NCBI RefSeq assembly: GCF_026162365.1
Contig: NZ_JAOANW010000008.1
Location: 124,001 to 188,000, forward strand
From: Nitratireductor luteus
GTDB lineage: Bacteria; Pseudomonadota; Alphaproteobacteria; Rhizobiales; Rhizobiaceae
DNA length: 64,000 nucleotides
Direction: 5' to 3'
Every line of letters starts with the position of its first letter. The first letter of the stretch is position 1. The position numbers and the translations under genes are program-made. The notes beneath the pieces were generated by a model. The model was given only the letters and a program-made list of their open reading frames with translations, did no database searches and was not told the DNA's origin. Of the stretch, positions 1 to 64,000 are shown one piece after another.

Positions 1-462
1 CACCTTTTGGACCGCAGGCCGTCGCCGGCGGAGCGCCGCGAGAGCGTGGCCGAGGCCCTGTCGCAGGTAGGGCTTTCGCCTGCCGACATGGAGAAATACC
101 CGCATGAGTTCTCGGGCGGCCAGCGCCAGCGCATCTCCATCGCCCGCGCCATCATCACGAGGCCCAAGCTGATCGTGGCCGACGAGCCTGTCTCCGCGCT
201 CGACGTTTCCATACGCGCCCAGGTGCTCGACCTCTTCGCCGACCTCAACGCCAGGCTCGGCGTGGCCTATCTCTTCATCACCCACGACCTGACCGTGGCG
301 CGCGCCATTACCGACGAGGTGATGGTGATGCATGACGGCAGGATCGTCGAACGCGGGCCGACGGCGCGCGTGCTCCATCACCCCGAGACCGTGCCCGCCC
401 GCGCCCTCATCGATGCCGCCCCCGATCTCGAACGCGCCCTGCAGAGGCAAGGCGCCGCCTGA
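1..462 (+). CDS. ABC transporter ATP-binding protein, oligopeptide/dipeptide type (3' part)
   Basis: This is the C-terminal part of an ABC ATPase; the reading frame is open to the window edge, so the Walker A part and true start lie outside. Visible motifs in order are the signature FSGGQRQR, Walker B LIVADEPVSALD and the switch histidine in LFITHD. The tail, with a VERGPTARVLHHPE stretch, is typical of the DppD/DppF/OppF class that powers peptide, opine or nickel uptake at the inner membrane. A TTG at position 7 is an internal codon rather than a start. The substrate cannot be told from this fragment. Confidence 0.9.
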   Translation, partial: HLLDRRPSPAERRESVAEALSQVGLSPADMEKYPHEFSGGQRQRISIARAIITRPKLIVADEPVSALDVSIRAQVLDLFADLNARLGVAYLFITHDLTVARAITDEVMVMHDGRIVERGPTARVLHHPETVPARALIDAAPDLERALQRQGAA

Positions 463-484
463 GGCGCAAGGACGCTGCGCTAAA

Positions 485-581
485 GCATTTTGCAGTCAGA
501 TGGAATCATCTGACGTCCGCATAAATGCGGAAAAACAAGAAGATAGAGCGCCATGCGTCCGAACGGACGCATGGCGCTCTA
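485..581. repeat. Dispersed palindromic repeat, copy 1 (three hairpins)
   Basis: About 97 bases hold three successive hairpins. CAGATG/CATCTG lies at 497-512, CCGCAT/ATGCGG at about 517-530, and a perfect 18-bp arm pair with a 2-base loop at 544-561 and 564-581. A diverged second copy with the same order of blocks is at 5082-5175. The last hairpin contains the stop codon of the minus-strand gene that ends at 579, so it could also act as a transcript end for both flanking genes. That it belongs to a Hyphomicrobiales interspersed repeat family is inference. Confidence 0.8.
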
Positions 582-974
582 GATTCCATCTTCCTCGATG
601 TCCAAGAGCACGGCAACGCGGCTGCGGGCCCGCTCGATATGCGGCTTCAGCGCCTCGTCGTGTCGGCAGATGGCCATGATCGTGCGGCCGAGAGCCACCT
701 TTTCCGGCCGGGGCTTTTCCTGAAAATGCGCCGCCGCGCCGGCCGCACCCGCCTCGCCGAGGGCGCGCAAGGAGACGTAGATTTCCAGGAAATCCGCTTC
801 ATTGAGGCCGAAGGCGCGGCGGGCGACCCGTCGCAGCACCGTCATCGTATTCTTGTCCGGTGCGCCGTCCGACAAGACCAGCCGCAGGAGCAGCAACACT
901 TCAGCGGCATCTGCCGCCGGGTCAGCAGCGGGTGCGGAGGGAACCTCGCGGTCCGGTTCTTTTGCGGAAACCAT
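579..974 (-). CDS. TerB-like small cytoplasmic protein
   Basis: The 131-residue protein has the pattern of the TerB/tellurite-resistance helical fold: a hydrophobic helix with LVLSDGAPD, then a helix ending in FGLNEADFLEIY. I chose the ATG at 974 because it has a purine-rich ribosome site (AAAGGGG) just upstream; an open extension to 1046 has no homology-like features. The first 25 residues are polar and low complexity. The protein is probably soluble. The biochemical role of such proteins is unknown, and the family assignment rests on pattern only. It converges with the ABC gene and is divergent from the TSUP gene at 1082. Confidence 0.6.
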   Translation of the reverse strand: MVSAKEPDREVPSAPAADPAADAAEVLLLLRLVLSDGAPDKNTMTVLRRVARRAFGLNEADFLEIYVSLRALGEAGAAGAAAHFQEKPRPEKVALGRTIMAICRHDEALKPHIERARSRVAVLLDIEEDGI

Positions 975-1081
975 GCCGCCCCTTTCCGACTTCCGGTGCT
1001 GGCACAAGCGAAATCTCCTTGCACCTGGCGCCGGTCTGTGATGCAAGTCCGCCTCTTGCCTTTGCAGGTTAATATTGCCAA

Positions 1082-1867
1082 ATGTTTGACATATTCGGTG
1101 AAACGCTCGTTCTCCTTGCTTTCGCCGCTTTTTTTGCCGGCTTCATCGACGCGATTGCAGGCGGCGGTGGTCTGGTAACGATCCCTGCCCTGCTTCTGGC
1201 CGGCTTCAGCCCCATAGAATCACTCGGCACCAACAAGTTGCAGGGCCTTTTCGGCTCCGGCTCTTCGGTGATCGCCTACGCAGCCAAGGGCCATGTCGAC
1301 CTCAAGGCACAATTGCCGTGGGCGCTGCTTTCGTTTCTCGCCTCCATCGGCGGGGCGGCGCTCGCGACCATCCTGCCCGGCGCGGTTCTTGAAACGATAC
1401 TGCCGCTGCTTCTGATCGGCATCGCCGTCTATTTCGCGCTAAAGCCCGATATGGACGATCTCGACCGGATACGCCGCATTTCGCCCGCCTTGTTCGGCTT
1501 CACGGTCGTGCCTCTGATCGGCTTTTACGACGGCGCGTTCGGGCCGGGAACCGGCTCCTTTTTCATGATCGCCTTCGTCGCCTTTGCCGGCTTCGGCGTC
1601 TTGAAGGCGACCGCGCACACCAAGCTTTTGAACTTCTCGTCGAATGTCGGCGGCTTCCTTGCTTTCGCGCTGGCGGGGGCGGTGGTCTGGAAGGCCGGGC
1701 TCGTCATGGGCGCGGCGCAATTCGCCGGCGCGCGGCTCGGCGCCTCGCTTGCCATGAAGAACGGCGCTAAGCTCATCAAACCACTGCTGGTGATCACCTG
1801 CATCGCGCTCGCCATCAAGCTCCTGACCGAGGACGGGAACCCGATCGCCGCCTATATTGGCCTATAA
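1082..1867 (+). CDS. TSUP-family (TauE/SafE) membrane permease
   Basis: This 261-residue integral membrane protein has about eight hydrophobic segments and the two half-repeats typical of the TauE/SafE family. The first repeat contains FIDAIAGGGGLVTIPALL followed by LGTNKLQG; the second contains GFYDGAFGPGTGSF followed by AHTKLLNFSSN. The family exports or takes up small sulphur- or carbon-containing anions such as sulphite, sulphoacetate or taurine-derived compounds across the inner membrane. The length is normal for the family. Nothing nearby fixes the substrate. Confidence 0.9.
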   Translation: MFDIFGETLVLLAFAAFFAGFIDAIAGGGGLVTIPALLLAGFSPIESLGTNKLQGLFGSGSSVIAYAAKGHVDLKAQLPWALLSFLASIGGAALATILPGAVLETILPLLLIGIAVYFALKPDMDDLDRIRRISPALFGFTVVPLIGFYDGAFGPGTGSFFMIAFVAFAGFGVLKATAHTKLLNFSSNVGGFLAFALAGAVVWKAGLVMGAAQFAGARLGASLAMKNGAKLIKPLLVITCIALAIKLLTEDGNPIAAYIGL

Positions 1868-1920
1868 CCGCCCGGTCAGCCTAGGAATTCACGCAGGCAC
1901 AACTTTGTCGCGAGGATCCT

Positions 1921-2091
1921 ATGACACTCAATGCACCGACCAAGCTCGTATTCCTGATCTCCCTTCTGATCGCCATCATCGCGCTCGTCGGCGCTTTCGG
2001 CTTCCTCGCGATGATTCCGATCTCGGCCGTCTGGATCATGACAGCCGCCTATGCGCTGCTGGCCCTGGCCTGCGTCTTGAGGGGAATCTAG
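1921..2091 (+). CDS. Small inner-membrane protein, 56 aa
   Basis: A short reading frame follows the permease gene by 53 bases. It encodes 56 residues, begins MTLNAPTKLVF and consists of two hydrophobic helices separated by a short FLAMIPISAVW turn, ending in CVLRGI. A GAGGA ribosome site lies a few bases before the ATG. It looks like the two-helix hydrophobic peptides often annotated as hypothetical in Hyphomicrobiales. No function is known; it may be co-transcribed with the permease. Confidence 0.7.
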   Translation: MTLNAPTKLVFLISLLIAIIALVGAFGFLAMIPISAVWIMTAAYALLALACVLRGI

Positions 2092-2149
2092 CCCGCGCGA
2101 ATACGCCAAAGGCTTCTGAGCTGGAACGAAGTGCGCTATCCTGCCCCGC

Positions 2150-2989
2150 ATGGAGCGTACTTCCGACTTGGACGGGCCGGCGCCGCCTTCGACCGCCGAC
2201 TGCCACTTTCTGCGCCGCCCGCCGCCACCGGCACTGGCTGGCGATGTCGTAGACATCTGCGACTATCGCGAGACCCGCCGGGCGCATTTCAGACAGCGCG
2301 GGCCAGCCTCTCTGGTCGTTCCGCTGGTCATCAGCTTCGGCGACCCCTTCGTCATCGGCCTCGGCCGAATGGCGGCGACGCATGAGCGGTATGGCACCTT
2401 TGCCGCCGGGCTTTTCGCAGGCCCTGTCTATATCGACAGCTTCGGCGCATCGGCATGTGTCCAGGTGAATTTTACCCCAAGGGGCGCACGGCGCTTTTTC
2501 GGGATGCCCTTGAGCGAACTGACCGCCCGCATGATCCCGCTCGACGCGCTTTTGGGCTCCGACGCAGAACGCCTGCGCGAAAGGCTGGCGCTCGAAAGAG
2601 CGCCCGTGCGCAGGCTGGACATCGTCGCCCGGTTCGTCGCCGACCGGCTTGCCGCCGCTCCCCCGCCCTGCGCTGCCGTCGGGCGGGCTATGGCCATGGT
2701 GGAATTCAGCCGTGGAAGGCTGCCCGTCGGCAGGATCGCGGCAGAAATCGGCTGGGGCCGCAAGCATCTCAACGAGCGCTTCAAGGCCGAGATCGGCCTT
2801 GGCCCGAAAGCGGTGGCCCGCATCGTCCGACTGGGCGCTACCATGCAAGCCATCGACAAGGCGCCCGTCCGCTGGGCAGAGATCGCCGACAGCGGCGGCT
2901 ACTCCGACCAGGCGCATTTCATTCGTGAATGTCGGGCACTGGCCGGCGTCTCCCCGGCCGCCCTCCAGGATCTGCCGGCCCTCGGCTGA
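2150..2989 (+). CDS. AraC-family transcriptional regulator
   Basis: The 279-residue protein has an N-terminal effector half of the kind seen in AraC regulators with a DUF6597-like domain (about residues 1-150). A C-terminal AraC DNA-binding region follows (about 180-275), with the two helix-turn-helices seen in LPVGRIAAEIGWGRKHLNERF and IADSGGYSDQAHFIRECR. It precedes a VOC gene by 94 bases on the same strand, an arrangement common in proteobacteria where the regulator controls or senses the product of the VOC protein. The signal molecule cannot be told from the sequence. Confidence 0.85.
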   Translation: MERTSDLDGPAPPSTADCHFLRRPPPPALAGDVVDICDYRETRRAHFRQRGPASLVVPLVISFGDPFVIGLGRMAATHERYGTFAAGLFAGPVYIDSFGASACVQVNFTPRGARRFFGMPLSELTARMIPLDALLGSDAERLRERLALERAPVRRLDIVARFVADRLAAAPPPCAAVGRAMAMVEFSRGRLPVGRIAAEIGWGRKHLNERFKAEIGLGPKAVARIVRLGATMQAIDKAPVRWAEIADSGGYSDQAHFIRECRALAGVSPAALQDLPALG

Positions 2990-3083
2990 CACCTAGGCCG
3001 AACAAGCGCGCAGGTAACATTTCTTCAAGACCGGGCTGGCGCAGCCGGCCTATCTTCGCGCGATCGACATCGGGAGAAACATC

Positions 3084-3506
3084 ATGAATGAAAGCACTCG
3101 CCAGGCCCCTTCCATCTTTCCGACATTCCGCTACCGCGATGCCTCCGCCATGGTCGAATGGCTGGAAAAGGCGCTGGGTTTCACGGCCCGGGAAAAGCAT
3201 ATGGACGGAAACCGGGTGGCTCATGCCGAAATGGTGTTGGGCGCCTCGATCGTCATGCTGGGCGATGCGGCCGACGACGCCTATGGCGCGATGGTCGGCA
3301 CATCGGGAGCAACCGGCGGAAAATCCACCTATATCGCCGTCGAGGACGCCACTGCAGCTTACGAGAAGGCCAAGGATGCGGGGGCGGAAATACTCCAGAA
3401 ACTGGTGGAGCGATCCTATGGCAGCACCGAATTCATCTGCCGCGACCCCGAAGGCAATGTGTGGTGCGTCGGCACCTATTGGCCCAAGGCCGGCAACGTA
3501 TCCTGA
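3084..3506 (+). CDS. VOC-superfamily (glyoxalase/bleomycin-resistance-like) protein
   Basis: The 140-residue protein fits the vicinal oxygen chelate fold: two beta-alpha-beta-beta-beta modules, FPTFRYRDASAMVEWLEKAL at the start and RDPEGNVWCVGTYWP at the end. It resembles the YcdA/PhnB-like 'bleomycin resistance' group rather than true glyoxalase I. A good ribosome site (GGGAGAAACATC) precedes the ATG. It is downstream of the AraC gene and ends eight bases before the convergent cobQ gene. The reaction is unknown; members bind metal ions and small electrophiles or toxins. Confidence 0.85.
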   Translation: MNESTRQAPSIFPTFRYRDASAMVEWLEKALGFTAREKHMDGNRVAHAEMVLGASIVMLGDAADDAYGAMVGTSGATGGKSTYIAVEDATAAYEKAKDAGAEILQKLVERSYGSTEFICRDPEGNVWCVGTYWPKAGNVS

Positions 3507-3513
3507 TCGGCCT

Positions 3514-4986
3514 TTACCGTGCCAGCGCGAACAGACCGCTGCAGTCGAGATGTTGTTCCAGCGCGTCGGCGATCCCGTCGAGCGCGGTCTCCAGGCGCTC
3601 ACGATAACCGGCGCTGGCCGCTTGGACGCCATAACCGGCAAGGAAGGCGCGGCGATAGGCATCGGCGGTGAAGATGCCATGCAGATAGGTGCCCCATACG
3701 CGCCCGTCCGCTGACGTCGCGCCCTCCGGCCGCCCCTCGACCAGCGCTACGGGCCGGGCGCAGTCGGGCCCGCTCGTCCGCCCCATATGTATCTCATAGG
3801 CGGAAATGGGCAGATCGCCGGCCACCGAAAGGGCGGTGACACCCTTAACCTTTTTTTCGGCGGCCATCACGGTATCGACATCGAGGAGGCCCAGGCCCTT
3901 TTCCTCGCCGCCGGCCCCGTCGTGGCCCTCGGGATCGCGCACCAGCCGGCCGAGCATCTGGAAGCCGCCGCACAGGCCGATCACCGACCCGCCGCGCCCG
4001 TGATGACGCAGGATGTCCTCGTCCCAGCCCTGGGCGCGCAGGAAGCGCATGTCGGCGACCGTCGACTTGGTGCCCGGCAGCACGATCAGGTCCGCATCGC
4101 GCGGCAGCGCGCGCCCCGGCGGCACGAAAACTACCTCCACGCCGGGTTCGGAGCCGAGCGGGTCGAGATCGTCGAAATTGGCGATGCGCGACAGCTTGGG
4201 AACGGCGATCCGCAATTGGACATCCGTACCCGTCGCCGCCCGCCGGTCGAGCGCGACCGCATCCTCGGGCGGCAGATGCGCCACCTGCGGCAGCCACGGT
4301 ACGACGCCGAACGAGCGCCAGCCGGTGAAGCGGGTGATGGCTGACAGCCCGGCGTCGAACAATGAAACATCGCCGCGGAACTTGTTGATGATGAAACCCT
4401 CGATCGCCGCGCGGTCGCCTTCCGGCAGGATCAAATGGGTTCCGGCCAGCGCCGCGATCACGCCGCCCCGGTCTATGTCTCCCACCAGGATAACGGGCAC
4501 GCCGGCCCTGGTGGCAAAGCCCATATTGGCGATATCGCGGTCGCGCAGATTGATTTCGGCCGGCGACCCGGCGCCTTCGACGATGACGAGGTCGGCGTCC
4601 TCACCCAGCTTGCGCCAGGAATCCATCACCGCCGCCAGCAATTGCTCCTTCAGCGCGCCATAGGCCGAGGCCTTCGCCTCGCCGAAGACGCGACCCTGCA
4701 CGACGATCTGAGCACCGACATCGCTCTGCGGCTTGAGCAGGACGGGGTTCATGTGCACGTTCGGCCTGACGCCGCACGCCAGCGCCTGGAGCCATTGCGC
4801 CCGGCCGATTTCCCCTTCCACATTTGCCGCAGGAATCTCGGCGATCGCCGCGTTGTTCGACATGTTCTGCGGCTTGAAGGGACGCACCGTCAGCCCGCGA
4901 TTGCGCGCCGCGCGGCAAAGGCCGGCCACCAGCACGGATTTGCCGACATCCGAGCCCGTTCCCTGCAGCATGATGGCGCGCGCCAT
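3514..4986 (-). CDS. cobQ: Cobyric acid synthase (adenosylcobyrate amidase)
   Basis: CobQ amidates four side-chain carboxylates of adenosylcobyrinic acid a,c-diamide using glutamine and ATP, late in corrinoid ring synthesis in the cytoplasm. The 490-residue length is usual. The P-loop-like GTGSDVGKS is at residues 9-17, followed by FKPQNMSNN. The glutamine amidotransferase cysteine lies in IGLCGGFQMLG near residue 339 and its histidine in YLHGIF near 436. It stands alone here, with no other cob genes in the window. Its product feeds the cobalamin-dependent proteins encoded at 9837-32928. I see no cobalamin riboswitch upstream. Confidence 0.95.
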   Translation of the reverse strand: MARAIMLQGTGSDVGKSVLVAGLCRAARNRGLTVRPFKPQNMSNNAAIAEIPAANVEGEIGRAQWLQALACGVRPNVHMNPVLLKPQSDVGAQIVVQGRVFGEAKASAYGALKEQLLAAVMDSWRKLGEDADLVIVEGAGSPAEINLRDRDIANMGFATRAGVPVILVGDIDRGGVIAALAGTHLILPEGDRAAIEGFIINKFRGDVSLFDAGLSAITRFTGWRSFGVVPWLPQVAHLPPEDAVALDRRAATGTDVQLRIAVPKLSRIANFDDLDPLGSEPGVEVVFVPPGRALPRDADLIVLPGTKSTVADMRFLRAQGWDEDILRHHGRGGSVIGLCGGFQMLGRLVRDPEGHDGAGGEEKGLGLLDVDTVMAAEKKVKGVTALSVAGDLPISAYEIHMGRTSGPDCARPVALVEGRPEGATSADGRVWGTYLHGIFTADAYRRAFLAGYGVQAASAGYRERLETALDGIADALEQHLDCSGLFALAR

Positions 4987-5081
4987 GGAATCTCCTTCTG
5001 CACACCGACTGTGTGCGCCTTCGGATTGCGTACCCGACCCAATGCACTAGACTGCCGGATAAGAAAAGATGCCGGCAACCA

Positions 5082-5175
5082 GCATTTAGCAGTCAGGTGG
5101 AATCACTTGAAGTCAGCAAACATGCGGAAAAACAAGGAAGAGCGCTGTACGTTCAAGCGGACGCACAGCGCGCTG
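5082..5175. repeat. Dispersed palindromic repeat, copy 2 (diverged)
   Basis: This segment repeats the blocks of the element at 485-581 in the same order: GCATTT, CAGTCAGGTGGAATCA, CATGCGGAAAAACAAG, then a final hairpin with GCGCTGT and ACAGCGC arms. The hairpins are degraded compared with copy 1. It occupies most of the space between cobQ and the acyl-CoA dehydrogenase gene and stops just before the latter's ribosome site. Confidence 0.7.
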
Positions 5176-5185
5176 GGAGGATGAG

Positions 5186-6355
5186 ATGGATGCCAAAGTC
5201 GAAAGCGGCAGCGAAGCTTTTTCGCTGAACGCGGATCAGCGTGCAATCCAGGAAATGAGCCAGGCTTTCGCGGCGGACCGCGTCGCCCCCCATGCCCTGG
5301 AATGGGATGAAAAGCGGCATTTTCCCGCCGATGTCATCCGCGAGACAGGGCCGCTCGGCTTCGGCGGCATCTATGTGCGCGACGATGTTGGCGGCTCGGC
5401 GCTTGGCCGGCTGGACGCAGTGCTGATCTTCGAGGCACTCGCCGCCGCCTGTCCCGGCTTTTCCTCCTTCATCTCCATCCACAACATGGCGGCCTGGATG
5501 ATCGACGTCTTCGGCAATGAGGAACAGCGCAAACGCTTCCTGCCGAAACTCACCAGCATGGAGTGGCTGGCCAGCTATTGCCTGACCGAGCCAGGCGCGG
5601 GTTCCGACGCGGCAGCGCTCAAAACCCGGGCCGTCAAGTCGGGCGATCACTATGTGATCAATGGCTCGAAACAATTCATCTCGGGCGCCGGCGTCAGCGA
5701 CATCTATGTGACCATGGTGCGCACCGGCGAGGACGGGCCGAACGGCGTCTCCACTCTTGTCATACCGAAGGACGCTCCGGGACTCTCCTTCGGGCCGGCG
5801 GAAAAGAAGATGGGCTGGCATATGCAGCCCACGCGGCAGGTCGTTTTCGAGGATTGCCGGGTCCCGGTAGAAAACCTTCTCTCCGATGAGGGTCAGGGTT
5901 TCCGGATCGCCATGGCCGGGCTCGACGGCGGCCGTCTCAACATCGCCGCCTGCTCGCTCGGCGGCGCGCAATCGGCCGTCGACAAGGCGGTCGCCTACAC
6001 GGGAGAGCGCGAGGCTTTTGGCCAGAAGATCAACCGCTTCCAGGGACTGCAATTCAAGCTGGCCGACATGGAGACGAACCTCAACGCATCGCGCATGTTG
6101 CTCTATACGGCGGCCGCAAGGCTGGATGCCAAGGCGCCCGATGCCTCCAAATGGTCCGCCATGGCGAAGCGCTTTGTCACCGACACCTGTTTCGACATCG
6201 CCAACGATGCACTGCAGCTCCATGGCGGCTACGGCTATCTGCACGAATACGGCCTGGAAAAACTGGTGCGCGACCTGCGCGTCCACCAGATCCTGGAAGG
6301 CACCAACGAGATCATGCGCGTCATCGTCGCGCGGCACATGGTGGGAAGGAGTTAG
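5186..6355 (+). CDS. Acyl-CoA dehydrogenase, probably isobutyryl-CoA dehydrogenase
   Basis: This 389-residue FAD enzyme oxidises an acyl-CoA to the 2,3-enoyl-CoA and passes electrons to ETF. Family features are CLTEPGAGSDAAALKTRA, the FISGAG segment, and GGYGYLHEYGLEKLVRD followed by the catalytic glutamate in LEGTNEIMR near residue 371. The GGGAGG ribosome site five bases upstream selects the ATG at 5186 over neighbouring ATGs. Followed by 3-hydroxyisobutyrate dehydrogenase, it most likely acts on isobutyryl-CoA in valine degradation; that substrate is inferred from context. Confidence 0.9.
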   Translation: MDAKVESGSEAFSLNADQRAIQEMSQAFAADRVAPHALEWDEKRHFPADVIRETGPLGFGGIYVRDDVGGSALGRLDAVLIFEALAAACPGFSSFISIHNMAAWMIDVFGNEEQRKRFLPKLTSMEWLASYCLTEPGAGSDAAALKTRAVKSGDHYVINGSKQFISGAGVSDIYVTMVRTGEDGPNGVSTLVIPKDAPGLSFGPAEKKMGWHMQPTRQVVFEDCRVPVENLLSDEGQGFRIAMAGLDGGRLNIAACSLGGAQSAVDKAVAYTGEREAFGQKINRFQGLQFKLADMETNLNASRMLLYTAAARLDAKAPDASKWSAMAKRFVTDTCFDIANDALQLHGGYGYLHEYGLEKLVRDLRVHQILEGTNEIMRVIVARHMVGRS

Positions 6356-6467
6356 GGAGTAGGGAATGGGGCAGCAAGGCAATAGGAAGGCCGCCATATC
6401 CGGTGCCGGACGTTCTCACTGCCCTATTCCCATACTGCCTTGCTCCCTTGCTGCCCACCCCACTGGA
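6354..6467. repeat. Intergenic inverted repeat, GGGAGTAGGGAA type, copy A
   Basis: The left part carries GGGAGTAGGGAATGGGGCAG and AAGGCAATAGG. The right part carries the approximate reverse complement, CCCTATTCCCATACTGCCTT then GCTCCCTTGCTGCCC. The element begins at the stop codon of the acyl-CoA dehydrogenase gene and ends before the ribosome site of the next gene. A related element is at 29764-29851. It could form a long imperfect hairpin in the mRNA between the two genes and so affect their relative expression; that effect is inference. Confidence 0.65.
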
Positions 6468-6477
6468 GGAACCTCAC

Positions 6478-7371
6478 ATGGCCACCATTGCATTCATCGG
6501 CCTCGGCAATATGGGCAATCCCATGGCGGCCAATCTGGTCAAGGCCGGGCACGCGGTGACCGGCTACGATCTGGTCGCCGACAATCTGAAGAAGGCCGAA
6601 AGCAACGGCGTTTCCGTTGCCGGCAGCGCCCATAAGGCCATTGCCGGCACGGAGATCGTCATCACCATGCTGCCGGCTGGAGCGCATGTGATCTCGGTCT
6701 ATGAAGACCTCGCGCCCCGCGCGCCGAAGGGAACGCTCTTTATCGATTCGTCCACCATCGACGTGGCATCCGCCCGCCGCGCCCATGAGATCGCCGCGGC
6801 GAACGGTCACCTTTCGGTCGACGCCCCCGTCTCGGGCGGCGTCGGCGGCGCGGAAGCCGGCACGCTGACCTTCATGGCGGGCGGCGGCGAGAAAGCCTTC
6901 GCAAGGGCCCGGCCGGTGCTCGACGCCATGGCCGGCAAGATCGTGCATTGCGGCGACGCCGGGGCCGGCCAGGCCGCCAAGATCTGCAACAATATGATCC
7001 TCGGCATTTCGATGATCGGGGTGTGCGAGGCTTTCGTGCTGGCCGAGAAGCTGGGCCTGTCGCACCAGGCGCTGTTCGACGTCGCGTCGACGTCGTCCGG
7101 CCAGTGCTGGTCGCTCACCACCTATTGCCCGGTTCCCGGCCCCGTGCCCGCCTCGCCCGCCAACCGCGACTACAAGCCCGGCTTTGCCGCCGGCCTGATG
7201 CTCAAGGATTTGCGCCTGGCGCAGGAGGCCGCGGGCAGCACGGGTGCCGCCACGCCGCTCGGCGCCGAGGCCGCTCAGCTCTACGCCCTCTTCGAATCCA
7301 TGGGCAATGGAGGCGCGGATTTCTCCGGCATCATCAACTTCCTGCGCGGGAAAGCTGCACCGTCGCCGTAA
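6478..7371 (+). CDS. mmsB: 3-hydroxyisobutyrate dehydrogenase
   Basis: The 297-residue enzyme oxidises 3-hydroxyisobutyrate to methylmalonate semialdehyde with NAD+, in valine degradation. It shows the beta-hydroxyacid dehydrogenase signatures: dinucleotide fold GLGNMGNPMAANL at the N-terminus, substrate loop DAPVSGGVGGAEAGTL, the catalytic lysine in GQAAKICNNM and the C-terminal YKPGFAAGLMLKDL. GGAGGAACCTCAC forms a strong ribosome site. It follows the acyl-CoA dehydrogenase gene and is probably in the same transcript, separated by an inverted repeat. Confidence 0.92.
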   Translation: MATIAFIGLGNMGNPMAANLVKAGHAVTGYDLVADNLKKAESNGVSVAGSAHKAIAGTEIVITMLPAGAHVISVYEDLAPRAPKGTLFIDSSTIDVASARRAHEIAAANGHLSVDAPVSGGVGGAEAGTLTFMAGGGEKAFARARPVLDAMAGKIVHCGDAGAGQAAKICNNMILGISMIGVCEAFVLAEKLGLSHQALFDVASTSSGQCWSLTTYCPVPGPVPASPANRDYKPGFAAGLMLKDLRLAQEAAGSTGAATPLGAEAAQLYALFESMGNGGADFSGIINFLRGKAAPSP

Positions 7372-7662
7372 TGCACGAGCATGGCGCGAAACCTTACCCA
7401 ATCGTAAAACTGCAGAAAAAACAGCAAATTAAGATTTGCGAAAGCACTTGCTAACCTCCCGGTAACGATGTCCGGCTAAAACGGTCTTCGAGGCGGACAT
7501 CAAGGCCTCCAAGTGCTCCGGAAAAGGTCTCGCGTACCGGAGACAAGGGCCTGCCAGCGTATCGTATCAGGCAAGGTTTCCGCTTATGTGTGTGCGTAAT
7601 GCCGCGTCTCTCCCCGCCCGGAGAGCGCGGCTTTCGCATATCGGCGATCCCACATGCCGTCC
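7372..7662. other. 291-base intergenic region with short inverted repeats
   Basis: No gene is seen between the convergent mmsB and AhpD-like genes. GCAAAT-TAAG-ATTTGC at 7424-7439 is a perfect 6-bp hairpin. A longer imperfect hairpin lies at about 7592-7622 (CCGCGTCTCTCC paired with GGAGAGCGCGG). Neither has a clear T-tract, so they are weak candidates for transcript ends. Confidence 0.4.
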
Positions 7663-8067
7663 TCAGACCGGGCGGAACGCCTCGTCCACCGGCGGCCGCA
7701 AGCCGTTCGCCAGCCTGTTGGTCTCGTTGGCCATGCCGACGACGGCCATCACCTCCATGAGCTGGGCTTCGCTCATGCCCTTGGCGCGCGCCGAGGCGGT
7801 GTGGGAGTAGGTACAGTAGGTGCATCCATTGGTGGCCGAGACGGCAACATAGATCATCTCCTTCACCAGCGGATCGAGCGCGCCGGGGCCCATCACCTCC
7901 TTGACGCTTTCCCAGGTCCGCTTGAGCAGCGCCGGATCGTGCGCCAGCACCTTCCAGAAATTGTTCACCCAATCCGTCCCGCGCGTCTGCATAATGTCGT
8001 CATACACCGCGCGAACCTCGTCGTTCGCCACTTCATATTCCACCAGCGGCACCACGGGCCCATCCAT
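7663..8067 (-). CDS. Carboxymuconolactone decarboxylase / AhpD-like protein
   Basis: The 134-residue helical protein belongs to the CMD/AhpD family. It carries the redox motif C-x2-C-x3-H within NGCTYCTYSHTASA, which is the alkylhydroperoxidase type rather than the true decarboxylase type. Such proteins reduce peroxides or act as small thiol oxidoreductases in the cytoplasm. It lies downstream of and on the same strand as the class III aminotransferase, with 53 bases between, so the two may share a transcript. Confidence 0.85.
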   Translation of the reverse strand: MDGPVVPLVEYEVANDEVRAVYDDIMQTRGTDWVNNFWKVLAHDPALLKRTWESVKEVMGPGALDPLVKEMIYVAVSATNGCTYCTYSHTASARAKGMSEAQLMEVMAVVGMANETNRLANGLRPPVDEAFRPV

Positions 8068-8120
8068 CGTCGCCTCCTCGATTGCGCGGCCGGAGTATAA
8101 CTCCGGCCGCCATTGCTACG

Positions 8121-9500
8121 TCAGGTCTCACGCAAGTCGATCTCCGCCTTGTCCAGCGCCCTGACGATACGGTCGCAGGCCATGTCGATCGTCTCCCTTG
8201 TCCAGATCAGCGGCGGCGACAGGATCATCGTATCGCCGACGGCGCGCATCATCATGCCTTCCGCGATTGCGTGGTCGCGCACGGCCACGGCCGCCGCGCC
8301 GCCGCCGTCGAAGCGCTTCCGCGTGTCCTTGTCGCTGACGATCTCGATGGCGCCCATCAGGCCGAAGCTGCGCGTCTCGCCGACGATGCCATGGCCGGCC
8401 AGGCGCTCTTCCAGCGCCTCGGCGAAATAGGGGCCGGTATCCTCGCGCACGCGCTCGATGAGGCCTTCGCGCACGATGATCTCGAGGTTCCTCAGCGCCA
8501 CTGCGCAGGCCACCGGATGCCCCGAATAGGTGTAGCCGTGATAGAACTCGCCGCCCTTTTCCACCAGCGTGGCGGCGATGCGGTCGCCCACCAGAAGCGC
8601 CGAGAGCGGCTGATAGCCGGAGGTGAGCGCCTTGGCCGTGGTGATCGTATCGGGCTCCAGCCCCAACCTCTGGGCGGCGAACCATTCTCCCGTGCGGCCG
8701 TAGCCGGTGATCACCTCGTCGAGCATCAGGAGCACATCGTGCTTCTTGCAGATGCGGTCTATCTCCGGCCAATAGCTTTCCGGCGGAACCTTCACGCCGC
8801 CCGCCCCCATAGCCGGTTCGCCGATAAAGGCGGCGACGTTCTCTGGGCCGGATTCCAAAATGGCGTCCTCGACCGCTCTGGCCGCGCGCAGTCCGAAATC
8901 ATGGTCGCTCTCGCCCTTCTCCTTCAGCTCGAACGCATAGGGCGGCATGACATGAGCGATATTGGGCACCGCGCCGTGGAGCTGTCCGTGCATGGCCTCC
9001 ATTCCGCCGAGCGAGGTGCCTGCGATGGTCGAGCCGTGATAGGCCCATTTTCGCGATATGATGCGGTTCTTCTGCGGCTTCCCCTCCAGCGCCCAATAGT
9101 GCCGCACCAGCCGCAGCGCCGTGTCGTTGGCCTCCGACCCCGACGAGCCGTAAAATACCTGGTTGACGTTCTTCGGCGCGATCTCCGCCAGCTTTTGCGC
9201 GAGCAGCACCGGCGAAGGCGTGGAGCAGCGGAAGAAGGAGTTGTAGTAGGGCAACTCCTTCATCTGGGCATAAGCCACGTCGGCAAGCTCGTCGCGGCCA
9301 TAGCCGATATTCACGCACCAAAGGCCGGCCATGCCGTCGAGAAGCTCATTGCCTTCGGTATCGTAGACGAAGGGGCCTTGGGCGTGGGTGATGATGCGCG
9401 CGCCCGCATCACGCAGATCCTTATGATCGGTGAAAGGATGCAGATGGTGCGCGGCATCGATGTCCTGAAGCTGCTTCAGGGAAAAGTTCTGATACGTCAT
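8121..9500 (-). CDS. Class III aminotransferase (omega-amino acid or diamine:pyruvate type)
   Basis: This 459-residue PLP enzyme has the class III fold. It shows GSSGSEANDTALRL for phosphate binding, LLMLDEVITGYGRTGEW around the cofactor aspartate, and the Schiff-base lysine in TTAKALTSGYQPLSALLV. Relatives include putrescine:pyruvate, taurine:pyruvate and beta-alanine:pyruvate aminotransferases. I start at MTYQNFS (9500); an open extension to 9608 runs through the promoter region. It is divergent from an mttB gene, so it may handle an amine or amino acid from the same nutrient. The substrate is not known. Confidence 0.88.
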   Translation of the reverse strand: MTYQNFSLKQLQDIDAAHHLHPFTDHKDLRDAGARIITHAQGPFVYDTEGNELLDGMAGLWCVNIGYGRDELADVAYAQMKELPYYNSFFRCSTPSPVLLAQKLAEIAPKNVNQVFYGSSGSEANDTALRLVRHYWALEGKPQKNRIISRKWAYHGSTIAGTSLGGMEAMHGQLHGAVPNIAHVMPPYAFELKEKGESDHDFGLRAARAVEDAILESGPENVAAFIGEPAMGAGGVKVPPESYWPEIDRICKKHDVLLMLDEVITGYGRTGEWFAAQRLGLEPDTITTAKALTSGYQPLSALLVGDRIAATLVEKGGEFYHGYTYSGHPVACAVALRNLEIIVREGLIERVREDTGPYFAEALEERLAGHGIVGETRSFGLMGAIEIVSDKDTRKRFDGGGAAAVAVRDHAIAEGMMMRAVGDTMILSPPLIWTRETIDMACDRIVRALDKAEIDLRET

Positions 9501-9513
9501 GGGATTGGCGTCT

Positions 9514-9557
9514 CCGTTTGAATCGTTCCGGCAAGGGCCGGGCGGCGTTTCAAACGG
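9514..9557. promoter_or_regulatory. Inverted repeat in the divergent aminotransferase/mttB promoter region
   Basis: The region 9501-9836 holds no gene. Close to the aminotransferase start it contains CCGTTTGAA at 9514-9522 and its exact reverse complement TTCAAACGG at 9549-9557. The centres are 35 bases apart, roughly three helical turns, as expected of a two-site operator. The rest of the region shows nothing I recognise. No regulator gene is adjacent. Confidence 0.4.
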
Positions 9558-9836
9558 AACGCGGCGGCGAGTATCCGATGCGGGCGCACAGCCGCAGAAG
9601 CTCCGCATGCCGTGTGCGCGGCGATGGCTTTGCGGCTGGCGCGATGTGCCCGAGCTTTTTCATGCGCCCAATGTAGCGGGTGCCGGCACCGGCAATCAAG
9701 CCGAACCGGCATCTGCCTCAAAAGGCCTTTTCGCGTCGCGCGATGTCGCATCTGTTGCCCTTTCCGTCGCCGCTCCCGTGTTCTGCGACCGAGGACGGGT
9801 CCATCATTCCGCTGTTCCAGGAGGATGAGGCGCTTG

Positions 9837-11411
9837 ATGACCGAATTCAGCACGCCGAACGAAACCGCGCCGGAGCCGGGCCGCACCCGCCGCGGCGGGC
9901 GCACGGGAAAGCGGAATGGCGCTTCCGGCTTCTCCCAGCCGGCTTTCCAGCAGATCAAATCGCCCTTCCCCTGCACCCCGATCGTTTCCGATGACGAGCT
10001 GGAATCCATTCACCTCGCCTCGCTGCGCGTGCTTTCGGAGATCGGCCTGGAGGTGCTCCACGATGAAGCGCGTGCGATCATGAAGGAGCACGGCGCGGAC
10101 GTTCGGCCGGACACCCATCGCGTCCATTTCGACGCCGAGCTGATCGCCGGGCTGATCGCCCATTGCCCGTCCGAATACACGCTCCACGCCCGCAACCCCG
10201 CCCATGACCTGCATATGGGCGGCAACAGCATGATCTTCTCGCAGATCGGCTCGGCGCCCAATTGCTCCGACACGGACCGGGGCCGCCGGCCGGGGAACCA
10301 GGCGGATTTCCGGAATTTCATCAAGCTCGCCCAGATGCACAACATCATCCACTGCATCGGCGGCTATCCGGTCGAGCCGATCGACGTGCATCCTTCGGTC
10401 CGCCATCTGGAATGCCTGCGCGATATCGTGACGCTGACGGACAAGGTTTTTCACATCTATTCGCTGGGCAAGGAGCGCAACGTGGACGGCATCGAGATAG
10501 CGCGCATCGTGCGCGGCCTCAGCCGCGAGCAGTTGCAGGAGCAGCCTTCCTGCATGACCGTCATCAACACCAATTCCCCGCTCAAGCTGGATGTTCCGAT
10601 GATGGAAGGCATCATCCAGATGTCCTCCATGGGGCAGGCCGTCATCATCACGCCCTTCACGCTGGCCGGCGCCATGGCCCCCGTCACCATTGCCGGCGCG
10701 GTCGTCCAGCAGAACGCCGAGGCGTTGGCGGGGCTCGCCTTCAGCCAGATGGTCAGGAAAGGCGCGCCCGCCGCCTATGGCGGCTTTACCTCCAATGTCG
10801 ACATGCGCTCCGGCGCCCCGGCCTTCGGCACGCCGGAATACATGAAGGCGCAATTACTGGGCGGCCAGCTCGCCCGCCGCTACGACATCCCCTATCGCAG
10901 CTCCAATGCCTGTGCGGCGAACACGGTGGACGCGCAAGCCGCCTATGAAAGCGTGTTCTCGCTGTGGGGCTGCGTCCAGTCCGGCACGAACTTCGTCAAG
11001 CATGCCGCCGGCTGGCTGGAGGGCGGGCTGTGCTGCTCCTACGAGAAGATGATGCTCGACATCGACCTCCTGCAGATGGTGGCCGAGTTCCTCACCCCGC
11101 TTGACCTCTCGCCGGATGCGCTGGCGGTCGATGCGATCCGCGACGTTGGCCCCGGCGGCCACTTCTTCGGCTCGCCGCACACCCAGGCCCGCTACAAGAC
11201 CGCCTTCTACGCCCCCATCATCTCGGACTGGCGCAATTACGAAAGCTGGGCGCAGGCCGGCGCCCCCACGGCCATCGAACACGCCAACCGGCTATGGAAA
11301 GAGCGCCTCGCCCAATACGAGGAACCGCCCCTCGACCCGGCCATCCGCGAAGAACTCGACGATTTCGTCGCCCGGCGCATCCGCGAAGGCGGCGCGCCCA
11401 CGGATTTTTAA
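9837..11411 (+). CDS. MttB-family corrinoid-dependent quaternary/tertiary amine methyltransferase (non-pyrrolysine), paralogue 1
   Basis: The 524-residue protein belongs to the trimethylamine:corrinoid methyltransferase family. It shows HARNPAHDLHMGG, TPFTLAGAMAPVTIAGAVVQ, GGFTSNVDMRSGAPAFGTPE and KHAAGWLEGGLCCSYEK. No in-frame TAG interrupts it, so it lacks the pyrrolysine of the archaeal trimethylamine enzyme. It falls with the MtgB-like group, whose known members demethylate quaternary amines such as glycine betaine onto a corrinoid protein. The ATG at 9837 is preferred because GAGGATGAGG gives suitable spacing; 9825 is the alternative. Residues 15-26 (GRTRRGGRTGKR) form a basic tail shared in style with other pathway proteins. 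The substrate is unknown. Confidence 0.88.
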   Translation: MTEFSTPNETAPEPGRTRRGGRTGKRNGASGFSQPAFQQIKSPFPCTPIVSDDELESIHLASLRVLSEIGLEVLHDEARAIMKEHGADVRPDTHRVHFDAELIAGLIAHCPSEYTLHARNPAHDLHMGGNSMIFSQIGSAPNCSDTDRGRRPGNQADFRNFIKLAQMHNIIHCIGGYPVEPIDVHPSVRHLECLRDIVTLTDKVFHIYSLGKERNVDGIEIARIVRGLSREQLQEQPSCMTVINTNSPLKLDVPMMEGIIQMSSMGQAVIITPFTLAGAMAPVTIAGAVVQQNAEALAGLAFSQMVRKGAPAAYGGFTSNVDMRSGAPAFGTPEYMKAQLLGGQLARRYDIPYRSSNACAANTVDAQAAYESVFSLWGCVQSGTNFVKHAAGWLEGGLCCSYEKMMLDIDLLQMVAEFLTPLDLSPDALAVDAIRDVGPGGHFFGSPHTQARYKTAFYAPIISDWRNYESWAQAGAPTAIEHANRLWKERLAQYEEPPLDPAIREELDDFVARRIREGGAPTDF

Positions 11412-11415
11412 GCCG

Positions 11416-12006
11416 ATGCGCACCCGTCGACCCCCACTCCGATCCGCTTCGCGGACCACCTCTCCCCCGCTCGACGGGGGAGAGGAAGAGCCGGCCGCAA
11501 CCTCAGGCACCCTTCCTCTCCCCCCAGCGGGGGGAGAGGTGGCCCGCAGGGACGGAGTGGGGGAAGACGCCGCCGCCACGCGAAGCCGCCGGAAAGCGGG
11601 CGTCACCAAACGCGCTCGTCAGCTCCGCCAGACCGATAATGAAGCGGAAGCCTTGCTCTGGCTGGAGTTGAAGCTGCGCAGGTTGGGCGGTTTCAAATTT
11701 ACGCGCCAGTTCCCCATCGGCCCCTTCTTCGCTGACTTCGCTTGCCGGGAACGATGGCTCGTCGTCGAGGTCGACGGCAGTCAACATATCGAAAGTGCAC
11801 ATGACCGCAGGCGCGATGAGTTCATGCGTTCCCACGGCTACTCCGTGCTGCGCTTTTGGAATGTCGTCGTTCTGCAGCAGCGAAGCACGGTCTGCGAAAC
11901 AATCCTTGCAGCCCTGGAGGGCCGCCTTGCCGAGGACGTCAGCGCTCCCAACCTGCGCTTCATACACGCCCCAAGATCAATTTCAGGTACGGACATAAGC
12001 AAATGA
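11416..12006 (+). CDS. DUF559 endonuclease-like protein with repeat-encoded N-terminus
   Basis: From about 11607 on, the frame encodes a DUF559 (Vsr-like/very-short-patch-type nuclease fold) domain: AEALLWLELKLRRLGGFKF, RQFPIGPFFADFAC, LVVEVDGSQH and DEFMRSHGYSVLRFWN. This includes the acidic residues of a PD-(D/E)xK-like core. The first ~60 residues are translation of the palindromic repeat at 11431-11563 and may not be real protein; GTG codons near 11550 are alternative starts. The stop overlaps the next ATG (ATGA). The gene separates two functionally linked genes, suggesting an inserted cassette. No function is established for such proteins. Confidence 0.7.
   Translation: MRTRRPPLRSASRTTSPPLDGGEEEPAATSGTLPLPPAGGEVARRDGVGEDAAATRSRRKAGVTKRARQLRQTDNEAEALLWLELKLRRLGGFKFTRQFPIGPFFADFACRERWLVVEVDGSQHIESAHDRRRDEFMRSHGYSVLRFWNVVVLQQRSTVCETILAALEGRLAEDVSAPNLRFIHAPRSISGTDISK
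11431..11563. repeat. Palindromic repeat element joined to the DUF559 gene
   Basis: A 133-base element is bounded by CCCCCACTCC (11431-11440) and its exact reverse complement GGAGTGGGGG (11554-11563). Inside, CCACCTCTCCCCC and GGGGGAGAGGTGG form a nested inverted pair, with further small GGGGGAGAGG/CCTCTCCCCC hairpins. This CG-rich 'CTCCCCC...GGGGGAG' pattern resembles interspersed repeats of Hyphomicrobiales genomes (general knowledge, not searched). It overlaps the 5' end of the DUF559 reading frame. Confidence 0.75.
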
Positions 12007-14588
12007 AATCCCACGCAAAAGCGGTTGTCATCGGTGGCGGCGTCGTTGGCTGCTCGGTCCTCTACCACCTCGCCCGCGCCGGCTGGCGGGACGTCCTGCT
12101 CATCGAGCGCTCGGAGCTTACCTCCGGTTCTTCCTGGCATGCCGCCGGCGGTTTCCACACGCTGAACGGCGACCCGAACGTCGCCCGGCTGCAGGCCTAC
12201 ACCGTGCAACTCTACAAGGAGATCGAGGAGCTTTCCGGGCAGTCCTGCGGCCTGCATCTGACCGGCGGCGTGATGCTGGCCGACAGCCCGGAGCGCATGG
12301 ATTTCCTGCGGCTGGCCCATGCCAAGGGTCGCTATCTCGGCATGGAGACGGAACTGATCACGCCGTCGGAAGCCAAGGCGATGTTCCCGCTGATGGACGA
12401 GACGCATTTCGTCGGCGCCATGTGGGATCCGGTGGAAGGCCATCTCGACCCCTCAGGCACAACCCACGCCTATGCCAGGGCCGCGCGCAAGCTCGGCGCC
12501 GAGATCGTGCTTCGGAACCGTGTGACCGAGCTTACCCAGGAGCCGGACGGCACGTGGAACGTCGTCACCGAGCAGGGCACGGTAAAGGCCGAGCATGTGG
12601 TCAATTGCGGCGGCCTGTGGGCGCGCGAGGTGGGACGCATGGTTGGGCTGGAACTGCCGCTTCTGGCCATGGAGCACATGTATCTGCTCACCGAGCCCAT
12701 GCCGGAGGTGGAAGAATTCAACCGCTCCACTGGCCGCGAGATGATCGGCGTCATCGATTTCAAGGGCGAAATCTATACGCGGCAGGAGCGCAACGGCATC
12801 CTGCTCGGCACCTATGAGAAGGCGGCGAAACCCTGGTCGCCGCGCCAGACGCCATGGGATTTCGGCCACGAGCTTCTGGAGCCCGACATCGACCGCATCG
12901 CGCCTTCGCTGGAAGTGGGCTTCCGCCATTTCCCGGCGCTGCAGAATGCCGGCATCAAGCAGATCATAAACGGCCCCTTCACCTTCGCGCCCGACGGCAA
13001 CCCGCTGGTCGGGCCCGTGCAGGGGCTGACCAATTTCTGGTGCGCCTGCGCCGTCATGGCCGGGTTCAGCCAGGGCGGCGGCGTGGGGCTGGCGCTTGCC
13101 AACTGGATGGTCGACGGAGATCCCGGCTTCGACGTCTGGGGCATGGATGTCGCCCGCTTCGGCGAGTGGGCAAGCCTTCGCTACACCAACGCCAAAGTGC
13201 GCGAGAACTATTCCCGCCGCTTCTCCATCCGCTTCCCCAACGAGGAACTGCCCGCCGCTCGTCCCGCGCAGACGACGCCCCTCTACGACATCATGACCCG
13301 CGACAACAATGCGGTGATGGGCGATTCCTGGGGGCTGGAAACGCCGCTCTGGTTCGCGCCCAAGGGCACGGCGCCGAAGGATATCGTCTCCTTCCACCGC
13401 TCCAACGACTTCGAGCATGTGGGAGAAGAGGTGCGCGCCGTGCGCGAGCGCGTCGGCGTCACGGAGATCGCCAATTTCGCCAAGTACGAGGTCACGGGCC
13501 CCGGCGCGGAAGACTTCCTCAACCGACTGATGACCAACAGCATGCCGAAGACGGGCCGCATCGTGCTTTCGCCCATGCTCAACGAATTCGGCAAGCTCAT
13601 CGGCGATTTCACCATCGCCAAGGCGCAAGAAGAGCGGTTCATGATCTGGGGCTCGTCGGCGGCGCAGGTCTATCACATGCGCTGGTTCGAAAAGCACCTG
13701 CCTGGGGACGGATCGGTTCGCATCCACCGTTTCGACCAGACGCTGGTGGGTCTTTCCATTGCCGGTCCGCAATCACGCGCCGTGCTGGAAAAGCTCGCCG
13801 ACATCGACGTATCAAGAGATGCCTTCCGCTTCATGGATTTCCGCCAGATGGCGGTGGCCGGCTGCCCCTGCATGGTCAACCGGCTGACCTATACAGGCGA
13901 TCTGGGCTACGAGATATGGATGCCGCCCGCCTATCAGCGCCAGGTGTATATGGCGATAAAGGAGGCAGGTGCGCCATTCGGCATCGCCGATTTCGGGATG
14001 CGCGCCCTGCTGTGCATGCGGCTGGAAAAGAACTTTCCGACATGGTTCCGCGAGTTGCGGCCGATCTACGGCCCGTACGAAGGCGGCATGGGCCGGTTCG
14101 TCAAGCTCGAGAAGAACGATTTCATCGGACGCGAGGCCGCCGCCAGGGAGCAGGCCGAGGGCCCGAAGCTTCGGCGGGTTTCGTTTGTCGTCGCGGTGTC
14201 GGACGCCGATGTGATGGGCGACGAGCCCATATGGGCCCGCGTGAACGGGCGCGAATTCGGCACCGTCGCAAAATCCCATGGCTTCGGCGCACAGCGCTTC
14301 GGCGCGGATGGTGGTGAGATCGAGGGCCGCGCCGCGCCGGACGGATCGGGCGGTGCGTCCTCAGTCAGGGGCATCGAGGATGGCGCCTGGCGCGTGGTCG
14401 GCTGGGTCACTTCGGGCGGATACGCGCATTATGTACGCAAATCCATGGCACAGGGCTACGTGCCGGCCGAACTCGCCGAGGATGAAAGCGAAGGCCTGTT
14501 CGAGATCGAAATCCTCGGTCACCGCCGCCCAGCCCGCATCAATATCGATCCGCCCTTCGATCCGGTGGGCGAGCGGATGAGGGGGTGA
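12003..14588 (+). CDS. FAD-dependent GcvT-fusion oxidoreductase (dimethylglycine/sarcosine dehydrogenase-like)
   Basis: The 861-residue protein joins an N-terminal DAO-type FAD domain to a C-terminal aminomethyltransferase (GcvT) domain. The dinucleotide loop VVIGGGVVGCSVLYHLA is at the start, with SGSSWHAAGG next; the GcvT part begins near residue 440. This is the layout of dimethylglycine and sarcosine dehydrogenases, which demethylate the amine and hand the one-carbon unit to tetrahydrofolate as methylene-THF. It lies after mttB paralogue 1, so it could take the product of that demethylation. A low-complexity Gly/Ala insert near residue 780 is unusual. The start overlaps the DUF559 stop. 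Confidence 0.88.
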   Translation: MKSHAKAVVIGGGVVGCSVLYHLARAGWRDVLLIERSELTSGSSWHAAGGFHTLNGDPNVARLQAYTVQLYKEIEELSGQSCGLHLTGGVMLADSPERMDFLRLAHAKGRYLGMETELITPSEAKAMFPLMDETHFVGAMWDPVEGHLDPSGTTHAYARAARKLGAEIVLRNRVTELTQEPDGTWNVVTEQGTVKAEHVVNCGGLWAREVGRMVGLELPLLAMEHMYLLTEPMPEVEEFNRSTGREMIGVIDFKGEIYTRQERNGILLGTYEKAAKPWSPRQTPWDFGHELLEPDIDRIAPSLEVGFRHFPALQNAGIKQIINGPFTFAPDGNPLVGPVQGLTNFWCACAVMAGFSQGGGVGLALANWMVDGDPGFDVWGMDVARFGEWASLRYTNAKVRENYSRRFSIRFPNEELPAARPAQTTPLYDIMTRDNNAVMGDSWGLETPLWFAPKGTAPKDIVSFHRSNDFEHVGEEVRAVRERVGVTEIANFAKYEVTGPGAEDFLNRLMTNSMPKTGRIVLSPMLNEFGKLIGDFTIAKAQEERFMIWGSSAAQVYHMRWFEKHLPGDGSVRIHRFDQTLVGLSIAGPQSRAVLEKLADIDVSRDAFRFMDFRQMAVAGCPCMVNRLTYTGDLGYEIWMPPAYQRQVYMAIKEAGAPFGIADFGMRALLCMRLEKNFPTWFRELRPIYGPYEGGMGRFVKLEKNDFIGREAAAREQAEGPKLRRVSFVVAVSDADVMGDEPIWARVNGREFGTVAKSHGFGAQRFGADGGEIEGRAAPDGSGGASSVRGIEDGAWRVVGWVTSGGYAHYVRKSMAQGYVPAELAEDESEGLFEIEILGHRRPARINIDPPFDPVGERMRG

Positions 14589-14599
14589 GGTGGCGCAGA

Positions 14600-15394
14600 T
14601 CAGTCGCCCAGCGCCAGCACTTGCCGCAGGACGCGTATATCGTTGGGCGCGGTATATCTGGAGGTGATGTAGGGCAGGCCCTTGCGCCGGGCCGTCCAGC
14701 CGACGGCGACAAGCTCCGCCGCATATGGCTCGAAACGCTGGATCAGGGCCCAACTCCGGCAATCGACCGTGCACAGATCCGCCCTGCCCTCCGCCACCGC
14801 CTGCGCCGAGGCACGATGTGAGCCCGTCTCGACGGTCTCCGCGAACAGGCCTGCATCGCTGTCGATATCCTGCATGAGCGCGAGATAGCCGGACATCGAA
14901 ACCGGTTCGTTATAGGCGATGCGCGCGCCTTTCATCCGGTCCAGCGGCAGCAAGGCGTTTCCCTCCAGGGGAGCGGCGACGCTTCTTTCGGCGCCCTCGC
15001 CCCGCCGCATCAGGACGGCGCTGGAATAGCAGGCCCCGGCACCACCCTCGCAGGACGAATAGTCGGGCTGGCCGACCAGTTGCACATGCTCATGCAGGCC
15101 CGCATTCATCGGGCCCCAGCAGGTCTGCGCCAAAAGCAGGTCCGGATGATGCCACAGTGCCTGCAGGTCCAGTTCGTCGGACGGCAGGTCCGCCGGATCG
15201 GCGGCGATGACCGCACCGGTCTCGTCGCGGATCCCGCCCGGCACCGGCGGCAGAGCAGCATTATTGCGGGCAAGCCGCTCCGGAGCCTCGACGCCGCAGG
15301 ATCGCAGCGCCTTGGCAAGCTGGCTCCACAGCGCATCCGTCTCAGCCCGGATTTCGGGCCAGTCATACATCGGCAGCGCGGCAACCTGGCTCAT
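14600..15394 (-). CDS. PhnD-type substrate-binding protein without signal peptide
   Basis: The 264-residue protein matches the phosphate/phosphonate/transferrin-type binding fold: MYDWPEIRAETDALWSQLA at the N-terminus, LLLAQTCWGP, IAYNEPVSMSGYLALMQ and a terminal GLPYITSRYT. The MSQVAALP start at 15394 (an in-frame ATG also exists at 15412) gives no signal peptide, which is odd for a periplasmic binding protein. No ABC permease or ATPase genes adjoin it. It converges on the GcvT-fusion gene. It could be a cytoplasmic ligand-binding protein; the ligand is unknown. Confidence 0.75.
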   Translation of the reverse strand: MSQVAALPMYDWPEIRAETDALWSQLAKALRSCGVEAPERLARNNAALPPVPGGIRDETGAVIAADPADLPSDELDLQALWHHPDLLLAQTCWGPMNAGLHEHVQLVGQPDYSSCEGGAGACYSSAVLMRRGEGAERSVAAPLEGNALLPLDRMKGARIAYNEPVSMSGYLALMQDIDSDAGLFAETVETGSHRASAQAVAEGRADLCTVDCRSWALIQRFEPYAAELVAVGWTARRKGLPYITSRYTAPNDIRVLRQVLALGD

Positions 15395-15465
15395 GGCCGA
15401 ATGTGTACGCAAACGGACGTAAGGTTCAAGCTTTTATAGAGAAAACCCGGTGTTGCGGCTGTTTT

Positions 15466-16473
15466 TCAGTCGTCCGTGGGTTTGGCAGGGACCGGCATCG
15501 CACCGCCCCGTGCCTTGGCGCCCGCAACCCGTGGACGGAAGGCACGCGGCTGGTGCGGCTCGCGGCGCAGGATCGGATGAGGAACCGGCTCCTTTCCCTT
15601 GAAGGCAAAATCCCTGAAAAGCGCCAGGTAGTTCGGGTAGGCGTAGCCGCCGTTCAGCCGAAGCCACTCCTCGCGCTTCTGCCGGTAGTGCTCCGGCAGC
15701 CGGTACCACGGGACGGTCGGCATCTTGTGGTGAACGAGGTGCAGGTTGTTGTTCAGGAACAGGAAGGACAGCGGCGAGCGCTCGACGATGATCGTTCGCC
15801 CGTCCGGCCGCTCGGACCATTGGTGCTCGGCAAAGGTCCTGATCGAGATCAGCGATTGGCCGAACCATGCGGGCACCAGCACATAGAGCCACAGGGGCAT
15901 CGAGAAGACATAGCCAATGACAGGCAGCACAATGGCAAGTCCCACACCATGCAGAAGCCACGCCCGGCGCACTGCGGCATCGCCCTGGCGGATCAGGCGC
16001 AACTCGGAAGCGATGAAACCGAAATTCATGATTGCCGGTCCCAGGATGAAGCGCCCGAGCATGGTGTTGTTGATGTCGAGCAGCCGGCGCGCCCACCCGG
16101 GCATGGCCTCATATTCCCAAAGGGCCCGGTAATAGCTTTCCGGATCCTCGAACGGGTCGGTCAGCCTTTCGTCGGCATGGTGGCGCAGATGGAGTGCCTT
16201 GAACCGGCGATAGGGGTAGACGAGGCCGATGGGCAGGAAGACGAGCGCCTCGTTCACCCGTGGGTTCCGGGTGGGATGGCCGTGCAGGCACTCGTGCATC
16301 AGCGACGACTGCAGCGCGACCGTGAATGTCAGGATCACCAGCGCCGCGACAGGCCAATCGGGCCACAGGAAAATGCCCGCGCCACCCCAGGCGGCGTAGC
16401 ACACCAGAATCAAGGCAAATGTCGGCCATTCAATCGCCGGACGACCGTCCCGGCTCTTGTTCTCACGTCTCAT
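15466..16473 (-). CDS. Membrane fatty acid desaturase / hydroxylase
   Basis: The 335-residue integral membrane di-iron enzyme has the three histidine boxes of the FA_desaturase family: HECLHGH near residue 60, HLRHH near 95 and HLVHH near 245. Hydrophobic segments flank them. Such enzymes introduce a double bond or hydroxyl group into lipid acyl chains or carotenoids using O2. The C-terminal 40 residues are basic and proline-rich. It is divergent from the XRE regulator gene. Its link to betaine metabolism, if any, is only positional. The substrate is unknown. Confidence 0.85.
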   Translation of the reverse strand: MRRENKSRDGRPAIEWPTFALILVCYAAWGGAGIFLWPDWPVAALVILTFTVALQSSLMHECLHGHPTRNPRVNEALVFLPIGLVYPYRRFKALHLRHHADERLTDPFEDPESYYRALWEYEAMPGWARRLLDINNTMLGRFILGPAIMNFGFIASELRLIRQGDAAVRRAWLLHGVGLAIVLPVIGYVFSMPLWLYVLVPAWFGQSLISIRTFAEHQWSERPDGRTIIVERSPLSFLFLNNNLHLVHHKMPTVPWYRLPEHYRQKREEWLRLNGGYAYPNYLALFRDFAFKGKEPVPHPILRREPHQPRAFRPRVAGAKARGGAMPVPAKPTDD

Positions 16474-16612
16474 TCTTTTCCCTGGTTGGCGCCGCCCCGC
16501 TGCGAATCGCCGCGCGTAGCCTTCGCTTGACTGACAGGAGGATGTCAGCAGGAACGCCGCGCTTCAACGAGAGAATGAGCACAATACGTTGCGGATGCGC
16601 AGCAAGCATCGC

Positions 16613-16650
16613 ATTTGTTTACTAAAGTAACGAAACGCGGTATATAAACC
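16613..16650. promoter_or_regulatory. Imperfect operators before the XRE regulator gene
   Basis: In the 195-base divergent region between the desaturase and regulator genes, ATTTGTTTACT (16613-16623) and AGTAACGAAAC (16626-16636) form an 11-bp inverted pair with 8 matches. Just downstream, ATATAAA at 16642-16648 matches one half of the palindrome found at 17528-17551 and 29877-29898. The other half here is degenerate. The arrangement suggests autoregulation by the XRE protein. Confidence 0.4.
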
Positions 16651-16668
16651 TCCTTTCGAGGAAATCTC

Positions 16669-17517
16669 ATGGATCGCATGATCGACAAGCGCGACCTTTC
16701 CGGCACGTTCCGCGAGCGCATGAAACTTTTGATGCAGCGCACCGGCCTCAACCAGTCGGCCTTTGCCGGCGCCGTCGGCATCGACCGGTCGGCCCTGTCG
16801 CAGCTTCTCTCGGGAAGCTCGACCCGCCTGCCCCGCGCCGAGACGCTGCTGAATATCGCCGCCGAGCATCAGGTCTCGCTCGATTGGCTGCTTGGCCTCA
16901 GCCAGGACGAAGGCATTACGGGAGAACTGCGCGAGAGCCTGGAGATTGCGGAAGCGGAAGCAGGCTTCGGCAGCACCATGCTCGCCAAATGGCACGCCGA
17001 GGCGGTCGGAACCAAAATCCGCTACGTGCCCTCCGGCATCCCAGACCTGCTGCGCACCGAGGCGGTGATCGACTTCGAGGCCGACGCAGCCCACATCAGC
17101 CGCGATGCCCAGCGCGAGGAAGCCCAATACCGTGTGGACTATAACCGCCGACCCGAGACGGATATGGAGGTCTGCATGCCACGCCAGACCCTGGAGCTGT
17201 TCGCCCTTGGCAAAGGCCGATGGGACGGCCTGCCGGCGGCGGTGCGCGCGGCGCAGCTTGCCCATATGGCCGATCTGATCGAGGATCTCTACCCCACCTT
17301 CCGGCTGTTCCTTTTCGACTGGCGGCAGCGTTTTTCCGCGCCCTACACGGTTTTCGGCCCCTATCGGGCGGCGATCTACATGGGTGGCATGTATCTCGTT
17401 CTGAACGCCCGCCAGACCGTGACGACGCTGACGCGCCATTTCGACGGCCTCATTCGTATCGCCGAAATCAACGCCCACGAAACGGCCGGCTTCATCCGGG
17501 GACTTAAGGTCGAATGA
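16669..17517 (+). CDS. XRE-type transcriptional regulator of the betaine/one-carbon genes (proposed)
   Basis: The 282-residue protein has an XRE helix-turn-helix at about residues 15-70, with TGLNQSAFAGAVGIDRSALS and LLSGSSTRLPRAETLLNIA. The long C-terminal domain (about 90-282) has no recognisable enzymatic motif and could bind an effector. It sits directly upstream of bmt, 72 bases apart, with a perfect palindrome in the gap; the same palindrome recurs before the methyl-THF methyltransferase gene. I infer that it is the regulator of both, sensing betaine, a methylated amine or methionine-cycle metabolite. Confidence 0.8.
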   Translation: MDRMIDKRDLSGTFRERMKLLMQRTGLNQSAFAGAVGIDRSALSQLLSGSSTRLPRAETLLNIAAEHQVSLDWLLGLSQDEGITGELRESLEIAEAEAGFGSTMLAKWHAEAVGTKIRYVPSGIPDLLRTEAVIDFEADAAHISRDAQREEAQYRVDYNRRPETDMEVCMPRQTLELFALGKGRWDGLPAAVRAAQLAHMADLIEDLYPTFRLFLFDWRQRFSAPYTVFGPYRAAIYMGGMYLVLNARQTVTTLTRHFDGLIRIAEINAHETAGFIRGLKVE

Positions 17518-17527
17518 CGCGTTGACG

Positions 17528-17551
17528 ACATATAAAGATTTCTTTATATGT
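17528..17551. promoter_or_regulatory. Perfect palindromic operator before bmt
   Basis: The arm ACATATAAAGA is followed by a TT spacer and the exact reverse complement TCTTTATATGT. It lies 11 bases after the regulator's stop and 38 bases before the bmt ATG, where it would overlap a promoter. The AT-rich sequence stands out from its GC-rich surroundings. A near-copy is at 29877-29898. Confidence 0.75.
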
Positions 17552-17589
17552 TTGCGAAACCCCAAGCATTCCAATGAAGGCGGCATCTC

Positions 17590-18636
17590 ATGCAGAACCC
17601 GATCGACGCGCTTATTGCGGAAAAAGGCGTACTGCTCGCCGATGGCGCGACCGGCACAAACCTCTTCGCCATGGGGCTGCAGTCCGGCGAGGCGCCGGAG
17701 TTTTGGAACGATGAAGCGCCGGAAAAGATCGAGGCGCTGCATCAGGGCTTCATCGATGCGGGCGCCGATATCATCCTGACCAATTCCTTCGGCGGCACGC
17801 GGCACCGGCTCAAGCTGCACGACGGCCAGGATCGTGTCTTCGAGCTCAACAAGAAAGCCGCCGAGATCGCCTGCCGCGTCGCCGCCAAGGCTGGCCGCCG
17901 CGTCATCGTCGCCGGCTCCGTCGGCCCTACCGGCGAACTGCTGGTGCCGCTGGGGGCGCTCACCTACGAGGCCGCCGTCGAGGCCTTCGCGGAACAGATC
18001 GAGGGCCTCAAGGCCGGCGGCGCGGAAGTCGCCTGGATCGAGACCATGTCGGCGCCCGACGAGATCAAGGCCGCGGCAGAAGCAGCGATCAAAGTGGGCC
18101 TGCCCTACACCTATACCGGTTCGTTCGACACGGCCGGCCGCACCATGATGGGCCTCGCCCCAAAGAATATTCACGATGTCGGCGAAACGCTGCCGCAGAA
18201 GCCGGTTGCCGTGGGCGCCAATTGCGGCGTCGGCGCGCCCGATATCCTTGCGGCCCTGCTGGACATGTCCGAAGCCCGCCCCGACGCCACCATCGTGGTC
18301 AAGGGCAATTGCGGCATCCCGGAATTTCGTGGTACCGAGATCCATTATTCGGGCACGCCCGAACTCATGAGCGAGTATGTGCGCCTTGCCGTCGACGGCG
18401 GCGCCAGGATCATCGGCGGCTGCTGCGGCACCTCGTTCGAGCACCTGGCCGCCATGCGCAAGGCGCTCGATGGGCACCAGAAGAACGGTCGCCCCGACAT
18501 CGCCGCCATCGAAGCCCGCGTTGGCCCGATGCGCAACAAGGGCGCGGCCCAGAGCGGTGCCGATAGCGGACCCGGCAGAAGCCGGCGCAGACGTACCGGG
18601 TCGAATACAGAGGCCAGCCTTCGCGGGAAGCCCTGA
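17590..18636 (+). CDS. bmt: Betaine-homocysteine S-methyltransferase
   Basis: The 348-residue cytoplasmic zinc enzyme moves a methyl group from glycine betaine to homocysteine, giving dimethylglycine and methionine. Homocysteine methyltransferase features are LADGATGTNLF at the start, ILTNSFGG, and the zinc cysteines in GANCGVG (Cys213) and GGCCGTS (Cys278-279). The assignment to betaine as donor, rather than S-methylmethionine, follows the resemblance to rhizobial Bmt and the betaine gene context. The C-terminal ~30 residues are an extension containing GRSRRRRTG, a basic patch like those on other pathway proteins. It is preceded by a palindromic operator. Confidence 0.85.
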   Translation: MQNPIDALIAEKGVLLADGATGTNLFAMGLQSGEAPEFWNDEAPEKIEALHQGFIDAGADIILTNSFGGTRHRLKLHDGQDRVFELNKKAAEIACRVAAKAGRRVIVAGSVGPTGELLVPLGALTYEAAVEAFAEQIEGLKAGGAEVAWIETMSAPDEIKAAAEAAIKVGLPYTYTGSFDTAGRTMMGLAPKNIHDVGETLPQKPVAVGANCGVGAPDILAALLDMSEARPDATIVVKGNCGIPEFRGTEIHYSGTPELMSEYVRLAVDGGARIIGGCCGTSFEHLAAMRKALDGHQKNGRPDIAAIEARVGPMRNKGAAQSGADSGPGRSRRRRTGSNTEASLRGKP

Positions 18637-18842
18637 ACGCATCCAGGATGGGCTTGAGTTGGGCACTCCCAGAATACAACTAGGGATCGCCGGAAAACTG
18701 ACTTTAATACCAGTAATAGAAATCTTTAAGCTTATTCGGTTGTTTTTTTTCGAGCCGCGCAAAAACCACGCTCCGAATTAACGTTTTAGTCAACGATAGA
18801 GCCTGATCGTTACCCGAACCAAGAATGGGCGGGGACTATCGG
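18637..18842. other. Short AT-rich gap between bmt and the Tad genes
   Basis: These 206 bases hold no gene. They are much richer in A and T than the flanks and include an eight-T run near 18745. There is no convincing hairpin before the T-run. It most likely contains the bmt transcript end and the promoter of the Tad genes. Confidence 0.35.
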
Positions 18843-20780
18843 ATGTATAACCGAATAAGGCGGTTTGCTGGGGATCGCTCGGGGGCCACGGCAATCGTTG
18901 TCGTACTCCTGCTCCCGATCTTGCTGGGAATGAGCGCGCTGTCGATCGAGTATGGGTCCGGCCTTCTTACCCGCGTGAAAAATCAGCGGGCAGCGGACCT
19001 CGCGTCCATCGCCGGCGCTCTGGCATATAGCGACACGGGATCGGAAGAGCGCATGCGGGCTGCAGCGGCCGATGTCGCCGCGCTCAACGGTCTGCCCGGC
19101 TCCTCTATTGTGACCACGCTTTCGTCCTCACCGCGCGATCCCGATGCTGAGGCCGTTCACGTCACGATAAAAACCAGCAACAAGCTCGTGCTCGCTACCG
19201 TATTGGGTATAGATCCCTCGCTGAAGATAGCGGCGCAGGCCAATACTGCCATCGCTACCGAAAGCGGCGGCTGCATTCTCGCTCTGGATCAAGCCGGCTC
19301 GGGAATCACACTATCCGGCGGCGTGAGAGTAAATGCAGGTTCCTGCAACGTAGCCTCCAATGCCACGATAACGGCGCCCTGCGGCACCAGGATCACCACG
19401 GAAGGCGCCAATTATTTCTCGGAAAGCGCGCCTGCCGACTGCCGGTGGAGCGATAATATCGTAAAGCCGGACGGCAACCCTGCTCCAACCAGCAAAAAGT
19501 ACACCGACGATCCTCTCGCCGGAAATGAAGGCGTGGCCACGCTCCAAGCCCGTTTCAACGAAATGGATAAAGCGGTCTGGCCGAGCAAGGTTTCCGTCGC
19601 GAAAAGAGAAAACATCCATTTCGGCTGGTCCCCGCTCAAGGACCGGGAGTTGGAGGCCCTGAACGCGACAGATTGCGCAGCCACGAGACCCGACGGCGCA
19701 TGGAGTTCCCACTGGGTCGTCACCTGCACCGGCGACGAAGTCAATCTCGGTTCGATCACCGCCGATGGCGGTATCCGGATAGACTTCAACAACGCGAGCA
19801 GCGAGCCGCCGATCCGGAAGATCACCTATAATTTCTCGGGCGCCATCAACACGCAAAACGCTCCGATCGCGTTCGGTCCGGGAACCTTCAACATCATGGA
19901 AGGCGTCTACGGGGCCAATGTCACTTTCGGCGCGGGGACCTTCCACATCGGTCGGGGTACGACCCAATGCGGGGCCAGCTTCTACAGCATCTGCAACTCC
20001 GGCACGATGACCTTTGATGGGCCGAGCACGTTCGTTCTGGATGCCGGAATCCATAATGGTGGCGGCGCGAAGCTCTCGCTCGGCGCCGGCGCTTCCAACA
20101 GCTATATCATACGGTCCGCCGGGAACGGCGACGCCATAACCGTAAGCGGCGGCTCGCGCACTCATCTGGCCGACGCCACCGGGAAAGACGGCGTCTACCG
20201 CGTCGGCGGCAATGTGAACGGCAGCGGCGGCGGAAGCTGCCTGGTCTTTCCTGCCGCCGAGCAACACGACATATCGGGCAATGTGCATCTGGCAGGTGGC
20301 GCCAAACTGGGCGCCGGGATCTACACGATCGACGGCTATTTCAAGATCGATACGGGCGGCGCCAATTGCTCCGACTGGCCGGGCGCGATCTACGGCAAGG
20401 ATGTGAACATCATCATTTCAGGCAAGACGACTCCCAGCGACTGGTCGTGCCGGGAACGCGCCTTCTGCATAAGCGGAGGCAACAGCGTCACCTTGTTGGC
20501 TCCGGTCTCTGGAGCACTGGCCAAACTGGCGGTCATTGGCCCGCAATCACCCGATGTTACGTCCGGGGCAATGATTGATGCGGGCGGCAAGGCACGCATC
20601 TCAGGCGCATTCTACTTCCCCAACGGCGATGTCGACATGCACGGCGGCGGCAGGATCGAGGGCGCCGAGGGCGATTGCCTGCAGCTGATCGGCGCAAGCG
20701 TCTCGTTGTCCGGCGGCACTTCCGCCACGTCGGAATGCGTCGAGGCGAGCGGCGCCGGCAATATCGCCCTCATTCAATAG
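18843..20780 (+). CDS. TadG-like pilus-associated surface protein
   Basis: The 645-residue protein begins with a TadE/TadG-type N-terminus: FAGDRSGATAIVVVLLLPIL, a basic-then-hydrophobic segment that anchors it in the inner membrane, then a RAADLASIAGALAY helix. The remainder is Gly/Asn/Ser-rich with repeating short strands (ITLSGGVRVNAGSC, FGAGTFHIGRGT), like a right-handed beta-helix adhesin region. It contains several cysteines that may form disulphides. I chose the ATG at 18843; 18825 is also possible. Two TadE-like genes follow. No Tad secretion ATPase, secretin or prepilin peptidase lies in the window. Confidence 0.8.
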   Translation: MYNRIRRFAGDRSGATAIVVVLLLPILLGMSALSIEYGSGLLTRVKNQRAADLASIAGALAYSDTGSEERMRAAAADVAALNGLPGSSIVTTLSSSPRDPDAEAVHVTIKTSNKLVLATVLGIDPSLKIAAQANTAIATESGGCILALDQAGSGITLSGGVRVNAGSCNVASNATITAPCGTRITTEGANYFSESAPADCRWSDNIVKPDGNPAPTSKKYTDDPLAGNEGVATLQARFNEMDKAVWPSKVSVAKRENIHFGWSPLKDRELEALNATDCAATRPDGAWSSHWVVTCTGDEVNLGSITADGGIRIDFNNASSEPPIRKITYNFSGAINTQNAPIAFGPGTFNIMEGVYGANVTFGAGTFHIGRGTTQCGASFYSICNSGTMTFDGPSTFVLDAGIHNGGGAKLSLGAGASNSYIIRSAGNGDAITVSGGSRTHLADATGKDGVYRVGGNVNGSGGGSCLVFPAAEQHDISGNVHLAGGAKLGAGIYTIDGYFKIDTGGANCSDWPGAIYGKDVNIIISGKTTPSDWSCRERAFCISGGNSVTLLAPVSGALAKLAVIGPQSPDVTSGAMIDAGGKARISGAFYFPNGDVDMHGGGRIEGAEGDCLQLIGASVSLSGGTSATSECVEASGAGNIALIQ

Positions 20781-20811
20781 TCCGCCCGTATCCGAGAGAC
20801 AGCGAGAAACC

Positions 20812-21417
20812 ATGCAATCCCCACCTGCAAACACCGCAAGGCGTCCCCGTAAAATCGGCGTACAGGAAATTCGATCTTTCCTATTTCGCAACGAAGAAGG
20901 CGTTTCTGCGCTGGAATTCGCGATCTTCACCCCAATTCTCGCCCTGCTGCTTGGAGCGGGCATCGACCTGGGGCTGATGCTCCACTCGCAGTTCAGCTTG
21001 AACTCGATGATATCATTGAGCGCAAATCAGGCATTCCTGAACCGCGATATGGTCGATGACGCAAACGGCGAAACTCTTGCCAAACAGATCATCGCAGTTC
21101 TCGCCGGCACCGGCGGCAAGCTCGTTTCTGAAGCCACCGTTGTCGTCAATAACGGGCCCACGGCCCGGCTCGAGCAGCATCCGGCTGTGATGAAGGCTTC
21201 GTCTGGCTCCGCCGATAGCTGCTATTGCCCGACCGGCAGCGGCAGCTCGTTTTCCTGGGGCAAACCCACAGGCTGCGGCGAAGAATGCGGCGACGGAAAT
21301 CTGTCGGGGAAGTATGTCATGGTCACCGCCAGATCGGACTATGAACCGTTCTTCATCGGTTTCGGCTACACCAGCGCACAAGCGCTTCAAGCCAGCGCCG
21401 TGGTGCGTACTCAATGA
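20812..21417 (+). CDS. TadE-like pseudopilin
   Basis: The 201-residue protein has a basic cytoplasmic start, then RNEEGVSALEFAIFTPILAL, the TadE/TadF pattern with the glutamate five residues after the leader-like GV and a single hydrophobic helix. The C-terminal half is extracytoplasmic with paired cysteines (CYCPTGSG, CGEECGDG). It is 31 bases after the TadG-like gene and overlaps the next gene by four bases, so the three form an operon. TadE-type proteins are minor pseudopilins of Flp pili. Confidence 0.85.
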   Translation: MQSPPANTARRPRKIGVQEIRSFLFRNEEGVSALEFAIFTPILALLLGAGIDLGLMLHSQFSLNSMISLSANQAFLNRDMVDDANGETLAKQIIAVLAGTGGKLVSEATVVVNNGPTARLEQHPAVMKASSGSADSCYCPTGSGSSFSWGKPTGCGEECGDGNLSGKYVMVTARSDYEPFFIGFGYTSAQALQASAVVRTQ

Positions 21418-21857
21418 ACTGCAGGACCAAAGGCTTCATAAAGGCGAATGACGGCACAAGCGCCCTGGAATTCGCGATCATCGCGCCCGTTCTGTTCCTG
21501 TTCCTGTTCGGCATTATCGAAATAAGCCGGATGTTCTGGACAGATCATGTGCTGAACGAAACCGCGATCCGAACAGCCAGATGCATGGCGCTTCCCCAGC
21601 TCGAATGCACCAAGGACGGGGCTTTCGATCTTGTATCGACGACGGCCTTCGCCATGAAGCAAGCGGACGATTTCGGCGTTTCACTGACGCCGGGCGCCAT
21701 TCAGCTGAATCGGGCCGCGAAATGCTTCGATGTCGAGGGCTTCTCCAAAGTGTCGATAAGCCACAAGTTCGAAACCGTCGTTCCCGGTTTTCTGCCTTCC
21801 CTTTCTGAGATGACCGCGCTATCCACGGACGCCTGCTTCCCCAACCAGCCTGCCTGA
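21414..21857 (+). CDS. TadE/TadF-like pseudopilin
   Basis: The 147-residue protein starts with the ATGA overlap of the previous gene. It shows ANDGTSALEFAIIAPVLFLF, the TadE/TadF signature with the conserved glutamate and a single membrane helix, followed by an extracytoplasmic domain with four cysteines. It is probably a minor pseudopilin partner of the two proteins upstream. It converges with the second mttB gene, leaving 26 bases. Confidence 0.85.
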   Translation: MNCRTKGFIKANDGTSALEFAIIAPVLFLFLFGIIEISRMFWTDHVLNETAIRTARCMALPQLECTKDGAFDLVSTTAFAMKQADDFGVSLTPGAIQLNRAAKCFDVEGFSKVSISHKFETVVPGFLPSLSEMTALSTDACFPNQPA

Positions 21858-21883
21858 CCCGGTTCTTCGGATCAGAGAGGACA

Positions 21884-23482
21884 TCAGGAAAAGGCGTCCG
21901 GCATAGCTTCTTTGCGCTTTGCCACGAAATCCTTCAGCCCCTCATCGATGCCTTCGTCGAGCGGTGGCGGCTGGTAGGCTTCCAGCCAGCTCCGGGCCAA
22001 TTGGTTGGCACGCTGGTTCGCCGTCTTTTCGCCCTCAGCCAACCACTGCTCGTAGGAATTGTTGTCGGCGATTGAAGAACGATAGAAGGCCGTCTGGAAG
22101 TTCGCCTGGGTGTGCGCGCAGCCAAGGTAGTGGCTGCCCGGCCCCACCTCGCGTATGGCGTCCATTGCCTGGCCGTTCTCCGACAGATCCAGCGGTTCGC
22201 ACAGGCGCTGCTGCATGCCGAGCTGATCGATGTCCATCATGAATTTCTCGTAGGACGACACCAGCCCGCCCTCCAGCCAGCCGGCGGCGTGCAGCACGAA
22301 ATTGGTGCCCGCAAGCACCGTCGAATTGAGCGTGTTCGCACTTTCGTAGGCTGCCTGTGCGTCCGCAACCTTGGATGCCGTCAGCGAGCCGCCGGTGCGG
22401 AACGGCAGGCCGAGCCGGCGGGCGAGCTGCGCAGCGCCGTAGGAGACGAGCGAGGGTTCCGGCGTGCCGAAGGTGGGCGCGCCGGACTGCATGGAAATGG
22501 ACGAAGCGAAGGTGCCGAAGAGGACCGGCGCGCCGGGCCGCACGAGCTGAGTGAAGGCGGCGCCTGCGAGCACTTCGGCCAACACTTGCGTCAGCGTGCC
22601 GGCCACCGTCACCGGGCTCATGGCCCCTGCCAGGATGAAAGGCGTGATGATGCAGGCCTGATTGGCCCGTGCATAGACCTTGGCCGCCCCGAGCATCGTC
22701 TCGTCGAAGACCATGGGCGAGTTGGCGTTGATGAGATTGATGACGACGGTGTTGTTGTCGACGAACTCCTCGCCAAAGAGTATCCTCGCCATCATCACCG
22801 TGTCCTCGGCCCGGTCCGGCGCCGTCACCGAGCCCATGAATGGTTTGTCGGAAAAACGCATATGGGCGTAGACCATGTCCAGATGGCGTTTGTTGACAGG
22901 CACGTCCACAGGCTCACAAACGGTGCCCCCCGAATGGTGGATCGACGGCGCCATATAGGCGAGCTTCACGAGGTTGCGGAAATCCTCGATCGTCGCATAG
23001 CGCCGCACACCGTCAAGATCGCGCACGAAGGGCGGACCATAGACAGGCGCAAAAACCGTGGCGTTGCCGCCGATCTCGACCGAGCGCTCGGGGTTGCGGG
23101 CGTGCTGTGTGAAGACGGAAGGCGCGGTCTTCAGGAGCTCTCGGCACAAGCCCCTGGGAAAATGCACACGGTCACCCTGAACGTCGGCGCCAGCGGCCTT
23201 CCAGAGCGCCAACGCCTCGGCGTCGTCGCGGAACTCGATGCCGATCTCCTCGAGCACCGTATCGGCGTTGGCCTCGATGAGCGCCAAGCCGTCCTCGTCC
23301 AGTATCCCGTAGGGTGAAAGGTTGCGGCGGATATAGGTGAGCTGCGTGCCCGGCCCGCCGCCCGTGCGCGCGGCGCGGCGCGCGGCGGCTCCACCGCGCT
23401 CCCCTCGCCCGCCCCTGCTGCGGCGGCCTTCGGCTGCGGCGTCGGGGGTGGCTGAAAACTCGTCTGGCGAATTCTGATTCAT
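21884..23482 (-). CDS. MttB-family corrinoid-dependent methyltransferase (non-pyrrolysine), paralogue 2
   Basis: The 532-residue protein shares the MttB layout with the protein at 9837: TPFILAGAMSPVTVAGTLTQ, FGTFASSISMQSGAPTFGTPE and LHAAGWLEGGLVSSYEKFM. There is no in-frame TAG, so no pyrrolysine. It should transfer a methyl group from a quaternary or tertiary amine to the corrinoid protein encoded at 25206. Residues 19-39 form an Arg/Gly-rich tail including GRRSRGGRGER and AAARRAAR, outside the catalytic barrel. It differs from paralogue 1 in many active-region residues, suggesting another substrate. It opens towards the one-carbon cluster but on the opposite strand. Confidence 0.88.
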   Translation of the reverse strand: MNQNSPDEFSATPDAAAEGRRSRGGRGERGGAAARRAARTGGGPGTQLTYIRRNLSPYGILDEDGLALIEANADTVLEEIGIEFRDDAEALALWKAAGADVQGDRVHFPRGLCRELLKTAPSVFTQHARNPERSVEIGGNATVFAPVYGPPFVRDLDGVRRYATIEDFRNLVKLAYMAPSIHHSGGTVCEPVDVPVNKRHLDMVYAHMRFSDKPFMGSVTAPDRAEDTVMMARILFGEEFVDNNTVVINLINANSPMVFDETMLGAAKVYARANQACIITPFILAGAMSPVTVAGTLTQVLAEVLAGAAFTQLVRPGAPVLFGTFASSISMQSGAPTFGTPEPSLVSYGAAQLARRLGLPFRTGGSLTASKVADAQAAYESANTLNSTVLAGTNFVLHAAGWLEGGLVSSYEKFMMDIDQLGMQQRLCEPLDLSENGQAMDAIREVGPGSHYLGCAHTQANFQTAFYRSSIADNNSYEQWLAEGEKTANQRANQLARSWLEAYQPPPLDEGIDEGLKDFVAKRKEAMPDAFS

Positions 23483-23611
23483 GGCTCTGGCCTTCGATAT
23501 CGGCTGCCCGCGCGGTAGGCGCGAGGATTCTCATGACATGGTATTCAGCCGAGCGGCGCTGAACGGTCAGCGAGCGTCGAAGCGTGTCGCAGAAAGAGCG
23601 GTCAGGGTTTG

Positions 23612-24082
23612 CTACTTCCGATCGCCCGTCGTCCAACCGTCGTGGCTGGCCCAACTGGCATCGTTTGAAACGGCCTGGCTTGTGCGCGGGTCGAGGCCGC
23701 GCTTGAGCAGTTGCACCTCCAGTTGAAGCCGCTCCAGCTCGAGCTGATACAGCCTGTCGCAATTCAGCCGCCTGGGCTTCTCGCCCAGGGGCATCACGAT
23801 GCGGCCATAGGCGGACAAGGGGCGGGAATCGCCGTTGAGCCCGCCGCCGATCACGCCCGTATCCAGATGGGCGCCGGAGCCGCCCATTGCCGAGCGGCAG
23901 GTCGTTCCGTCGGCAGCCCTCACCTCGTCGAAACCATGTGGCGACGATACCCCCGGCAGTGTCATGCCGGCATGGTTCTGGTTGACGATGTATTGATCCT
24001 GAGCAATGGCGGCCGAATGCATCATGCCTGACGATGCCAACACGGCGGCTACTGCAAGCGTCGTCCTAGAAATCGACCACAT
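23612..24082 (-). CDS. Secreted protein with C-terminal coiled coil, unknown function
   Basis: The 156-residue protein has a signal peptide (SRTTLAVAAVLASSGMMHSAAIAQ). The middle is Gly-rich with two cysteines, and the end carries a Leu-rich helix (LYQLELERLQLEVQLLKRGL) likely to be a coiled coil. I start at MWSISR (24082), which overlaps the preceding gene by 34 bases. Its position as last gene after a PapD-like and an SCPU gene suggests an exported partner of that set. I do not recognise the family. Confidence 0.6.
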   Translation of the reverse strand: MWSISRTTLAVAAVLASSGMMHSAAIAQDQYIVNQNHAGMTLPGVSSPHGFDEVRAADGTTCRSAMGGSGAHLDTGVIGGGLNGDSRPLSAYGRIVMPLGEKPRRLNCDRLYQLELERLQLEVQLLKRGLDPRTSQAVSNDASWASHDGWTTGDRK

Positions 24083-24444
24083 ATCTGTGCCTTGATCCTG
24101 GTTGCCTGATTGGGAAACGGAACGCTTTCGGTACAAATGCGCACGCGCCGCGATCCGGCTCCCTCGAAGGGCAGGACCACCAGAACGGGCCGCGAATTGT
24201 CGCTGCCCAGCATCATCGTCGACGGTGTCACGCGGGCCTTCACCGGGCGGAAGTTCTCGTCATAGACCTTGACCTCCACCAGAATGCGCTGGCGATAGGG
24301 ATTGTACGGGCGAACCCGGATGGCGAATTCGTCGGTGAAGCTGGAGACCTCGCCGCGCATCGGCGTCATCGATTGGGCGGCCGCCGCGGCCGGCAGACCG
24401 AGCGCGAACACGGCAACCGCCGCGAACCATACGGAGGTGCTCAT
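24049..24444 (-). CDS. PapD-like N-terminal chaperone-type secreted protein
   Basis: The 131-residue protein has a signal peptide ending at AAAAAQ. An Ig-like strand pattern follows (FAIRVRPYNPYRQRILVEVK, NSRPVLVVLPFEG, RRVRICTES), resembling the N-terminal domain of periplasmic pilus chaperones. It is only about half the length of a full PapD chaperone. The start MSTSVWF at 24444 follows the SCPU gene stop by eight bases; the longer frame upstream is antisense-like noise. It probably folds or binds the SCPU-type subunit. The assignment is by pattern, so moderate confidence. Confidence 0.6.
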   Translation of the reverse strand: MSTSVWFAAVAVFALGLPAAAAAQSMTPMRGEVSSFTDEFAIRVRPYNPYRQRILVEVKVYDENFRPVKARVTPSTMMLGSDNSRPVLVVLPFEGAGSRRVRICTESVPFPNQATRIKAQICGRFLGRRLQ

Positions 24445-24452
24445 GGCTCGTC

Positions 24453-24923
24453 CTACTCGCAGGTCACGGTAACTTCGGCGGTATAGGAACCGGCCGGGAA
24501 TATGTCGGCCGACTTGGTAGCGGCGAGGTCGACCTCGACATTGGTGATGCCGAGGCCGAGCGGCGATGCCACCGAACCGACGACATCGAGCAGCGAAGTG
24601 ACGCCGCTGGCGCTGTAGGAGGAGGAGAAGGTGACATTGGCATCGCCGTCGGCAGGTGCGGAGGTGAAAGACGCCGGCGCGCTGGTCGACAGCGAATAGC
24701 CGAGCCCCGTCGTAACGACGGTAGCCGTTCCCGACAATCCTCCGGCGTTCTGCGAGCTGAGTTCCGTGAAGTCCGCGCTTGCTACGAACGTGCCAGGCGT
24801 GCCGATGGTGATGAGACAAGTGGCAAGGATGGTGCCATTGAAGATCACGGTGCCATTGACGGCGTCGGCGGCCGGAATACCGATCGTGCTGAATGCAATG
24901 GCGAGAGGGAGAAGCTTTTTCAT
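24453..24923 (-). CDS. Spore coat U-like (SCPU) secreted subunit
   Basis: The 156-residue protein begins MKKLLPLAIAFSTIGIPAADA, a signal peptide. It continues with an SCPU domain rich in beta strands, with a cysteine early (ATCLITIG) and one in the last residues (VTVTCE), as in secreted pilin-like subunits of the archaic chaperone-usher type. MKKLL at 24923 has a better leader than the MLPMKK alternative at 24932. No usher gene is present. It is first of a three-gene minus-strand set. Confidence 0.75.
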   Translation of the reverse strand: MKKLLPLAIAFSTIGIPAADAVNGTVIFNGTILATCLITIGTPGTFVASADFTELSSQNAGGLSGTATVVTTGLGYSLSTSAPASFTSAPADGDANVTFSSSYSASGVTSLLDVVGSVASPLGLGITNVEVDLAATKSADIFPAGSYTAEVTVTCE

Positions 24924-25205
24924 AGGCAACACTCCAGGCTACGCCCCGGTTGGTGCCCCCGATGCAATATACCTGAAGGTTGTCTCATGGAACCTGTTAA
25001 CTTAACCTTAAATTGCGAATGCCATCTCCGGCATCGAACGCCGTTTGCTCCCGGCTCTCCGTCGCAAAACGCCGTCAGCCGCGCTTCCCGCCGTTTCCAG
25101 TCGCTTTCCTTTTGCATCTCGTCGCAATTCGGCTATGGAAGCCATCGACGAGCAGCGTATGTAGGCGTAACGGCTGAGCGCCACGATCACCGGCAGGAGT
25201 GGGAC

Positions 25206-25904
25206 ATGTCCGACGACGAAATCATCCTTTCGGATCTTTCTGACGAAGAACTCGTGCAGCAGATGCACGACGACCTTTATGACGGTCTGAAAGAAGAGAT
25301 CGAGGAAGGCACGCGGATACTCCTGGAGCGCGGCTGGACGCCTTATGACCTGCTCACCCAGGCCCTCGTGGAAGGCATGCGCATCGTCGGCGAGGATTTC
25401 CGCGACGGTATCCTTTTCGTGCCGGAGGTGCTTTTGTCGGCCAACGCCATGAAGGCGGGCATGACCATCCTGCGCCCCCTTCTGGTGGAAACGGGAGCGC
25501 CAAAACAGGGCAAGATGGTGATCGGCACCGTCAAGGGCGACATCCATGACATCGGCAAGAATCTCGTCGGCATGATGATGGAAGGCGCCGGCTTCGACGT
25601 GATCGACCTTGGGATCAACAACCCTGTCGAGAATTACCTTGCAGCAATCGAGGAGCATCAGCCCGACATCGTCGGCATGTCCGCGCTTTTGACCACGACC
25701 ATGCCTTACATGAAGGTGGTCATCGACACGCTGAAGGAAAAAGGCATCCGCGACGACCTTATCGTCTTGGTGGGCGGCGCGCCTTTGAATGAAGAATTCG
25801 GCAAGGCGGTCGGCGCAGACGCCTACTGCCGCGATGCGGCCGTCGCCGTCGAAACGGCGAAGGCCTTCATGAAGCGGAAGCACAATATCGGCGCTTCGGC
25901 CTAG
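25206..25904 (+). CDS. Corrinoid (methylcobalamin-carrying) protein of the amine methyltransferase system
   Basis: The 232-residue protein has the MtbC/MttC/MtaC two-domain layout. A helical cap (about residues 20-95) is followed by a Rossmann-like B12 domain with DIHDIG at 112-117, whose histidine ligates cobalt, then GFDVIDLG and VLVGGAPLN. It shuttles a methyl group between MttB-type proteins and a tetrahydrofolate methyltransferase. The first 20 residues (SDDEIILSDLSDEELVQ) are strongly acidic, longer than the usual start, and may dock with the basic tails of its partners. GGAG precedes the ATG. The 282-base gap upstream, shared with the divergent SCPU gene, holds no other gene. Confidence 0.93.
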   Translation: MSDDEIILSDLSDEELVQQMHDDLYDGLKEEIEEGTRILLERGWTPYDLLTQALVEGMRIVGEDFRDGILFVPEVLLSANAMKAGMTILRPLLVETGAPKQGKMVIGTVKGDIHDIGKNLVGMMMEGAGFDVIDLGINNPVENYLAAIEEHQPDIVGMSALLTTTMPYMKVVIDTLKEKGIRDDLIVLVGGAPLNEEFGKAVGADAYCRDAAVAVETAKAFMKRKHNIGASA

Positions 25905-25978
25905 GCACTTTGGATATCTCAGGTGCGTCTGCGCTGGGGTCGGGCGAACCCGACCTGCTGTAAACGTTATGGCGGCGC

Positions 25979-26137
25979 TTATTTGGTGGCCTGGGCAACG
26001 TTCTGGCCGGCACCCTGCGTCGCGTTGACGACGTTGGCGGTATCCTGCCCGACGCCACGAATGGTATTGGCGCAGCCGGCGGCCAGCCCGACGACCGCAA
26101 ACAGCAAGATGATGCGCGAAAGGCCCGAACGTGTCAT
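25979..26137 (-). CDS. Entericidin-like small lipoprotein
   Basis: The 52-residue protein begins MTRSGLSRIILLF and has a lipobox LAAGC at the signal peptidase II site. A short polar tail rich in Gly, Asn and Gln (TIRGVGQDTANVVNATQG) is typical of entericidin A/B. Such lipoproteins sit in the outer membrane and are stress-linked. GGGAC before the ATG forms the ribosome site. It lies between two one-carbon genes on the opposite strand, which is out of keeping with their function. Confidence 0.85.
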   Translation of the reverse strand: MTRSGLSRIILLFAVVGLAAGCANTIRGVGQDTANVVNATQGAGQNVAQATK

Positions 26138-26171
26138 GATTGTCCCTCCTGGAACGGCCTGAGATCTTGAG

Positions 26172-26822
26172 TTGACACAGCTACAACGCGCCAATGCAGA
26201 AAAGGTTCTGGTAATCGCCTGCGGGATGATCGCCCGCGAGGTGCTTGCGGTGCGCGAGCGGCTGGGCTTCGAGCATATCGAACTGACCTGCCTGCCGGCG
26301 CAATATCACTACCGCCCGGACCGGATCGCGCCGGAGATCGACAAGGCCGTCGAGAAAGCCAGGTCCGAAGGTTATCGCAACATCTTTATCGGATACGCCG
26401 ATTGCGGCACCGGCGGCGCCCTGGACCGCGTTTGCGAAAAGCACGGCGTGGAGCGCATAGCCGGGCCGCACTGCTTTGCCTTCTACCAGGGGCTGACGGC
26501 ATTCGAGAAGGTGATGGAAGAAGACATGCTGTCCTTCTACATGACCGACTTCCTGTGCCGCCATTTTGACGCGTTCTTCATGCGCCCCCTGGCCCTCGAC
26601 CGCCATCCGGAGCTCATCCAGGACTTCTTCGGCAACTATGAGAAAGTGGTCTATCTGGCCCAGACGGATGACCCGGAGCTTGAGAAAGTTGCGCGTTCGG
26701 CCGCCCGCCTGCTCGGACTCGAATACGAGCGGCGCTTCACCGGCTACGGCGATCTGGCAGATGCCATGGAACAAGCTGCCCGAGCATTTGGAAGCGACCA
26801 CAAAAAGGCTTCAATCGGCTGA
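26172..26822 (+). CDS. DUF1638 protein linked to corrinoid methyl transfer
   Basis: The 216-residue protein matches DUF1638: VLVIACGMIAREVLAV at the start, then TCLPAQYHYRPDRIAPEID, YADCGTGGALDRVC and AGPHCFAFYQG. Conserved cysteines and histidines (ACG, TCLP, DCGTGG, GPHC) could bind a metal or cluster. The family occurs near corrinoid methyltransferase genes in bacteria and archaea (general knowledge), but has no established function. The start is TTG at 26172 because upstream in-frame ATGs are cut off by a stop. The ribosome site is weak. It probably belongs with the corrinoid protein. Confidence 0.8.
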   Translation: MTQLQRANAEKVLVIACGMIAREVLAVRERLGFEHIELTCLPAQYHYRPDRIAPEIDKAVEKARSEGYRNIFIGYADCGTGGALDRVCEKHGVERIAGPHCFAFYQGLTAFEKVMEEDMLSFYMTDFLCRHFDAFFMRPLALDRHPELIQDFFGNYEKVVYLAQTDDPELEKVARSAARLLGLEYERRFTGYGDLADAMEQAARAFGSDHKKASIG

Positions 26823-27011
26823 TTGGTTCAAATCGGCCTTGGAGATTCCATATTGATGCGGTGTGCTCGCCTTTGTTCACTTTCTCTCTCTCCGCGTACC
26901 GCACTCGGGCGTCCATGACCGTCACGGAACCCTTTGCATAACTGTCATGAAGGCTTAACAGCTTACGGCGCATGATGCGTTCAACACAACGAGCATGAAG
27001 AAAGACATCCG

Positions 27012-27656
27012 GTGAAAGCGGAGGGAACGGGTTCGGGCGCGGCCATGTGTGCGCCGGCGGCGGATGCGCCGCGCAGGTTGTCGCGCATTTTCGAGGAATT
27101 GGCCGGCAATGCACGCGGATCCGTTACAGTGGCGCAACTCCGCCAGGCGCTGGGTGACCGCAGCTTCGCGACCCTTCTCGTCTTTTTCTCATGCTTGAAT
27201 ATGCTGCCCCTGCCGCCGGGCAGCACGTTGATCCTGGGCATTCCGCTCATTCTGCTCTCGATTCAGATGGTCTTGGGCAATCGAACGGTCTGGCTGCCGC
27301 AATTCGTCCTGAAGAAATCGCTGACCGCCGACAGTTTCCGCCACATGAGCGGGCGGCTGGTGCCGCGAATCAAATGGGTGGAGAAGCTCATCCGCCCCCG
27401 CTATTGGCCTTTCGCCCGTGACCACGCCGACCGCATCATCGGCCTGATCGCGCTGATCCTGTCGATAGCGGTCACCCTGCCGATCCCGCTGGGCAACTGG
27501 TTTCCCGCCTTTTCGTGCGCTCTGGTGGGCCTTGCACTTTCCGAGCGCGACGGGGTGCTGCTGGGCATTGCCGTCATCAGCGGTACCCTTTCGCTGCTTG
27601 TCATCGCCGTGGTCATCGGGGCCGCGAGCATGCTGGCCGGCGCGCTCATCGGCTGA
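27012..27656 (+). CDS. ExoD-family membrane protein
   Basis: The 214-residue protein fits the ExoD family (exopolysaccharide synthesis, ExoD): LSRIFEELAGNARGSVTVAQ, then DRSFATLLVFFSCLNMLPLPPG, and three to four further hydrophobic segments. ExoD is named from a Sinorhizobium gene affecting exopolysaccharide and alkali tolerance; its biochemical role is unknown. The GTG at 27012 is chosen because no ATG is suitable. The 189-base gap before it contains no gene. It sits within the one-carbon cluster without an obvious role. Confidence 0.8.
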   Translation: MKAEGTGSGAAMCAPAADAPRRLSRIFEELAGNARGSVTVAQLRQALGDRSFATLLVFFSCLNMLPLPPGSTLILGIPLILLSIQMVLGNRTVWLPQFVLKKSLTADSFRHMSGRLVPRIKWVEKLIRPRYWPFARDHADRIIGLIALILSIAVTLPIPLGNWFPAFSCALVGLALSERDGVLLGIAVISGTLSLLVIAVVIGAASMLAGALIG

Positions 27657-27770
27657 CCTCGCCGCTTGACGGCATCTCCCGCGTCGCATTTGAAAGAACG
27701 CGCGTCGTCGCGCAGCAAGCAGCCGTGCGCGCAAGGGCGCAATCCTCGACACAATGGAGACATGCCGGAT

Positions 27771-28073
27771 ATGGCCGATCTGATCGTAGTTTACTGGCGC
27801 GACATCCCCGCCCAGGTCATCGTCAAGAAGGGGCGCAAGGCGGCGCGGCGCGAACTTTCTCTGCGCTTTACCGAAGCGATCGACATGTGCGCCATGCGCG
27901 TCGGCGCCCGCGATACCGATTCCTATCTCGCGGAATGGCGGCGTGCCGACCCCAGCCCTGTGAGCGACGACCTCGAAGCAGAGGCCGAGAAGGCAAGCTC
28001 CCATCTCGAACAGACCTATACCGACGAGCGCCTGAAGGCGCTTGTAAAGGCAGGCGGGTATGACCTCGAATAA
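27771..28073 (+). CDS. 'Virulence factor' family small protein beside MetV
   Basis: The 100-residue protein starts MADLIVVYWRDIPAQVIVK and continues with KGRKAARRELSLRFTEAIDM and an acidic helical tail. It matches the small conserved 'Virulence_fact' family, a name that says nothing about mechanism. ATGs at 27762 and 27771 are both possible. The gene overlaps metV by 14 bases and so is probably translationally coupled to it. I infer a role as subunit or assembly helper for the methylene-THF reductase or corrinoid pathway. Confidence 0.75.
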   Translation: MADLIVVYWRDIPAQVIVKKGRKAARRELSLRFTEAIDMCAMRVGARDTDSYLAEWRRADPSPVSDDLEAEAEKASSHLEQTYTDERLKALVKAGGYDLE

Positions 28074-28662
28074 AAAAAAGAAGCCCCTGCGCCAGCGCGT
28101 GACGCAGGCCACCATCGTGCGCAAGGCGCGGGAGCTCATCGCCTACAAGCCGGCGGACGTGTCGCCGCAGCGGCGCGTGCAACGCCGCTATACGATGCGG
28201 CGATGGTCGGTGCGCCATGCGCGCAGCCTGGAATGGTTCTACGCTCATTTCGCCAATATGTTCCTGGTGCTCCACCCCTTGTGGAACGCCATCGGATACC
28301 GGCGGGCCGAAGCGCCTGTGAAATTCGTCGAGAAACAGGTCAAAGGCCTCTTGTTCGACTGCCGCATGTGCGGCCAGTGCATTCTTTCGTCTACCGGCAT
28401 GTCCTGTCCGATGAACTGCCCGAAGCAATTGCGCAATGGCCCCTGCGGCGGCGTGCGCGCCAACGGCAATTGCGAGGTGGAGCCCGACATGCCCTGCGTC
28501 TGGGTGAAGGCGTGGGAGGGCGCGCAGCGGATGCGCGGAACAGAAAACATTCTCGACGTGCAAAAGCCCGTCGATCAGTCCCTGCGCGAAACCTCCTCGT
28601 GGCTGCGCGTCACTGCACTTGCCGCCGCCGAGCGCAACCGGAATACGAAGGCCGCCGAATGA
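28060..28662 (+). CDS. metV: MetV-like methylene-THF reductase partner (MTHFR C-terminal domain protein)
   Basis: The 200-residue protein has a lysine/arginine-rich N-terminus. A central helical part comes next, then the cysteine motif CRMCGQC (Cys101, 104, 107), SCPMNCPK and GPCGGVRANGNC. This is the MTHFR C-terminal (MetV) family, which in acetogens binds an iron-sulphur and/or zinc site and pairs with MetF to link methyl-THF oxidation/reduction to other electron carriers. Here it directly overlaps a MetF-like gene by four bases. An acetogen-style pair in an aerobe suggests methyl-THF oxidation. The gene symbol is by analogy. Confidence 0.85.
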   Translation: MTSNKKKKPLRQRVTQATIVRKARELIAYKPADVSPQRRVQRRYTMRRWSVRHARSLEWFYAHFANMFLVLHPLWNAIGYRRAEAPVKFVEKQVKGLLFDCRMCGQCILSSTGMSCPMNCPKQLRNGPCGGVRANGNCEVEPDMPCVWVKAWEGAQRMRGTENILDVQKPVDQSLRETSSWLRVTALAAAERNRNTKAAE

Positions 28663-29756
28663 CCCGCCGCCCTCCCCATATCGATGAAAACCCGCATGGC
28701 GTCGACCTGCCGCTGGAGCCCCTTCCCGGCCATTCCTCGCGCGGCAGGCTGGAGCGCGTGCTGCGCCGCGGCGAATTCGCCGTTACCGCCGAGTTGAACC
28801 CGCCCGACAGCGCCAATGCGCAGGACGTCTATGAGCGCGCCGCCGTCTTCGACGGCTGGGTCGACGGCATCAACGCCGTCGACGCCTCCGGCGCCAACTG
28901 CCACATGTCGTCGCTCGGCATCTGTGCGCTGCTTACCCGCATGGGCTACGCCACGATCATGCAGATCGCCTGCCGCGACCGCAACCGCATCGCCATCCAG
29001 GGCGATGTGCTGGGCGCGGCGGCCATGGGCGTGGCCAACATATTGTGCCTGACCGGCGACGGCGTGCAGGCCGGCGATCAGCCAGGCGCCAAACCTGTTT
29101 TCGACCTCGACAGCATGTCGCTTCTGGAAACTGTGCGTGTCATGCGCGACGAGGAACGCTTTCTCTCCGGCCGCAAGCTTTCGACGCCGCCCGCCGTCTT
29201 CATGGGCGCCGCTATCAATCCTTTTGCCCCGCCATACGATTTCCGTCCGCTGAGGCTCGCCAAGAAGATCGCCGCCGGTGCCCAATTCGTACAAAGCCAA
29301 TATTGCTTCGACGTGCCGATGCTGCAGGAATACATGAAGCGTGCGCGCAATCTCGGGCTGGCGGAGAAATGCTACATCCTGATCGGCGTGGGCCCCCTCG
29401 CCTCCGCCAAAACAGCCCGCTGGATCCGCGCCAACGTGCCCGGCGTCCATATTCCTGATGACGTGGTGCGCCGCCTGGAAGGCGCGCAGAACCAGAAGGA
29501 AGAAGGCAAGCGCCTGTGCATCGACATCATCAACGAGGTGAAGGAGATCGAAGGCGTATCGGGCGTCCATGTCATGGCATACCGGCAGGAGGAATACGTC
29601 GCTGAGATCGTCCACGAATCGGGCGTCCTGAAGGGCCGCCGTCCCTGGAAACGCGAACCCGGTCCCGACGACGCCATGGTCGCCGACCGGCTCGATCACC
29701 TTCTGGAAACGCCAAACCAGCGGCCGGTGGACATGGTGAAGGATGCGGCGGGGTGA
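28659..29756 (+). CDS. metF: MetF-like 5,10-methylenetetrahydrofolate reductase
   Basis: The 365-residue flavoprotein interconverts methyl-THF and methylene-THF. It has the MTHFR barrel: FAVTAELNPPDSAN at the N-terminus, CLTGDGVQAGDQPGAK, MGAAINPFAPPYD and GAQFVQSQYCFDVPML. The start ATGA overlap with metV makes co-translation likely. The C-terminal ~60 residues, after the barrel, form an extension (PGPDDAMVADRLDHLLET). It is upstream of the methyl-THF methyltransferase gene. In this setting it probably oxidises methyl groups delivered by that enzyme. Confidence 0.9.
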   Translation: MTRRPPHIDENPHGVDLPLEPLPGHSSRGRLERVLRRGEFAVTAELNPPDSANAQDVYERAAVFDGWVDGINAVDASGANCHMSSLGICALLTRMGYATIMQIACRDRNRIAIQGDVLGAAAMGVANILCLTGDGVQAGDQPGAKPVFDLDSMSLLETVRVMRDEERFLSGRKLSTPPAVFMGAAINPFAPPYDFRPLRLAKKIAAGAQFVQSQYCFDVPMLQEYMKRARNLGLAEKCYILIGVGPLASAKTARWIRANVPGVHIPDDVVRRLEGAQNQKEEGKRLCIDIINEVKEIEGVSGVHVMAYRQEEYVAEIVHESGVLKGRRPWKREPGPDDAMVADRLDHLLETPNQRPVDMVKDAAG

Positions 29757-29763
29757 GAGCGTT

Positions 29764-29851
29764 GTAAGGCGGTAGGGGAGTAGGGAGACTTCGAATCCAT
29801 GAAGCGCCACCATCCATTCCCTACCTGCTGCCCTACTGCCCTACTTCCTTG
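29764..29851. repeat. Intergenic inverted repeat, GGGAGTAGGGA type, copy B
   Basis: The left arm carries GTAGGGGAGTAGGGAG and the right arm TCCCTACCTGCTGCCCTACT with CCTACTTCCTTGCC, an imperfect inverted pair around a central CGAATCCATGAAGCGCC. It resembles the element at 6354-6467 and likewise begins just after a stop codon and ends before the promoter or ribosome site of the next gene. Confidence 0.6.
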
Positions 29852-29876
29852 CCCCGCTTGAAACTCGTCAAATAAC

Positions 29877-29898
29877 GATATAAACAACTCTTTATATC
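29877..29898. promoter_or_regulatory. Palindromic operator before the methyl-THF methyltransferase gene
   Basis: GATATAAACA, two spacer bases AC, then TCTTTATATC form an inverted pair with 9 of 10 arm positions matching. The core is nearly identical in sequence and spacing to the perfect palindrome at 17528-17551 before bmt. It lies 16 bases before the ATG at 29915, so it would overlap promoter or leader. Confidence 0.7.
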
Positions 29899-29914
29899 TT
29901 CTGGAGGATAGTGA

Positions 29915-30868
29915 ATGACCCGCACCATCGTCGCCTCGGCGACAAAGGAAGTCGTGATCGGCTTCGACCAGCCCTTCTGCGTCATCGGCGAACGCATCAA
30001 CCCGACCGGCCGCAAGAAACTGGCCGCCGAGATGGTCGAAGGCAATTTCGAGACAGTGATCAAGGACGCGCTGGCCCAGGTGGCCGCCGGGGCGACGATG
30101 CTGGACGTCAATGCCGGCGTGACCGCGGTCGACCCCAATGCCACCGAACCCGCGCTGCTGGTCCAGACGCTGGAAATCGTTCAGGGTCTCGTCGACGTAC
30201 CCCTGTCGATCGACTCTTCGGTCTCGGCCGCCATCGAGGCAGCACTCAAGGTGGCCAAGGGCCGCCCGCTGGTCAACTCCGTGACCGGCGAGGAAGAAAA
30301 GCTCGAAGCCATCCTACCGCTGATCAAGAAGTACGACGTGCCCGTCGTCGCCATCTCGAACGATGAGACAGGAATCTCGGAAGATCCCGACGTTCGTTTC
30401 GAAGTGGCCAGGAAGATCGTGCAGCGCGCGGCCGATTTCGGCATCCCGGCGCACGACATCGTGGTCGATCCGCTGGTCATGCCCATCGGCGCCATGGGCA
30501 CGGCGGGCAAGCAGGTCTTCGCGCTTCTGCGCCGCCTGCGTGAGGAGTTGAAGGTCAACACGACCTGCGGCCTGTCCAACATCTCGTTCGGCATCCCGCA
30601 TCGCCACGGCATCAATGCCGGCTTCATTCCCATGGTCATCGGCGCCGGCATGACCAGCGCCATCATGAATCCGTGCCGGCCACAGGAAATGGAGGCCGTG
30701 CGCGCCGCCAACGTCCTCAACGGCACCGACCCCAACTGCCACACCTGGATCATGACCTATCGCGATCATCAGCCGGCGGCCGGCGGCACCGCGCAGGCGG
30801 CACCCGTGGATTCGTCGTCCGGCGGACGCCGCCGCGGCGGACGCGAGGCGCGGCGGGCGCGGGGATAA
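29915..30868 (+). CDS. Methyl-tetrahydrofolate:corrinoid methyltransferase (MtrH/MeTr-like)
   Basis: The 317-residue pterin-binding barrel protein has GERINPTGRKKLAAEM at 25-40, TMLDVNAGVTAVDPN, PLSIDSSV, AISNDETGISEDPDVRFE and VDPLVMPIGAMG. The family includes AcsE-type MeTr and the MtvA/MtgA enzymes that move a methyl group from methyl-corrinoid protein to THF. Placed after MetV/MetF and before a RACo-type activator, it most likely receives methyl groups from the corrinoid protein at 25206. Its C-terminal tail, GRRRGGREARRARG (304-317), nearly matches the end of the activator. The GGAGG ribosome site lies just before the ATG. Confidence 0.92.
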   Translation: MTRTIVASATKEVVIGFDQPFCVIGERINPTGRKKLAAEMVEGNFETVIKDALAQVAAGATMLDVNAGVTAVDPNATEPALLVQTLEIVQGLVDVPLSIDSSVSAAIEAALKVAKGRPLVNSVTGEEEKLEAILPLIKKYDVPVVAISNDETGISEDPDVRFEVARKIVQRAADFGIPAHDIVVDPLVMPIGAMGTAGKQVFALLRRLREELKVNTTCGLSNISFGIPHRHGINAGFIPMVIGAGMTSAIMNPCRPQEMEAVRAANVLNGTDPNCHTWIMTYRDHQPAAGGTAQAAPVDSSSGGRRRGGREARRARG

Positions 30869-30879
30869 GGTCGCGAATC

Positions 30880-32928
30880 ATGACCGACCACCTCGTCCTT
30901 TTCATGCCATCGGGCAAGCGCGGACGCTTTGAAAAGGGCACCGCCGTGCTCGACGCCGCACGCAAGCTTGGCGTCTATGTCGAGAGCGTGTGCGGCGGGC
31001 GCGCGACTTGCGGGCGCTGCCAGATCGAGGTGCAGGAAGGCCATTTCGCCAAGCACAAGATATCCTCGTCGAAAGAGAGCATCTCCGGCGTTGGCCCCAA
31101 CGAGGCCCGCTATCTGGAAAAGCGGTCCCTGCCCGCCGGACGCCGCCTCTCCTGTGCAGCCACCATCGAAGGCGATCTCGTGGTGGACGTCCCGCAGGAT
31201 GCGGTGGTCAACGCACAGGTGGTGCGCAAGGACGCCGACGACCGCCTGATCGAGCGCCGCCCGGCCGTTCGGCTTTGCTATGTCGAGGTCGAAGAACCCG
31301 ACATGCACAAGCCGCTGGGCGATCTCGACCGGGTCAAAACCGCGCTCCGAAAGGACTGGGGCTATGGGCGGCTGGAGGCGGATTATCATTTGCTGCCGCA
31401 GGCGCAGAAGACATTGCGCGAAGGGCAATGGGCCGTCACCGCCGCTGTCCACGAGGACGAGGAAGCCGAGACGGCGCACATCATCGCGCTGTGGCCGGGG
31501 CTGAAGAACGAGGCCTATGGCATCGCCTGCGATATCGGCTCGACAACCATCGCCATGCACCTGGTCTCGCTTCTGTCGGGACGGGTCGCGGCCTCTGCCG
31601 GCACGTCGAACCCGCAAATCCGCTTCGGCGAAGACCTGATGAGCCGCGTTTCCTATGTGATGATGAATCCGGAAGGCCGCGACGCCATGACCAAGGCGGT
31701 GCGGCTGGAAATATCCAAGCTGGTCCAGCAGGTGGTGGACGAGGCGGGCTGCACCCGCGAGGATGTGCTGGACGCCGTCTTCGTCGCCAACCCCATCATG
31801 CACCACCTGTTCCTGGGCATCGACCCGACGGAGCTTGGGGGCGCGCCCTTTGCGCTCGCCGTCTCGGGCGCGGTGAAATTGAGGGCCGACGATCTGCGCC
31901 TGAAGCTCAATCCGGGCGCGCGCACCTATTTATTGCCCTGCATCGCCGGCCATGTCGGCGCTGATGCCGCCGCCGTGACGCTCTCTGAGGGGCCGCATCG
32001 GCAGGACGAGATGATGCTGATAGTCGATGTCGGCACCAACGCCGAAATCGTGCTCGGCAACCGGAGCCGCGTCGTCGCCGCCTCCTCGCCCACCGGACCG
32101 GCCTTCGAAGGCGCCGAAATCTCCGCTGGCCAGCGCGCCGCCCCCGGCGCCATCGAACGCGTGCGTATCGACCGTGAGACGCTCGAGCCCCGCTACCGCG
32201 TGATCGGCTCGGACAGATGGTCGAACGAGCCCGGATTCATGGAGGCTGTCGGCCCGACCGGCGTGACCGGCATCTGCGGCTCCGGCATCATCGAGGTGAT
32301 TGCCGAGATGTACCTGTCCGGCATCATCTCCGAAGATGGCGTCATCGACGGCGCACTGGCCGCGAAAAGTCACCGCATCGTCGGCGACGGCCGCACCTTC
32401 TCCTACGTCCTGGCCGAGACCGAGCCGCGCCTGACGATTACGCAGAACGACGTGCGCGCCATCCAGCTCGCCAAGTCGGCGCTCTATGCCGGAACGAAGC
32501 TTCTCATGGAAAAACAGGGTGTTGTGGCTGTCGATTCTATTCGTTTTGCAGGCGCCTTCGGCTCGTTCATCGACCCGACTTACGCGATGGTTCTGGGCCT
32601 CATCCCCGATTGCGAGCTGGAAAAGGTCTCAGCCGTGGGCAATGCCGCCGGCACCGGCGCGCGCATGGCGCTGCTCAACCGCGACCACCGCCGCGAGATC
32701 GAGGAGACGGTGCGCCGGATCGAGAAGATCGAAACGGCTCTGGAGCCGAAGTTCCAGGAGCATTTCGTCTACGCCATGGCGCTGCCCAACAAGGTCGATC
32801 CATTCCCCAAGCTCGCGGCCCAGGTCCAGCTTCCGCCCCGCAAGGTGCTTGGCGGCGACGGCAGCGATGCCGCCCGCCCCCGCCGCCGCTCTCGTGAGGA
32901 GCGCGAAGCGAGGCGGCAGCGCGGATAG
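30880..32928 (+). CDS. RACo-type reductive activator of corrinoid methyltransferases (2Fe-2S + ASKHA)
   Basis: The 682-residue protein begins with a plant-type 2Fe-2S ferredoxin domain: Cys38, Cys44, Cys47 in CGGRATCGRCQIEV and a fourth cysteine near 92 in RLSCA. A linker follows, then an ATP-binding ASKHA/DUF4445 domain from about residue 212 (IACDIGSTTIAMHLVSLLSG, LIVDVGTNAEIVLGN, GICGSGIIEV). It uses ATP and reducing power to reduce inactive Co(II) corrinoid back to Co(I). It follows the methyltransferase gene by 11 bases. The tail RPRRRSREEREARRQRG ends in REARRQRG, matching the methyltransferase's REARRARG. Confidence 0.93.
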   Translation: MTDHLVLFMPSGKRGRFEKGTAVLDAARKLGVYVESVCGGRATCGRCQIEVQEGHFAKHKISSSKESISGVGPNEARYLEKRSLPAGRRLSCAATIEGDLVVDVPQDAVVNAQVVRKDADDRLIERRPAVRLCYVEVEEPDMHKPLGDLDRVKTALRKDWGYGRLEADYHLLPQAQKTLREGQWAVTAAVHEDEEAETAHIIALWPGLKNEAYGIACDIGSTTIAMHLVSLLSGRVAASAGTSNPQIRFGEDLMSRVSYVMMNPEGRDAMTKAVRLEISKLVQQVVDEAGCTREDVLDAVFVANPIMHHLFLGIDPTELGGAPFALAVSGAVKLRADDLRLKLNPGARTYLLPCIAGHVGADAAAVTLSEGPHRQDEMMLIVDVGTNAEIVLGNRSRVVAASSPTGPAFEGAEISAGQRAAPGAIERVRIDRETLEPRYRVIGSDRWSNEPGFMEAVGPTGVTGICGSGIIEVIAEMYLSGIISEDGVIDGALAAKSHRIVGDGRTFSYVLAETEPRLTITQNDVRAIQLAKSALYAGTKLLMEKQGVVAVDSIRFAGAFGSFIDPTYAMVLGLIPDCELEKVSAVGNAAGTGARMALLNRDHRREIEETVRRIEKIETALEPKFQEHFVYAMALPNKVDPFPKLAAQVQLPPRKVLGGDGSDAARPRRRSREEREARRQRG

Positions 32929-32958
32929 CGCTTCGCGCTGCCGTGATAATGGAACGAT

Positions 32959-33882
32959 TCACGTCCCCGACCCGCTTTCTTCCACTCCAACCGCCAATAG
33001 CATTTTGCGCGTGATCGATTGCCGCCATTCGGCCATTTCCGCCCATGGGTCAGGCTTTTCCAACCGATCCGCCATGTCCTCGAGACGAAAGCGGTTGGCC
33101 GCTTCGATCGTCTCCAATTCGTCCCACGAAACCGGCATCGCCACGGGGCAGCCGGGCTTTGCACGGGTCGAGTAGGGTGCGATCGCTGTCGACCCGCGCT
33201 CATTGCGCAGCCAATCGATGAAGATCCGCCCCTCCCTTTTTGCCTTTGAAGCCTGCGCCAGATAGCGGCCACGGTCTTCCGACGCCATCTGTTTGGCAAA
33301 ACCCCGCGCGAAGGCCTTGACCAGCGGCCAGTCGACCCGCCGTTCCAGCGGGGCGATCACATGGACGCCCTTGCCACCCGTCACAAGGGCCACCGTTTCC
33401 AGCCCCATGTCGCCGAGCCGCTCCTTCACATCGCGGGCCGCCTGCCGGACATCCGCAAAATCAAGCCCCTCGTCGGGATCGAGATCGAAAACCAGCCGGT
33501 CGGGCCGCTCGAGCTTGTCGATGCGCGACCCCCAAATGTGAAACTCCAACGTGCCCATCTGCACGCCGGCTACGAGCCCGGGAAGGTCGTCCACATAGAG
33601 ATATTCAGCGCGCCCGCCGTCCTTCTCGACAATCGTTTCGCGCTTGACCTCGTCGCGGAACCCCTTGCCGCCGTGCTTCTGGAAGAAGCATTGCCCGGTC
33701 TGCCCTTCGGGACAGCGCACGAGGCTCAACAGCCGGTTTTCGACGAATGGCAGCGCACGCGCGGCCACGCGTTCATAGTGGGCGGCAAGGTCGGCCTTGG
33801 TCACGCCCTGCTTGTCGAACAGCACCTTCGTCGGGCTCGACAGCTTCACGCCGGCGAACCGATCCCGCGTTTCATGCTTCAT
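32959..33882 (-). CDS. LigD-type DNA polymerase/primase domain, stand-alone
   Basis: The 307-residue protein is the polymerase (primase-like, archaeo-eukaryotic primase fold) module of LigD used in non-homologous end joining. Visible signatures are the N-terminal LSSPTKVLFDKQGVTKADL, EFHIWGSRIDKLERPD, the metal motif FDLDPDEG near residues 130-138, and GGKGVHVIAPL. The ligase and phosphoesterase modules are missing, so it must act with a separate ligase and Ku protein, which are not in the window. I start at MKHETRD (33882) with a purine-rich ribosome site. Confidence 0.9.
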   Translation of the reverse strand: MKHETRDRFAGVKLSSPTKVLFDKQGVTKADLAAHYERVAARALPFVENRLLSLVRCPEGQTGQCFFQKHGGKGFRDEVKRETIVEKDGGRAEYLYVDDLPGLVAGVQMGTLEFHIWGSRIDKLERPDRLVFDLDPDEGLDFADVRQAARDVKERLGDMGLETVALVTGGKGVHVIAPLERRVDWPLVKAFARGFAKQMASEDRGRYLAQASKAKREGRIFIDWLRNERGSTAIAPYSTRAKPGCPVAMPVSWDELETIEAANRFRLEDMADRLEKPDPWAEMAEWRQSITRKMLLAVGVEESGSGT

Positions 33883-33972
33883 GGCGCCCTCTTCCACTTC
33901 TCGCCCGGCCCGGACGGCCGGGGGTTATCAAGGCATATAAGCGGCGCCAGGGGCGGGAAGTTCCGTCCGCGG

Positions 33973-34872
33973 TCAGAACCTGCCGGTCTCGGCGAACATT
34001 TCGAAGGTGGCACGGATGTGATCGGCCGCCGCCCTTACCGGAGCCGAAGCATCCGGACAAACGATCATGCCCAGGCGGTAATTGCCCATTTTCGGCATGC
34101 CGTCCTTCTCAGTCAGTTCCACGAGATCGCCACCGAGAAAGGTCTTGGGAAGCGGCGCGACGGCGAGCCCGGCCAGGATCGCGGCGCGCTGTCCAGCCGT
34201 ATGGGCGCTCATATAGGCGATGCGGTAGTCGCGTCCCTGTTCGTTCAGCGCCTTGACGGCAGCCGCGCGCCACGCGCAGCCGTCCTCCCACAGCGATACC
34301 GGCAAGGGCTCGCGCAGATGGGCGCATCCGCCCTTCGCCCCGGCCCACACGATCGGTTCCGTCATGAGAACCTCGACGTCACTGGTGTCGGCGCAGTCCG
34401 AACAGGTCAAAAGGGTAATGTCGAGCTGGCGCGCGGTCATGCGCTTGCGCAGATTGGAGCTCTGGTCAATCGTCACATCCACGGCGATTGCCGGATGGGT
34501 TTCGGCAAACCGCTTGAGCACGCTCGGCAGGACACGCTCGCCATAATCGTCCGGCGATCCCAGCCGCACGATGCCGCTGATATCCGGCATCACGAACTTC
34601 GACACCGCCTCCCGGTTGAGCGCCAGAAGCCGTCGGGCATAGCCCAGCAGCATCTCTCCATCCGCCGTCAACGAAACGGACCGCGCGTCGCGCAGGAAAA
34701 CGGACCGCCCCAGCAACTCCTCCAGCTTCTTGATCTGCATGGAAACGGCCGAGGGCGTTCGAAAAACGGCATTCCCCGCGGTCGTGAAGCTGCCCGTTTC
34801 GGCAATCGCGACGAAGGTTCGCAGCACATCGAGTTCAAGCAGCGGCATGGGATGGTTGAGTGGAGCGTTCAT
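33973..34872 (-). CDS. LysR-family transcriptional regulator
   Basis: The 299-residue protein has an N-terminal winged helix-turn-helix (LLELDVLRTFVAIAETGSFT, AVSMQIKKLEELLGRSVFLRDAR) and a C-terminal periplasmic-binding-like effector domain. Such regulators usually control divergent neighbours. Here the neighbour is the DUF1127 small-protein gene at 34994. I start at MNAPLNHPM (34872) instead of the upstream MMFC.. at 34908. Candidate operators lie in the shared promoter region. Confidence 0.85.
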   Translation of the reverse strand: MNAPLNHPMPLLELDVLRTFVAIAETGSFTTAGNAVFRTPSAVSMQIKKLEELLGRSVFLRDARSVSLTADGEMLLGYARRLLALNREAVSKFVMPDISGIVRLGSPDDYGERVLPSVLKRFAETHPAIAVDVTIDQSSNLRKRMTARQLDITLLTCSDCADTSDVEVLMTEPIVWAGAKGGCAHLREPLPVSLWEDGCAWRAAAVKALNEQGRDYRIAYMSAHTAGQRAAILAGLAVAPLPKTFLGGDLVELTEKDGMPKMGNYRLGMIVCPDASAPVRAAADHIRATFEMFAETGRF

Positions 34873-34892
34873 GGCGTTACCTTCAATTTCAT

Positions 34893-34933
34893 TGATGCAA
34901 AACATCATTTCATTGCGTTTGATTGAACATCAA
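34893..34933. promoter_or_regulatory. Two LysR-type inverted repeats in a divergent promoter
   Basis: TGATG-N5-CATCA at 34893-34907 and TTGAT-N5-ATCAA at 34919-34933 are two similar dyads, centres 26 bases apart. They lie in the 121 bases between the LysR gene and the DUF1127 gene. The TTGAT..ATCAA dyad fits the usual T-N11/13-A LysR box. The surrounding sequence also has repeated ATTTCATTG. Confidence 0.5.
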
Positions 34934-34993
34934 CTCAGCGGCATAGTCAATCCCGAAGCCGGCGATCCGGCGCGATGTTCAAGGAGAAGGACC

Positions 34994-35182
34994 ATGACTG
35001 TTCAAACGCGCATCACCAACTATCTACGTCGCAGGGCAGCGCTGTGGGAGCGCCGCCGCACCGAGCGCTACATCCGGAATCTGCCAGCCGAAGTGCAGAA
35101 GGATATCGGTTGGCCGGGTAGCGACAACAACCGGCCGTCGCACCAGCAGGCGCCGCTGTCCCAATGGGAACACCGTTGGTAA
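34994..35182 (+). CDS. DUF1127 small protein
   Basis: The 62-residue basic protein matches DUF1127 (YjiS-like) with RRRAALWERRRTERYIRNL followed by AEVQKDIGW, the family core. Such arginine-rich proteins in alphaproteobacteria can bind RNA and modulate C/N or phosphate metabolism in some species, but the role here is unknown. AAGGAGAAGGACC is a strong ribosome site. The gene is divergent from LysR and starts a run of three tiny genes. Confidence 0.85.
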   Translation: MTVQTRITNYLRRRAALWERRRTERYIRNLPAEVQKDIGWPGSDNNRPSHQQAPLSQWEHRW

Positions 35183-35202
35183 AAATGGAAAGGAGCCTGG
35201 AT

Positions 35203-35328
35203 ATGACCGTGCAGACCCTCTGGAAAAACGTGAGCACGTTCATGCGCGAATTCGCGGAGATCATGGACCACGCCCGCACCGGCAAGCCCTCGCCGCAGAG
35301 GATTCGTCCAGCCGCAAGGCGCAGGTAA
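35203..35328 (+). CDS. Small basic protein, 41 aa
   Basis: The reading frame begins MTVQTLWKNVSTF and ends with RIRPAARRR. It has an AAAGGAG ribosome site and follows the DUF1127 gene by 20 bases. It shares its first five residues (MTVQT) with the DUF1127 protein, which hints at an old local duplication. The function is unknown. Confidence 0.6.
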   Translation: MTVQTLWKNVSTFMREFAEIMDHARTGKPSPQRIRPAARRR

Positions 35329-35483
35329 CATGTCCGGTGTCGCATTTTCTAACAGCCGCTTCGCATTTGCCGCTGCGGCAACATTCGGCAACGCCTAGAA
35401 GGCGCATAACGAGCCGCCCCACTCCATGGCAAACCAGGTAAGGCGCTCGGTGCAAGCCGAACAAACCGTTCATGGAGACCAAA

Positions 35484-35627
35484 ATGAAGCTGTTCAAAAA
35501 AATCCGGAAGGCAAACCGCCTCCACCAAACCCGACGGGCGCATAATGACCGCAGCCGCCTTGCGGCCAGCATGCCTGGCGAAACCGGCGCTCTTGCCGGC
35601 CTCCGGCTTGGAATGCTGGTCAACTAG
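35484..35627 (+). CDS. Small basic protein, 47 aa
   Basis: The reading frame begins MKLFKKIRKANRLHQ and continues with TRRAHNDRSRLAASM. A GGAGACC ribosome site is five bases upstream. Its basic N-terminal half resembles the third small gene often seen with DUF1127 genes in Hyphomicrobiales. A strong terminator follows 26 bases after the stop, supporting that this stretch is a real transcription unit. Confidence 0.6.
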   Translation: MKLFKKIRKANRLHQTRRAHNDRSRLAASMPGETGALAGLRLGMLVN

Positions 35628-35653
35628 ACCGCTCCGCGACAACATCCTCCCAT

Positions 35654-35690
35654 AAAAAGCCGCTTCCTCGGATGGAGCGGCTTTTTTCTT
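35654..35690 (+). terminator. Rho-independent terminator of the small-protein unit
   Basis: The stem AAAAAGCCGCT and AGCGGCTTTTTT encloses a TCCTCGGATGG loop, followed by further T bases. It ends the DUF1127 / small-protein transcript. Confidence 0.88.
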
Positions 35691-35820
35691 GGCGGGACGG
35701 TTGCCCGACCGGCATAAAAAGTCGTGTCAGCGTCAGCCCAACCCATTGACAAAAAGCCCCAATCAGGGGCAGGCTTTTCTGTTAGCGACATGGTATGGCG
35801 GCTTATGGAAGGGCTGTTGC

Positions 35821-36819
35821 ATGCGGCAAGACAGTCAGATGAAGCGCTCGCTCGTTTTCTTTCTCGTGCCCGATTTCACGCTGGTCGCATTCGCTACCGC
35901 GCTGGAGCCGTTGCGCGCCGCCAACCGCATGGCTGGCTATGAAGCCTATAGCTGGAGGCTTGCCAGTTTCGATGGCAAGCCCGTCCGCGCCTCCAACGGT
36001 GTCGAGGTAGCCGTCGACTTCTCGCTGGCCGACGAGCGGCAGAAGATGAGCGGACACGAGCGCCCGACGATGGTGGTTGTGTGCAGCGGCCTCAACATCG
36101 ACAATTACGCCAACAAGACCGTCTTCGCCTGGTTGCGCGAGGAGTATAACCGCGGCGTCGCCATTGGCGGGCTTTGCACCGGCTCCTACATCCTTGCCGC
36201 GGCCGGTCTTCTGGCCAACAAGCGCTGCGCCATCCATTGGGAAAACCTGCCGGGCTTCGCTGAGAAATACCCCAAGGCCAATGTCTTTGCAGACCTGTTC
36301 GAGATCGATTCCAATATCTACACCTGCGCCGGCGGCACGGCCTCCATGGACATGATGTTCCAGCTCATCGGCGAGGATTTCGACGACAATCTGGTCAACC
36401 GGGTCTGCGAGCAGATGTTGACAGACCGTGTGCGCAGCCCCTCCGACCGGCAGCGCCTGCCGCTCCGCGCGCGGCTGGGCGTGCAGAACTCCAAGGTGCT
36501 GACGATCATCGAGCTCATGGAAGCCAATCTGAGCGAGCCACTCTCGCTCGTGGAGATCGCCGCTTCCGTCGGGCTTTCCCGCCGCCAGATCGAGCGCCTG
36601 TTCCGCCAGGAAATGGGCCGGTCGCCCGCCCGCTACTATCTGGAAATCCGTCTCGACCGCGCGCGCCATCTTCTGGTGCAGTCGACCATGCCCGTCGTCG
36701 AAGTGGCGGTCGCCTGCGGCTTCGTCTCCGCGTCGCATTTTTCCAAATGCTATCGCGAACTCTACGCCCGCTCGCCGCAGCAGGAGCGCGCCGACAGAAA
36801 GCAACTCATGGCGGCGTGA
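35821..36819 (+). CDS. GlxA/GbdR-type regulator (DJ-1/PfpI + AraC)
   Basis: The 332-residue protein has a class I glutamine amidotransferase-like (DJ-1/PfpI) N-terminal domain, with FFLVPDFTLVAFATALEPLR, GGLCTGSYILAAAGLL and CAGGTASMDMMFQL. It also has a C-terminal AraC DNA-binding domain from about residue 230 (LVEIAASVGLSRRQIERLF, VAVACGFVSASHFSKCY). Members such as GbdR and CdhR activate glycine betaine, carnitine and dimethylglycine catabolism in other proteobacteria. I therefore infer, from family and context, that it responds to a betaine and may control the genes at 9837-14588 and 48104-53213. Confidence 0.85.
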   Translation: MRQDSQMKRSLVFFLVPDFTLVAFATALEPLRAANRMAGYEAYSWRLASFDGKPVRASNGVEVAVDFSLADERQKMSGHERPTMVVVCSGLNIDNYANKTVFAWLREEYNRGVAIGGLCTGSYILAAAGLLANKRCAIHWENLPGFAEKYPKANVFADLFEIDSNIYTCAGGTASMDMMFQLIGEDFDDNLVNRVCEQMLTDRVRSPSDRQRLPLRARLGVQNSKVLTIIELMEANLSEPLSLVEIAASVGLSRRQIERLFRQEMGRSPARYYLEIRLDRARHLLVQSTMPVVEVAVACGFVSASHFSKCYRELYARSPQQERADRKQLMAA

Positions 36820-36849
36820 GCCGGCGAGTTGCTGAAATCGCCCTTCCCC

Positions 36850-37695
36850 TCAGGGGTCGCGATAGATCCACGACCGGTTCTGCCACATTTTCTCGCCAAC
36901 CTGGCAGTCATAAGCACTCGACTGCACGAAAAGGACGGGCACTCCGGTATCGGCTGCAGCCGGCCGCTCATCGGCGCCCGCCAGTTCCAGAACGAGCTTG
37001 CGGCGGATGGCGTCAGGGAACTGCGACCAATCATTGACCGGAACCATGAAGGCGCCCGGCCCGCCTATCACGCATTCGCGGTAATAAAGGTCGAGATCGT
37101 CGACATCGAAACTGGTGGCCAGCCCGCCGCTGGTCATCAGTGGAAGACCATTGATGGTGATGCCGTCGGACACCAGCGCGTCGCGCACGCCGACAACGGG
37201 CGGACCCTGGTTGTTCGGGCCGTCTCCGGAGACGTCGATGACGCGCCTCGATCCGTTGAACCTGCTTTCGGCAAACAGGTCGCCGGCGAACTGCAACGCA
37301 CCGGAAATCGAGGTCCGCCGCGCACTGTTGGGCGGCATCGCCGAGAGCTGACTGGCCACCCGGCGGGCATCCTCCGCCGAGGCGATGACCGTCCAGGGCA
37401 CGACGATGCGCTGCGAGAATGTCCCCGCCCATTCGAAATAGGTGACGGCAATCTTGCCATAGGCGCCGTCGAGGATCGCCCGAATGACCAGCTCATGGCT
37501 CAGCGCGGCCGCATAGCCGCGGCGCTGGATTTCCAGCTCTCCCGGCGACATTGACAGCGATACGTCGACAGCCAGGACAAGCTCCACATCGACGTTTTCT
37601 TGAGACAGGGCCGCATCGAACACAACAAGCGGCAACCCCAGCGCGACCAGCGCACCGCTCGCGAACCGGTGCAGGTTTCGAGGTAGTTGAACCAT
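36850..37695 (-). CDS. DUF1194 von Willebrand-type secreted protein
   Basis: The 281-residue protein has an N-terminal signal peptide-like segment and a vWA-type fold with the metal site DVSLSMS near residue 45, then SGDGPNN and FDVDDLDLYYRECVIGGPGAFM. It fits DUF1194. Such proteins are periplasmic or extracellular and of unknown role. The start chosen is ATG at 37695 (MVQLPR); a TTG at 37701 opens a longer frame. It lies between the GlxA regulator and the pentose cluster with no clear link to either. Confidence 0.85.
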   Translation of the reverse strand: MVQLPRNLHRFASGALVALGLPLVVFDAALSQENVDVELVLAVDVSLSMSPGELEIQRRGYAAALSHELVIRAILDGAYGKIAVTYFEWAGTFSQRIVVPWTVIASAEDARRVASQLSAMPPNSARRTSISGALQFAGDLFAESRFNGSRRVIDVSGDGPNNQGPPVVGVRDALVSDGITINGLPLMTSGGLATSFDVDDLDLYYRECVIGGPGAFMVPVNDWSQFPDAIRRKLVLELAGADERPAAADTGVPVLFVQSSAYDCQVGEKMWQNRSWIYRDP

Positions 37696-37815
37696 GACCA
37701 AAGTTTAGCGCAGGCGCATCATCCGACAATAGCCTTCGGCTGGATAATGGAGGGCGTAGATATTAGCGCAAGCCTCCGCCCCCGCCCGTTTGCGGCACCC
37801 GGAAGCGGCGCGACC

Positions 37816-39012
37816 TCAGCGGATGCTGTTGGCCGGCACCAGATCGAAACGCGGCCGCCAGGACGCTATCAGCACCACCGCCATGCCGGCTATGAAGACG
37901 AAATAGAAGCGGTCGTCGGGCAGAGGAAAGCTGGCGAACTTGCCGAGCGTGCCGATGGCCAGCGCGAAGACCAGCCCGTTGGCCCGGCTGCCCCCGATGC
38001 GGCCGAATTTCGCCAGCAGCGCCCAGGCGGCCGTCAGTGCCACCAGAATGGCCGGCCAATCATTGTCCTGCAAGGCTACGACAGCGCCGCGCACATATCC
38101 CTTTATCATCAGAAGGGCCGAGAAATCCGGCGAAAAGCTCGCCATCGAGTTCTGGATTTCGACGCAGGAAAAATAGAAATGGGCCCACCAGCCGGGATGG
38201 CCGCCGAATTTGGAGATCGCCATGCAGGCGGTGAAGGCGGCGACGAAGGTGACGGCGATGGGCAATTTTCGCCAGTTGAACAGGATGGCGGCAATCAGCA
38301 GCGCGAAAATGAGGATAAGGTTGTCGGGCCGCACGAAGACCGAAGCGAAGAGACAAAGGCAGCCCACGATATCCCGCCCGCGCCAGAAGGCGTAAAGCGC
38401 CGCGATCGAGACCAGCGCCAGAAGCATGTCCGGCACGACGGCGGAAGTCATGCGCGAATAATCGGCCAAGAGCAGAAGCGGCACCAAGAAGAATGCGCCC
38501 TGCAGTGCCTCGACCCGCCACAGCCAGTAGAGGCAAAGCATGCCCATCAGAAACGCAGGAACCACGCTGAGGAGGATGGAGGCATCGATCAGCCCCGTCA
38601 CCGGCTCCAGAAGCCGCATTAGGGCGATATAGGCGACCTTGACGCGGTACATGGACAATTGAGACTGGAAATCGTCCGGCTGTTCCCACTGGTTCAGATT
38701 GTAGGGGTTGGAGAATTTCAGGTGGTACTGCTGGTTCTCGCTCGCCCCTTCGTCAATCATCTCCCAGGTGGCGGCGTGCAACTCCCGCGGGTTCTCCAAC
38801 CGGTTTTCAAGGGCGGTCGCCACATAGGCGACCATGTCCCAGTTGTAGTCCGGCCTCAGCAGCCCGTAGGCGGCGACCGCGAGAACGGAAAGCACTAGGA
38901 AAAGGGCCGCCAGCCGGTCGAGCGCCGACCGGACAAGGAGCGCCTTCAGGATGCCCGCTCCCGGCCTGCTGGCGAATGCGCGCCCGATCGGCGTTTCGTC
39001 GACTGTACTCAT
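37816..39012 (-). CDS. Polytopic membrane protein, possible lipid-linked sugar transferase
   Basis: The 398-residue protein begins with a cytoplasmic stretch and then has about nine hydrophobic segments. After the first comes a large polar loop with PDYNWDMVAYVA and NPRELHAATWEMI, including an acidic residue near the membrane as in GT-C enzymes. No specific family signature is visible. It is the last gene of a minus-strand run with a DprE1-like enzyme and a UbiA/HAD fusion, so a role in transferring or exporting the lipid-linked sugar is plausible. Identity uncertain. Confidence 0.5.
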   Translation of the reverse strand: MSTVDETPIGRAFASRPGAGILKALLVRSALDRLAALFLVLSVLAVAAYGLLRPDYNWDMVAYVATALENRLENPRELHAATWEMIDEGASENQQYHLKFSNPYNLNQWEQPDDFQSQLSMYRVKVAYIALMRLLEPVTGLIDASILLSVVPAFLMGMLCLYWLWRVEALQGAFFLVPLLLLADYSRMTSAVVPDMLLALVSIAALYAFWRGRDIVGCLCLFASVFVRPDNLILIFALLIAAILFNWRKLPIAVTFVAAFTACMAISKFGGHPGWWAHFYFSCVEIQNSMASFSPDFSALLMIKGYVRGAVVALQDNDWPAILVALTAAWALLAKFGRIGGSRANGLVFALAIGTLGKFASFPLPDDRFYFVFIAGMAVVLIASWRPRFDLVPANSIR

Positions 39013-39067
39013 ACCTGCCCCGCTCCCGACGTGCCCAACCGTCCGCCCCTGTTCAACTCGACTGGGT

Positions 39068-40540
39068 TCAGCCCATCTGGCTCTTCACGAAATCCTTGAC
39101 GATCGAGACCACGCCCCGGCCCAGAAGCTGGTCCAGTGCATCGACGAAGGTATCGACGTGGCTCCGCTCGACGATGAGCGGCGGCTCGAGCCGTATGACG
39201 TTGCGATTATACTCGGTGAAGGCCACGAGCACGTCATGATCGCGCAAAAGCAGCGCACCGATGAAACCGGACAGCGAGCCCTTCAGCTTGTCGTCGAGCA
39301 TGCCGACCATCGGCCGCATCACCGCCGGCAGCGTCTGCGAGAAGTCCTGGAACTCCACGCCGACCATGCAGCCCTTCCCGCGCACATCCTTGATGATGCG
39401 CGGATATTTGTCCTTGAGGCTGTTGAGGCGCTCGATGAGGTAGCCGCCGACGGCTTCCGCGTTCTCCATCAGTCCCTCGTCATAAAGGACATTGAGCCCT
39501 TCGATGGACGTGGCGCAGGCTTCGCCAATGCCGCCGAACGTCGCCATGGCATGGATCATCGCCGTCTTGGGCGTGCCGTAGGCCTTCATGTAGACGTCGC
39601 GCTTGGCGATCATCGCGCCTACCGCCGCCTTGCCCGCACCGAGCGACTTGGCGAGCGCGGTGATGTCCGGCACCACGTCATAGTGCTCGAAGGCATAGAA
39701 GCAACCTGTCCGGCCGAAGCCGCACTGCACCTCGTCGGCCACCCAGATCACGCCAAACCGGTCGCAAAGCTGGCGCAGCTTCTGCCAGTATTCCGCTTCG
39801 GCCTGGATGATGCCGCCGCCGCCCTGAACCGTCTCCAGGACGATGGCGCCAATTTCGGGGTCGGACTTGAACGCATTCTCCACGGCATCGATGTCGCCGA
39901 AAGGCACCCGCACCGTATTGTCGGTCAGGCGGAATTCGCCGCGGTAGAGCTGCCCGTCGGTCAGCGTCAGGACGCCCTTCGTCTTGCCGTGGAAGGAATT
40001 CTCGGCATAGACGATCTTCGGCCGCTTCGGCCCCGCCGCGCGCTCGGCCAGCTTCACCGCCGCTTCCATCGCCTCGGAGCCGGATGAGCCCAGAAACACC
40101 ATGTCGAGGTCACCCGGCGAGCAGGCGGCGAGGTTCGCGGCCAGCGCCGTCGCATATTGCGACATGAAGGCGATTGCGATCTCATGACGCTTTTCGTCCT
40201 GGAACTTCCGTCGCGCCTCCAGGATGCGCGGGTGGTTGTGGCCGAAGGCCAGTGAGCCGAAGCCGCCGAAGAAATCGAGAATTTTTCGGCCGTTTTGGTC
40301 GATGTAGTACATGCCCTCGGCGCTCTCGACCTTCACCTTGTGGAAGCCGAGAAGCTTCATGAAGTGGAACTGGCCCGGATTGAGGTGAGCCTTGAAGAGC
40401 TCGGTCATCCGTTCGATGGGAAGCGCCTTGGCATCATCGACGGAGTAAAGATTCGGCTTGGTGATCGTGCGCGGCGCCAGTTCCGGTGCATTCATGACGG
40501 GCACGGCTCCCTTGGCCTCGGTCTTCGTAAGAACGGTCAT
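39068..40540 (-). CDS. Class III aminotransferase of the polyprenyl sugar cluster
   Basis: The 490-residue PLP enzyme has VFLGSSGSEAMEAAVKL, the nucleotide-like helix, GVIWVADEVQCGFGRTG around the cofactor aspartate and ALAKSLGAGKAAVGAMI with the Schiff-base lysine. The long N-terminus has MNAPELAPRTITK. It sits directly downstream of the epimerase gene (12 bases). In a pathway that makes a keto-sugar lipid by DprE1-like oxidation, it could aminate the keto group. Alternatively it makes an amino donor unrelated to the sugar. HpnO-like aminotransferases are a further option. Confidence 0.75.
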   Translation of the reverse strand: MTVLTKTEAKGAVPVMNAPELAPRTITKPNLYSVDDAKALPIERMTELFKAHLNPGQFHFMKLLGFHKVKVESAEGMYYIDQNGRKILDFFGGFGSLAFGHNHPRILEARRKFQDEKRHEIAIAFMSQYATALAANLAACSPGDLDMVFLGSSGSEAMEAAVKLAERAAGPKRPKIVYAENSFHGKTKGVLTLTDGQLYRGEFRLTDNTVRVPFGDIDAVENAFKSDPEIGAIVLETVQGGGGIIQAEAEYWQKLRQLCDRFGVIWVADEVQCGFGRTGCFYAFEHYDVVPDITALAKSLGAGKAAVGAMIAKRDVYMKAYGTPKTAMIHAMATFGGIGEACATSIEGLNVLYDEGLMENAEAVGGYLIERLNSLKDKYPRIIKDVRGKGCMVGVEFQDFSQTLPAVMRPMVGMLDDKLKGSLSGFIGALLLRDHDVLVAFTEYNRNVIRLEPPLIVERSHVDTFVDALDQLLGRGVVSIVKDFVKSQMG

Positions 40541-40552
40541 TTCGGCAAACTC

Positions 40553-41560
40553 CTATTCGGCCGGCACATGATGCGCGCTGACATTGTCGCCGGCTTTCTT
40601 GGCCCGATATTCGTCGTAGGCGGCGATCAGCATGTCCTCGTCGCGGTATTGCGGCACCCATCCCAGGTCTCGCTCGCCCTTGGAAACGTCGAGAACGCAC
40701 ATCTCGTCGGCGATCAGGTACTGCTCGGGGTCCATCAGCGGCATGTTCATGAGGTCGAGCAGATCGAGCGTGCGCTTGACCGCCCAGCCCGGCGTCGGAA
40801 CGAGCAGCGATCTGGAACCGGCATGCTTCACCAGATTGCCCAAAAGCGTGCGCACCGGAGGCGGATTGAGCGAGCCCAGATTATACGCCTCGTTAGGCAC
40901 GCCCGCCTTCCACGCGAGCCGTGCAGCCTGCGCGCAATCGAACACTGAAATGAACTGATACGGGTTCTTGCCCGAACCGATCATGGGTACCGGCAGGTTC
41001 ATGTCGACCAGCTTGAAAAGCTTTTCGAGGATGCCGAGCCGCCCCGGGCCGATGATGAGGCGTGGGCGGAACAGCGAGATGTTCATGCCGCGCTTGCGCC
41101 ACTCGGCGGCAAGCACCTCCGTGTCGAGCTTCGACTGCCCGTATTCGCCCAACGGCGAGACCGGGTGGTCCTCCGTCATTGGATAGGTGACCGTATGGCC
41201 GTAGATCATGTCGGTGGTGAAATGGACGAGATTCTTTGCGCCCGCCTTGTCCATGGCCTCAATGATGTTCACCGTGCCGTGGTAGTTCACGGGATAGAAG
41301 AAGTCGTGGCGTTTGGCCCGCACCTGGATCGGCGACAGCATCTTGGCCGACAAATTGTAGACCATGTCGTCCGGCGCGATTGCGACCGCCGCAACCGCGG
41401 CAGGATCGGTCACGTCGCACTGCACGAATTTCGCCTTGCCATAGTGCGGCAGGTCGCTCTTCACGATATCGGCGACGACGACCGTCTCGCCGTCGGCCAG
41501 AAGCTTGGGTGCAAGATGACGGCCGACAAAGCCGTCACCGCCGAAGATGATGTGTTTCAT
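40553..41560 (-). CDS. NAD(P)-dependent sugar epimerase/dehydratase (SDR)
   Basis: The 335-residue protein is an extended SDR. It has a dinucleotide loop GGDGFVGRHLAP at the start, the DMIYGH and YGQSK motifs (tyrosine-x3-lysine catalytic pair) near residue 137, and PRLIIGPGRLG later. It could reduce or epimerise a keto intermediate, in the role DprE2 plays for decaprenylphosphoryl arabinose in mycobacteria. It overlaps the EamA gene by four bases and precedes the aminotransferase gene. I start at MKHIIFGG; a long upstream open extension is antisense to EamA. Confidence 0.85.
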   Translation of the reverse strand: MKHIIFGGDGFVGRHLAPKLLADGETVVVADIVKSDLPHYGKAKFVQCDVTDPAAVAAVAIAPDDMVYNLSAKMLSPIQVRAKRHDFFYPVNYHGTVNIIEAMDKAGAKNLVHFTTDMIYGHTVTYPMTEDHPVSPLGEYGQSKLDTEVLAAEWRKRGMNISLFRPRLIIGPGRLGILEKLFKLVDMNLPVPMIGSGKNPYQFISVFDCAQAARLAWKAGVPNEAYNLGSLNPPPVRTLLGNLVKHAGSRSLLVPTPGWAVKRTLDLLDLMNMPLMDPEQYLIADEMCVLDVSKGERDLGWVPQYRDEDMLIAAYDEYRAKKAGDNVSAHHVPAE

Positions 41561-41988
41561 TGGACGACAGACCCTTTGGACTGAGATGAATTCTGCGCGA
41601 CCTCGGTCTCCGGCGTATCGCGGCCGCTCTGGGCGATCAGCACCGTGCCGAGACAGATCAGTGCGATGCCGGCGATACGGTAGGCGTTGAGATCCTCGCG
41701 GAAGATGAAGTAGGCGAACACCGCCACCGCGACATAGGCGAGGCTGAGAAAGGGATAGGCGAAGGACAGCTCGACCTTCGAGAGGACGTAGAGATGCGAG
41801 GCCATCGACACCACGAACACCGTCAGACCCGCGAAAATCCACGGGCTGAACACGATCTGCAGAATCTTCAACAGCGGATTGATGCCGGCGAAGGTGAGCG
41901 GGCCCAATGTCATCATGCCGTGCTTCAGCATCAGCTGCGCCGCGGCATTGGTCATCACCGTGAACAGGATGAATGGAATATATTTCAT
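41557..41988 (-). CDS. EamA/DMT-type small transporter (possible lipid-sugar flippase)
   Basis: The 143-residue protein has four hydrophobic segments and the drug/metabolite transporter pattern: PFILFTVMTNAAAQLMLKHG and FAYPFLSLAYVAVAVFAYFI. It is about half the length of a full DMT carrier, like ArnE/ArnF or EmrE, which act as dimers. In a lipid-linked pentose cluster it may flip the carrier lipid. It overlaps the epimerase start by four bases. Confidence 0.8.
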   Translation of the reverse strand: MKYIPFILFTVMTNAAAQLMLKHGMMTLGPLTFAGINPLLKILQIVFSPWIFAGLTVFVVSMASHLYVLSKVELSFAYPFLSLAYVAVAVFAYFIFREDLNAYRIAGIALICLGTVLIAQSGRDTPETEVAQNSSQSKGSVVQ

Positions 41989-42105
41989 TTCGGATTGCCC
42001 CGCTTATCCCGCAGTCCTGCATAGACGACGGAAGAAAAAATCGTGTGAAGCGGTCCGCTCGAATGCCGCCTCCTGCAGTTACCTTCCGGAAAGAACTTCA
42101 CTGGC

Positions 42106-43452
42106 CTACTCCGCCGCCGACCGAAGAGAGGCCGGACCCACCCGCATCGCCGTCCTCCGCCAGAAGTCCGACATGAAAGCAGGATCGCGGAAGCGCTCGA
42201 GTTTCTCCCAGTCGGGAAACGATGCCGCGAAGACGTCGGCGCCCATGCGCGCGTCCTTGTACGGATTGACCGCTCCGCCCGCGTCCACCGTGATCGCATC
42301 CAGCCTTGCCAGAAGATCGAGCGTGGCCCTGCCCCGGTTGGGGAAATCGAGCGTCAGCGTGTATCCCGGTCGGGGGAAGGACAGGATTCCCGGCGAAGCC
42401 ATCTCGCCGAACCGCTTGAGCACGGTGAGGAACGAGGCCTGCCCCGCATCGCGCGCGGCCTGAAGCAGGGCCGGAACGGCTTTGCGGGCCACCGCCTCTG
42501 GCACTACGCTCTGGTGCTGATAAAGCCCCCCGGGCCCATAGAGCCGGTTCCACCCACGCACGCCGTCGAGCGGAAAGAAATAGCCGCGATAGGGGGCGCG
42601 ATTGACCCCCGTCCTGCGGCCCTTGGCCCAGCGATAGGCGGCGTTGAACAACCTTATCGAGACGCTATTGAGCATGTTGAACGGTGGCTGGAAAGGAACG
42701 CCCAGCCTTGGCTTGCGCGCCAACGAAAAGCCCCCGCCATGGCGGGCATGGTTGGCCGTCATCAGCAGCCCTCTGCCCGCCTTGCGCCCGCCGGAAAGCT
42801 GGTCGATCCAGGCTACCGCATATTCGTTCTCGGCGTCGGCCTCGACGGCGCGATCGAAATATTCGTCGAGCGTGGAAAACGGCGAGATGCGCTCGTCGAC
42901 ATCGGCGCTGCCGACCTTCAAGAGCCGGATGGTTGCCCCCAGGACCAGACCCGTCAGGCCCATTCCACCGATGGTCGCGCGGAAATAGTCCTCGTTCTTG
43001 CGCGGCCCGCATTCCAGGATCGTGCCGTCGGAACGCATCAGCGTGAAGGAATGCACATGGCTGCCGAAGGTGCCGCGGCGATGGTGGTTCTTGCCGTGAA
43101 TGTCGTTGGCGATCGCACCGCCGAGCGTGACGAGCTGCGTTCCCGGCACGACGGCGGGGAAAAAGCCGCTCGGCGCGGCAAGGGCGATGATGTCGCGCAA
43201 CAGAACGCCGGCTTCCGCCTGCAACAAGCCGGAGCCGGCATCGAAGGAGAGGATGCGGGCCCGGCCGCGCATGTCCGCAAGCCTGCCGCCGGAGTTCTGG
43301 CAGCTATCGCCATAGGAGCGGCCATTGCCATAGGCAAGCAGGCCGCCTGCTGCCGGAGTACCGTTCTGAAGAAGCTCTATCGCCGCGTTCGCCGGGATCG
43401 CATTCCGCCCCGGCGGTGTCGCCATGCCGAAACTGGGATAGCTGTCGCGCAT
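42106..43452 (-). CDS. DprE1-like FAD-dependent polyprenylphosphoryl pentose 2'-oxidase
   Basis: The 448-residue protein has an FAD_binding_4 domain: LAYGNGRSYGDSCQNSGG, VPGTQLVTLGGAIANDIHGK and NHHRRGTFGSHVHSFTL. This is close to mycobacterial DprE1, which oxidises the 2'-hydroxyl of decaprenylphosphoryl ribose. The C-terminal substrate half follows and is typical. The start is ATG at 43452; TTG at 43458 overlaps the previous stop. Together with the HAD-UbiA gene immediately upstream it indicates arabinose- or amino-pentose-type lipid donors. Confidence 0.88.
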   Translation of the reverse strand: MRDSYPSFGMATPPGRNAIPANAAIELLQNGTPAAGGLLAYGNGRSYGDSCQNSGGRLADMRGRARILSFDAGSGLLQAEAGVLLRDIIALAAPSGFFPAVVPGTQLVTLGGAIANDIHGKNHHRRGTFGSHVHSFTLMRSDGTILECGPRKNEDYFRATIGGMGLTGLVLGATIRLLKVGSADVDERISPFSTLDEYFDRAVEADAENEYAVAWIDQLSGGRKAGRGLLMTANHARHGGGFSLARKPRLGVPFQPPFNMLNSVSIRLFNAAYRWAKGRRTGVNRAPYRGYFFPLDGVRGWNRLYGPGGLYQHQSVVPEAVARKAVPALLQAARDAGQASFLTVLKRFGEMASPGILSFPRPGYTLTLDFPNRGRATLDLLARLDAITVDAGGAVNPYKDARMGADVFAASFPDWEKLERFRDPAFMSDFWRRTAMRVGPASLRSAAE

Positions 43453-43454
43453 GC

Positions 43455-44888
43455 TCAAAGCCCTGCGGCCAGAAGCAGGAGCGCGCCCAGGCCCGCGACG
43501 GCCTGGCTGCGCCAGTCGCGGATGATGAAGACGATCGGATCGTCATGCATCTCGTCGCGCCGCGCCAATATCCAGATGCGCATGGTGATGTAGAGCACGA
43601 TGGGGCCCAGCGGCCAGATGAGCCAGGGATGAGTGTAGAGCGCGTCGATCGCGTCGCTCTGGATATAGAGCGCCAGCACCAGCGCCGAGGAAAAGGCGGA
43701 CGCCATGCCGGCCTGAGCGATGATCTCCTGATCCTCGAGCCGGTATCCGCGCCCTGCCAGGCGCTCGCCGACGGGCACCTCGGTCGAACGCAGCTCGACA
43801 TAGCGTTTGACCAGCGCCAGCGAGAGGAAGAAGAACACCGAGAACGCCAGCAGCCAGAACGATACCTCTATGCCAGTCGCCGCGCAGCCGGCCAGGATGC
43901 GCAGGGTGTAGAGGCCGGCCAGCATGAGCACGTCCACCAGAAGCATCCGCTTGACCGCTATCGAATAGGCGGTCGTCGTGACGAGATAAAGCGCCAGCAC
44001 GGCGGCAAAAACGGGGGGCAGGAAAGCCGCGGTGCCTGCAGCCATGAGCAGCAGCACTGCCATCGCGCCCAGCCCGAACGGGATCGACAGGACGCCGCTG
44101 GCCAAAGGCCGGTTGCGCTTGGTGGCATGGCGTCTGTCGAGCGCCAGATCGAAGAAGTCGTTCAGGATGTAGATTGCGGACGCTGCGGCACTGAAGGCAA
44201 CGAAAGCGAGCACCGCTTCGAGCATCACCGGCAGGTTCGCATATTGATGCGCCAGTACCAGCGGCACGAAGATCAGCGCGTTCTTGAGCCACTGATGCAC
44301 GCGAAGCATCTTCGCAATCGTGCGCATCGACACCTTCGGCGCCGCGATCAGCTCGCCGCCATGGGCCGCCTGCCACGCAGACGCTGCCCGGTCCGGCGCC
44401 ACGACCACCGCCTGGCGGGCCGCGTCGAACACCTTCAGGTCCGCCTTGCTGTTGCCGGCATAGTCGAACCCGCCATCGCCGAAGGCCGCAATCAGCGCGT
44501 CCCGCTTGATAGCGGACGCCATGTTGCAATCGGGGTCGGTACACAGCACCTGGTCGAAAACGCCCAGATGGGCGGCCACCTTTTCGGCGAGCAGGCGCGG
44601 CGAAGCGGTTGCCAGGACGATGTGCCGCCCCGCCGCCTTGTCTTCCTGCAGCCTTGCCAGCAACTCCGTGCGATAGGGCAGTGCGGCCGGATCGAAATCG
44701 ATGCGCTCGGCGATCCGGCATTTGAGATGCGCCCGCCCCTTCATCAGCCACAATGGCAGAAGAAACACGCACAGCGGCCGCTTGCGGATCAGCAGGAACA
44801 GACTTTCCCAAAGAAGATCGGCCGCAATCAGCGTGCCGTCGAGATCGACGGCAAGCGGTACCGCAATGCGCTTGGATCGCGCGTCCAT
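43455..44888 (-). CDS. HAD phosphatase-UbiA prenyltransferase fusion (DPPR synthase-like)
   Basis: The 477-residue protein joins an N-terminal HAD domain (VDLDGTLIAADLLW, TASPRLLAEK, GNSKADLKVF) to a C-terminal UbiA domain of about eight helices. The prenyl-binding NDFFDLALDRRH motif is followed by RNRPLASG. In mycobacteria the UbiA enzyme adds phosphoribose pyrophosphate to decaprenyl phosphate and a phosphatase then removes a phosphate. The fusion could do both steps. It is the first gene of the minus-strand run. Confidence 0.88.
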   Translation of the reverse strand: MDARSKRIAVPLAVDLDGTLIAADLLWESLFLLIRKRPLCVFLLPLWLMKGRAHLKCRIAERIDFDPAALPYRTELLARLQEDKAAGRHIVLATASPRLLAEKVAAHLGVFDQVLCTDPDCNMASAIKRDALIAAFGDGGFDYAGNSKADLKVFDAARQAVVVAPDRAASAWQAAHGGELIAAPKVSMRTIAKMLRVHQWLKNALIFVPLVLAHQYANLPVMLEAVLAFVAFSAAASAIYILNDFFDLALDRRHATKRNRPLASGVLSIPFGLGAMAVLLLMAAGTAAFLPPVFAAVLALYLVTTTAYSIAVKRMLLVDVLMLAGLYTLRILAGCAATGIEVSFWLLAFSVFFFLSLALVKRYVELRSTEVPVGERLAGRGYRLEDQEIIAQAGMASAFSSALVLALYIQSDAIDALYTHPWLIWPLGPIVLYITMRIWILARRDEMHDDPIVFIIRDWRSQAVAGLGALLLLAAGL

Positions 44889-45045
44889 GGTGAAGCCCCC
44901 GTTTCAGCCATTCCGTACGGGAATGTACCCGTCCGGCGACGACGTCTAGCTTCGAACCGCTTCAGAACTCTGAATCTTCGCGCAAATATCGCCCGGCGCG
45001 CGCATCATTTCTGCCGGCAGCGTTAACAACAGGAAAATCAACTTG

Positions 45046-45076
45046 TTAAAAAGCCGGGCAAAATCGCCCGGCTTCC
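45046..45076 (-). terminator. Rho-independent terminator after the small secreted protein gene
   Basis: Read on the minus strand, GCCGGGC and its reverse complement GCCCGGC enclose a GATTTT loop and are followed by a five-T run. It ends the gene at 45105-45368 and separates it from the polyprenyl sugar cluster, whose promoter must be in the remainder of the 216-base gap. Confidence 0.85.
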
Positions 45077-45104
45077 GTCAATTGCTTGGAAATTACGGAT
45101 AGTT

Positions 45105-45368
45105 CTAACGGATCCGGCCGCGTCCGCCCGTGATTTCTATGGTCTCGGTTCCGGTCAGGACCTCACGGTCGCCGTTCGGCATGGTGACGAAGCAACCGGT
45201 GGGGCAGAACTCCACGGTTTCGCCGGGCCCGATAACGATGTCGGCCTGGCTGCCACCTTCCGTCACGATGATCGTGCGGGGATCGCCGTCCTGGTTCACG
45301 GCGCTGGCGGCCAGAGCAGCCGGGGCGCCGGCCAGGATGGCCGCGAATGCAAGAAGAGTGCGCTTCAT
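45105..45368 (-). CDS. Small secreted protein, unknown function
   Basis: The 87-residue protein begins with a signal peptide (MKRTLLAFAAILAGAPAALA). The mature part has two nearby cysteines (EFCPTGCFVTM), possibly a disulphide. It is rich in Ile/Thr/Gly strands (GGSQADIVIGPGETV). A terminator follows. No family is recognised. Confidence 0.65.
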   Translation of the reverse strand: MKRTLLAFAAILAGAPAALAASAVNQDGDPRTIIVTEGGSQADIVIGPGETVEFCPTGCFVTMPNGDREVLTGTETIEITGGRGRIR

Positions 45369-45490
45369 GTTGTTCCCTCGGTGTTTCCACCGCCTCTGTC
45401 GTTCCGGCGCGTGACGATGTGCGACGGATATCCTTATCGTTCACGATCCTTATAGGCATTGCCATGTGAACGGCAACTGAACGCCATGCT

Positions 45491-47929
45491 TCACCCGCTT
45501 TCGGCCTGATCTTCCTCGTTCTCGCTCTCTCCATCGACCGACCCCGACGCCCCGGCTCCCGATGGCGACGGGCCGGAACGGAAATGGATGTCGCGCTGCG
45601 GGAACGGAATCTCGATGCCTTCCCTCTCGAAGGCTTCGACGATGGCAAAGCGGATTTCGTTCTGTACTTCGAGCTGCGCCAAGATGTCGGCCAGATAGAC
45701 GCGGATCTCGAAATCGAGTGACGAGTCGCCGAACCCGGCAAACAGCACGAAGGGCTCCGGATTCTTGAGAACCAGCCGATTGCTCTGGGCAATATCCAGG
45801 AGGATGGCATGTACCTTCTTCACATCGGTCCCGTAGGCCACGCCGATCGGTATCTCCACGCGGCCCAGGCTGTTCTTGTGGGTCCAGTTGCCGACCGCGG
45901 CATTGATCAGTTCAGAGTTCGGCAGGATCACCGTCTGGCGCTGGAAAGTCTCGATCTCCGTCGCGCGGACGGAGATCTTCTTCACGGTTCCCGACACCGC
46001 GCCCGCCACGATCCAGTCGCCCGCCTTGAATGGCCGCTCGACCAGCAGGATGAGGCCGGAGACGAAGTTCTCCAGGATATTTCGCAGGCCGAAGCCGATG
46101 CCGACCGACAAGGCGCTGGCCACCAACGCCAGGTTCGACAGATCGATGCCCGCCGTGGCGACACCGAACAGCGCTGCGACCACCACGCCTGCATAGCCTA
46201 TCGCCGTGCGCACCGAGTTCCGCACGCCCGTGTCCAGCCTGCTGCGCGCCATCACCCTGCTGTCGAGCCATGCCTGGAACCAGCGCGCGACGAAGTAGCC
46301 GACGATGAAGACCAAAAGCCCGGAAAGGATGCCGACCAGCGAAAAGGAGATATTGCCGATGCTGACCTTGTTGGCGATGCCATAGGTCCATGCGGTCAGT
46401 TCGGCCCAGTGAAAGCCCCATTGCAAAAGGATGAGCGGTGCCCCGACCAGCACCACCGCCACATTGGTGGCCAATCCCGCCACCAGCCCGAGCTGATCGA
46501 GAGTGGTGGCGTCCAGGCTGAAGCGCCGGGACAGGAGCCGCCCCACCGCCGATCCGGCGAAGGCGCCGTCGCCCGACATGGCGCCCCCGGCCAGGAAACC
46601 GATATACATCGTCGCCAGGATCGCCCCGGTGACGACAACCTGCTGCGACAGGAACCGCGAAAAACCGATATAGCCGAACAGCGCCGCGATGATAGTGGCC
46701 GCCGCAAAGCCGTATATCAGCACGCGGAAAATGATCGGCCAGGGGCGCGGACGGGCCCCCTCTTCACCCGGAAAGGGCTTCACCGACCCGATCAGGATCA
46801 GGAGCACGCCGACAACGATCGTGGCGAGAAAGCTCGTGGCCACCGTCAGCGACAATTGCGAGCCGAACAGCTCGTAGAGCCGGTTCATGAAGAAATCAAA
46901 GCCGGTAACGGTGGCCGTTACCCCCACCAGCAGGCACAATTTGCCGGCCGCGCTTGTTTCGACCGGCAAAAGGCGCCAGTTCTCACGCTTCGGCGCGAGC
47001 ACCGCAAGCGCCAGCCGGTAGACGAAGAACACCACCACAGCCACCGAGAACAGCGGCCAAAGCAGCTCAGCGATGTCGCGGCGCAGAATGCCGAACACGT
47101 CGAGGAAGAAATATGCCGAACCGAGGAGAATGCCGAAGGCAGCCGAAGGCAGCAGCGTCGACCACAGCGCCAGCGACAGGCGGCTGAGATAGGTCGGCTC
47201 GGCCTCGTTGAGGTCGGGGTCAATCAGATTGCCGAAGAGCCTGCGTCCCGCCAGATGCAGCACCAGTGCAGCCGCCAAGGAGAAAAATACCGTCAGCAGG
47301 AGGGCCCGCAGCTTGAAACTGGCTGTGAAACGAAGCCACGAAGCGACTGTATCATAGGCCTTTCCCAGATCCGTATGTAACTCGTTCAAGACCTGAGGGC
47401 TCAAGGCGGCCGTGATATCGTAGCGCCTGGAAAGCGCGCTGGTGAACAGATCGCGCCGCATTTGCGCGATCTGCTCGATCATTCGGTTGATCCGCAGTGA
47501 AAGGGCCTCGGCCTCCCCGATCAGCGCATTGATCTCAGCCTTCTCGTCAAGCAGTCTCTGGCGTTCCTGCTGAACGAGTTCCGGCTCGGCAGGCTCGCCC
47601 TCAGCGCGCTCGGGTCCGAGCTGTTCGAGCCTGTCGTTGATTTCGGAAATGCGCGGACGAAACGCGACGCCGCTGGCCAGAAGGTCACGCGCCAGCTTTT
47701 CCAGTTCCACCCTTATCTGGACCAGGCCGGTATCGTCGCCCGCCTTCTCCTCAAGTTGGCTGGCGAGCTGCTGGGTCTGCCGGGCGATATCGTCGATCTT
47801 CTCTTTCTGGCTGGCAATGAAACCGTTGCCGGTGGTTTGAGGCTGTGCCATGGCCGGCGCGCAGAAAATGACAGCCAGCACGAGGAGAAAGCCAGGAAGT
47901 GCTTTGATTAGATCGGACAGGCTGGCCAC
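45491..47929 (-). CDS. Large mechanosensitive channel (MscK-like, DUF3772)
   Basis: The 812-residue protein has a signal peptide ending at APAMAQP, then a long periplasmic helical region (DUF3772-like). About ten membrane segments follow, then the MscS core: a pore-lining helix near SVGIGFGLRNILENFVSGLI and a beta domain VERPFKAGDWIVAGAVSG. It is a membrane-tension-gated channel that releases solutes on osmotic downshock. I prefer the GTG at 47929, with GAAGGGA before it; an open TTG start at 47992 gives 833 residues. It ends at 45491 and has no close operon partner. Confidence 0.85.
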   Translation of the reverse strand: MASLSDLIKALPGFLLVLAVIFCAPAMAQPQTTGNGFIASQKEKIDDIARQTQQLASQLEEKAGDDTGLVQIRVELEKLARDLLASGVAFRPRISEINDRLEQLGPERAEGEPAEPELVQQERQRLLDEKAEINALIGEAEALSLRINRMIEQIAQMRRDLFTSALSRRYDITAALSPQVLNELHTDLGKAYDTVASWLRFTASFKLRALLLTVFFSLAAALVLHLAGRRLFGNLIDPDLNEAEPTYLSRLSLALWSTLLPSAAFGILLGSAYFFLDVFGILRRDIAELLWPLFSVAVVVFFVYRLALAVLAPKRENWRLLPVETSAAGKLCLLVGVTATVTGFDFFMNRLYELFGSQLSLTVATSFLATIVVGVLLILIGSVKPFPGEEGARPRPWPIIFRVLIYGFAAATIIAALFGYIGFSRFLSQQVVVTGAILATMYIGFLAGGAMSGDGAFAGSAVGRLLSRRFSLDATTLDQLGLVAGLATNVAVVLVGAPLILLQWGFHWAELTAWTYGIANKVSIGNISFSLVGILSGLLVFIVGYFVARWFQAWLDSRVMARSRLDTGVRNSVRTAIGYAGVVVAALFGVATAGIDLSNLALVASALSVGIGFGLRNILENFVSGLILLVERPFKAGDWIVAGAVSGTVKKISVRATEIETFQRQTVILPNSELINAAVGNWTHKNSLGRVEIPIGVAYGTDVKKVHAILLDIAQSNRLVLKNPEPFVLFAGFGDSSLDFEIRVYLADILAQLEVQNEIRFAIVEAFEREGIEIPFPQRDIHFRSGPSPSGAGASGSVDGESENEEDQAESG

Positions 47930-48103
47930 GAGGATATGATTCCCTTCAACTCGGGCACCATTGATAGTCGCCGCGCGAAAGCCGGGCAACAACGCCTTTC
48001 CAGCCGAAAGGTCGGTCCACTGAAAAGGCAGGGCGTATTATTTGCGTCCGTCCATGCTCGTGCCCTATAGCTTCGGGTCGAATGGGGACGACCGATCAAG
48101 ACA

Positions 48104-49363
48104 ATGGCTGAATATTCGGCACTTTCTCTCCTGAAAAACGCCTTCTCCGGCAATCGCGGCTGGAAACCGGCCTGGCGCAAGGCCAGTCCCAAACCGGCTT
48201 ATGACGTGATCGTCGTGGGCGGCGGCGGCCATGGCCTTGCCACCGCCTACTATCTTGCCGCCGAGCACGGCATCCGCAAGGTCGCCGTGCTGGAAAAGGG
48301 CTGGCTCGGCTCCGGCAATATCGGCCGCAACACCACCATTGTGCGATCCAACTATCTCCTGCCCGAATCCATCCGCTTCTACGATCATTCGGTGAAGCTG
48401 TGGGAGAACCTTTCCCATCAGCTGAACTACAACGTCATGTTCTCCCAGCGCGGCGTGCTCAACCTTGCCCATTCGCCCGCCCAGGTCGACGACTATATCC
48501 GCCGTGGCAATGCGATGCGCCACGAGGGTGGCGACGGCATATGGTTATCGCCGGCACAGATCGCGCGATATGCGCCCGGTGTCGATGTATCGTCATCCGC
48601 CCGCTTTCCCGTCGTCGGCGGCCTGCTTCAGCCGCGCGCCGGTACGGCCCGGCATGACGCCGTGGCGTGGGGTTATGCGCGCGCCGCCGACCGGCTGGGC
48701 GTCGACATCATCGAGAACTGCGAGGTGACAGGGTTTCTGCGCGATGGCGACGAGATCACCGGCGTCGCCACCTCGCGCGGCGACATCCGGGGAAAGAAGG
48801 TGGCGGTGGCGGTCGCCGGCAGCACCGGCCGCGTGATGAAGCTCGCCGGCATCGAGAACCTGCCCATTGAAAGCCACGTGCTGCAGGCCTTCGTCTCCGA
48901 ATCCATCAAGCCTTTCGTCGATTGCGTCGTCACCTTCGGCGCCGGCCACCTTTATATGTCCCAGTCGGACAAGGGCGGCCTCGTCTTCGGCGGCAGCCTC
49001 GACCTTTACAACTCCTATGCCCAGCGCGGGAACCTGCCTCTGGTCGAAGAAGTCATGAGCGAGATAACGGCCATGTTCCCCGCTGTCGCAAAACTGCGCC
49101 TGCTGCGCTCGTGGGGCGGCGTCATGGACATGTCGATGGACGGCTCGCCGATCATCACCAAGGGACCGCTGCCCGGCATGTATCTCAATTGCGGCTGGTG
49201 CTATGGCGGCTTCAAGGCCACACCCGCCTCCGGCTATTCCTTCGCCTGGACCATTGCCAAGGACGAGCCGCACCCGATCAACGCCCCCTTCACCCTGAGC
49301 CGGTTCGAGCGCGGTGTCATCATCGACGAAAAGGGCCAGGGGCCCACGCCGAAGCTGCATTGA
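48104..49363 (+). CDS. soxB: Sarcosine oxidase subunit beta
   Basis: The 419-residue FAD-linked subunit has the dinucleotide motif DVIVVGGGGHGLATAYYLA near residue 30, LGSGNIGRNTTIVRSNYL, and near the C-terminus MYLNCGWCYGGFKATPASG. It carries covalent FMN and FAD in the heterotetrameric enzyme, which oxidises sarcosine to glycine with formation of methylene-THF. It is the first of four genes (BDAG) with short spacing, the classic operon order. Confidence 0.95.
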   Translation: MAEYSALSLLKNAFSGNRGWKPAWRKASPKPAYDVIVVGGGGHGLATAYYLAAEHGIRKVAVLEKGWLGSGNIGRNTTIVRSNYLLPESIRFYDHSVKLWENLSHQLNYNVMFSQRGVLNLAHSPAQVDDYIRRGNAMRHEGGDGIWLSPAQIARYAPGVDVSSSARFPVVGGLLQPRAGTARHDAVAWGYARAADRLGVDIIENCEVTGFLRDGDEITGVATSRGDIRGKKVAVAVAGSTGRVMKLAGIENLPIESHVLQAFVSESIKPFVDCVVTFGAGHLYMSQSDKGGLVFGGSLDLYNSYAQRGNLPLVEEVMSEITAMFPAVAKLRLLRSWGGVMDMSMDGSPIITKGPLPGMYLNCGWCYGGFKATPASGYSFAWTIAKDEPHPINAPFTLSRFERGVIIDEKGQGPTPKLH

Positions 49364-49373
49364 GGATCGAAAG

Positions 49374-49646
49374 ATGCTGATTTCCTGCCCCCATTGCGGC
49401 CCGCGCGACCTTGCCGAGTTCACCTATCAGGGTGATGCCACCCGAACCCGGCCGGACCTCGCCTCCACCGACACCGCCGCCTGGCACGCATATGTCTACG
49501 AACGGCCCAACCCGGCGGGACTGCATCGTGAGTACTGGCAGCATTCGGGCGGCTGCCGCTCCCATCTCCTGGTCGTCCGCGATACGGTCAGCCACGAGAT
49601 CGCCTCGGCCAAATTCGCCCGAAAAGCGCGGGAGATGATCGGATGA
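49374..49646 (+). CDS. soxD: Sarcosine oxidase subunit delta
   Basis: The 90-residue subunit has a zinc-binding pattern: CPHCGPRDLAEFTY at the start, then GGCRSHLLVVRDT. ATG at 49374 is 10 bases after the soxB stop, with GGATCGAAAG before it. It overlaps soxA by four bases. Confidence 0.95.
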   Translation: MLISCPHCGPRDLAEFTYQGDATRTRPDLASTDTAAWHAYVYERPNPAGLHREYWQHSGGCRSHLLVVRDTVSHEIASAKFARKAREMIG

Positions 49647-52633
49647 GCCCGCGCCGCGCCGCCGCCGGCGGCACTATCGACCGTTCCCGGCCCGTCGGGT
49701 TCACCTTCGACGGGGTGAAGATGAGCGGCCATGAGGGCGACATGCTCGCCTCGGCGCTGCTCGCCAATGGTGTCCTTCTCGTCGGCCGCTCCTTCAAATA
49801 CCACCGCCCGCGCGGCATTTTCGCGGCGGGAGCGGACGAGCCAAACGCCCTGGTGACCGTGCTGCGCGACGGCATTCGCGAGCCCAACATTCCGGCCACG
49901 CAGATCGAACTCCATGAAGGGCTGCGCGTGGAAAGCCAGAACCGCTTTCCCTCGCTCGACTATGATTTCGGCGCACTCGCCCAGCTTGCCGGGCCGCTGC
50001 TATCGGCCGGCTTCTACTACAAAACCTTCATGGGCCCTGTCGCGGGACCGTTGAAGGGCACCCGGCTATGGATGTTCTGCGAGCGCTTCATCCGCAGAGC
50101 GGCCGGTCTCGGCAGAGCCGATCACAAGCCCGACCCCGCCCGCTACGAGCGCATGAATGCCTTCTGCGAGGTGCTGGTGGTGGGCGGCGGCGTGGCCGGT
50201 CTGATGGCGGCGGAGGCTGCCGCCAAATCCGGCAAGCGCGTCATCCTGGCCGAACAGGAACCCCGCCTCGGCGGCATGGCCCGCTGGTCCGGCGAAGAGA
50301 TCGGCAGCAAGCCCGCGCGCGAATGGGCGGAGGGGCTCGCCGCCCGCCTCGCCCGCATGGACAACGTGCAGGTGCTGAGCCGCACGACCGTGTGGGGCTA
50401 TTATGACGGCAACACCCTTGCCGCCCTCGAACGCGTCGGCGACCATCTTCCCCGGCGCCCGGGCGACATGCCCCGCCACCGCCACTGGACCATACGTGCG
50501 GCAAAGGTGATCCTGGCCACCGGCAGCATCGAGCGCCCCATCGTGTTCCCCGGCAACGACCGGCCCGGCATCATGCTGGCGGGCGCGGCGATGCGTTATG
50601 CCGCCGAATACGGCGTGCTGCCGGGCGAGAAGATCGCGATCTTCACCAACAACGACAGCGCCTACCGCGCCGCAACCGTGCTCAAGGCCGCCGGCGCGTC
50701 GATCGCCGCGATTATCGACGTCCGCAAGGAGATTTCCACCGCCGCGCAGGCGCTGGCCGGCGAGGCTGGAGTGGTGCCGCTGCTCGGCCATGCGGTCGTT
50801 GGAACCAGCGGAAAGCGCCTGCAACGGGTGATTCTCCGCCGGTTTGACCCCCAAACTGGGCTGGTTTCGGGCGATTCTCGGCCCATTTCAGCCGATTTTC
50901 TGGCCGTTTCGGGCGGTTGGTCGCCCGCGATCCATCTTGCCAGCCAGGCCGGCGGCAAGCCCCGATGGGACGATTTCCTGCAAGCCTTCCTGCCCCCGGT
51001 ACCCCAACAGGACTGGTCGGGCGCGGGCGCACTGACCGGCGGGATGACGACGGCGGCAGCGCTGAAGACCGGCCGCAGCGCCGGGCGCGCCGCCGCGGGG
51101 CAAAAGCCTTCACGCGCCAGGCTTCCGCAGACCGAAGAGCCGGGCCTCGACCCCTCGCCCGCTCCGGTGCTGGAGATCAGGGCTGGTGGCAAGGCCTTTG
51201 TCGACTTCCAGCATGACGTGACAGCCGACGACGTGCGCCTTGCCCACCGCGAGGGCTTCGTCTCGGTCGAGCATCTCAAGCGCTATACGACGCTGGGCAT
51301 GGCGACCGACCAGGGCAGGACGTCGAACGTGCCGGGCCTGGCCATCCTGGCCGAGGCGCGCGGCATTTCCATTCCCGAGGCCGGGACCACGCGGTTCCGC
51401 CCGCCCTACAGCCCCGTCCCCATCGGCGCGCTGGCCGCCGAGCGCCACCGCCACTTCAAGCCCGACCGCCTGACGCCGATGCATGACTGGCATCTTGAGC
51501 ATGGCGCCCGGATGATGGAGGCGGGCCTGTGGCACCGCCCGCAGATCTACGGCCAGGCCGGCGAGACGGTGGAACAGGCCTATGTGCGCGAAGCCAAAGC
51601 CGTGCGCGAGGCTGTCGGCATCGTCGATGTGTCGACGCTCGGCAAGATCGCGGTCAAGGGGCCGGACGCCGCCGAGTTCCTCGACCGCGTCTACACCAAT
51701 ATATTCTCGACCCTGAAGGTCGGAAGGGCGCGCTACGGCCTCATGCTGCGCGAGGACGGTATTGCGCTGGACGACGGCACCACATGGAGGCTCGGCGAGC
51801 ACGATTTCCTGATGACGACGACCACCGCCAATGCCGGCAAGGTCATGCAGCATCTGGAATATTATCTCGATTTGGTCTGGCCGGAGCTCAGGGTGCATCT
51901 CACGTCGGTGACCGACCAGTGGGCGGGTGCGGCGGTCGCCGGTCCCCGATCACGCGACGTGCTGGAAGCATGCATTTCCGGCACGGGGATAGATGACGAG
52001 ACGCTGCCATTCATGGGGATCGTCCATGGTGAAATCGACGGCGCTCCCGTCATGGTCTGCCGCCTCTCCTTCTCCGGCGAGCTTGCCTACGAGGTCTATT
52101 GCGGGGCCGGCCACGGCATCCATGTGTGGGAAGCACTGATGGAAGCCGGCGGGCCGTTCGGTATCGCGCCTTACGGCATGGAGGCACTCGGCGCGCTACG
52201 TATCGAAAAAGGGCATGTGACCGGTGCAGAAATCGACGGCCGCACCACTGCCCGTGACCTCTATCTCGACTGGATGCTGTCGAAGAAGAAGCCGTTCATC
52301 GGCTCGGCCCTGATGGACCGCGAAGGACTGATCGACAAAGGCCGCATCCGCCTCGTCGGTATCGTCTCGCTCGACGACCGGCCGCTTGGCGGCGGGGCTC
52401 ATATCGTCGAAGATTCAACTTCTGAAGGTCTTGGCACAAGCATCGGCCACATAACGGCTTTCTGCTATTCGCCACAACTCGAACGCTACATCGGCCTGGC
52501 CCTGGTCAAGGGCGGCAAGGCACGCCACGGCACGCGCGCTCGCGTCTCCGATCCGCTGCGCGACCGTTTCGGCCCGGTTGAGATCGTCAGCCATCACTTC
52601 TTCGACCCGGAAGGGAAGCGCATGCATGGTTGA
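49643..52633 (+). CDS. soxA: Sarcosine oxidase subunit alpha
   Basis: The 996-residue subunit has three parts. An N-terminal ferredoxin-like Fer2_4 domain (SFKYHRPRGIFAAGADE) comes first. An NAD/FAD Rossmann domain follows (VLVVGGGVAGLMAAEAA near residue 175 and GSIERPIVFPGNDRPGIMLAG). A C-terminal GcvT-like THF domain ends it, with LSFSGELAYEVYCG and GMEALGALRIEKGH. It accepts the one-carbon unit onto THF. The ATGA overlap with soxD and the 8-base overlap with soxG indicate tight coupling. Confidence 0.95.
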   Translation: MSPRRAAAGGTIDRSRPVGFTFDGVKMSGHEGDMLASALLANGVLLVGRSFKYHRPRGIFAAGADEPNALVTVLRDGIREPNIPATQIELHEGLRVESQNRFPSLDYDFGALAQLAGPLLSAGFYYKTFMGPVAGPLKGTRLWMFCERFIRRAAGLGRADHKPDPARYERMNAFCEVLVVGGGVAGLMAAEAAAKSGKRVILAEQEPRLGGMARWSGEEIGSKPAREWAEGLAARLARMDNVQVLSRTTVWGYYDGNTLAALERVGDHLPRRPGDMPRHRHWTIRAAKVILATGSIERPIVFPGNDRPGIMLAGAAMRYAAEYGVLPGEKIAIFTNNDSAYRAATVLKAAGASIAAIIDVRKEISTAAQALAGEAGVVPLLGHAVVGTSGKRLQRVILRRFDPQTGLVSGDSRPISADFLAVSGGWSPAIHLASQAGGKPRWDDFLQAFLPPVPQQDWSGAGALTGGMTTAAALKTGRSAGRAAAGQKPSRARLPQTEEPGLDPSPAPVLEIRAGGKAFVDFQHDVTADDVRLAHREGFVSVEHLKRYTTLGMATDQGRTSNVPGLAILAEARGISIPEAGTTRFRPPYSPVPIGALAAERHRHFKPDRLTPMHDWHLEHGARMMEAGLWHRPQIYGQAGETVEQAYVREAKAVREAVGIVDVSTLGKIAVKGPDAAEFLDRVYTNIFSTLKVGRARYGLMLREDGIALDDGTTWRLGEHDFLMTTTTANAGKVMQHLEYYLDLVWPELRVHLTSVTDQWAGAAVAGPRSRDVLEACISGTGIDDETLPFMGIVHGEIDGAPVMVCRLSFSGELAYEVYCGAGHGIHVWEALMEAGGPFGIAPYGMEALGALRIEKGHVTGAEIDGRTTARDLYLDWMLSKKKPFIGSALMDREGLIDKGRIRLVGIVSLDDRPLGGGAHIVEDSTSEGLGTSIGHITAFCYSPQLERYIGLALVKGGKARHGTRARVSDPLRDRFGPVEIVSHHFFDPEGKRMHG

Positions 52634-53213
52634 ACGCGAATCCCCCCTTGGGCCGGCCTTCGAGCCGGGCGCTTTTCCCAATCATGCCGGCGATACCGGC
52701 ATCCGCCTGAGCGAAGCGACGCCCGCCGGCATCGTGGAAGCCTGCGCATGGCCCGGCATGGAGCAGGCGCTCCGGAATGCCATCGGCAAGGCGACCGGGC
52801 TCCGCGTTGGAGCCGCCGCCAACGCAGCCGCATCCAACAAGGATGCGGCGGCTTTGTGCATCGGGCCCAGCCGCTATCTCGTCCGCTCGGCGCGGCGCGA
52901 CCTGTTCGAACGGATGCAGGCGGAGGTCGCGCCTGAAACAGGCACGGTCACCGACCTTTCCCACGGGCGGACCTGCATAAGGGTGGAAGGCAACGCGTGC
53001 GAATGGATGCTGTCGAAGCTCTTTGCCGTGGATTTCCACCTGACCACCTTCCCGGCCGACACAGGCCTGGCGACGGCTCACCACGACATATTCGCCCAGA
53101 TTCATCGATCCGGCGAAGACCGCTTCGAGATATTCGTCTTTCGCTCCCTCGCGCGCGCCTTCTGGCGCGAGTTGAGGGAGGCAGCAGCCGAGACGGGCTA
53201 TGAAGTCGAATGA
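52626..53213 (+). CDS. soxG: Sarcosine oxidase subunit gamma
   Basis: The 195-residue protein has the SoxG pattern: LRNAIGKATGLRVGA, DLSHGRTCIRVEGNACEWML and DRFEIFVFRSLARAFWRELREAA. It completes the heterotetramer. It overlaps the end of soxA by eight bases and is followed by a hairpin terminator, so the operon ends here. Confidence 0.92.
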   Translation: MVERESPLGPAFEPGAFPNHAGDTGIRLSEATPAGIVEACAWPGMEQALRNAIGKATGLRVGAAANAAASNKDAAALCIGPSRYLVRSARRDLFERMQAEVAPETGTVTDLSHGRTCIRVEGNACEWMLSKLFAVDFHLTTFPADTGLATAHHDIFAQIHRSGEDRFEIFVFRSLARAFWRELREAAAETGYEVE

Positions 53214-53240
53214 AAGGCCCGGCACGAAGCCGAGCCTTTC
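53213..53240. terminator. Bidirectional hairpin terminator between soxG and EF-hand gene
   Basis: AAAGGCCCGGC and GCCGAGCCTTT pair with a single mismatch around ACGAA. The A and T flanks suit both directions. It lies between the convergent soxG and EF-hand genes. Confidence 0.75.
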
Positions 53241-53246
53241 ATGACC

Positions 53247-53855
53247 CTATTCGGCGGGCTTGACGGGCGTCGCCTCGAGCATGGTGCGCTCGAGCTTGGC
53301 ACCGCGGGGACCATCCCCGTGCTCGTCATGATGACGGCCTTCGCGCCAGTTTCGGTGCTTGCCTTCATAGCCGCCGCGACCCTTGAAGCGCGGACCCGCC
53401 ATACCGTGCATTTCAGCACGCGCCTGGCGCAGTTCATTCTGGTCGAGCGCGCCGTCATCGTTGCGGTCCAGCAGGGCGAAACGCTTGGCTTGCCGGCCTT
53501 CGATCTCGGCAATCGTCACTTCGCCGTCGCCGTCGACGTCCAGCATCTGCACCGCGCGGCGCGCCTTACGCTCATACTCGCGCTGCATCAGGAGATCGAC
53601 GATCTCGGCTTCGCTGAGCTTGCCGTCCGTGTCGGCATCCGCTTCCTGCAACTTGCCAAGGCGCATCGCGCCGAACTCTTCCGAAGACAGGGTGCCGTCG
53701 CCATCGGCGTCCAGATGTTGGAACATGCGTTCCATGCCCCCGTCCCGCTTCACCGACATTTCCGTTTTGCCGTTATCGCTCCGGCTTTGTGCCACTGCTG
53801 CAGTGCCGGCGGCAAAGGACAGGGCGACGGCTGCGAGGATCGCTTTGCGGATCAT
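53247..53855 (-). CDS. Secreted four-EF-hand calcium-binding protein
   Basis: The 202-residue protein has a signal peptide (MIRKAILAAVALSFAAGTAAVAQ, cleaved after the last A). Four EF-hand loops follow: DADGDGTLSSEE, DADTDGKLSEAE, DVDGDGEVTIAE and DRNDDGALDQNE. The C-terminal 40 residues are His/Gly/Arg-rich. It probably binds calcium in the periplasm; function unknown. The start is MIRKAI (53855). Confidence 0.85.
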   Translation of the reverse strand: MIRKAILAAVALSFAAGTAAVAQSRSDNGKTEMSVKRDGGMERMFQHLDADGDGTLSSEEFGAMRLGKLQEADADTDGKLSEAEIVDLLMQREYERKARRAVQMLDVDGDGEVTIAEIEGRQAKRFALLDRNDDGALDQNELRQARAEMHGMAGPRFKGRGGYEGKHRNWREGRHHDEHGDGPRGAKLERTMLEATPVKPAE

Positions 53856-53968
53856 GCGTAATCTCCATGGTTGTCGCCGCGACAGGCGGCGTCGGGTCAC
53901 GCATCGTTTGTGGCACGCCCAACATTACGGCGCGCTTGCCGTCCGATTACAAATTGGTAAGTCGCCGC

Positions 53969-54685
53969 CTATTCGACGAAGGTCACGAACTCGTCGAGCG
54001 GCGCTCGCTCACTGCGCAAATCGTTCTCCGGCTTGGTCTTGTCCTCGTACCCGAGCGCCATGCCGCAGACCACGATCTCTTGGTCCGGGATATTCAGGAG
54101 TGGGCGGATAATGCGGTGATAGGGAGCGAAGGCTGCCTGCGGGCAGGTGTGCAGCCCTCTGGATCGGGCGGAAATCATGATCGACTGCAGGAACATGCCG
54201 TGGTCGACCCACGAACCCTTGTTGAGCCGGCGGTCGATGGTGAAGATCATGCCGACGGGCGCATCGAAGAAGGTGAAGTTCCTGTCGTGCTGCGCCCGCA
54301 TCCGCTCCACCTCGCGCCGCCCGATGCCGAGCAAATTATAGAGCGCGAAGCCGACGGCACGCCGCCGTGAGAGATAAGGTTCGAAAAACTTGTCGGGATA
54401 ATATTTATATTCGTCCCACTCGATCTTTTCGGGCCGGATACCGGACGAAAGAATCGCGTCGGAGAGCTTCTGCTTGGCCTCCCCGCTCGTCACGTAGACC
54501 TTCCAGGGCTGCATGTTGGTGCCCGAGGGCGCGCGCGCGGCCAGCGCGAGGATGTCCCGCACGGTCCTCTCCGGCACCGCATCCGGCAGGAAAGCGCGAA
54601 CGGAGCGGCGTGTCAGGAGAGCCTCGTCGACAGTGCGCGCAACGTCTTCCGTGGCCAAGTTCTGTCTGCTATTCGAAACAAGCAT
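53969..54685 (-). CDS. Nitroreductase-family flavoprotein
   Basis: The 238-residue protein has the nitroreductase fold: LLTRRSVRAFLPDAVPERTV and LALAARAPSGTNMQPW at the FMN site, then GSWVDHGMFLQSIMISARSRG. The Arg pair and SGTNMQPW contact FMN. It would use NAD(P)H. The substrate (nitroaromatic or other) is not known. The gene is divergent from the aminotransferase at 54774. Confidence 0.9.
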   Translation of the reverse strand: MLVSNSRQNLATEDVARTVDEALLTRRSVRAFLPDAVPERTVRDILALAARAPSGTNMQPWKVYVTSGEAKQKLSDAILSSGIRPEKIEWDEYKYYPDKFFEPYLSRRRAVGFALYNLLGIGRREVERMRAQHDRNFTFFDAPVGMIFTIDRRLNKGSWVDHGMFLQSIMISARSRGLHTCPQAAFAPYHRIIRPLLNIPDQEIVVCGMALGYEDKTKPENDLRSERAPLDEFVTFVE

Positions 54686-54773
54686 ATCCGCCGCATCTGT
54701 TTCTGCTTCCTGAATGCTGGCGTATAGCTGGACCTACAGGGTCGCCGCAACCCGTCAACAGGAAACTGTCATA

Positions 54774-55970
54774 ATGCCTACCCATTCCAAGCGCATCACC
54801 GGCATCACCCCTTCTGGCAAGGACGGGTGGGAAGTGCACTTCGCCGCCATGCGCAAGAAGCTGGCGGGCGAGCCCATATTGATGCTGTCGGTGGGCGACC
54901 ACGACTTCGATACCCCCGAAGGAACCGTCGAAGCCTGCGTGGGAGCGGTGCGCGGCGGCTACCACCACTATATCCAGTTGCCGGGCCTCCCCCGCCTGCG
55001 CGAGGGGTTGGCGCGACTTTCCACGGAATGCACGGGCGTGGACACGACGCCGGACGAGATAATCGTCACCCAGGGTGGCCAGGGCGCGCTGTTCGCCGTC
55101 TGCCAGGGCGTGCTCGATCCCGGCGACCACGCCATCATGATCTCGCCCTATTATGCCACCTATCCCGGCACGGTGCGCGCGGCGGGCGCCAGCTTCACAG
55201 AGGTCGACGCGCAAGCGGAAAACGGTTTCGAGCCGGATATTGCGGCTATCGAAGCAGCCGTTCGCCCGAACAGCCGCCTCCTCATGATAAACTCGCCCAA
55301 CAATCCGACCGGCGCCGTCTATAGCCGCCGGACGCTGGAGGGCATCGCAGACATCTGCCGCAGGCACGATCTCTGGCTGCTTTCGGACGAGGTCTACTGG
55401 ACCATCCGCGCCGATGCGGAACACGTCTCGCCGCGGGCGCTCGCGGGTATGAAGGAACGAACCCTGGTCGTCAATTCGCTCTCCAAGAGCCACGGCATGA
55501 CGGGCTGGCGCGTCGGCTGGCTCACGGGACCGGCAGAGACGGTGCGGTATCTGACAAGTCTCAACCTCGTTTCCAGCTACGGCCTTGCCGATTTCGTGTC
55601 CCGCGCGGCAATAGAAGCGGTCGAGCACGGGCATGGCGTGAGGGAGATCGCGGAGCGCTACGGCCGCCGGCGCACGGCATTCCTGGAATCCATCACCGAT
55701 CTGCATGGCGTAAAGATACGCGGTTCGGAAGGCGGCATGTATGTCATGCTCGACATTTCGGCGATCGATCCAGATTGCGAGGCGTTTGCCTGGCGGTTGC
55801 TGGAAGACGAGCAGGTCGCCGTCATGCCCGGCACGAGCTTCGGGCCGTCGGCGGCCGGTCACATTCGCGTTTCGATGTGCCAGACGGAAGAGACCCTGCG
55901 CGAGGCCGCGCAGCGCCTTCGCCGCTTCGTCGCCCGCGCAACCGGCGCGCGCTCTACCGCCGTGGCCTGA
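54774..55970 (+). CDS. Class I/II aminotransferase (arginine:pyruvate transaminase-like)
   Basis: The 398-residue PLP enzyme has VTQGGQGALFAVCQG, INSPNNPTGAVYS and the Schiff-base lysine in VNSLSKSHGMTGWRVGWL. The SLSKSHxMTGWR pattern and its length are like AruH, arginine:pyruvate transaminase, but aspartate or other amino acids are possible. The start MPTHSK (54774) is chosen over an upstream frame. It converges with, and overlaps by 17 bases, the secreted protein gene. Confidence 0.85.
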   Translation: MPTHSKRITGITPSGKDGWEVHFAAMRKKLAGEPILMLSVGDHDFDTPEGTVEACVGAVRGGYHHYIQLPGLPRLREGLARLSTECTGVDTTPDEIIVTQGGQGALFAVCQGVLDPGDHAIMISPYYATYPGTVRAAGASFTEVDAQAENGFEPDIAAIEAAVRPNSRLLMINSPNNPTGAVYSRRTLEGIADICRRHDLWLLSDEVYWTIRADAEHVSPRALAGMKERTLVVNSLSKSHGMTGWRVGWLTGPAETVRYLTSLNLVSSYGLADFVSRAAIEAVEHGHGVREIAERYGRRRTAFLESITDLHGVKIRGSEGGMYVMLDISAIDPDCEAFAWRLLEDEQVAVMPGTSFGPSAAGHIRVSMCQTEETLREAAQRLRRFVARATGARSTAVA

Positions 55971-56289
55971 GCCACCGCCAATTGTCGTCGTCGTTGCGGT
56001 CGATAATGCAGCGGTAACCGACAAGGCATTGCGCGGCGTCCTGCGTCGGCACATAGGCCCTTTCGGCGATTTCGAACATCGGACAATAGCGCTCGTCGAC
56101 CACGAAACGGTTATAGGTGAAGCGGCCCGTGGTCAGCACGATCGCTCCGCTCTGACGCACGAGAGAGTTGGCCTGGTCGCACGTCATCGTCCGCGTGTCG
56201 GGCCGGGCTTTGGCCGTCTGCGCGCCGAACACAACCGGCAATAGTGCCAATCCCACGACGAGCACGGCCGATCGGAGCTTTCCTGTCAT
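55954..56289 (-). CDS. Small secreted protein, unknown function
   Basis: The 111-residue protein has a signal peptide (LRSAVLVVGLALLPVVFG) and a mature part with cysteines in TMTCDQANSL, DERYCPMFEI and QCLVGYRCIID, probably forming disulphides. The C-terminus is acidic then basic (DRNDDDNWRWLRPRR). I start at MTGKLR (56289). I do not recognise the family. Confidence 0.7.
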   Translation of the reverse strand: MTGKLRSAVLVVGLALLPVVFGAQTAKARPDTRTMTCDQANSLVRQSGAIVLTTGRFTYNRFVVDERYCPMFEIAERAYVPTQDAAQCLVGYRCIIDRNDDDNWRWLRPRR

Positions 56290-56396
56290 GGAGTCCCACT
56301 CCCTTTGTTCACGCATTTCTCGTGCAATTTGACGCCAATTCCTTCACTTTTGCCAGCCCATGACCTAGCCTTGCGTCGGCCAACTCCCAAGGCTTA

Positions 56397-57206
56397 ATGA
56401 TCCATGTTCTTTTTCGCGACAATATGGCTGGAAAACCAGAACCTTTGACCTCACTCGACCGCTCGGGCCTCCAACCGGGCAGGATCGCGATCTTTCTGGA
56501 TTTCGACGGGACTCTGGCGGAAATCGCCGAGCATCCCGATGCCGTGTCCGTACCGACCGCCACCCGCGATGTACTGGCGCGTCTGGCGGATTGCATGAGT
56601 GGCGCCATTGCCATCGTAACCGGTAGGCCCATCTGCGAAATCGATCGCTTCCTTCAACCTCTTTGTCTGCCGGTCGCGGGCATCCATGGCCTGGAAAGAC
56701 GCGACGCCGACGGCGCACACCGTGCCGCTGCAGTCGACGCCAGCCTGATCGACATGCTTGCGGAAAAGTTGAAACGGTTCCAGGAAAGCCATAAAGGCAT
56801 CGTTGTCGAGCGCAAATCCGCCTCGGTCGCCCTTCACTACCGCCAGAGGCCGGAGCTGGCCGAAGCCGGCATGGCCTGGGCGCACGAAGCGGTTGACGGT
56901 CATGAAGGCCTGCAAATCCTGCAGGGCAAAATGGTCATCGAAATCAAGGCGGGCAAGGAGACCAAGGCGGACGCCGTCGCAGCGTTCATGGCCGAAGAGC
57001 CCTTTGCCGGGCGCATGGCCGTATTCGCGGGCGACGACGTGACCGACGAAGACGCATTCAACGAGATCGCCCGAAGGGGTGGTATTTCCATAAAGATCGG
57101 AGGAGGAGAAACAGTCGCCGCTTTTCGCATCGAGGGCGTCGGCGCGTTTCGTCAATGGCTCAGCCGGTTGGCAGACGATTTTGAAAACAGACAATTGACA
57201 GAATAA
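56397..57206 (+). CDS. otsB: Trehalose-6-phosphate phosphatase
   Basis: The 269-residue HAD phosphatase hydrolyses trehalose-6-phosphate to trehalose. It has the nucleophile motif FLDFDGTLAEIAEHP near residue 33, VTGRPICEID, and FAGDDVTDEDAF near the end. The start is ATG 56397; ATG 56424 (MAGKPE) is the alternative. It is followed by GH15 and otsA on the same strand, an operon for trehalose synthesis and turnover. Confidence 0.93.
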   Translation: MIHVLFRDNMAGKPEPLTSLDRSGLQPGRIAIFLDFDGTLAEIAEHPDAVSVPTATRDVLARLADCMSGAIAIVTGRPICEIDRFLQPLCLPVAGIHGLERRDADGAHRAAAVDASLIDMLAEKLKRFQESHKGIVVERKSASVALHYRQRPELAEAGMAWAHEAVDGHEGLQILQGKMVIEIKAGKETKADAVAAFMAEEPFAGRMAVFAGDDVTDEDAFNEIARRGGISIKIGGGETVAAFRIEGVGAFRQWLSRLADDFENRQLTE

Positions 57207-57217
57207 GGTAGATTCCC

Positions 57218-58999
57218 GTGACCACACTTAACCTTGGCGTAGTAGGCAATTGCAGCTTCTCCGCATTGATCGATCCCAAAGGCCGCTATCTCTGGTCCTG
57301 CCTGCCGCGTTTTGACGGCGACCCCGTCTTCAACGGCCTTCTGACCGGCGAGGACGAACCGGCCGAGGGCGTGTTCTCCATCAACCTGGAAGGCCTTGCA
57401 GAGACCGAACAGTTCTACGAACCTAACACGGCAGTTCTCGTCACCCGGCTGCATGGTCAATCCGGCTCCCTGGAAATCCGCGATTTCGCGCCGCGCTTCT
57501 TCTGGCGCGACCGCATTTTCCGCCAGCAGACCCTCGTGCGGCGGGTGAGGCCAATTGCCGGCACGCCGCGCATCTCCGTCCGCTGCCGTCCCACGTTCTC
57601 CTATGGAAAATCCAACCCGCAGATAACGCACGGCTCCAACCATGTCCGCTATGTGGGGCCTGAAATGACCCTCCGGCTGACCACGGACGCGCCGATCGAC
57701 TATGTGCTCGATGAAACGCGTTTCAACCTATCCGCCCCGATCGATTTTATCCTGGGCCCGGATGAGACGCTGACGGGCAGCGTGGCCGATACAGCGCGGG
57801 ATTTCGAGGAGCGCACCTGCGCCTACTGGCGTAACTGGGTAAGCGGCCTGGCCCTGCCCTTCGAATGGCAGGAAGCCGTCATCCGCGCGGCGATCACGCT
57901 CAAACTGTGCACCTACGAGCCGACCGGCGCGATCATCGCGGCCATGACGACCAGCATACCCGAAGCGCCCAACAGCGGGCGCAACTGGGACTACCGCTTC
58001 TGCTGGCTGCGCGACGCCTTCTTCGTCGTACGAGCGCTCAACAGCCTCGGCACCGTGCAGACAATGGAGAACTATTTCCGCTATCTCATGGACCTCGTGG
58101 CGGATGCCGATGGCGGTCACCTGCAGCCGGTTTTCGGCATCGGCCGCGAACGCGATCTCGTCGAGGAGGTTCTGGAGAATTTCGGGGGCTACCGCGGCAT
58201 GGGCCCCGTCCGCTGCGGCAATCAGGCCCATGAGCACTATCAGCACGATGTTTACGGCAACGTGATCCTGGGCGCGGCTCAGATATTCTTCGACCGCCGC
58301 ATCCAGATGAAGCCGACCATCACGGACTTCCACCTGCTCGAACAAGCGGGTGAACAGGCATACAAGGTCTATAGCCTGCCGGATGCCGGAATGTGGGAAC
58401 TGCGCTCGCGCTCGCGCGTTCACACTTCATCGAGCCTGATGTGCTGGGCCGCCTGCGATCGCCTGGCCAACATAGCGGACCGGATCGGCGAAATGGCACG
58501 GGTCCGCTACTGGAGAGAGCGCGCGGAGGAAATCAAGGAAAAGATCTTGGCCGAGTCCTGGTCGGAAAAACGGAAGGCTTTCGTAGAAAGCTTCGGAGGT
58601 GAGACACTCGATGCGAGCGTCTTGCTGATGGCCGAGGTAGGTTTCCTCGATCCGCGCGATCCACGTTTCGTCAGCACCGTGGACCAGCTCGAAAAGACGC
58701 TCGCCAACGGCCCCTACATGCTGCGCTACGAGGCGGCGGATGATTTCGGAAAGCCCGAGGTCTCGTTCAACATCTGCGCGTTCTGGCGGCTCGATGCGTT
58801 GACCCGCATCGGCCGGCGTGAGGAAGCGCGGGAGATTTTCGAAGCGCTTTTGAAAACGCGTAATCCGCTCGGCATGCTTTCGGAGGACACCCATCCCGTC
58901 ACCGGCGAGATGTGGGGCAACTATCCGCAGACCTATTCGATGGTCGGCATCATCAACGGCGCAAGGCGCCTGTCGAAACCATGGGAGTCCGTTGTGTGA
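57218..58999 (+). CDS. Glycoside hydrolase family 15 protein between otsB and otsA
   Basis: The 593-residue protein has a trehalase-like N-terminal domain (LGVVGNCSFSALIDPKGRYL, LWSCLPRFDGDPVFNGLL) and a GH15 (alpha/alpha)6 barrel with NWDYRFCWLRDAFFVVRAL, near GYRGMGPVRCGNQA. GH15 enzymes are glucoamylases, glucodextranases or trehalases. The position between the two trehalose synthesis genes favours a role on trehalose or related glucosides. Start is GTG at 57218 with an AAGG site. It overlaps otsA by four bases. Confidence 0.88.
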   Translation: MTTLNLGVVGNCSFSALIDPKGRYLWSCLPRFDGDPVFNGLLTGEDEPAEGVFSINLEGLAETEQFYEPNTAVLVTRLHGQSGSLEIRDFAPRFFWRDRIFRQQTLVRRVRPIAGTPRISVRCRPTFSYGKSNPQITHGSNHVRYVGPEMTLRLTTDAPIDYVLDETRFNLSAPIDFILGPDETLTGSVADTARDFEERTCAYWRNWVSGLALPFEWQEAVIRAAITLKLCTYEPTGAIIAAMTTSIPEAPNSGRNWDYRFCWLRDAFFVVRALNSLGTVQTMENYFRYLMDLVADADGGHLQPVFGIGRERDLVEEVLENFGGYRGMGPVRCGNQAHEHYQHDVYGNVILGAAQIFFDRRIQMKPTITDFHLLEQAGEQAYKVYSLPDAGMWELRSRSRVHTSSSLMCWAACDRLANIADRIGEMARVRYWRERAEEIKEKILAESWSEKRKAFVESFGGETLDASVLLMAEVGFLDPRDPRFVSTVDQLEKTLANGPYMLRYEAADDFGKPEVSFNICAFWRLDALTRIGRREEAREIFEALLKTRNPLGMLSEDTHPVTGEMWGNYPQTYSMVGIINGARRLSKPWESVV

Positions 59000-60366
59000 A
59001 AAGGCTGGTTGTCGTCTCCAACCGTGTCGCGGACCTGAAAAGGTCGGCCCAGTCCGGCGGCCTCGCCGTCGGACTGGCCGACTCACTGAAGCGCCGCGGG
59101 GGCGTATGGATGGGCTGGGACGGCCAGACCATGCGCGCCGACGAGCAGCCCGAGCCGCGCATCCGCAAGATCGGCGACGTCACGCAGGTGACGATACCGC
59201 TGACCGAGGAGGACTATGCCCAGTACTACCTGGGTTTTTCCAACAGCGTCCTGTGGCCGCTCTTCCATTACCGGCTCGATCTGGTCGACTACAAGACGGT
59301 CTATCTGGAGGGTTACCGGCGCGTCACCTCGAAATTCGCGGACGCGCTGTTGCCCGTGCTCGAACCGGACGATTTGATCTGGATCCACGACTATCACCTG
59401 ATACCGCTGGCGGCCGAGCTGCGGCAGCGAGGCTGCAAGCAGCGCATCGGCTACTTCCTGCACATTCCGTTTCCGCCGCCCGAAGTACTGGCCGCCGTTC
59501 CGCGCCACCGCTGGCTGGTCGAGAGCCTGCTGGAATACGACGTGCTGGGCTTTCAGACCAATACCGACCTTGGCAATCTCCAGCACTATGTGGAGGAAAA
59601 TCTCGGTTGCAAGATGGAGGCCAACGGGCGCATCGCCGTCGGCGACCGCAGCGTCCATGCCGGCTGCTTCCCCATCGGCATCGACGTCGACGCCTTCGTC
59701 GCAATGGCGGAGCAGCCGAACGAAGAAGTGCAGATCGAAACGCAGCGCCGCGAGATCCTCGGCCGCAAGCAGATCATCGGCGTCGACCGTCTCGATTACA
59801 CCAAGGGCCTGCCCGACCGCCTGCGCGCTTTTGCCCGGCTTTTGGAGCTCTATCCCGAGATGCGCAAATCGGTGGCGCTGATGCAGATCGCCACGCCGAC
59901 GCGCGAGGAGGTCGAGGCCTATGTCGAGATACGTACGGAACTGGAAGCGCTTTCCGGCTCCATCAACGGCCGCTTCGCCGACTTCAACTGGACGCCCGTC
60001 CGATATATCCACGGCATCGTGCCGCGCGATGCGCTTGCCGCTCTGTTTCGCGCAAGCCAAGTGGGCTTGGTCACACCGCTCAGAGACGGCATGAACCTTG
60101 TCGCCAAGGAATATATCGCCGCGCAATCCATGGAAAATCCCGGAGTCCTGGTCTTGTCGAAATTCGCCGGCGCGGCCGAGGACCTGCGCGAGGCGCTGAT
60201 CGTCAATCCTTTCGATGTGGACGACATGGCGCGCAATCTGTGCAGGGCGCTCACCATGCCTCTTGAAGAACGACAGCAACGCCAGCGGGCACTGATGAAG
60301 CGCATTCGCGAGCACGACAACGCCCACTGGCTGAAGTCGTTTCTATCCGTTCTGGAAAACGGCTGA
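58996..60366 (+). CDS. otsA: Trehalose-6-phosphate synthase
   Basis: The 456-residue GT20 enzyme joins UDP-glucose to glucose-6-phosphate. It shows VVVSNRVADLKRSAQSGGLA at the N-terminus, WIHDYHLIPLAAELR, YFLHIPFPPPEVL, GVDRLDYTKGLPDRL, and TPLRDGMNLVAKEYIAAQ. The GTG start at 58996 forms a GTGA overlap with the GH15 stop; ATG at 58981 is an alternative. Trehalose is an osmoprotectant, consistent with betaine-related genes in the window. Confidence 0.93.
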   Translation: MKRLVVVSNRVADLKRSAQSGGLAVGLADSLKRRGGVWMGWDGQTMRADEQPEPRIRKIGDVTQVTIPLTEEDYAQYYLGFSNSVLWPLFHYRLDLVDYKTVYLEGYRRVTSKFADALLPVLEPDDLIWIHDYHLIPLAAELRQRGCKQRIGYFLHIPFPPPEVLAAVPRHRWLVESLLEYDVLGFQTNTDLGNLQHYVEENLGCKMEANGRIAVGDRSVHAGCFPIGIDVDAFVAMAEQPNEEVQIETQRREILGRKQIIGVDRLDYTKGLPDRLRAFARLLELYPEMRKSVALMQIATPTREEVEAYVEIRTELEALSGSINGRFADFNWTPVRYIHGIVPRDALAALFRASQVGLVTPLRDGMNLVAKEYIAAQSMENPGVLVLSKFAGAAEDLREALIVNPFDVDDMARNLCRALTMPLEERQQRQRALMKRIREHDNAHWLKSFLSVLENG

Positions 60367-60384
60367 TACCAAGGTAGCTGGGCT

Positions 60385-60400
60385 TGACCGTCGACGGTCA
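60385..60400. repeat. 16-bp perfect palindrome between otsA and DUF3008 genes
   Basis: TGACCGTCGACGGTCA is self-complementary and overlaps the stop codon of the minus-strand DUF3008 gene. It lies in the short convergent space after otsA and could end both transcripts, though it lacks a T-run. Confidence 0.45.
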
Positions 60401-60583
60401 GTTATCCTTCTTGCGCGGCAGGTCCTTGCGCTTGGTTTCCGCCAGATCCTCGAGTTCCTTCTCGGTCATCGATTCGACCATGTCCTTCGAAGCGCCCTTC
60501 AATTCGGACTTCTTCATGTCGCCGCGTTTGGCCGCAAGTGCGGCGCCAGCGGCTTTTTGCTGTGCTTTCGAGCGTGCCGGCAT
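60398..60583 (-). CDS. DUF3008 small basic protein
   Basis: The 61-residue protein starts MPARSKAQQKAAGAALAAKR and ends with a lysine/arginine-rich tail after ESMTEKELEDLAETK. This is the DUF3008 pattern common in alphaproteobacteria. Function unknown; it may be a stress-induced nucleic-acid-binding peptide. GGAGG precedes the ATG. Confidence 0.85.
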   Translation of the reverse strand: MPARSKAQQKAAGAALAAKRGDMKKSELKGASKDMVESMTEKELEDLAETKRKDLPRKKDN

Positions 60584-60712
60584 TTTTGCCTCCTTCGTTT
60601 CACTGCCCGAATAAGCGCCTGCGTGCCCAATGGTTCCAAGAAGGCGGGCGGCAAGCTGTTGCTGCCATGATTGGTCGCCCGGAGCGAGGCACGGGTGGAG
60701 CGAAGCCGAGCC

Positions 60713-62824
60713 CTACTTCAAACTGTTCCAGCCCGCATCGGGCTCGAAGCGCTCGCCGTGCTTCTCCTTGAGGCGTTCCAGCGCCGCCCTCACATCGTCG
60801 ACGCCGCGCTGGCGGGCATAGTGGAGCGGGCCGCCCCGGAAGGGAGCGAAGCCGGTCCCGAAGATCATCGCCGCATCGGCCGTTTCCTCGTCCTGGACGA
60901 CGCCTTCCCGCAAGCAGCGCACCAGCGTATTCAGAATCGGCAGCACCAGCCGGTCCGCCATCTGGTCCAACCGCGCCTCATCGTCCTCGCCTTTAGAGGA
61001 TTGCTTTCTGGGCTTGCCCTTGTCGTCATAGGCGTAAAGCCCCTTGCCGGCCTTGCGGCCTGTCTCGCCGGCTTCCACGTGACGCGCGAGCCAGGCGGGT
61101 ACGGGCGGCATTTGGTCCTCCAGCCGCTCGCCCAGCATTCGCGCCACCTCGAGGCAGATGTCGAGCCCGACCGTATCGGCCAGTTCCACCGGCCCCATCG
61201 GCATCCCGAACCGCTCTGCCGCGCGGTCTATATCCTCCTTGGCCGTTCCCTCCTCGATCATCAGGAATGCTTCGACGAGATACGGCATCAGGGCACGGTT
61301 GACGAGAAAGCCCGGTGCGCTTTTGACGGGTGCCGGCAGGCGCGAAATCTTCCCGCAGAACGCATTGGCCCGCTTGATCGTTTTCGGCGCCGCCTTGTCG
61401 TGCGAGACGATCTCGACCAGTTCCATGCGCGTTACCGGATTGAAGAAATGCAGTCCGACAAGGCGATCTGCCGCCGAAAGACCCTCACGCAAGGTCTCCA
61501 GCGGTATGCTCGATGTGTTGGTCGCCAGAATGGCGTCCTTCTTCATCCGCGGCAGAATCGACTGATAGACCTTCTTCTTCACATCGGCGCGCTCCGCCAC
61601 GGCCTCGATCACCAGATCGGCGCGCGCCACGCCGGCACCGTCGAAGTCCGGCATCAGGCGGTCGAGCGCGTCGCGACGTTCAATCGAAGAGTGCAGCTTC
61701 TTGTCGAAGAAGGCCGAAGCGCGGCCGATGGCCTTGGCCAGCGTCTTGGGGTCGAGATCGGCAAGGCTGACCTTGAGGCCGCGCGCCGCGCACCACGCGG
61801 CAATGTCGCCGCCCATGGTGCCTGCTCCGATGACATGCACACGCTCGATGCCACTGTCACCCTTTGCGTGGGCGCGCAGTCCTTCCCGCAGGAAGAAGAC
61901 ACGGATGAGATTCTGCGCCGTCTCTCCCGCCAGAAGCTTCGAGAAGGATCTGATTTCTCCCTTCTGCATCTGGTCCCGGTCGCCGCCATGCTCCTCCCAC
62001 AGGTCGATGAGTTGATAGGGGGCGGGATAATGGCGTTTCGGCGCACGCTTTTCGGCCTCCGACCGCATGCGGCTTGCGGCCATCCGGCGCGCGGGGGCAA
62101 GGCCGAACGCTCTCGCCTTCCAGCCCGGCGTGCTCTGATCCAGGCTTCCGGAAACAGCGGCACGGACCGCATTTGCCACATGCCTTTCCTCGATCACCGC
62201 ATCCACCAGACCCAGCGCCTTCGCTTTTCTGGCATGGACGTTCTTGCCGGTGAGCATCATCGTCATGGCCTCGACCGGGTCGATCAGCTCGGTCAGCCGG
62301 TACGTGCCGCCGAGGCCGGGATGAAGCCCGAGGAGGATTTCAGGAAAGCCGAAGCTGGCGCCGCTTATCGCGAGTCGATAGCGGCAGGCCAGCGCGAGCT
62401 CCAGCCCGCCGCCGAGACAATGGCCGTGAATGACGGCAACAGTCGGTATCTTCAGGCGCGCCAGCCGGTCGATCACCGCATGGGCCTGGCGCATGCGCGG
62501 CTCGATCTGCCCGGCATCGTCGGCGCCCCGGAAATCGCGGATATCTGCGCCGGCCGCAAAGCCGCCGGGCTTGGCCGAGCGGATTACCAATCCACTGGCT
62601 CCCGATCCCTCGATCTCGCCCAGCACCGTGTCCAACTCGCCGATCACGGCCTCGGACAATGTATTCGCGCTTTCCCCGGCACGGTCGAGAACAAGCCAAA
62701 CGACCTCGTCCCCGTCCCTGGCATAGCGCCAGTGCTGCAGATTTCCGGCTCGCTGGCCGTCGGGCCCGAGTTCGCGGTTCCGCGGCTCGAGGACCTGCCA
62801 GACGGGAGCTTTTGCCACCGGCAT
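60713..62824 (-). CDS. fadB: Fatty acid oxidation multifunctional protein (enoyl-CoA hydratase / 3-hydroxyacyl-CoA dehydrogenase)
   Basis: The 703-residue protein has an N-terminal crotonase domain with HGHCLGGGLELALACRYRL and FGFPEILLGLHPGLGGTYRL. It is followed by a 3-hydroxyacyl-CoA dehydrogenase domain with VIGAGTMGGDIAAWCAARG near residue 331 and the LVGLHFFNPVTRMELVEIV region with the catalytic histidine. It hydrates and oxidises enoyl-CoAs in beta-oxidation, forming a complex with the thiolase encoded upstream. The start MPVAKAP (62824) overlaps the thiolase stop by one base (TGATG). FadJ-type naming is equally possible. Confidence 0.9.
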   Translation of the reverse strand: MPVAKAPVWQVLEPRNRELGPDGQRAGNLQHWRYARDGDEVVWLVLDRAGESANTLSEAVIGELDTVLGEIEGSGASGLVIRSAKPGGFAAGADIRDFRGADDAGQIEPRMRQAHAVIDRLARLKIPTVAVIHGHCLGGGLELALACRYRLAISGASFGFPEILLGLHPGLGGTYRLTELIDPVEAMTMMLTGKNVHARKAKALGLVDAVIEERHVANAVRAAVSGSLDQSTPGWKARAFGLAPARRMAASRMRSEAEKRAPKRHYPAPYQLIDLWEEHGGDRDQMQKGEIRSFSKLLAGETAQNLIRVFFLREGLRAHAKGDSGIERVHVIGAGTMGGDIAAWCAARGLKVSLADLDPKTLAKAIGRASAFFDKKLHSSIERRDALDRLMPDFDGAGVARADLVIEAVAERADVKKKVYQSILPRMKKDAILATNTSSIPLETLREGLSAADRLVGLHFFNPVTRMELVEIVSHDKAAPKTIKRANAFCGKISRLPAPVKSAPGFLVNRALMPYLVEAFLMIEEGTAKEDIDRAAERFGMPMGPVELADTVGLDICLEVARMLGERLEDQMPPVPAWLARHVEAGETGRKAGKGLYAYDDKGKPRKQSSKGEDDEARLDQMADRLVLPILNTLVRCLREGVVQDEETADAAMIFGTGFAPFRGGPLHYARQRGVDDVRAALERLKEKHGERFEPDAGWNSLK

Positions 62825-64000
62825 CAGACCACCTCCAGAAGCATTGCGCCGCCCTGCCCTCCACCGATGCATTCGGTGGCGAGACCGCGGTTGAGACTCA
62901 ATCTGCGCATCGCATTCACCAGATGCAGAACGATGCGATTTCCACTTGTGCCGACGGGATGGCCGAGGCTTATCGCCCCGCCGTCGACGTTGAGCCGATC
63001 GCGCGGGACCCGGCCGAAGGGCTCGTCCAATCCGAGCACCCTCCTGCAATATTCTTCATCCTCCCACGCGGCCCGACAGGCCAGAACCTGGGCGGCGAAG
63101 GCTTCGTTGAGTTCCCACAGATCGACATCTTCGCGCGCAAGCCCCTGCCGCTCGAGAAGCGCAACGGAGCAGATCGTCGGTCCCAGTCCCATGATCGACG
63201 GGTCGAGGGCGGACCACTCGCTGTCGACGATGCGCGCCAGCGGCTTCAGTCCGTGCTTTTTAACCGCCTCCTCCGACGCCAGTACCATCCAGCTTGCGCC
63301 GTCGGTGATCTGTGAAGAGTTGCCGGGGGTGACCTCCCCGTAGGGCTTTTCGAAAACCGGCTTGAGCTTGGCAAGCTTCTCCATGGTCGTGTCCGGGCGC
63401 ACGCCGTCGTCATGGTCGTAGAGCGCGCCGTCGCGTGCAACCACTGGAATAAGTTCGCCCTTGAGATGGCCTTCCGCATGTGCCCGCGCCAGCCTTTGAT
63501 GGCTCTCCAGCGCATAGGCATCTGCCGCCTCACGCGAGACGCCGAAGAGATGCCCGATGATTTCCGCTGTCTGCCCCATATTGAGCTCGGTGATCGGATC
63601 GGTCAGCCCGCGCTCCAATCCGATAACCGGCTTGACCATATCGGGTCTGAAGGCTGCCAGCGCCGAAGCGCGCTCCATGGCGCTCTTCGCAGAGGCAAAA
63701 CGGCCGAACCAGCCAGTAGCGGCCTGCGAAAGCACCAGCGGCGAATGCGACAGCGCCTCCGCGCCGCCGGCCAGGATGAGTTCAGCTTTGCCCGCCTCGA
63801 TAGTGCGGAAGGCGGTATCGATGGACTGCATGCCAGAGCCGCAATTGATCTGCACCGTGAACGCCGGCATCGCGGCGCCCATGCCCAGGCGCAGTGCGGC
63901 GACACGGGCTGGGTTCATCTCGTCGGCAATGACGTTCACGCACCCCAGAATGACGCTGTCGAAGCTTTCCGGTGCGAAAGGCTGCCGCGCCAGCAGCGGC
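62824..64000 (-). CDS. fadA: Acetyl-CoA C-acyltransferase (thiolase), 5' part outside window
   Basis: The frame is open to the window edge, so the true start is not seen; the GTG at 63939 is internal. Thiolase features are the nucleophilic cysteine in INCGSGMQSI, ELNEAFAAQVLAC, the GHPVGTSGNR loop and the C-terminal cysteine in ECIGGGQGGAM. It cleaves 3-ketoacyl-CoA to acetyl-CoA and shortened acyl-CoA. It is directly upstream of fadB on the minus strand, giving a beta-oxidation complex. Confidence 0.9.
   Translation of the reverse strand, partial: PLLARQPFAPESFDSVILGCVNVIADEMNPARVAALRLGMGAAMPAFTVQINCGSGMQSIDTAFRTIEAGKAELILAGGAEALSHSPLVLSQAATGWFGRFASAKSAMERASALAAFRPDMVKPVIGLERGLTDPITELNMGQTAEIIGHLFGVSREAADAYALESHQRLARAHAEGHLKGELIPVVARDGALYDHDDGVRPDTTMEKLAKLKPVFEKPYGEVTPGNSSQITDGASWMVLASEEAVKKHGLKPLARIVDSEWSALDPSIMGLGPTICSVALLERQGLAREDVDLWELNEAFAAQVLACRAAWEDEEYCRRVLGLDEPFGRVPRDRLNVDGGAISLGHPVGTSGNRIVLHLVNAMRRLSLNRGLATECIGGGQGGAMLLEVV

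What the first reader, a model, noticed from the sequence alone, without database searches (positions are those of the whole stretch)
9837..32928. A shared Arg/Gly-rich terminal tail marks the partners of the corrinoid protein
The methyl-THF methyltransferase ends in REARRARG and the activator ends in REARRQRG, both preceded by RRR stretches. The two MttB proteins carry related tails at the opposite terminus (GRTRRGGRTGKR; GRRSRGGRGER plus AAARRAAR), and Bmt has GRSRRRRTG in its C-terminal extension. Three of the seven shared residues in the octapeptide use different codons in the two genes, so the match is not just recent copied DNA. The corrinoid protein, which must dock with each of these, has an acidic N-terminus (SDDEIILSDLSDEELVQ). 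This looks like an undescribed docking or assembly tag that gathers the pathway around the carrier.
Basis: partly seen in the sequence, partly recalled or inferred. Interest (0 to 1): 0.87.

Follow-up and report, generated by a model that had tools for sequence, protein, structure and literature searches.

The report
Arg-rich tails on B12-carrier partners
The enzymes that take turns with one small vitamin-B12 carrier protein in this bacterium and its relatives nearly always end in a short arginine-rich tail, while the carrier starts with a conserved acidic arm, which suggests an undescribed electrostatic plug-and-socket holding this enzyme team together.

Summary
The tails are real and far above background. 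The genes are the MtgBCDE/RamA system (aerobic glycine-betaine demethylase plus split methionine synthase): MttB (MtgB), corrinoid protein (MtgC), methyl-THF methyltransferase (MtgD), Bmt (MtgE), RACo (RamA). In loci L003-L422, basic tails occur at the C-terminus of 146/156 MtgD (the other 10 keep RRGGRA[AG]R), 138/139 RamA and 52/52 MtgE, and before the core in 206/207 MtgB; operon neighbours lack them (DUF1638 5/138, PF13769 2/127, DUF5981 1/75, MTHFR 3/76). MtgC starts with an acidic arm (11-16 D/E in 32 residues, 150/150; three paralogues 6-8). One genome's paralogous corrinoid genes lack Arg tails and arm. MtgD tails persist at 39.5% GC, use all six Arg codons and follow a hypervariable linker. 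The system with tails also occurs in a betaproteobacterium. RACo of an archaeon, two Clostridia and a gammaproteobacterium have no comparable tail. No listed paper describes them. Best reading: tails dock the partners on MtgC's acidic arm, replacing MetH's covalent linkers. That the tag marks MtgC's partners is well supported; binding to the arm is inferred.

The parts
9879..9914 (+). N-terminal Arg-rich tail GRTRRGGRTGKR of MttB1/MtgB (gene 9837-11411)
   Evidence: Translation; PF06253 matches from residue 18, inside the tail; start candidates
18574..18600 (+). Arg tail GRSRRRRTG in the C-terminal extension of Bmt/MtgE (gene 17590-18636)
   Evidence: NF005718 over cut-off; 52/52 complete split-type orthologues counted have a basic tail
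23366..23428 (-). N-terminal Arg-rich tail GRRSRGGRGERGGAAARRAAR of MttB2/MtgB (gene 21884-23482)
   Evidence: 206/207 MttB have at least 5 R/K in 20 aa within the 32 residues before the core
25206..25310 (+). acidic N-terminal arm and first helix of the corrinoid protein MtgC (gene 25206-25904)
   Evidence: 150/150 orthologues with 11-16 D/E in the first 32 aa; L8, L11, L16, Q19, D22, D23, D26, E31 invariant in 45; residues 11-20 mean pLDDT 97
30770..30823 (+). hypervariable Ala/Gly/Ser/Pro linker of the methyl-THF methyltransferase MtgD
   Evidence: Entropy 1.62 bits against 0.21 in the core; pLDDT under 50 at residues 289-306
30824..30865 (+). C-terminal tail GRRRGGREARRARG of MtgD (gene 29915-30868)
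   Evidence: R306 R307 G308 G309 R310 R313 invariant in 79/79
32875..32925 (+). C-terminal tail RPRRRSREEREARRQRG of RACo/RamA (gene 30880-32928)
   Evidence: 78/78 named orthologues with at least 6 Arg; the solved relative 3zyy matches only to query residue 637 of 682, with 10 chain residues left

Best explanation
The tails are a shared electrostatic docking tag for the B12 carrier. In this split system the homocysteine (MtgE), folate (MtgD), betaine-type (MtgB) and activase (RamA) proteins must each in turn reach one small corrinoid protein (MtgC), a job done by covalent linkers in one-chain MetH. Each partner ends in a variable linker plus a short Arg-rich peptide, at the N-terminus in MtgB and the C-terminus in the others, that binds the acidic N-terminal arm and first cap helix of MtgC. 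This would raise the local concentration and let partners swap quickly, while active-site contacts give specificity. Shown: the tails, their restriction to MtgC partners among the genes tested, the acidic arm, the conservation, and absence of both in paralogous genes of one genome. Inferred: direct tail-arm binding and faster turnover.
For: Specificity: tails on MtgD, RamA, MtgE and MtgB; not on DUF1638, PF13769, DUF5981, MTHFR, nor at MtgC's C-end. Reciprocal arm: 150/150 MtgC. Joint absence: on contig C7 of G039 a paralogous corrinoid protein (43% id), RACo (54%) and Bmt (53%) have no arm and no Arg tail, while its main set has all; RACo at 55-58% elsewhere keep tails. Tails kept in 4 genomes with no detected MttB. 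Motif conserved through codon changes behind a variable linker, and at 39.5% GC. MttB paralogues at 25-30% identity carry it in 11 of 14 loci, 3 not readable. An S. meliloti MttB homologue without the tail aligns only over residues 55-414 of MttB2, so lacks the C-terminal part, which in M. barkeri MttB holds the loop that binds the corrinoid protein (passages of PMC9842639; the mapping is mine). RACo of an archaeon, two Clostridia and a gammaproteobacterium and 3zyy have no comparable tail; 9yce MttB starts 2 residues before the core.
Against: No binding was tested and no complex modelled. RACo: 0.19, n=129; 0.37, n=56. Bmt: 0.20, n=49, not significant). Tail sequence is loose (REARR, RRRRRG, RRGGRRRR), which also fits a non-specific polyanion partner. 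DUF1638, linked to B12 reactivation in P. inhibens (PMC5764234), has no tail though it may also contact MtgC. In G039 the MeTr-like paralogue ends RAEAKKAKAAAAAA (Lys-containing) and another RACo paralogue (L256, 34% id) has a Lys/Arg-rich end, so the contrast there is not perfect.
Confidence: 0.6

Rival explanations
1. Clustering, not one-to-one docking: Arg-rich tails on oligomeric enzymes and the acidic carrier co-assemble into a loose cluster or condensate that concentrates the pathway.
For: Tails are low-complexity and loosely conserved, and the MtgD linker is predicted disordered; opposite charges on carrier and partners.
Against: Precise RRGGRxxR conservation in 79/79 MtgD and an ordered carrier arm with invariant residues suggest a defined interface; a carrier with one arm would not crosslink well (inference).
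Confidence: 0.2
2. The tails bind another polyanion (RNA, polyphosphate, nucleoid or membrane) and co-localise the enzymes there.
For: Arg-rich tails commonly bind RNA (general knowledge); the sequence is loose; MttB2 has two RGG.
Against: Does not explain why MtgC partners carry tails, why the carrier has an acidic arm, or why pathway neighbours lack tails.
Confidence: 0.1
3. In-cis role: the tail regulates or stabilises its own enzyme (oligomer formation, folate or substrate entry).
For: Tails lie at chain ends; MtgD belongs to a folate-binding family.
Against: Four enzyme families with different substrates share it, at different termini.
Confidence: 0.07
4. No function: product of high G+C content, frame read-through or inheritance.
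For: High-GC genomes are over-represented in the sample; most Arg codons are GC-rich.
Against: Conserved at 39.5% GC with mixed codons, across classes, and rare in other genes of the same loci.
Confidence: 0.03

Closest known systems
MtgBCDE with RamA and DUF1638 (Ruegeria pomeroyi, PMC12478193; Phaeobacter inhibens split MetH, PMC5764234)
   Same: Same gene families: PF06253, B12-binding, pterin-binding, homocysteine methyltransferase, RACo and DUF1638. The 2025 paper proposes a multimeric enzyme around MtgC.
   Different: The main text of PMC12478193 has no hit for arginine, tail or AlphaFold; I read Results part 1 of 2 and the Discussion, and no supplements. Of PMC5764234 I saw passages only; 'arginine-rich' 0 hits.
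Methanosarcina MttB-MttC and MtaB-MtaC complexes (PMC9842639, passages; PDB 7xcn, 2i2x)
   Same: A cobalamin-binding protein docks on a TIM-barrel methyltransferase; MtaC has an extra N-terminal domain that appears to stabilise the complex.
   Different: MttC matches from its residue 5, so has no room for this arm. MttB matches from its residue 24; its first 23 residues were not shown to me. Docking there uses the dimerisation loop, and MtaC's extra part is a domain, not a short acidic arm.
One-chain methionine synthase MetH
   Same: Same activities around one B12 domain.
   Different: Modules are joined covalently; a 1261-aa MetH-like ORF in G006 ends without an Arg tail.
RGG/RG-rich tails of RNA-binding proteins (recalled)
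   Same: Arg and Gly rich; MttB2 has two RGG, MeTr and MttB1 one each.
   Different: RACo and Bmt tails of the window have none, many relatives end in pure Arg runs, and the tails sit on partners of one carrier.

Membership tests
MtgBCDE/RamA split corrinoid methyltransferase system | PF06253 methyltransferase (MtgB) | tested here: met
   Two found, 674 and 787 bits
MtgBCDE/RamA split corrinoid methyltransferase system | stand-alone B12-binding protein (MtgC) | tested here: met
   PF02310 and PF02607; NF047996 MtgC 213 bits, under its 370 cut-off
MtgBCDE/RamA split corrinoid methyltransferase system | stand-alone pterin-binding methyltransferase (MtgD) | tested here: met
   NF005719 399 bits, cut-off 259; PF00809
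MtgBCDE/RamA split corrinoid methyltransferase system | homocysteine methyltransferase module (MtgE) | tested here: met
   NF005718 540 bits, cut-off 338; PF02574
MtgBCDE/RamA split corrinoid methyltransferase system | RACo/RamA activase and DUF1638 | tested here: met
   PF14574 303 bits; PF07796 90 bits
MtgBCDE/RamA split corrinoid methyltransferase system | betaine demethylation and methionine synthesis activity | not testable with these tools
   Needs genetics or assays
RGG-box RNA-binding tail | repeated RGG boxes | tested here: inconclusive
   In the window: two RGG in MttB2, one each in MeTr and MttB1, none in RACo and Bmt
RGG-box RNA-binding tail | RNA binding | not testable with these tools
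   Needs a binding assay
MtaC-type N-terminal docking domain | additional folded N-terminal domain before the cap | tested here: not met
Docking tag on MtgC partners | tail binds MtgC | not testable with these tools
   No complex prediction or binding assay available

The most novel reading that the evidence does not exclude
A portable electrostatic docking code: any methyltransferase that acquires an Arg-rich tail, at either end, can plug into one shared B12 carrier through the carrier's acidic arm. This would replace the covalent linkers of MetH and let these bacteria expand to many MttB-type demethylases (10 to 20 matches in 9 of 49 genomes) around a single carrier.
Probability: 0.5. Interest if true: 0.85.

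Novelty: new variant of a known kind. Interest (0 to 1): 0.74.

Why it matters
It offers a testable answer to how a split methionine synthase and a large, growing set of demethylases share one corrinoid carrier in widespread marine and soil bacteria. If right, the tail is a sequence marker that predicts which MttB-family proteins use MtgC, and a simple part for building B12 methyl-transfer pathways in laboratory strains. The arm and tails were not described in the papers listed or read here.

Tried and rejected
Chance or GC bias: rejected. Recent copying between the MeTr and RACo genes: not supported, since what precedes the octapeptide differs and 3 of 7 shared codons differ. Tag tied to betaine use: rejected, because four genomes with no detected MttB (G083, G022, G007, G093) keep tails on MeTr, RACo and Bmt. 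Fixed octapeptide: rejected. Covariation of charge as proof of binding: tried, weak, confounded by kinship. Bmt in genomes without the pathway as a negative control: inconclusive. G052 and G123, chosen because one search showed no MeTr beyond MetH-like matches, turned out to hold a RACo with a basic end (G052) and a MttB1-type protein (G123), and their Bmt ends in a weaker basic tail (RGRHHRRAH). The PDB second look with the corrinoid model gave B12 folds and nothing on the arm's partner. The N-terminal background count in this genome did not single out MttB.

Exceptions and limits: G129 RACo lacks the tail in frame; an Arg-rich stretch lies in another frame just downstream. G156 MeTr has its Arg stretch followed by a Gly-rich end. 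One MttB row of G055 counted 4, one below my line. The MttB count reads stop-to-stop frames before the core, not trimmed at start codons, so some residues may lie upstream of the true start. Left out: incomplete ORFs; alignments under 60 aa, or under 25% coverage for MeTr, RACo and Bmt, under 50% for MTHFR, under 180 aa for the corrinoid protein and under 300 aa for MttB; RACo and MeTr under 55% identity, Bmt under 46%, DUF1638 under 40%, PF13769 and DUF5981 under 45%, MTHFR under 50%. Among those left out, RACo of G039 L254 and L255 and the distant homocysteine methyltransferases of G037, G038 and G079 have no tail, and G039 L256 RACo has a Lys/Arg-rich one. Loci L442-L468 are not. In one search, 3 of 14 loci could not be read (L405, L412, L414).
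Full report
What is there. The window lies in contig C43 of a 4.9 Mb genome. The genes are an aerobic-type corrinoid methyl-transfer system: two MttB-family proteins (PF06253; 9837-11411 + and 21884-23482 -), a B12-binding protein (25206-25904 +), DUF1638, a PF13769 protein, DUF5981, a methyl-THF methyltransferase (29915-30868 +), RACo (30880-32928 +) and a split-type Bmt (17590-18636 +). The PF06253 search found two genes in this genome, both in the window. This matches MtgBCDE plus RamA of Mausz et al. 2025 (PMC12478193; outline, Results part 1 of 2, Discussion and passages read) and the split methionine synthase of Price et al. 2018 (PMC5764234; passages). In the 2025 paper MtgC and MtgD serve both betaine demethylation and methionine synthesis.

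The observation. The two octapeptides share 7 of 8 residues, and 3 of these 7 use different codons. In 261 genes called from 349 kb of this genome (window plus 285 kb), RACo has the highest count of C-terminal Arg, 8 in 15; the next is 6. That sample missed MeTr (dropped for overlap), scored Bmt at 3, and its N-terminal count did not single out MttB (MttB1 6, MttB2 5, maximum 7).

Conservation in named relatives. One scan gave 80 named loci, mostly of Hyphomicrobiales. Among 1274 genes called there, at least 5 Arg in a 15-residue window near the C-terminus was found in 78/78 RACo, 67/78 MeTr and 14/14 Bmt, but in 12/713 other genes and in 0/76 corrinoid proteins, 0/75 DUF1638, 0/70 PF13769, 0/64 MTHFR, 0/42 DUF5981 and 0/64 MttB C-ends. 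In 79 aligned MeTr (window included), R306, R307, G308, G309, R310 and R313 are invariant, each Arg with five or six codons, while the linker before them is hypervariable and indel-rich: 1.62 bits mean entropy, against 0.21 in the core and 0.75 in the tail. The motif [RK]xGGRx[AGS][RK] occurs in 78/78 MeTr and 0/713 other genes of these loci. It is in 2/78 RACo, 1/64 MTHFR (not near an end), 0/64 MttB2-type and 0/14 Bmt, so those tails are related in character, not in that exact string.

Wider sampling. In 150 genomes of the order, 62 have a MeTr at E below 1e-100. In 49 of these that I searched further, RACo and a corrinoid protein were found in 49/49, MttB in 45/49, and a split-type Bmt (E below 1e-80) in 41/49; seven of the other eight had only weaker, mostly MetH-like matches and one none. 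The tails vary in sequence (REARRxRG, RREREARRRRR, REGRRRRRRA, RGGRRGGRRRR) but persist, and MttB paralogues carry Arg-rich N-termini (counted). In a phylum sample, 29 of 299 genomes have this corrinoid protein at E up to 1e-40, 15 of them in the same class but another order and one in another class. In those 16, MeTr (16/16; in G156 the Arg stretch is not at the very end), RACo (16/16) and 36 listed MttB carry basic ends, both Bmt that came along are tailed, and the acidic arm is present in 16/16. MttB paralogues at 25-30% identity carry forms such as RSGGRAARRAARAAPL in 11 of 14 loci; 3 could not be read. Named plasmid records of Sinorhizobium meliloti, Paracoccus aminovorans and the betaproteobacterium Azoarcus sp. 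KH32C show tailed MeTr and RACo and the arm; MttB was in the first two regions only. A Ruegeria pomeroyi DSS-3 MttB begins MTKTNRRRGRKDRLK.

Totals over loci L003-L422, distinct sequences, the window's own copies included: at least 5 R/K in 15 of the last 30 residues in MeTr 146/156 (the other ten have 4 and keep RRGGRAAR or RRGGRAGR), RACo 138/139 and Bmt 52/52; controls DUF1638 5/138, PF13769 2/127, DUF5981 1/75, MTHFR 3/76. MttB extensions 206/207. The corrinoid protein has 11-16 acidic residues in its first 32 (150/150), against 6-8 in three paralogues. Rows dropped before the count are listed under tried and rejected.

Controls. The MeTr tail persists at a locus GC of 39.5% (G007), and all six Arg codons occur in 152 distinct MeTr tails. 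G039 holds paralogous corrinoid genes on contig C7, spread over about 49 kb; that they form one system is my inference. The corrinoid protein (43% identity), RACo (54%) and Bmt (53%) there have no acidic arm and no Arg tail; the MeTr-like protein (33%) ends RAEAKKAKAAAAAA. Its main set has all tails and the arm. RACo at 55-58% and Bmt at 46-48% elsewhere keep basic tails, so divergence alone does not explain the absence. A third RACo paralogue of G039 (L256, 34%) has a Lys/Arg-rich end. A 1261-aa MetH-like ORF of G006 ends without a tail. Relatives without the feature: 9yce MttB starts 2 residues before the matched core (in 2qne and 7xcl the 15 and 23 residues before the match were not shown); corrinoid proteins 1y80 and 7xcn have 5 and 4 residues before the match, and 4jgi 12; 3zyy RACo has 10 residues after the match, where the window's has 45; RACo of Halomicrococcus, Vescimonas, Acetoanaerobium and Thiodictyon have no comparable tail. 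The S. meliloti MttB 4yyc has the extension (its source organism is recalled). An S. meliloti pSymB homologue of 417 aa has no tail and aligns only over residues 55-414 of MttB2. In M. barkeri the C-terminal dimerisation loop of MttB is the main contact with MttC (passages of PMC9842639); that this homologue lacks it is my inference from the alignment.

Mechanism. The proteins that carry the tail are those that must meet MtgC's cobalamin; the operon neighbours tested lack it, although DUF1638 may also contact MtgC. MtgC carries a conserved opposite charge. The simplest reading is a docking tag that replaces the covalent linkers of MetH. Direct binding is inferred. A weak positive charge correlation is not corrected for kinship and counts for little. 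Condensate formation and another polyanion as partner remain open.

Novelty. Searches listed no paper that by title or abstract describes these tails; several listings showed only the top of longer lists. The main text of PMC12478193 has no hit for arginine, tail or AlphaFold, PMC12366255 none for arginine, tail or terminus, and of PMC7154762 and PMC9842639 I saw passages. Supplements could not be read, so a remark there is possible. The enzymes are known; the tag and arm as a system-wide feature appear undescribed.

Noticed in passing
L455 (G039 C7:14500-22500), L254, L255: Paralogous corrinoid genes in one genome (MeTr-like, Bmt, two corrinoid proteins, two RACo) without Arg tails or acidic arm; their substrate is unknown.
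   Followed up: partly
L444:10966-11304: A 112-aa ORF with a basic C-terminus sits between MeTr and RACo in S. meliloti, with similar short ORFs in several other Rhizobiaceae loci; no Pfam match. There is no room for it in the window.
   Followed up: partly
L450:8701-10983: In Terrarubrum flagellatum the PF13769 'virulence factor' protein is fused to RACo (760 aa), suggesting that it works in corrinoid activation rather than virulence.
   Followed up: no
L452:2456-3709: S. meliloti pSymB MttB homologue of 417 aa beside phnC, phnD and phnE, without the N-tail and without a match to the C-terminal part of MttB; perhaps not a corrinoid enzyme.
   Followed up: partly
L445:8146-12852: A haloarchaeal plasmid carries corrinoid protein, RACo, DUF1638 and an MtrH-like protein in a row near FAD-dependent oxidoreductases, without Arg tails.
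   Followed up: no
window 18825-21857: Three Tad pilus-like genes (PF13400 once, PF07811 twice) lie between Bmt and MttB2, inside the methyl-transfer cluster.
   Followed up: no
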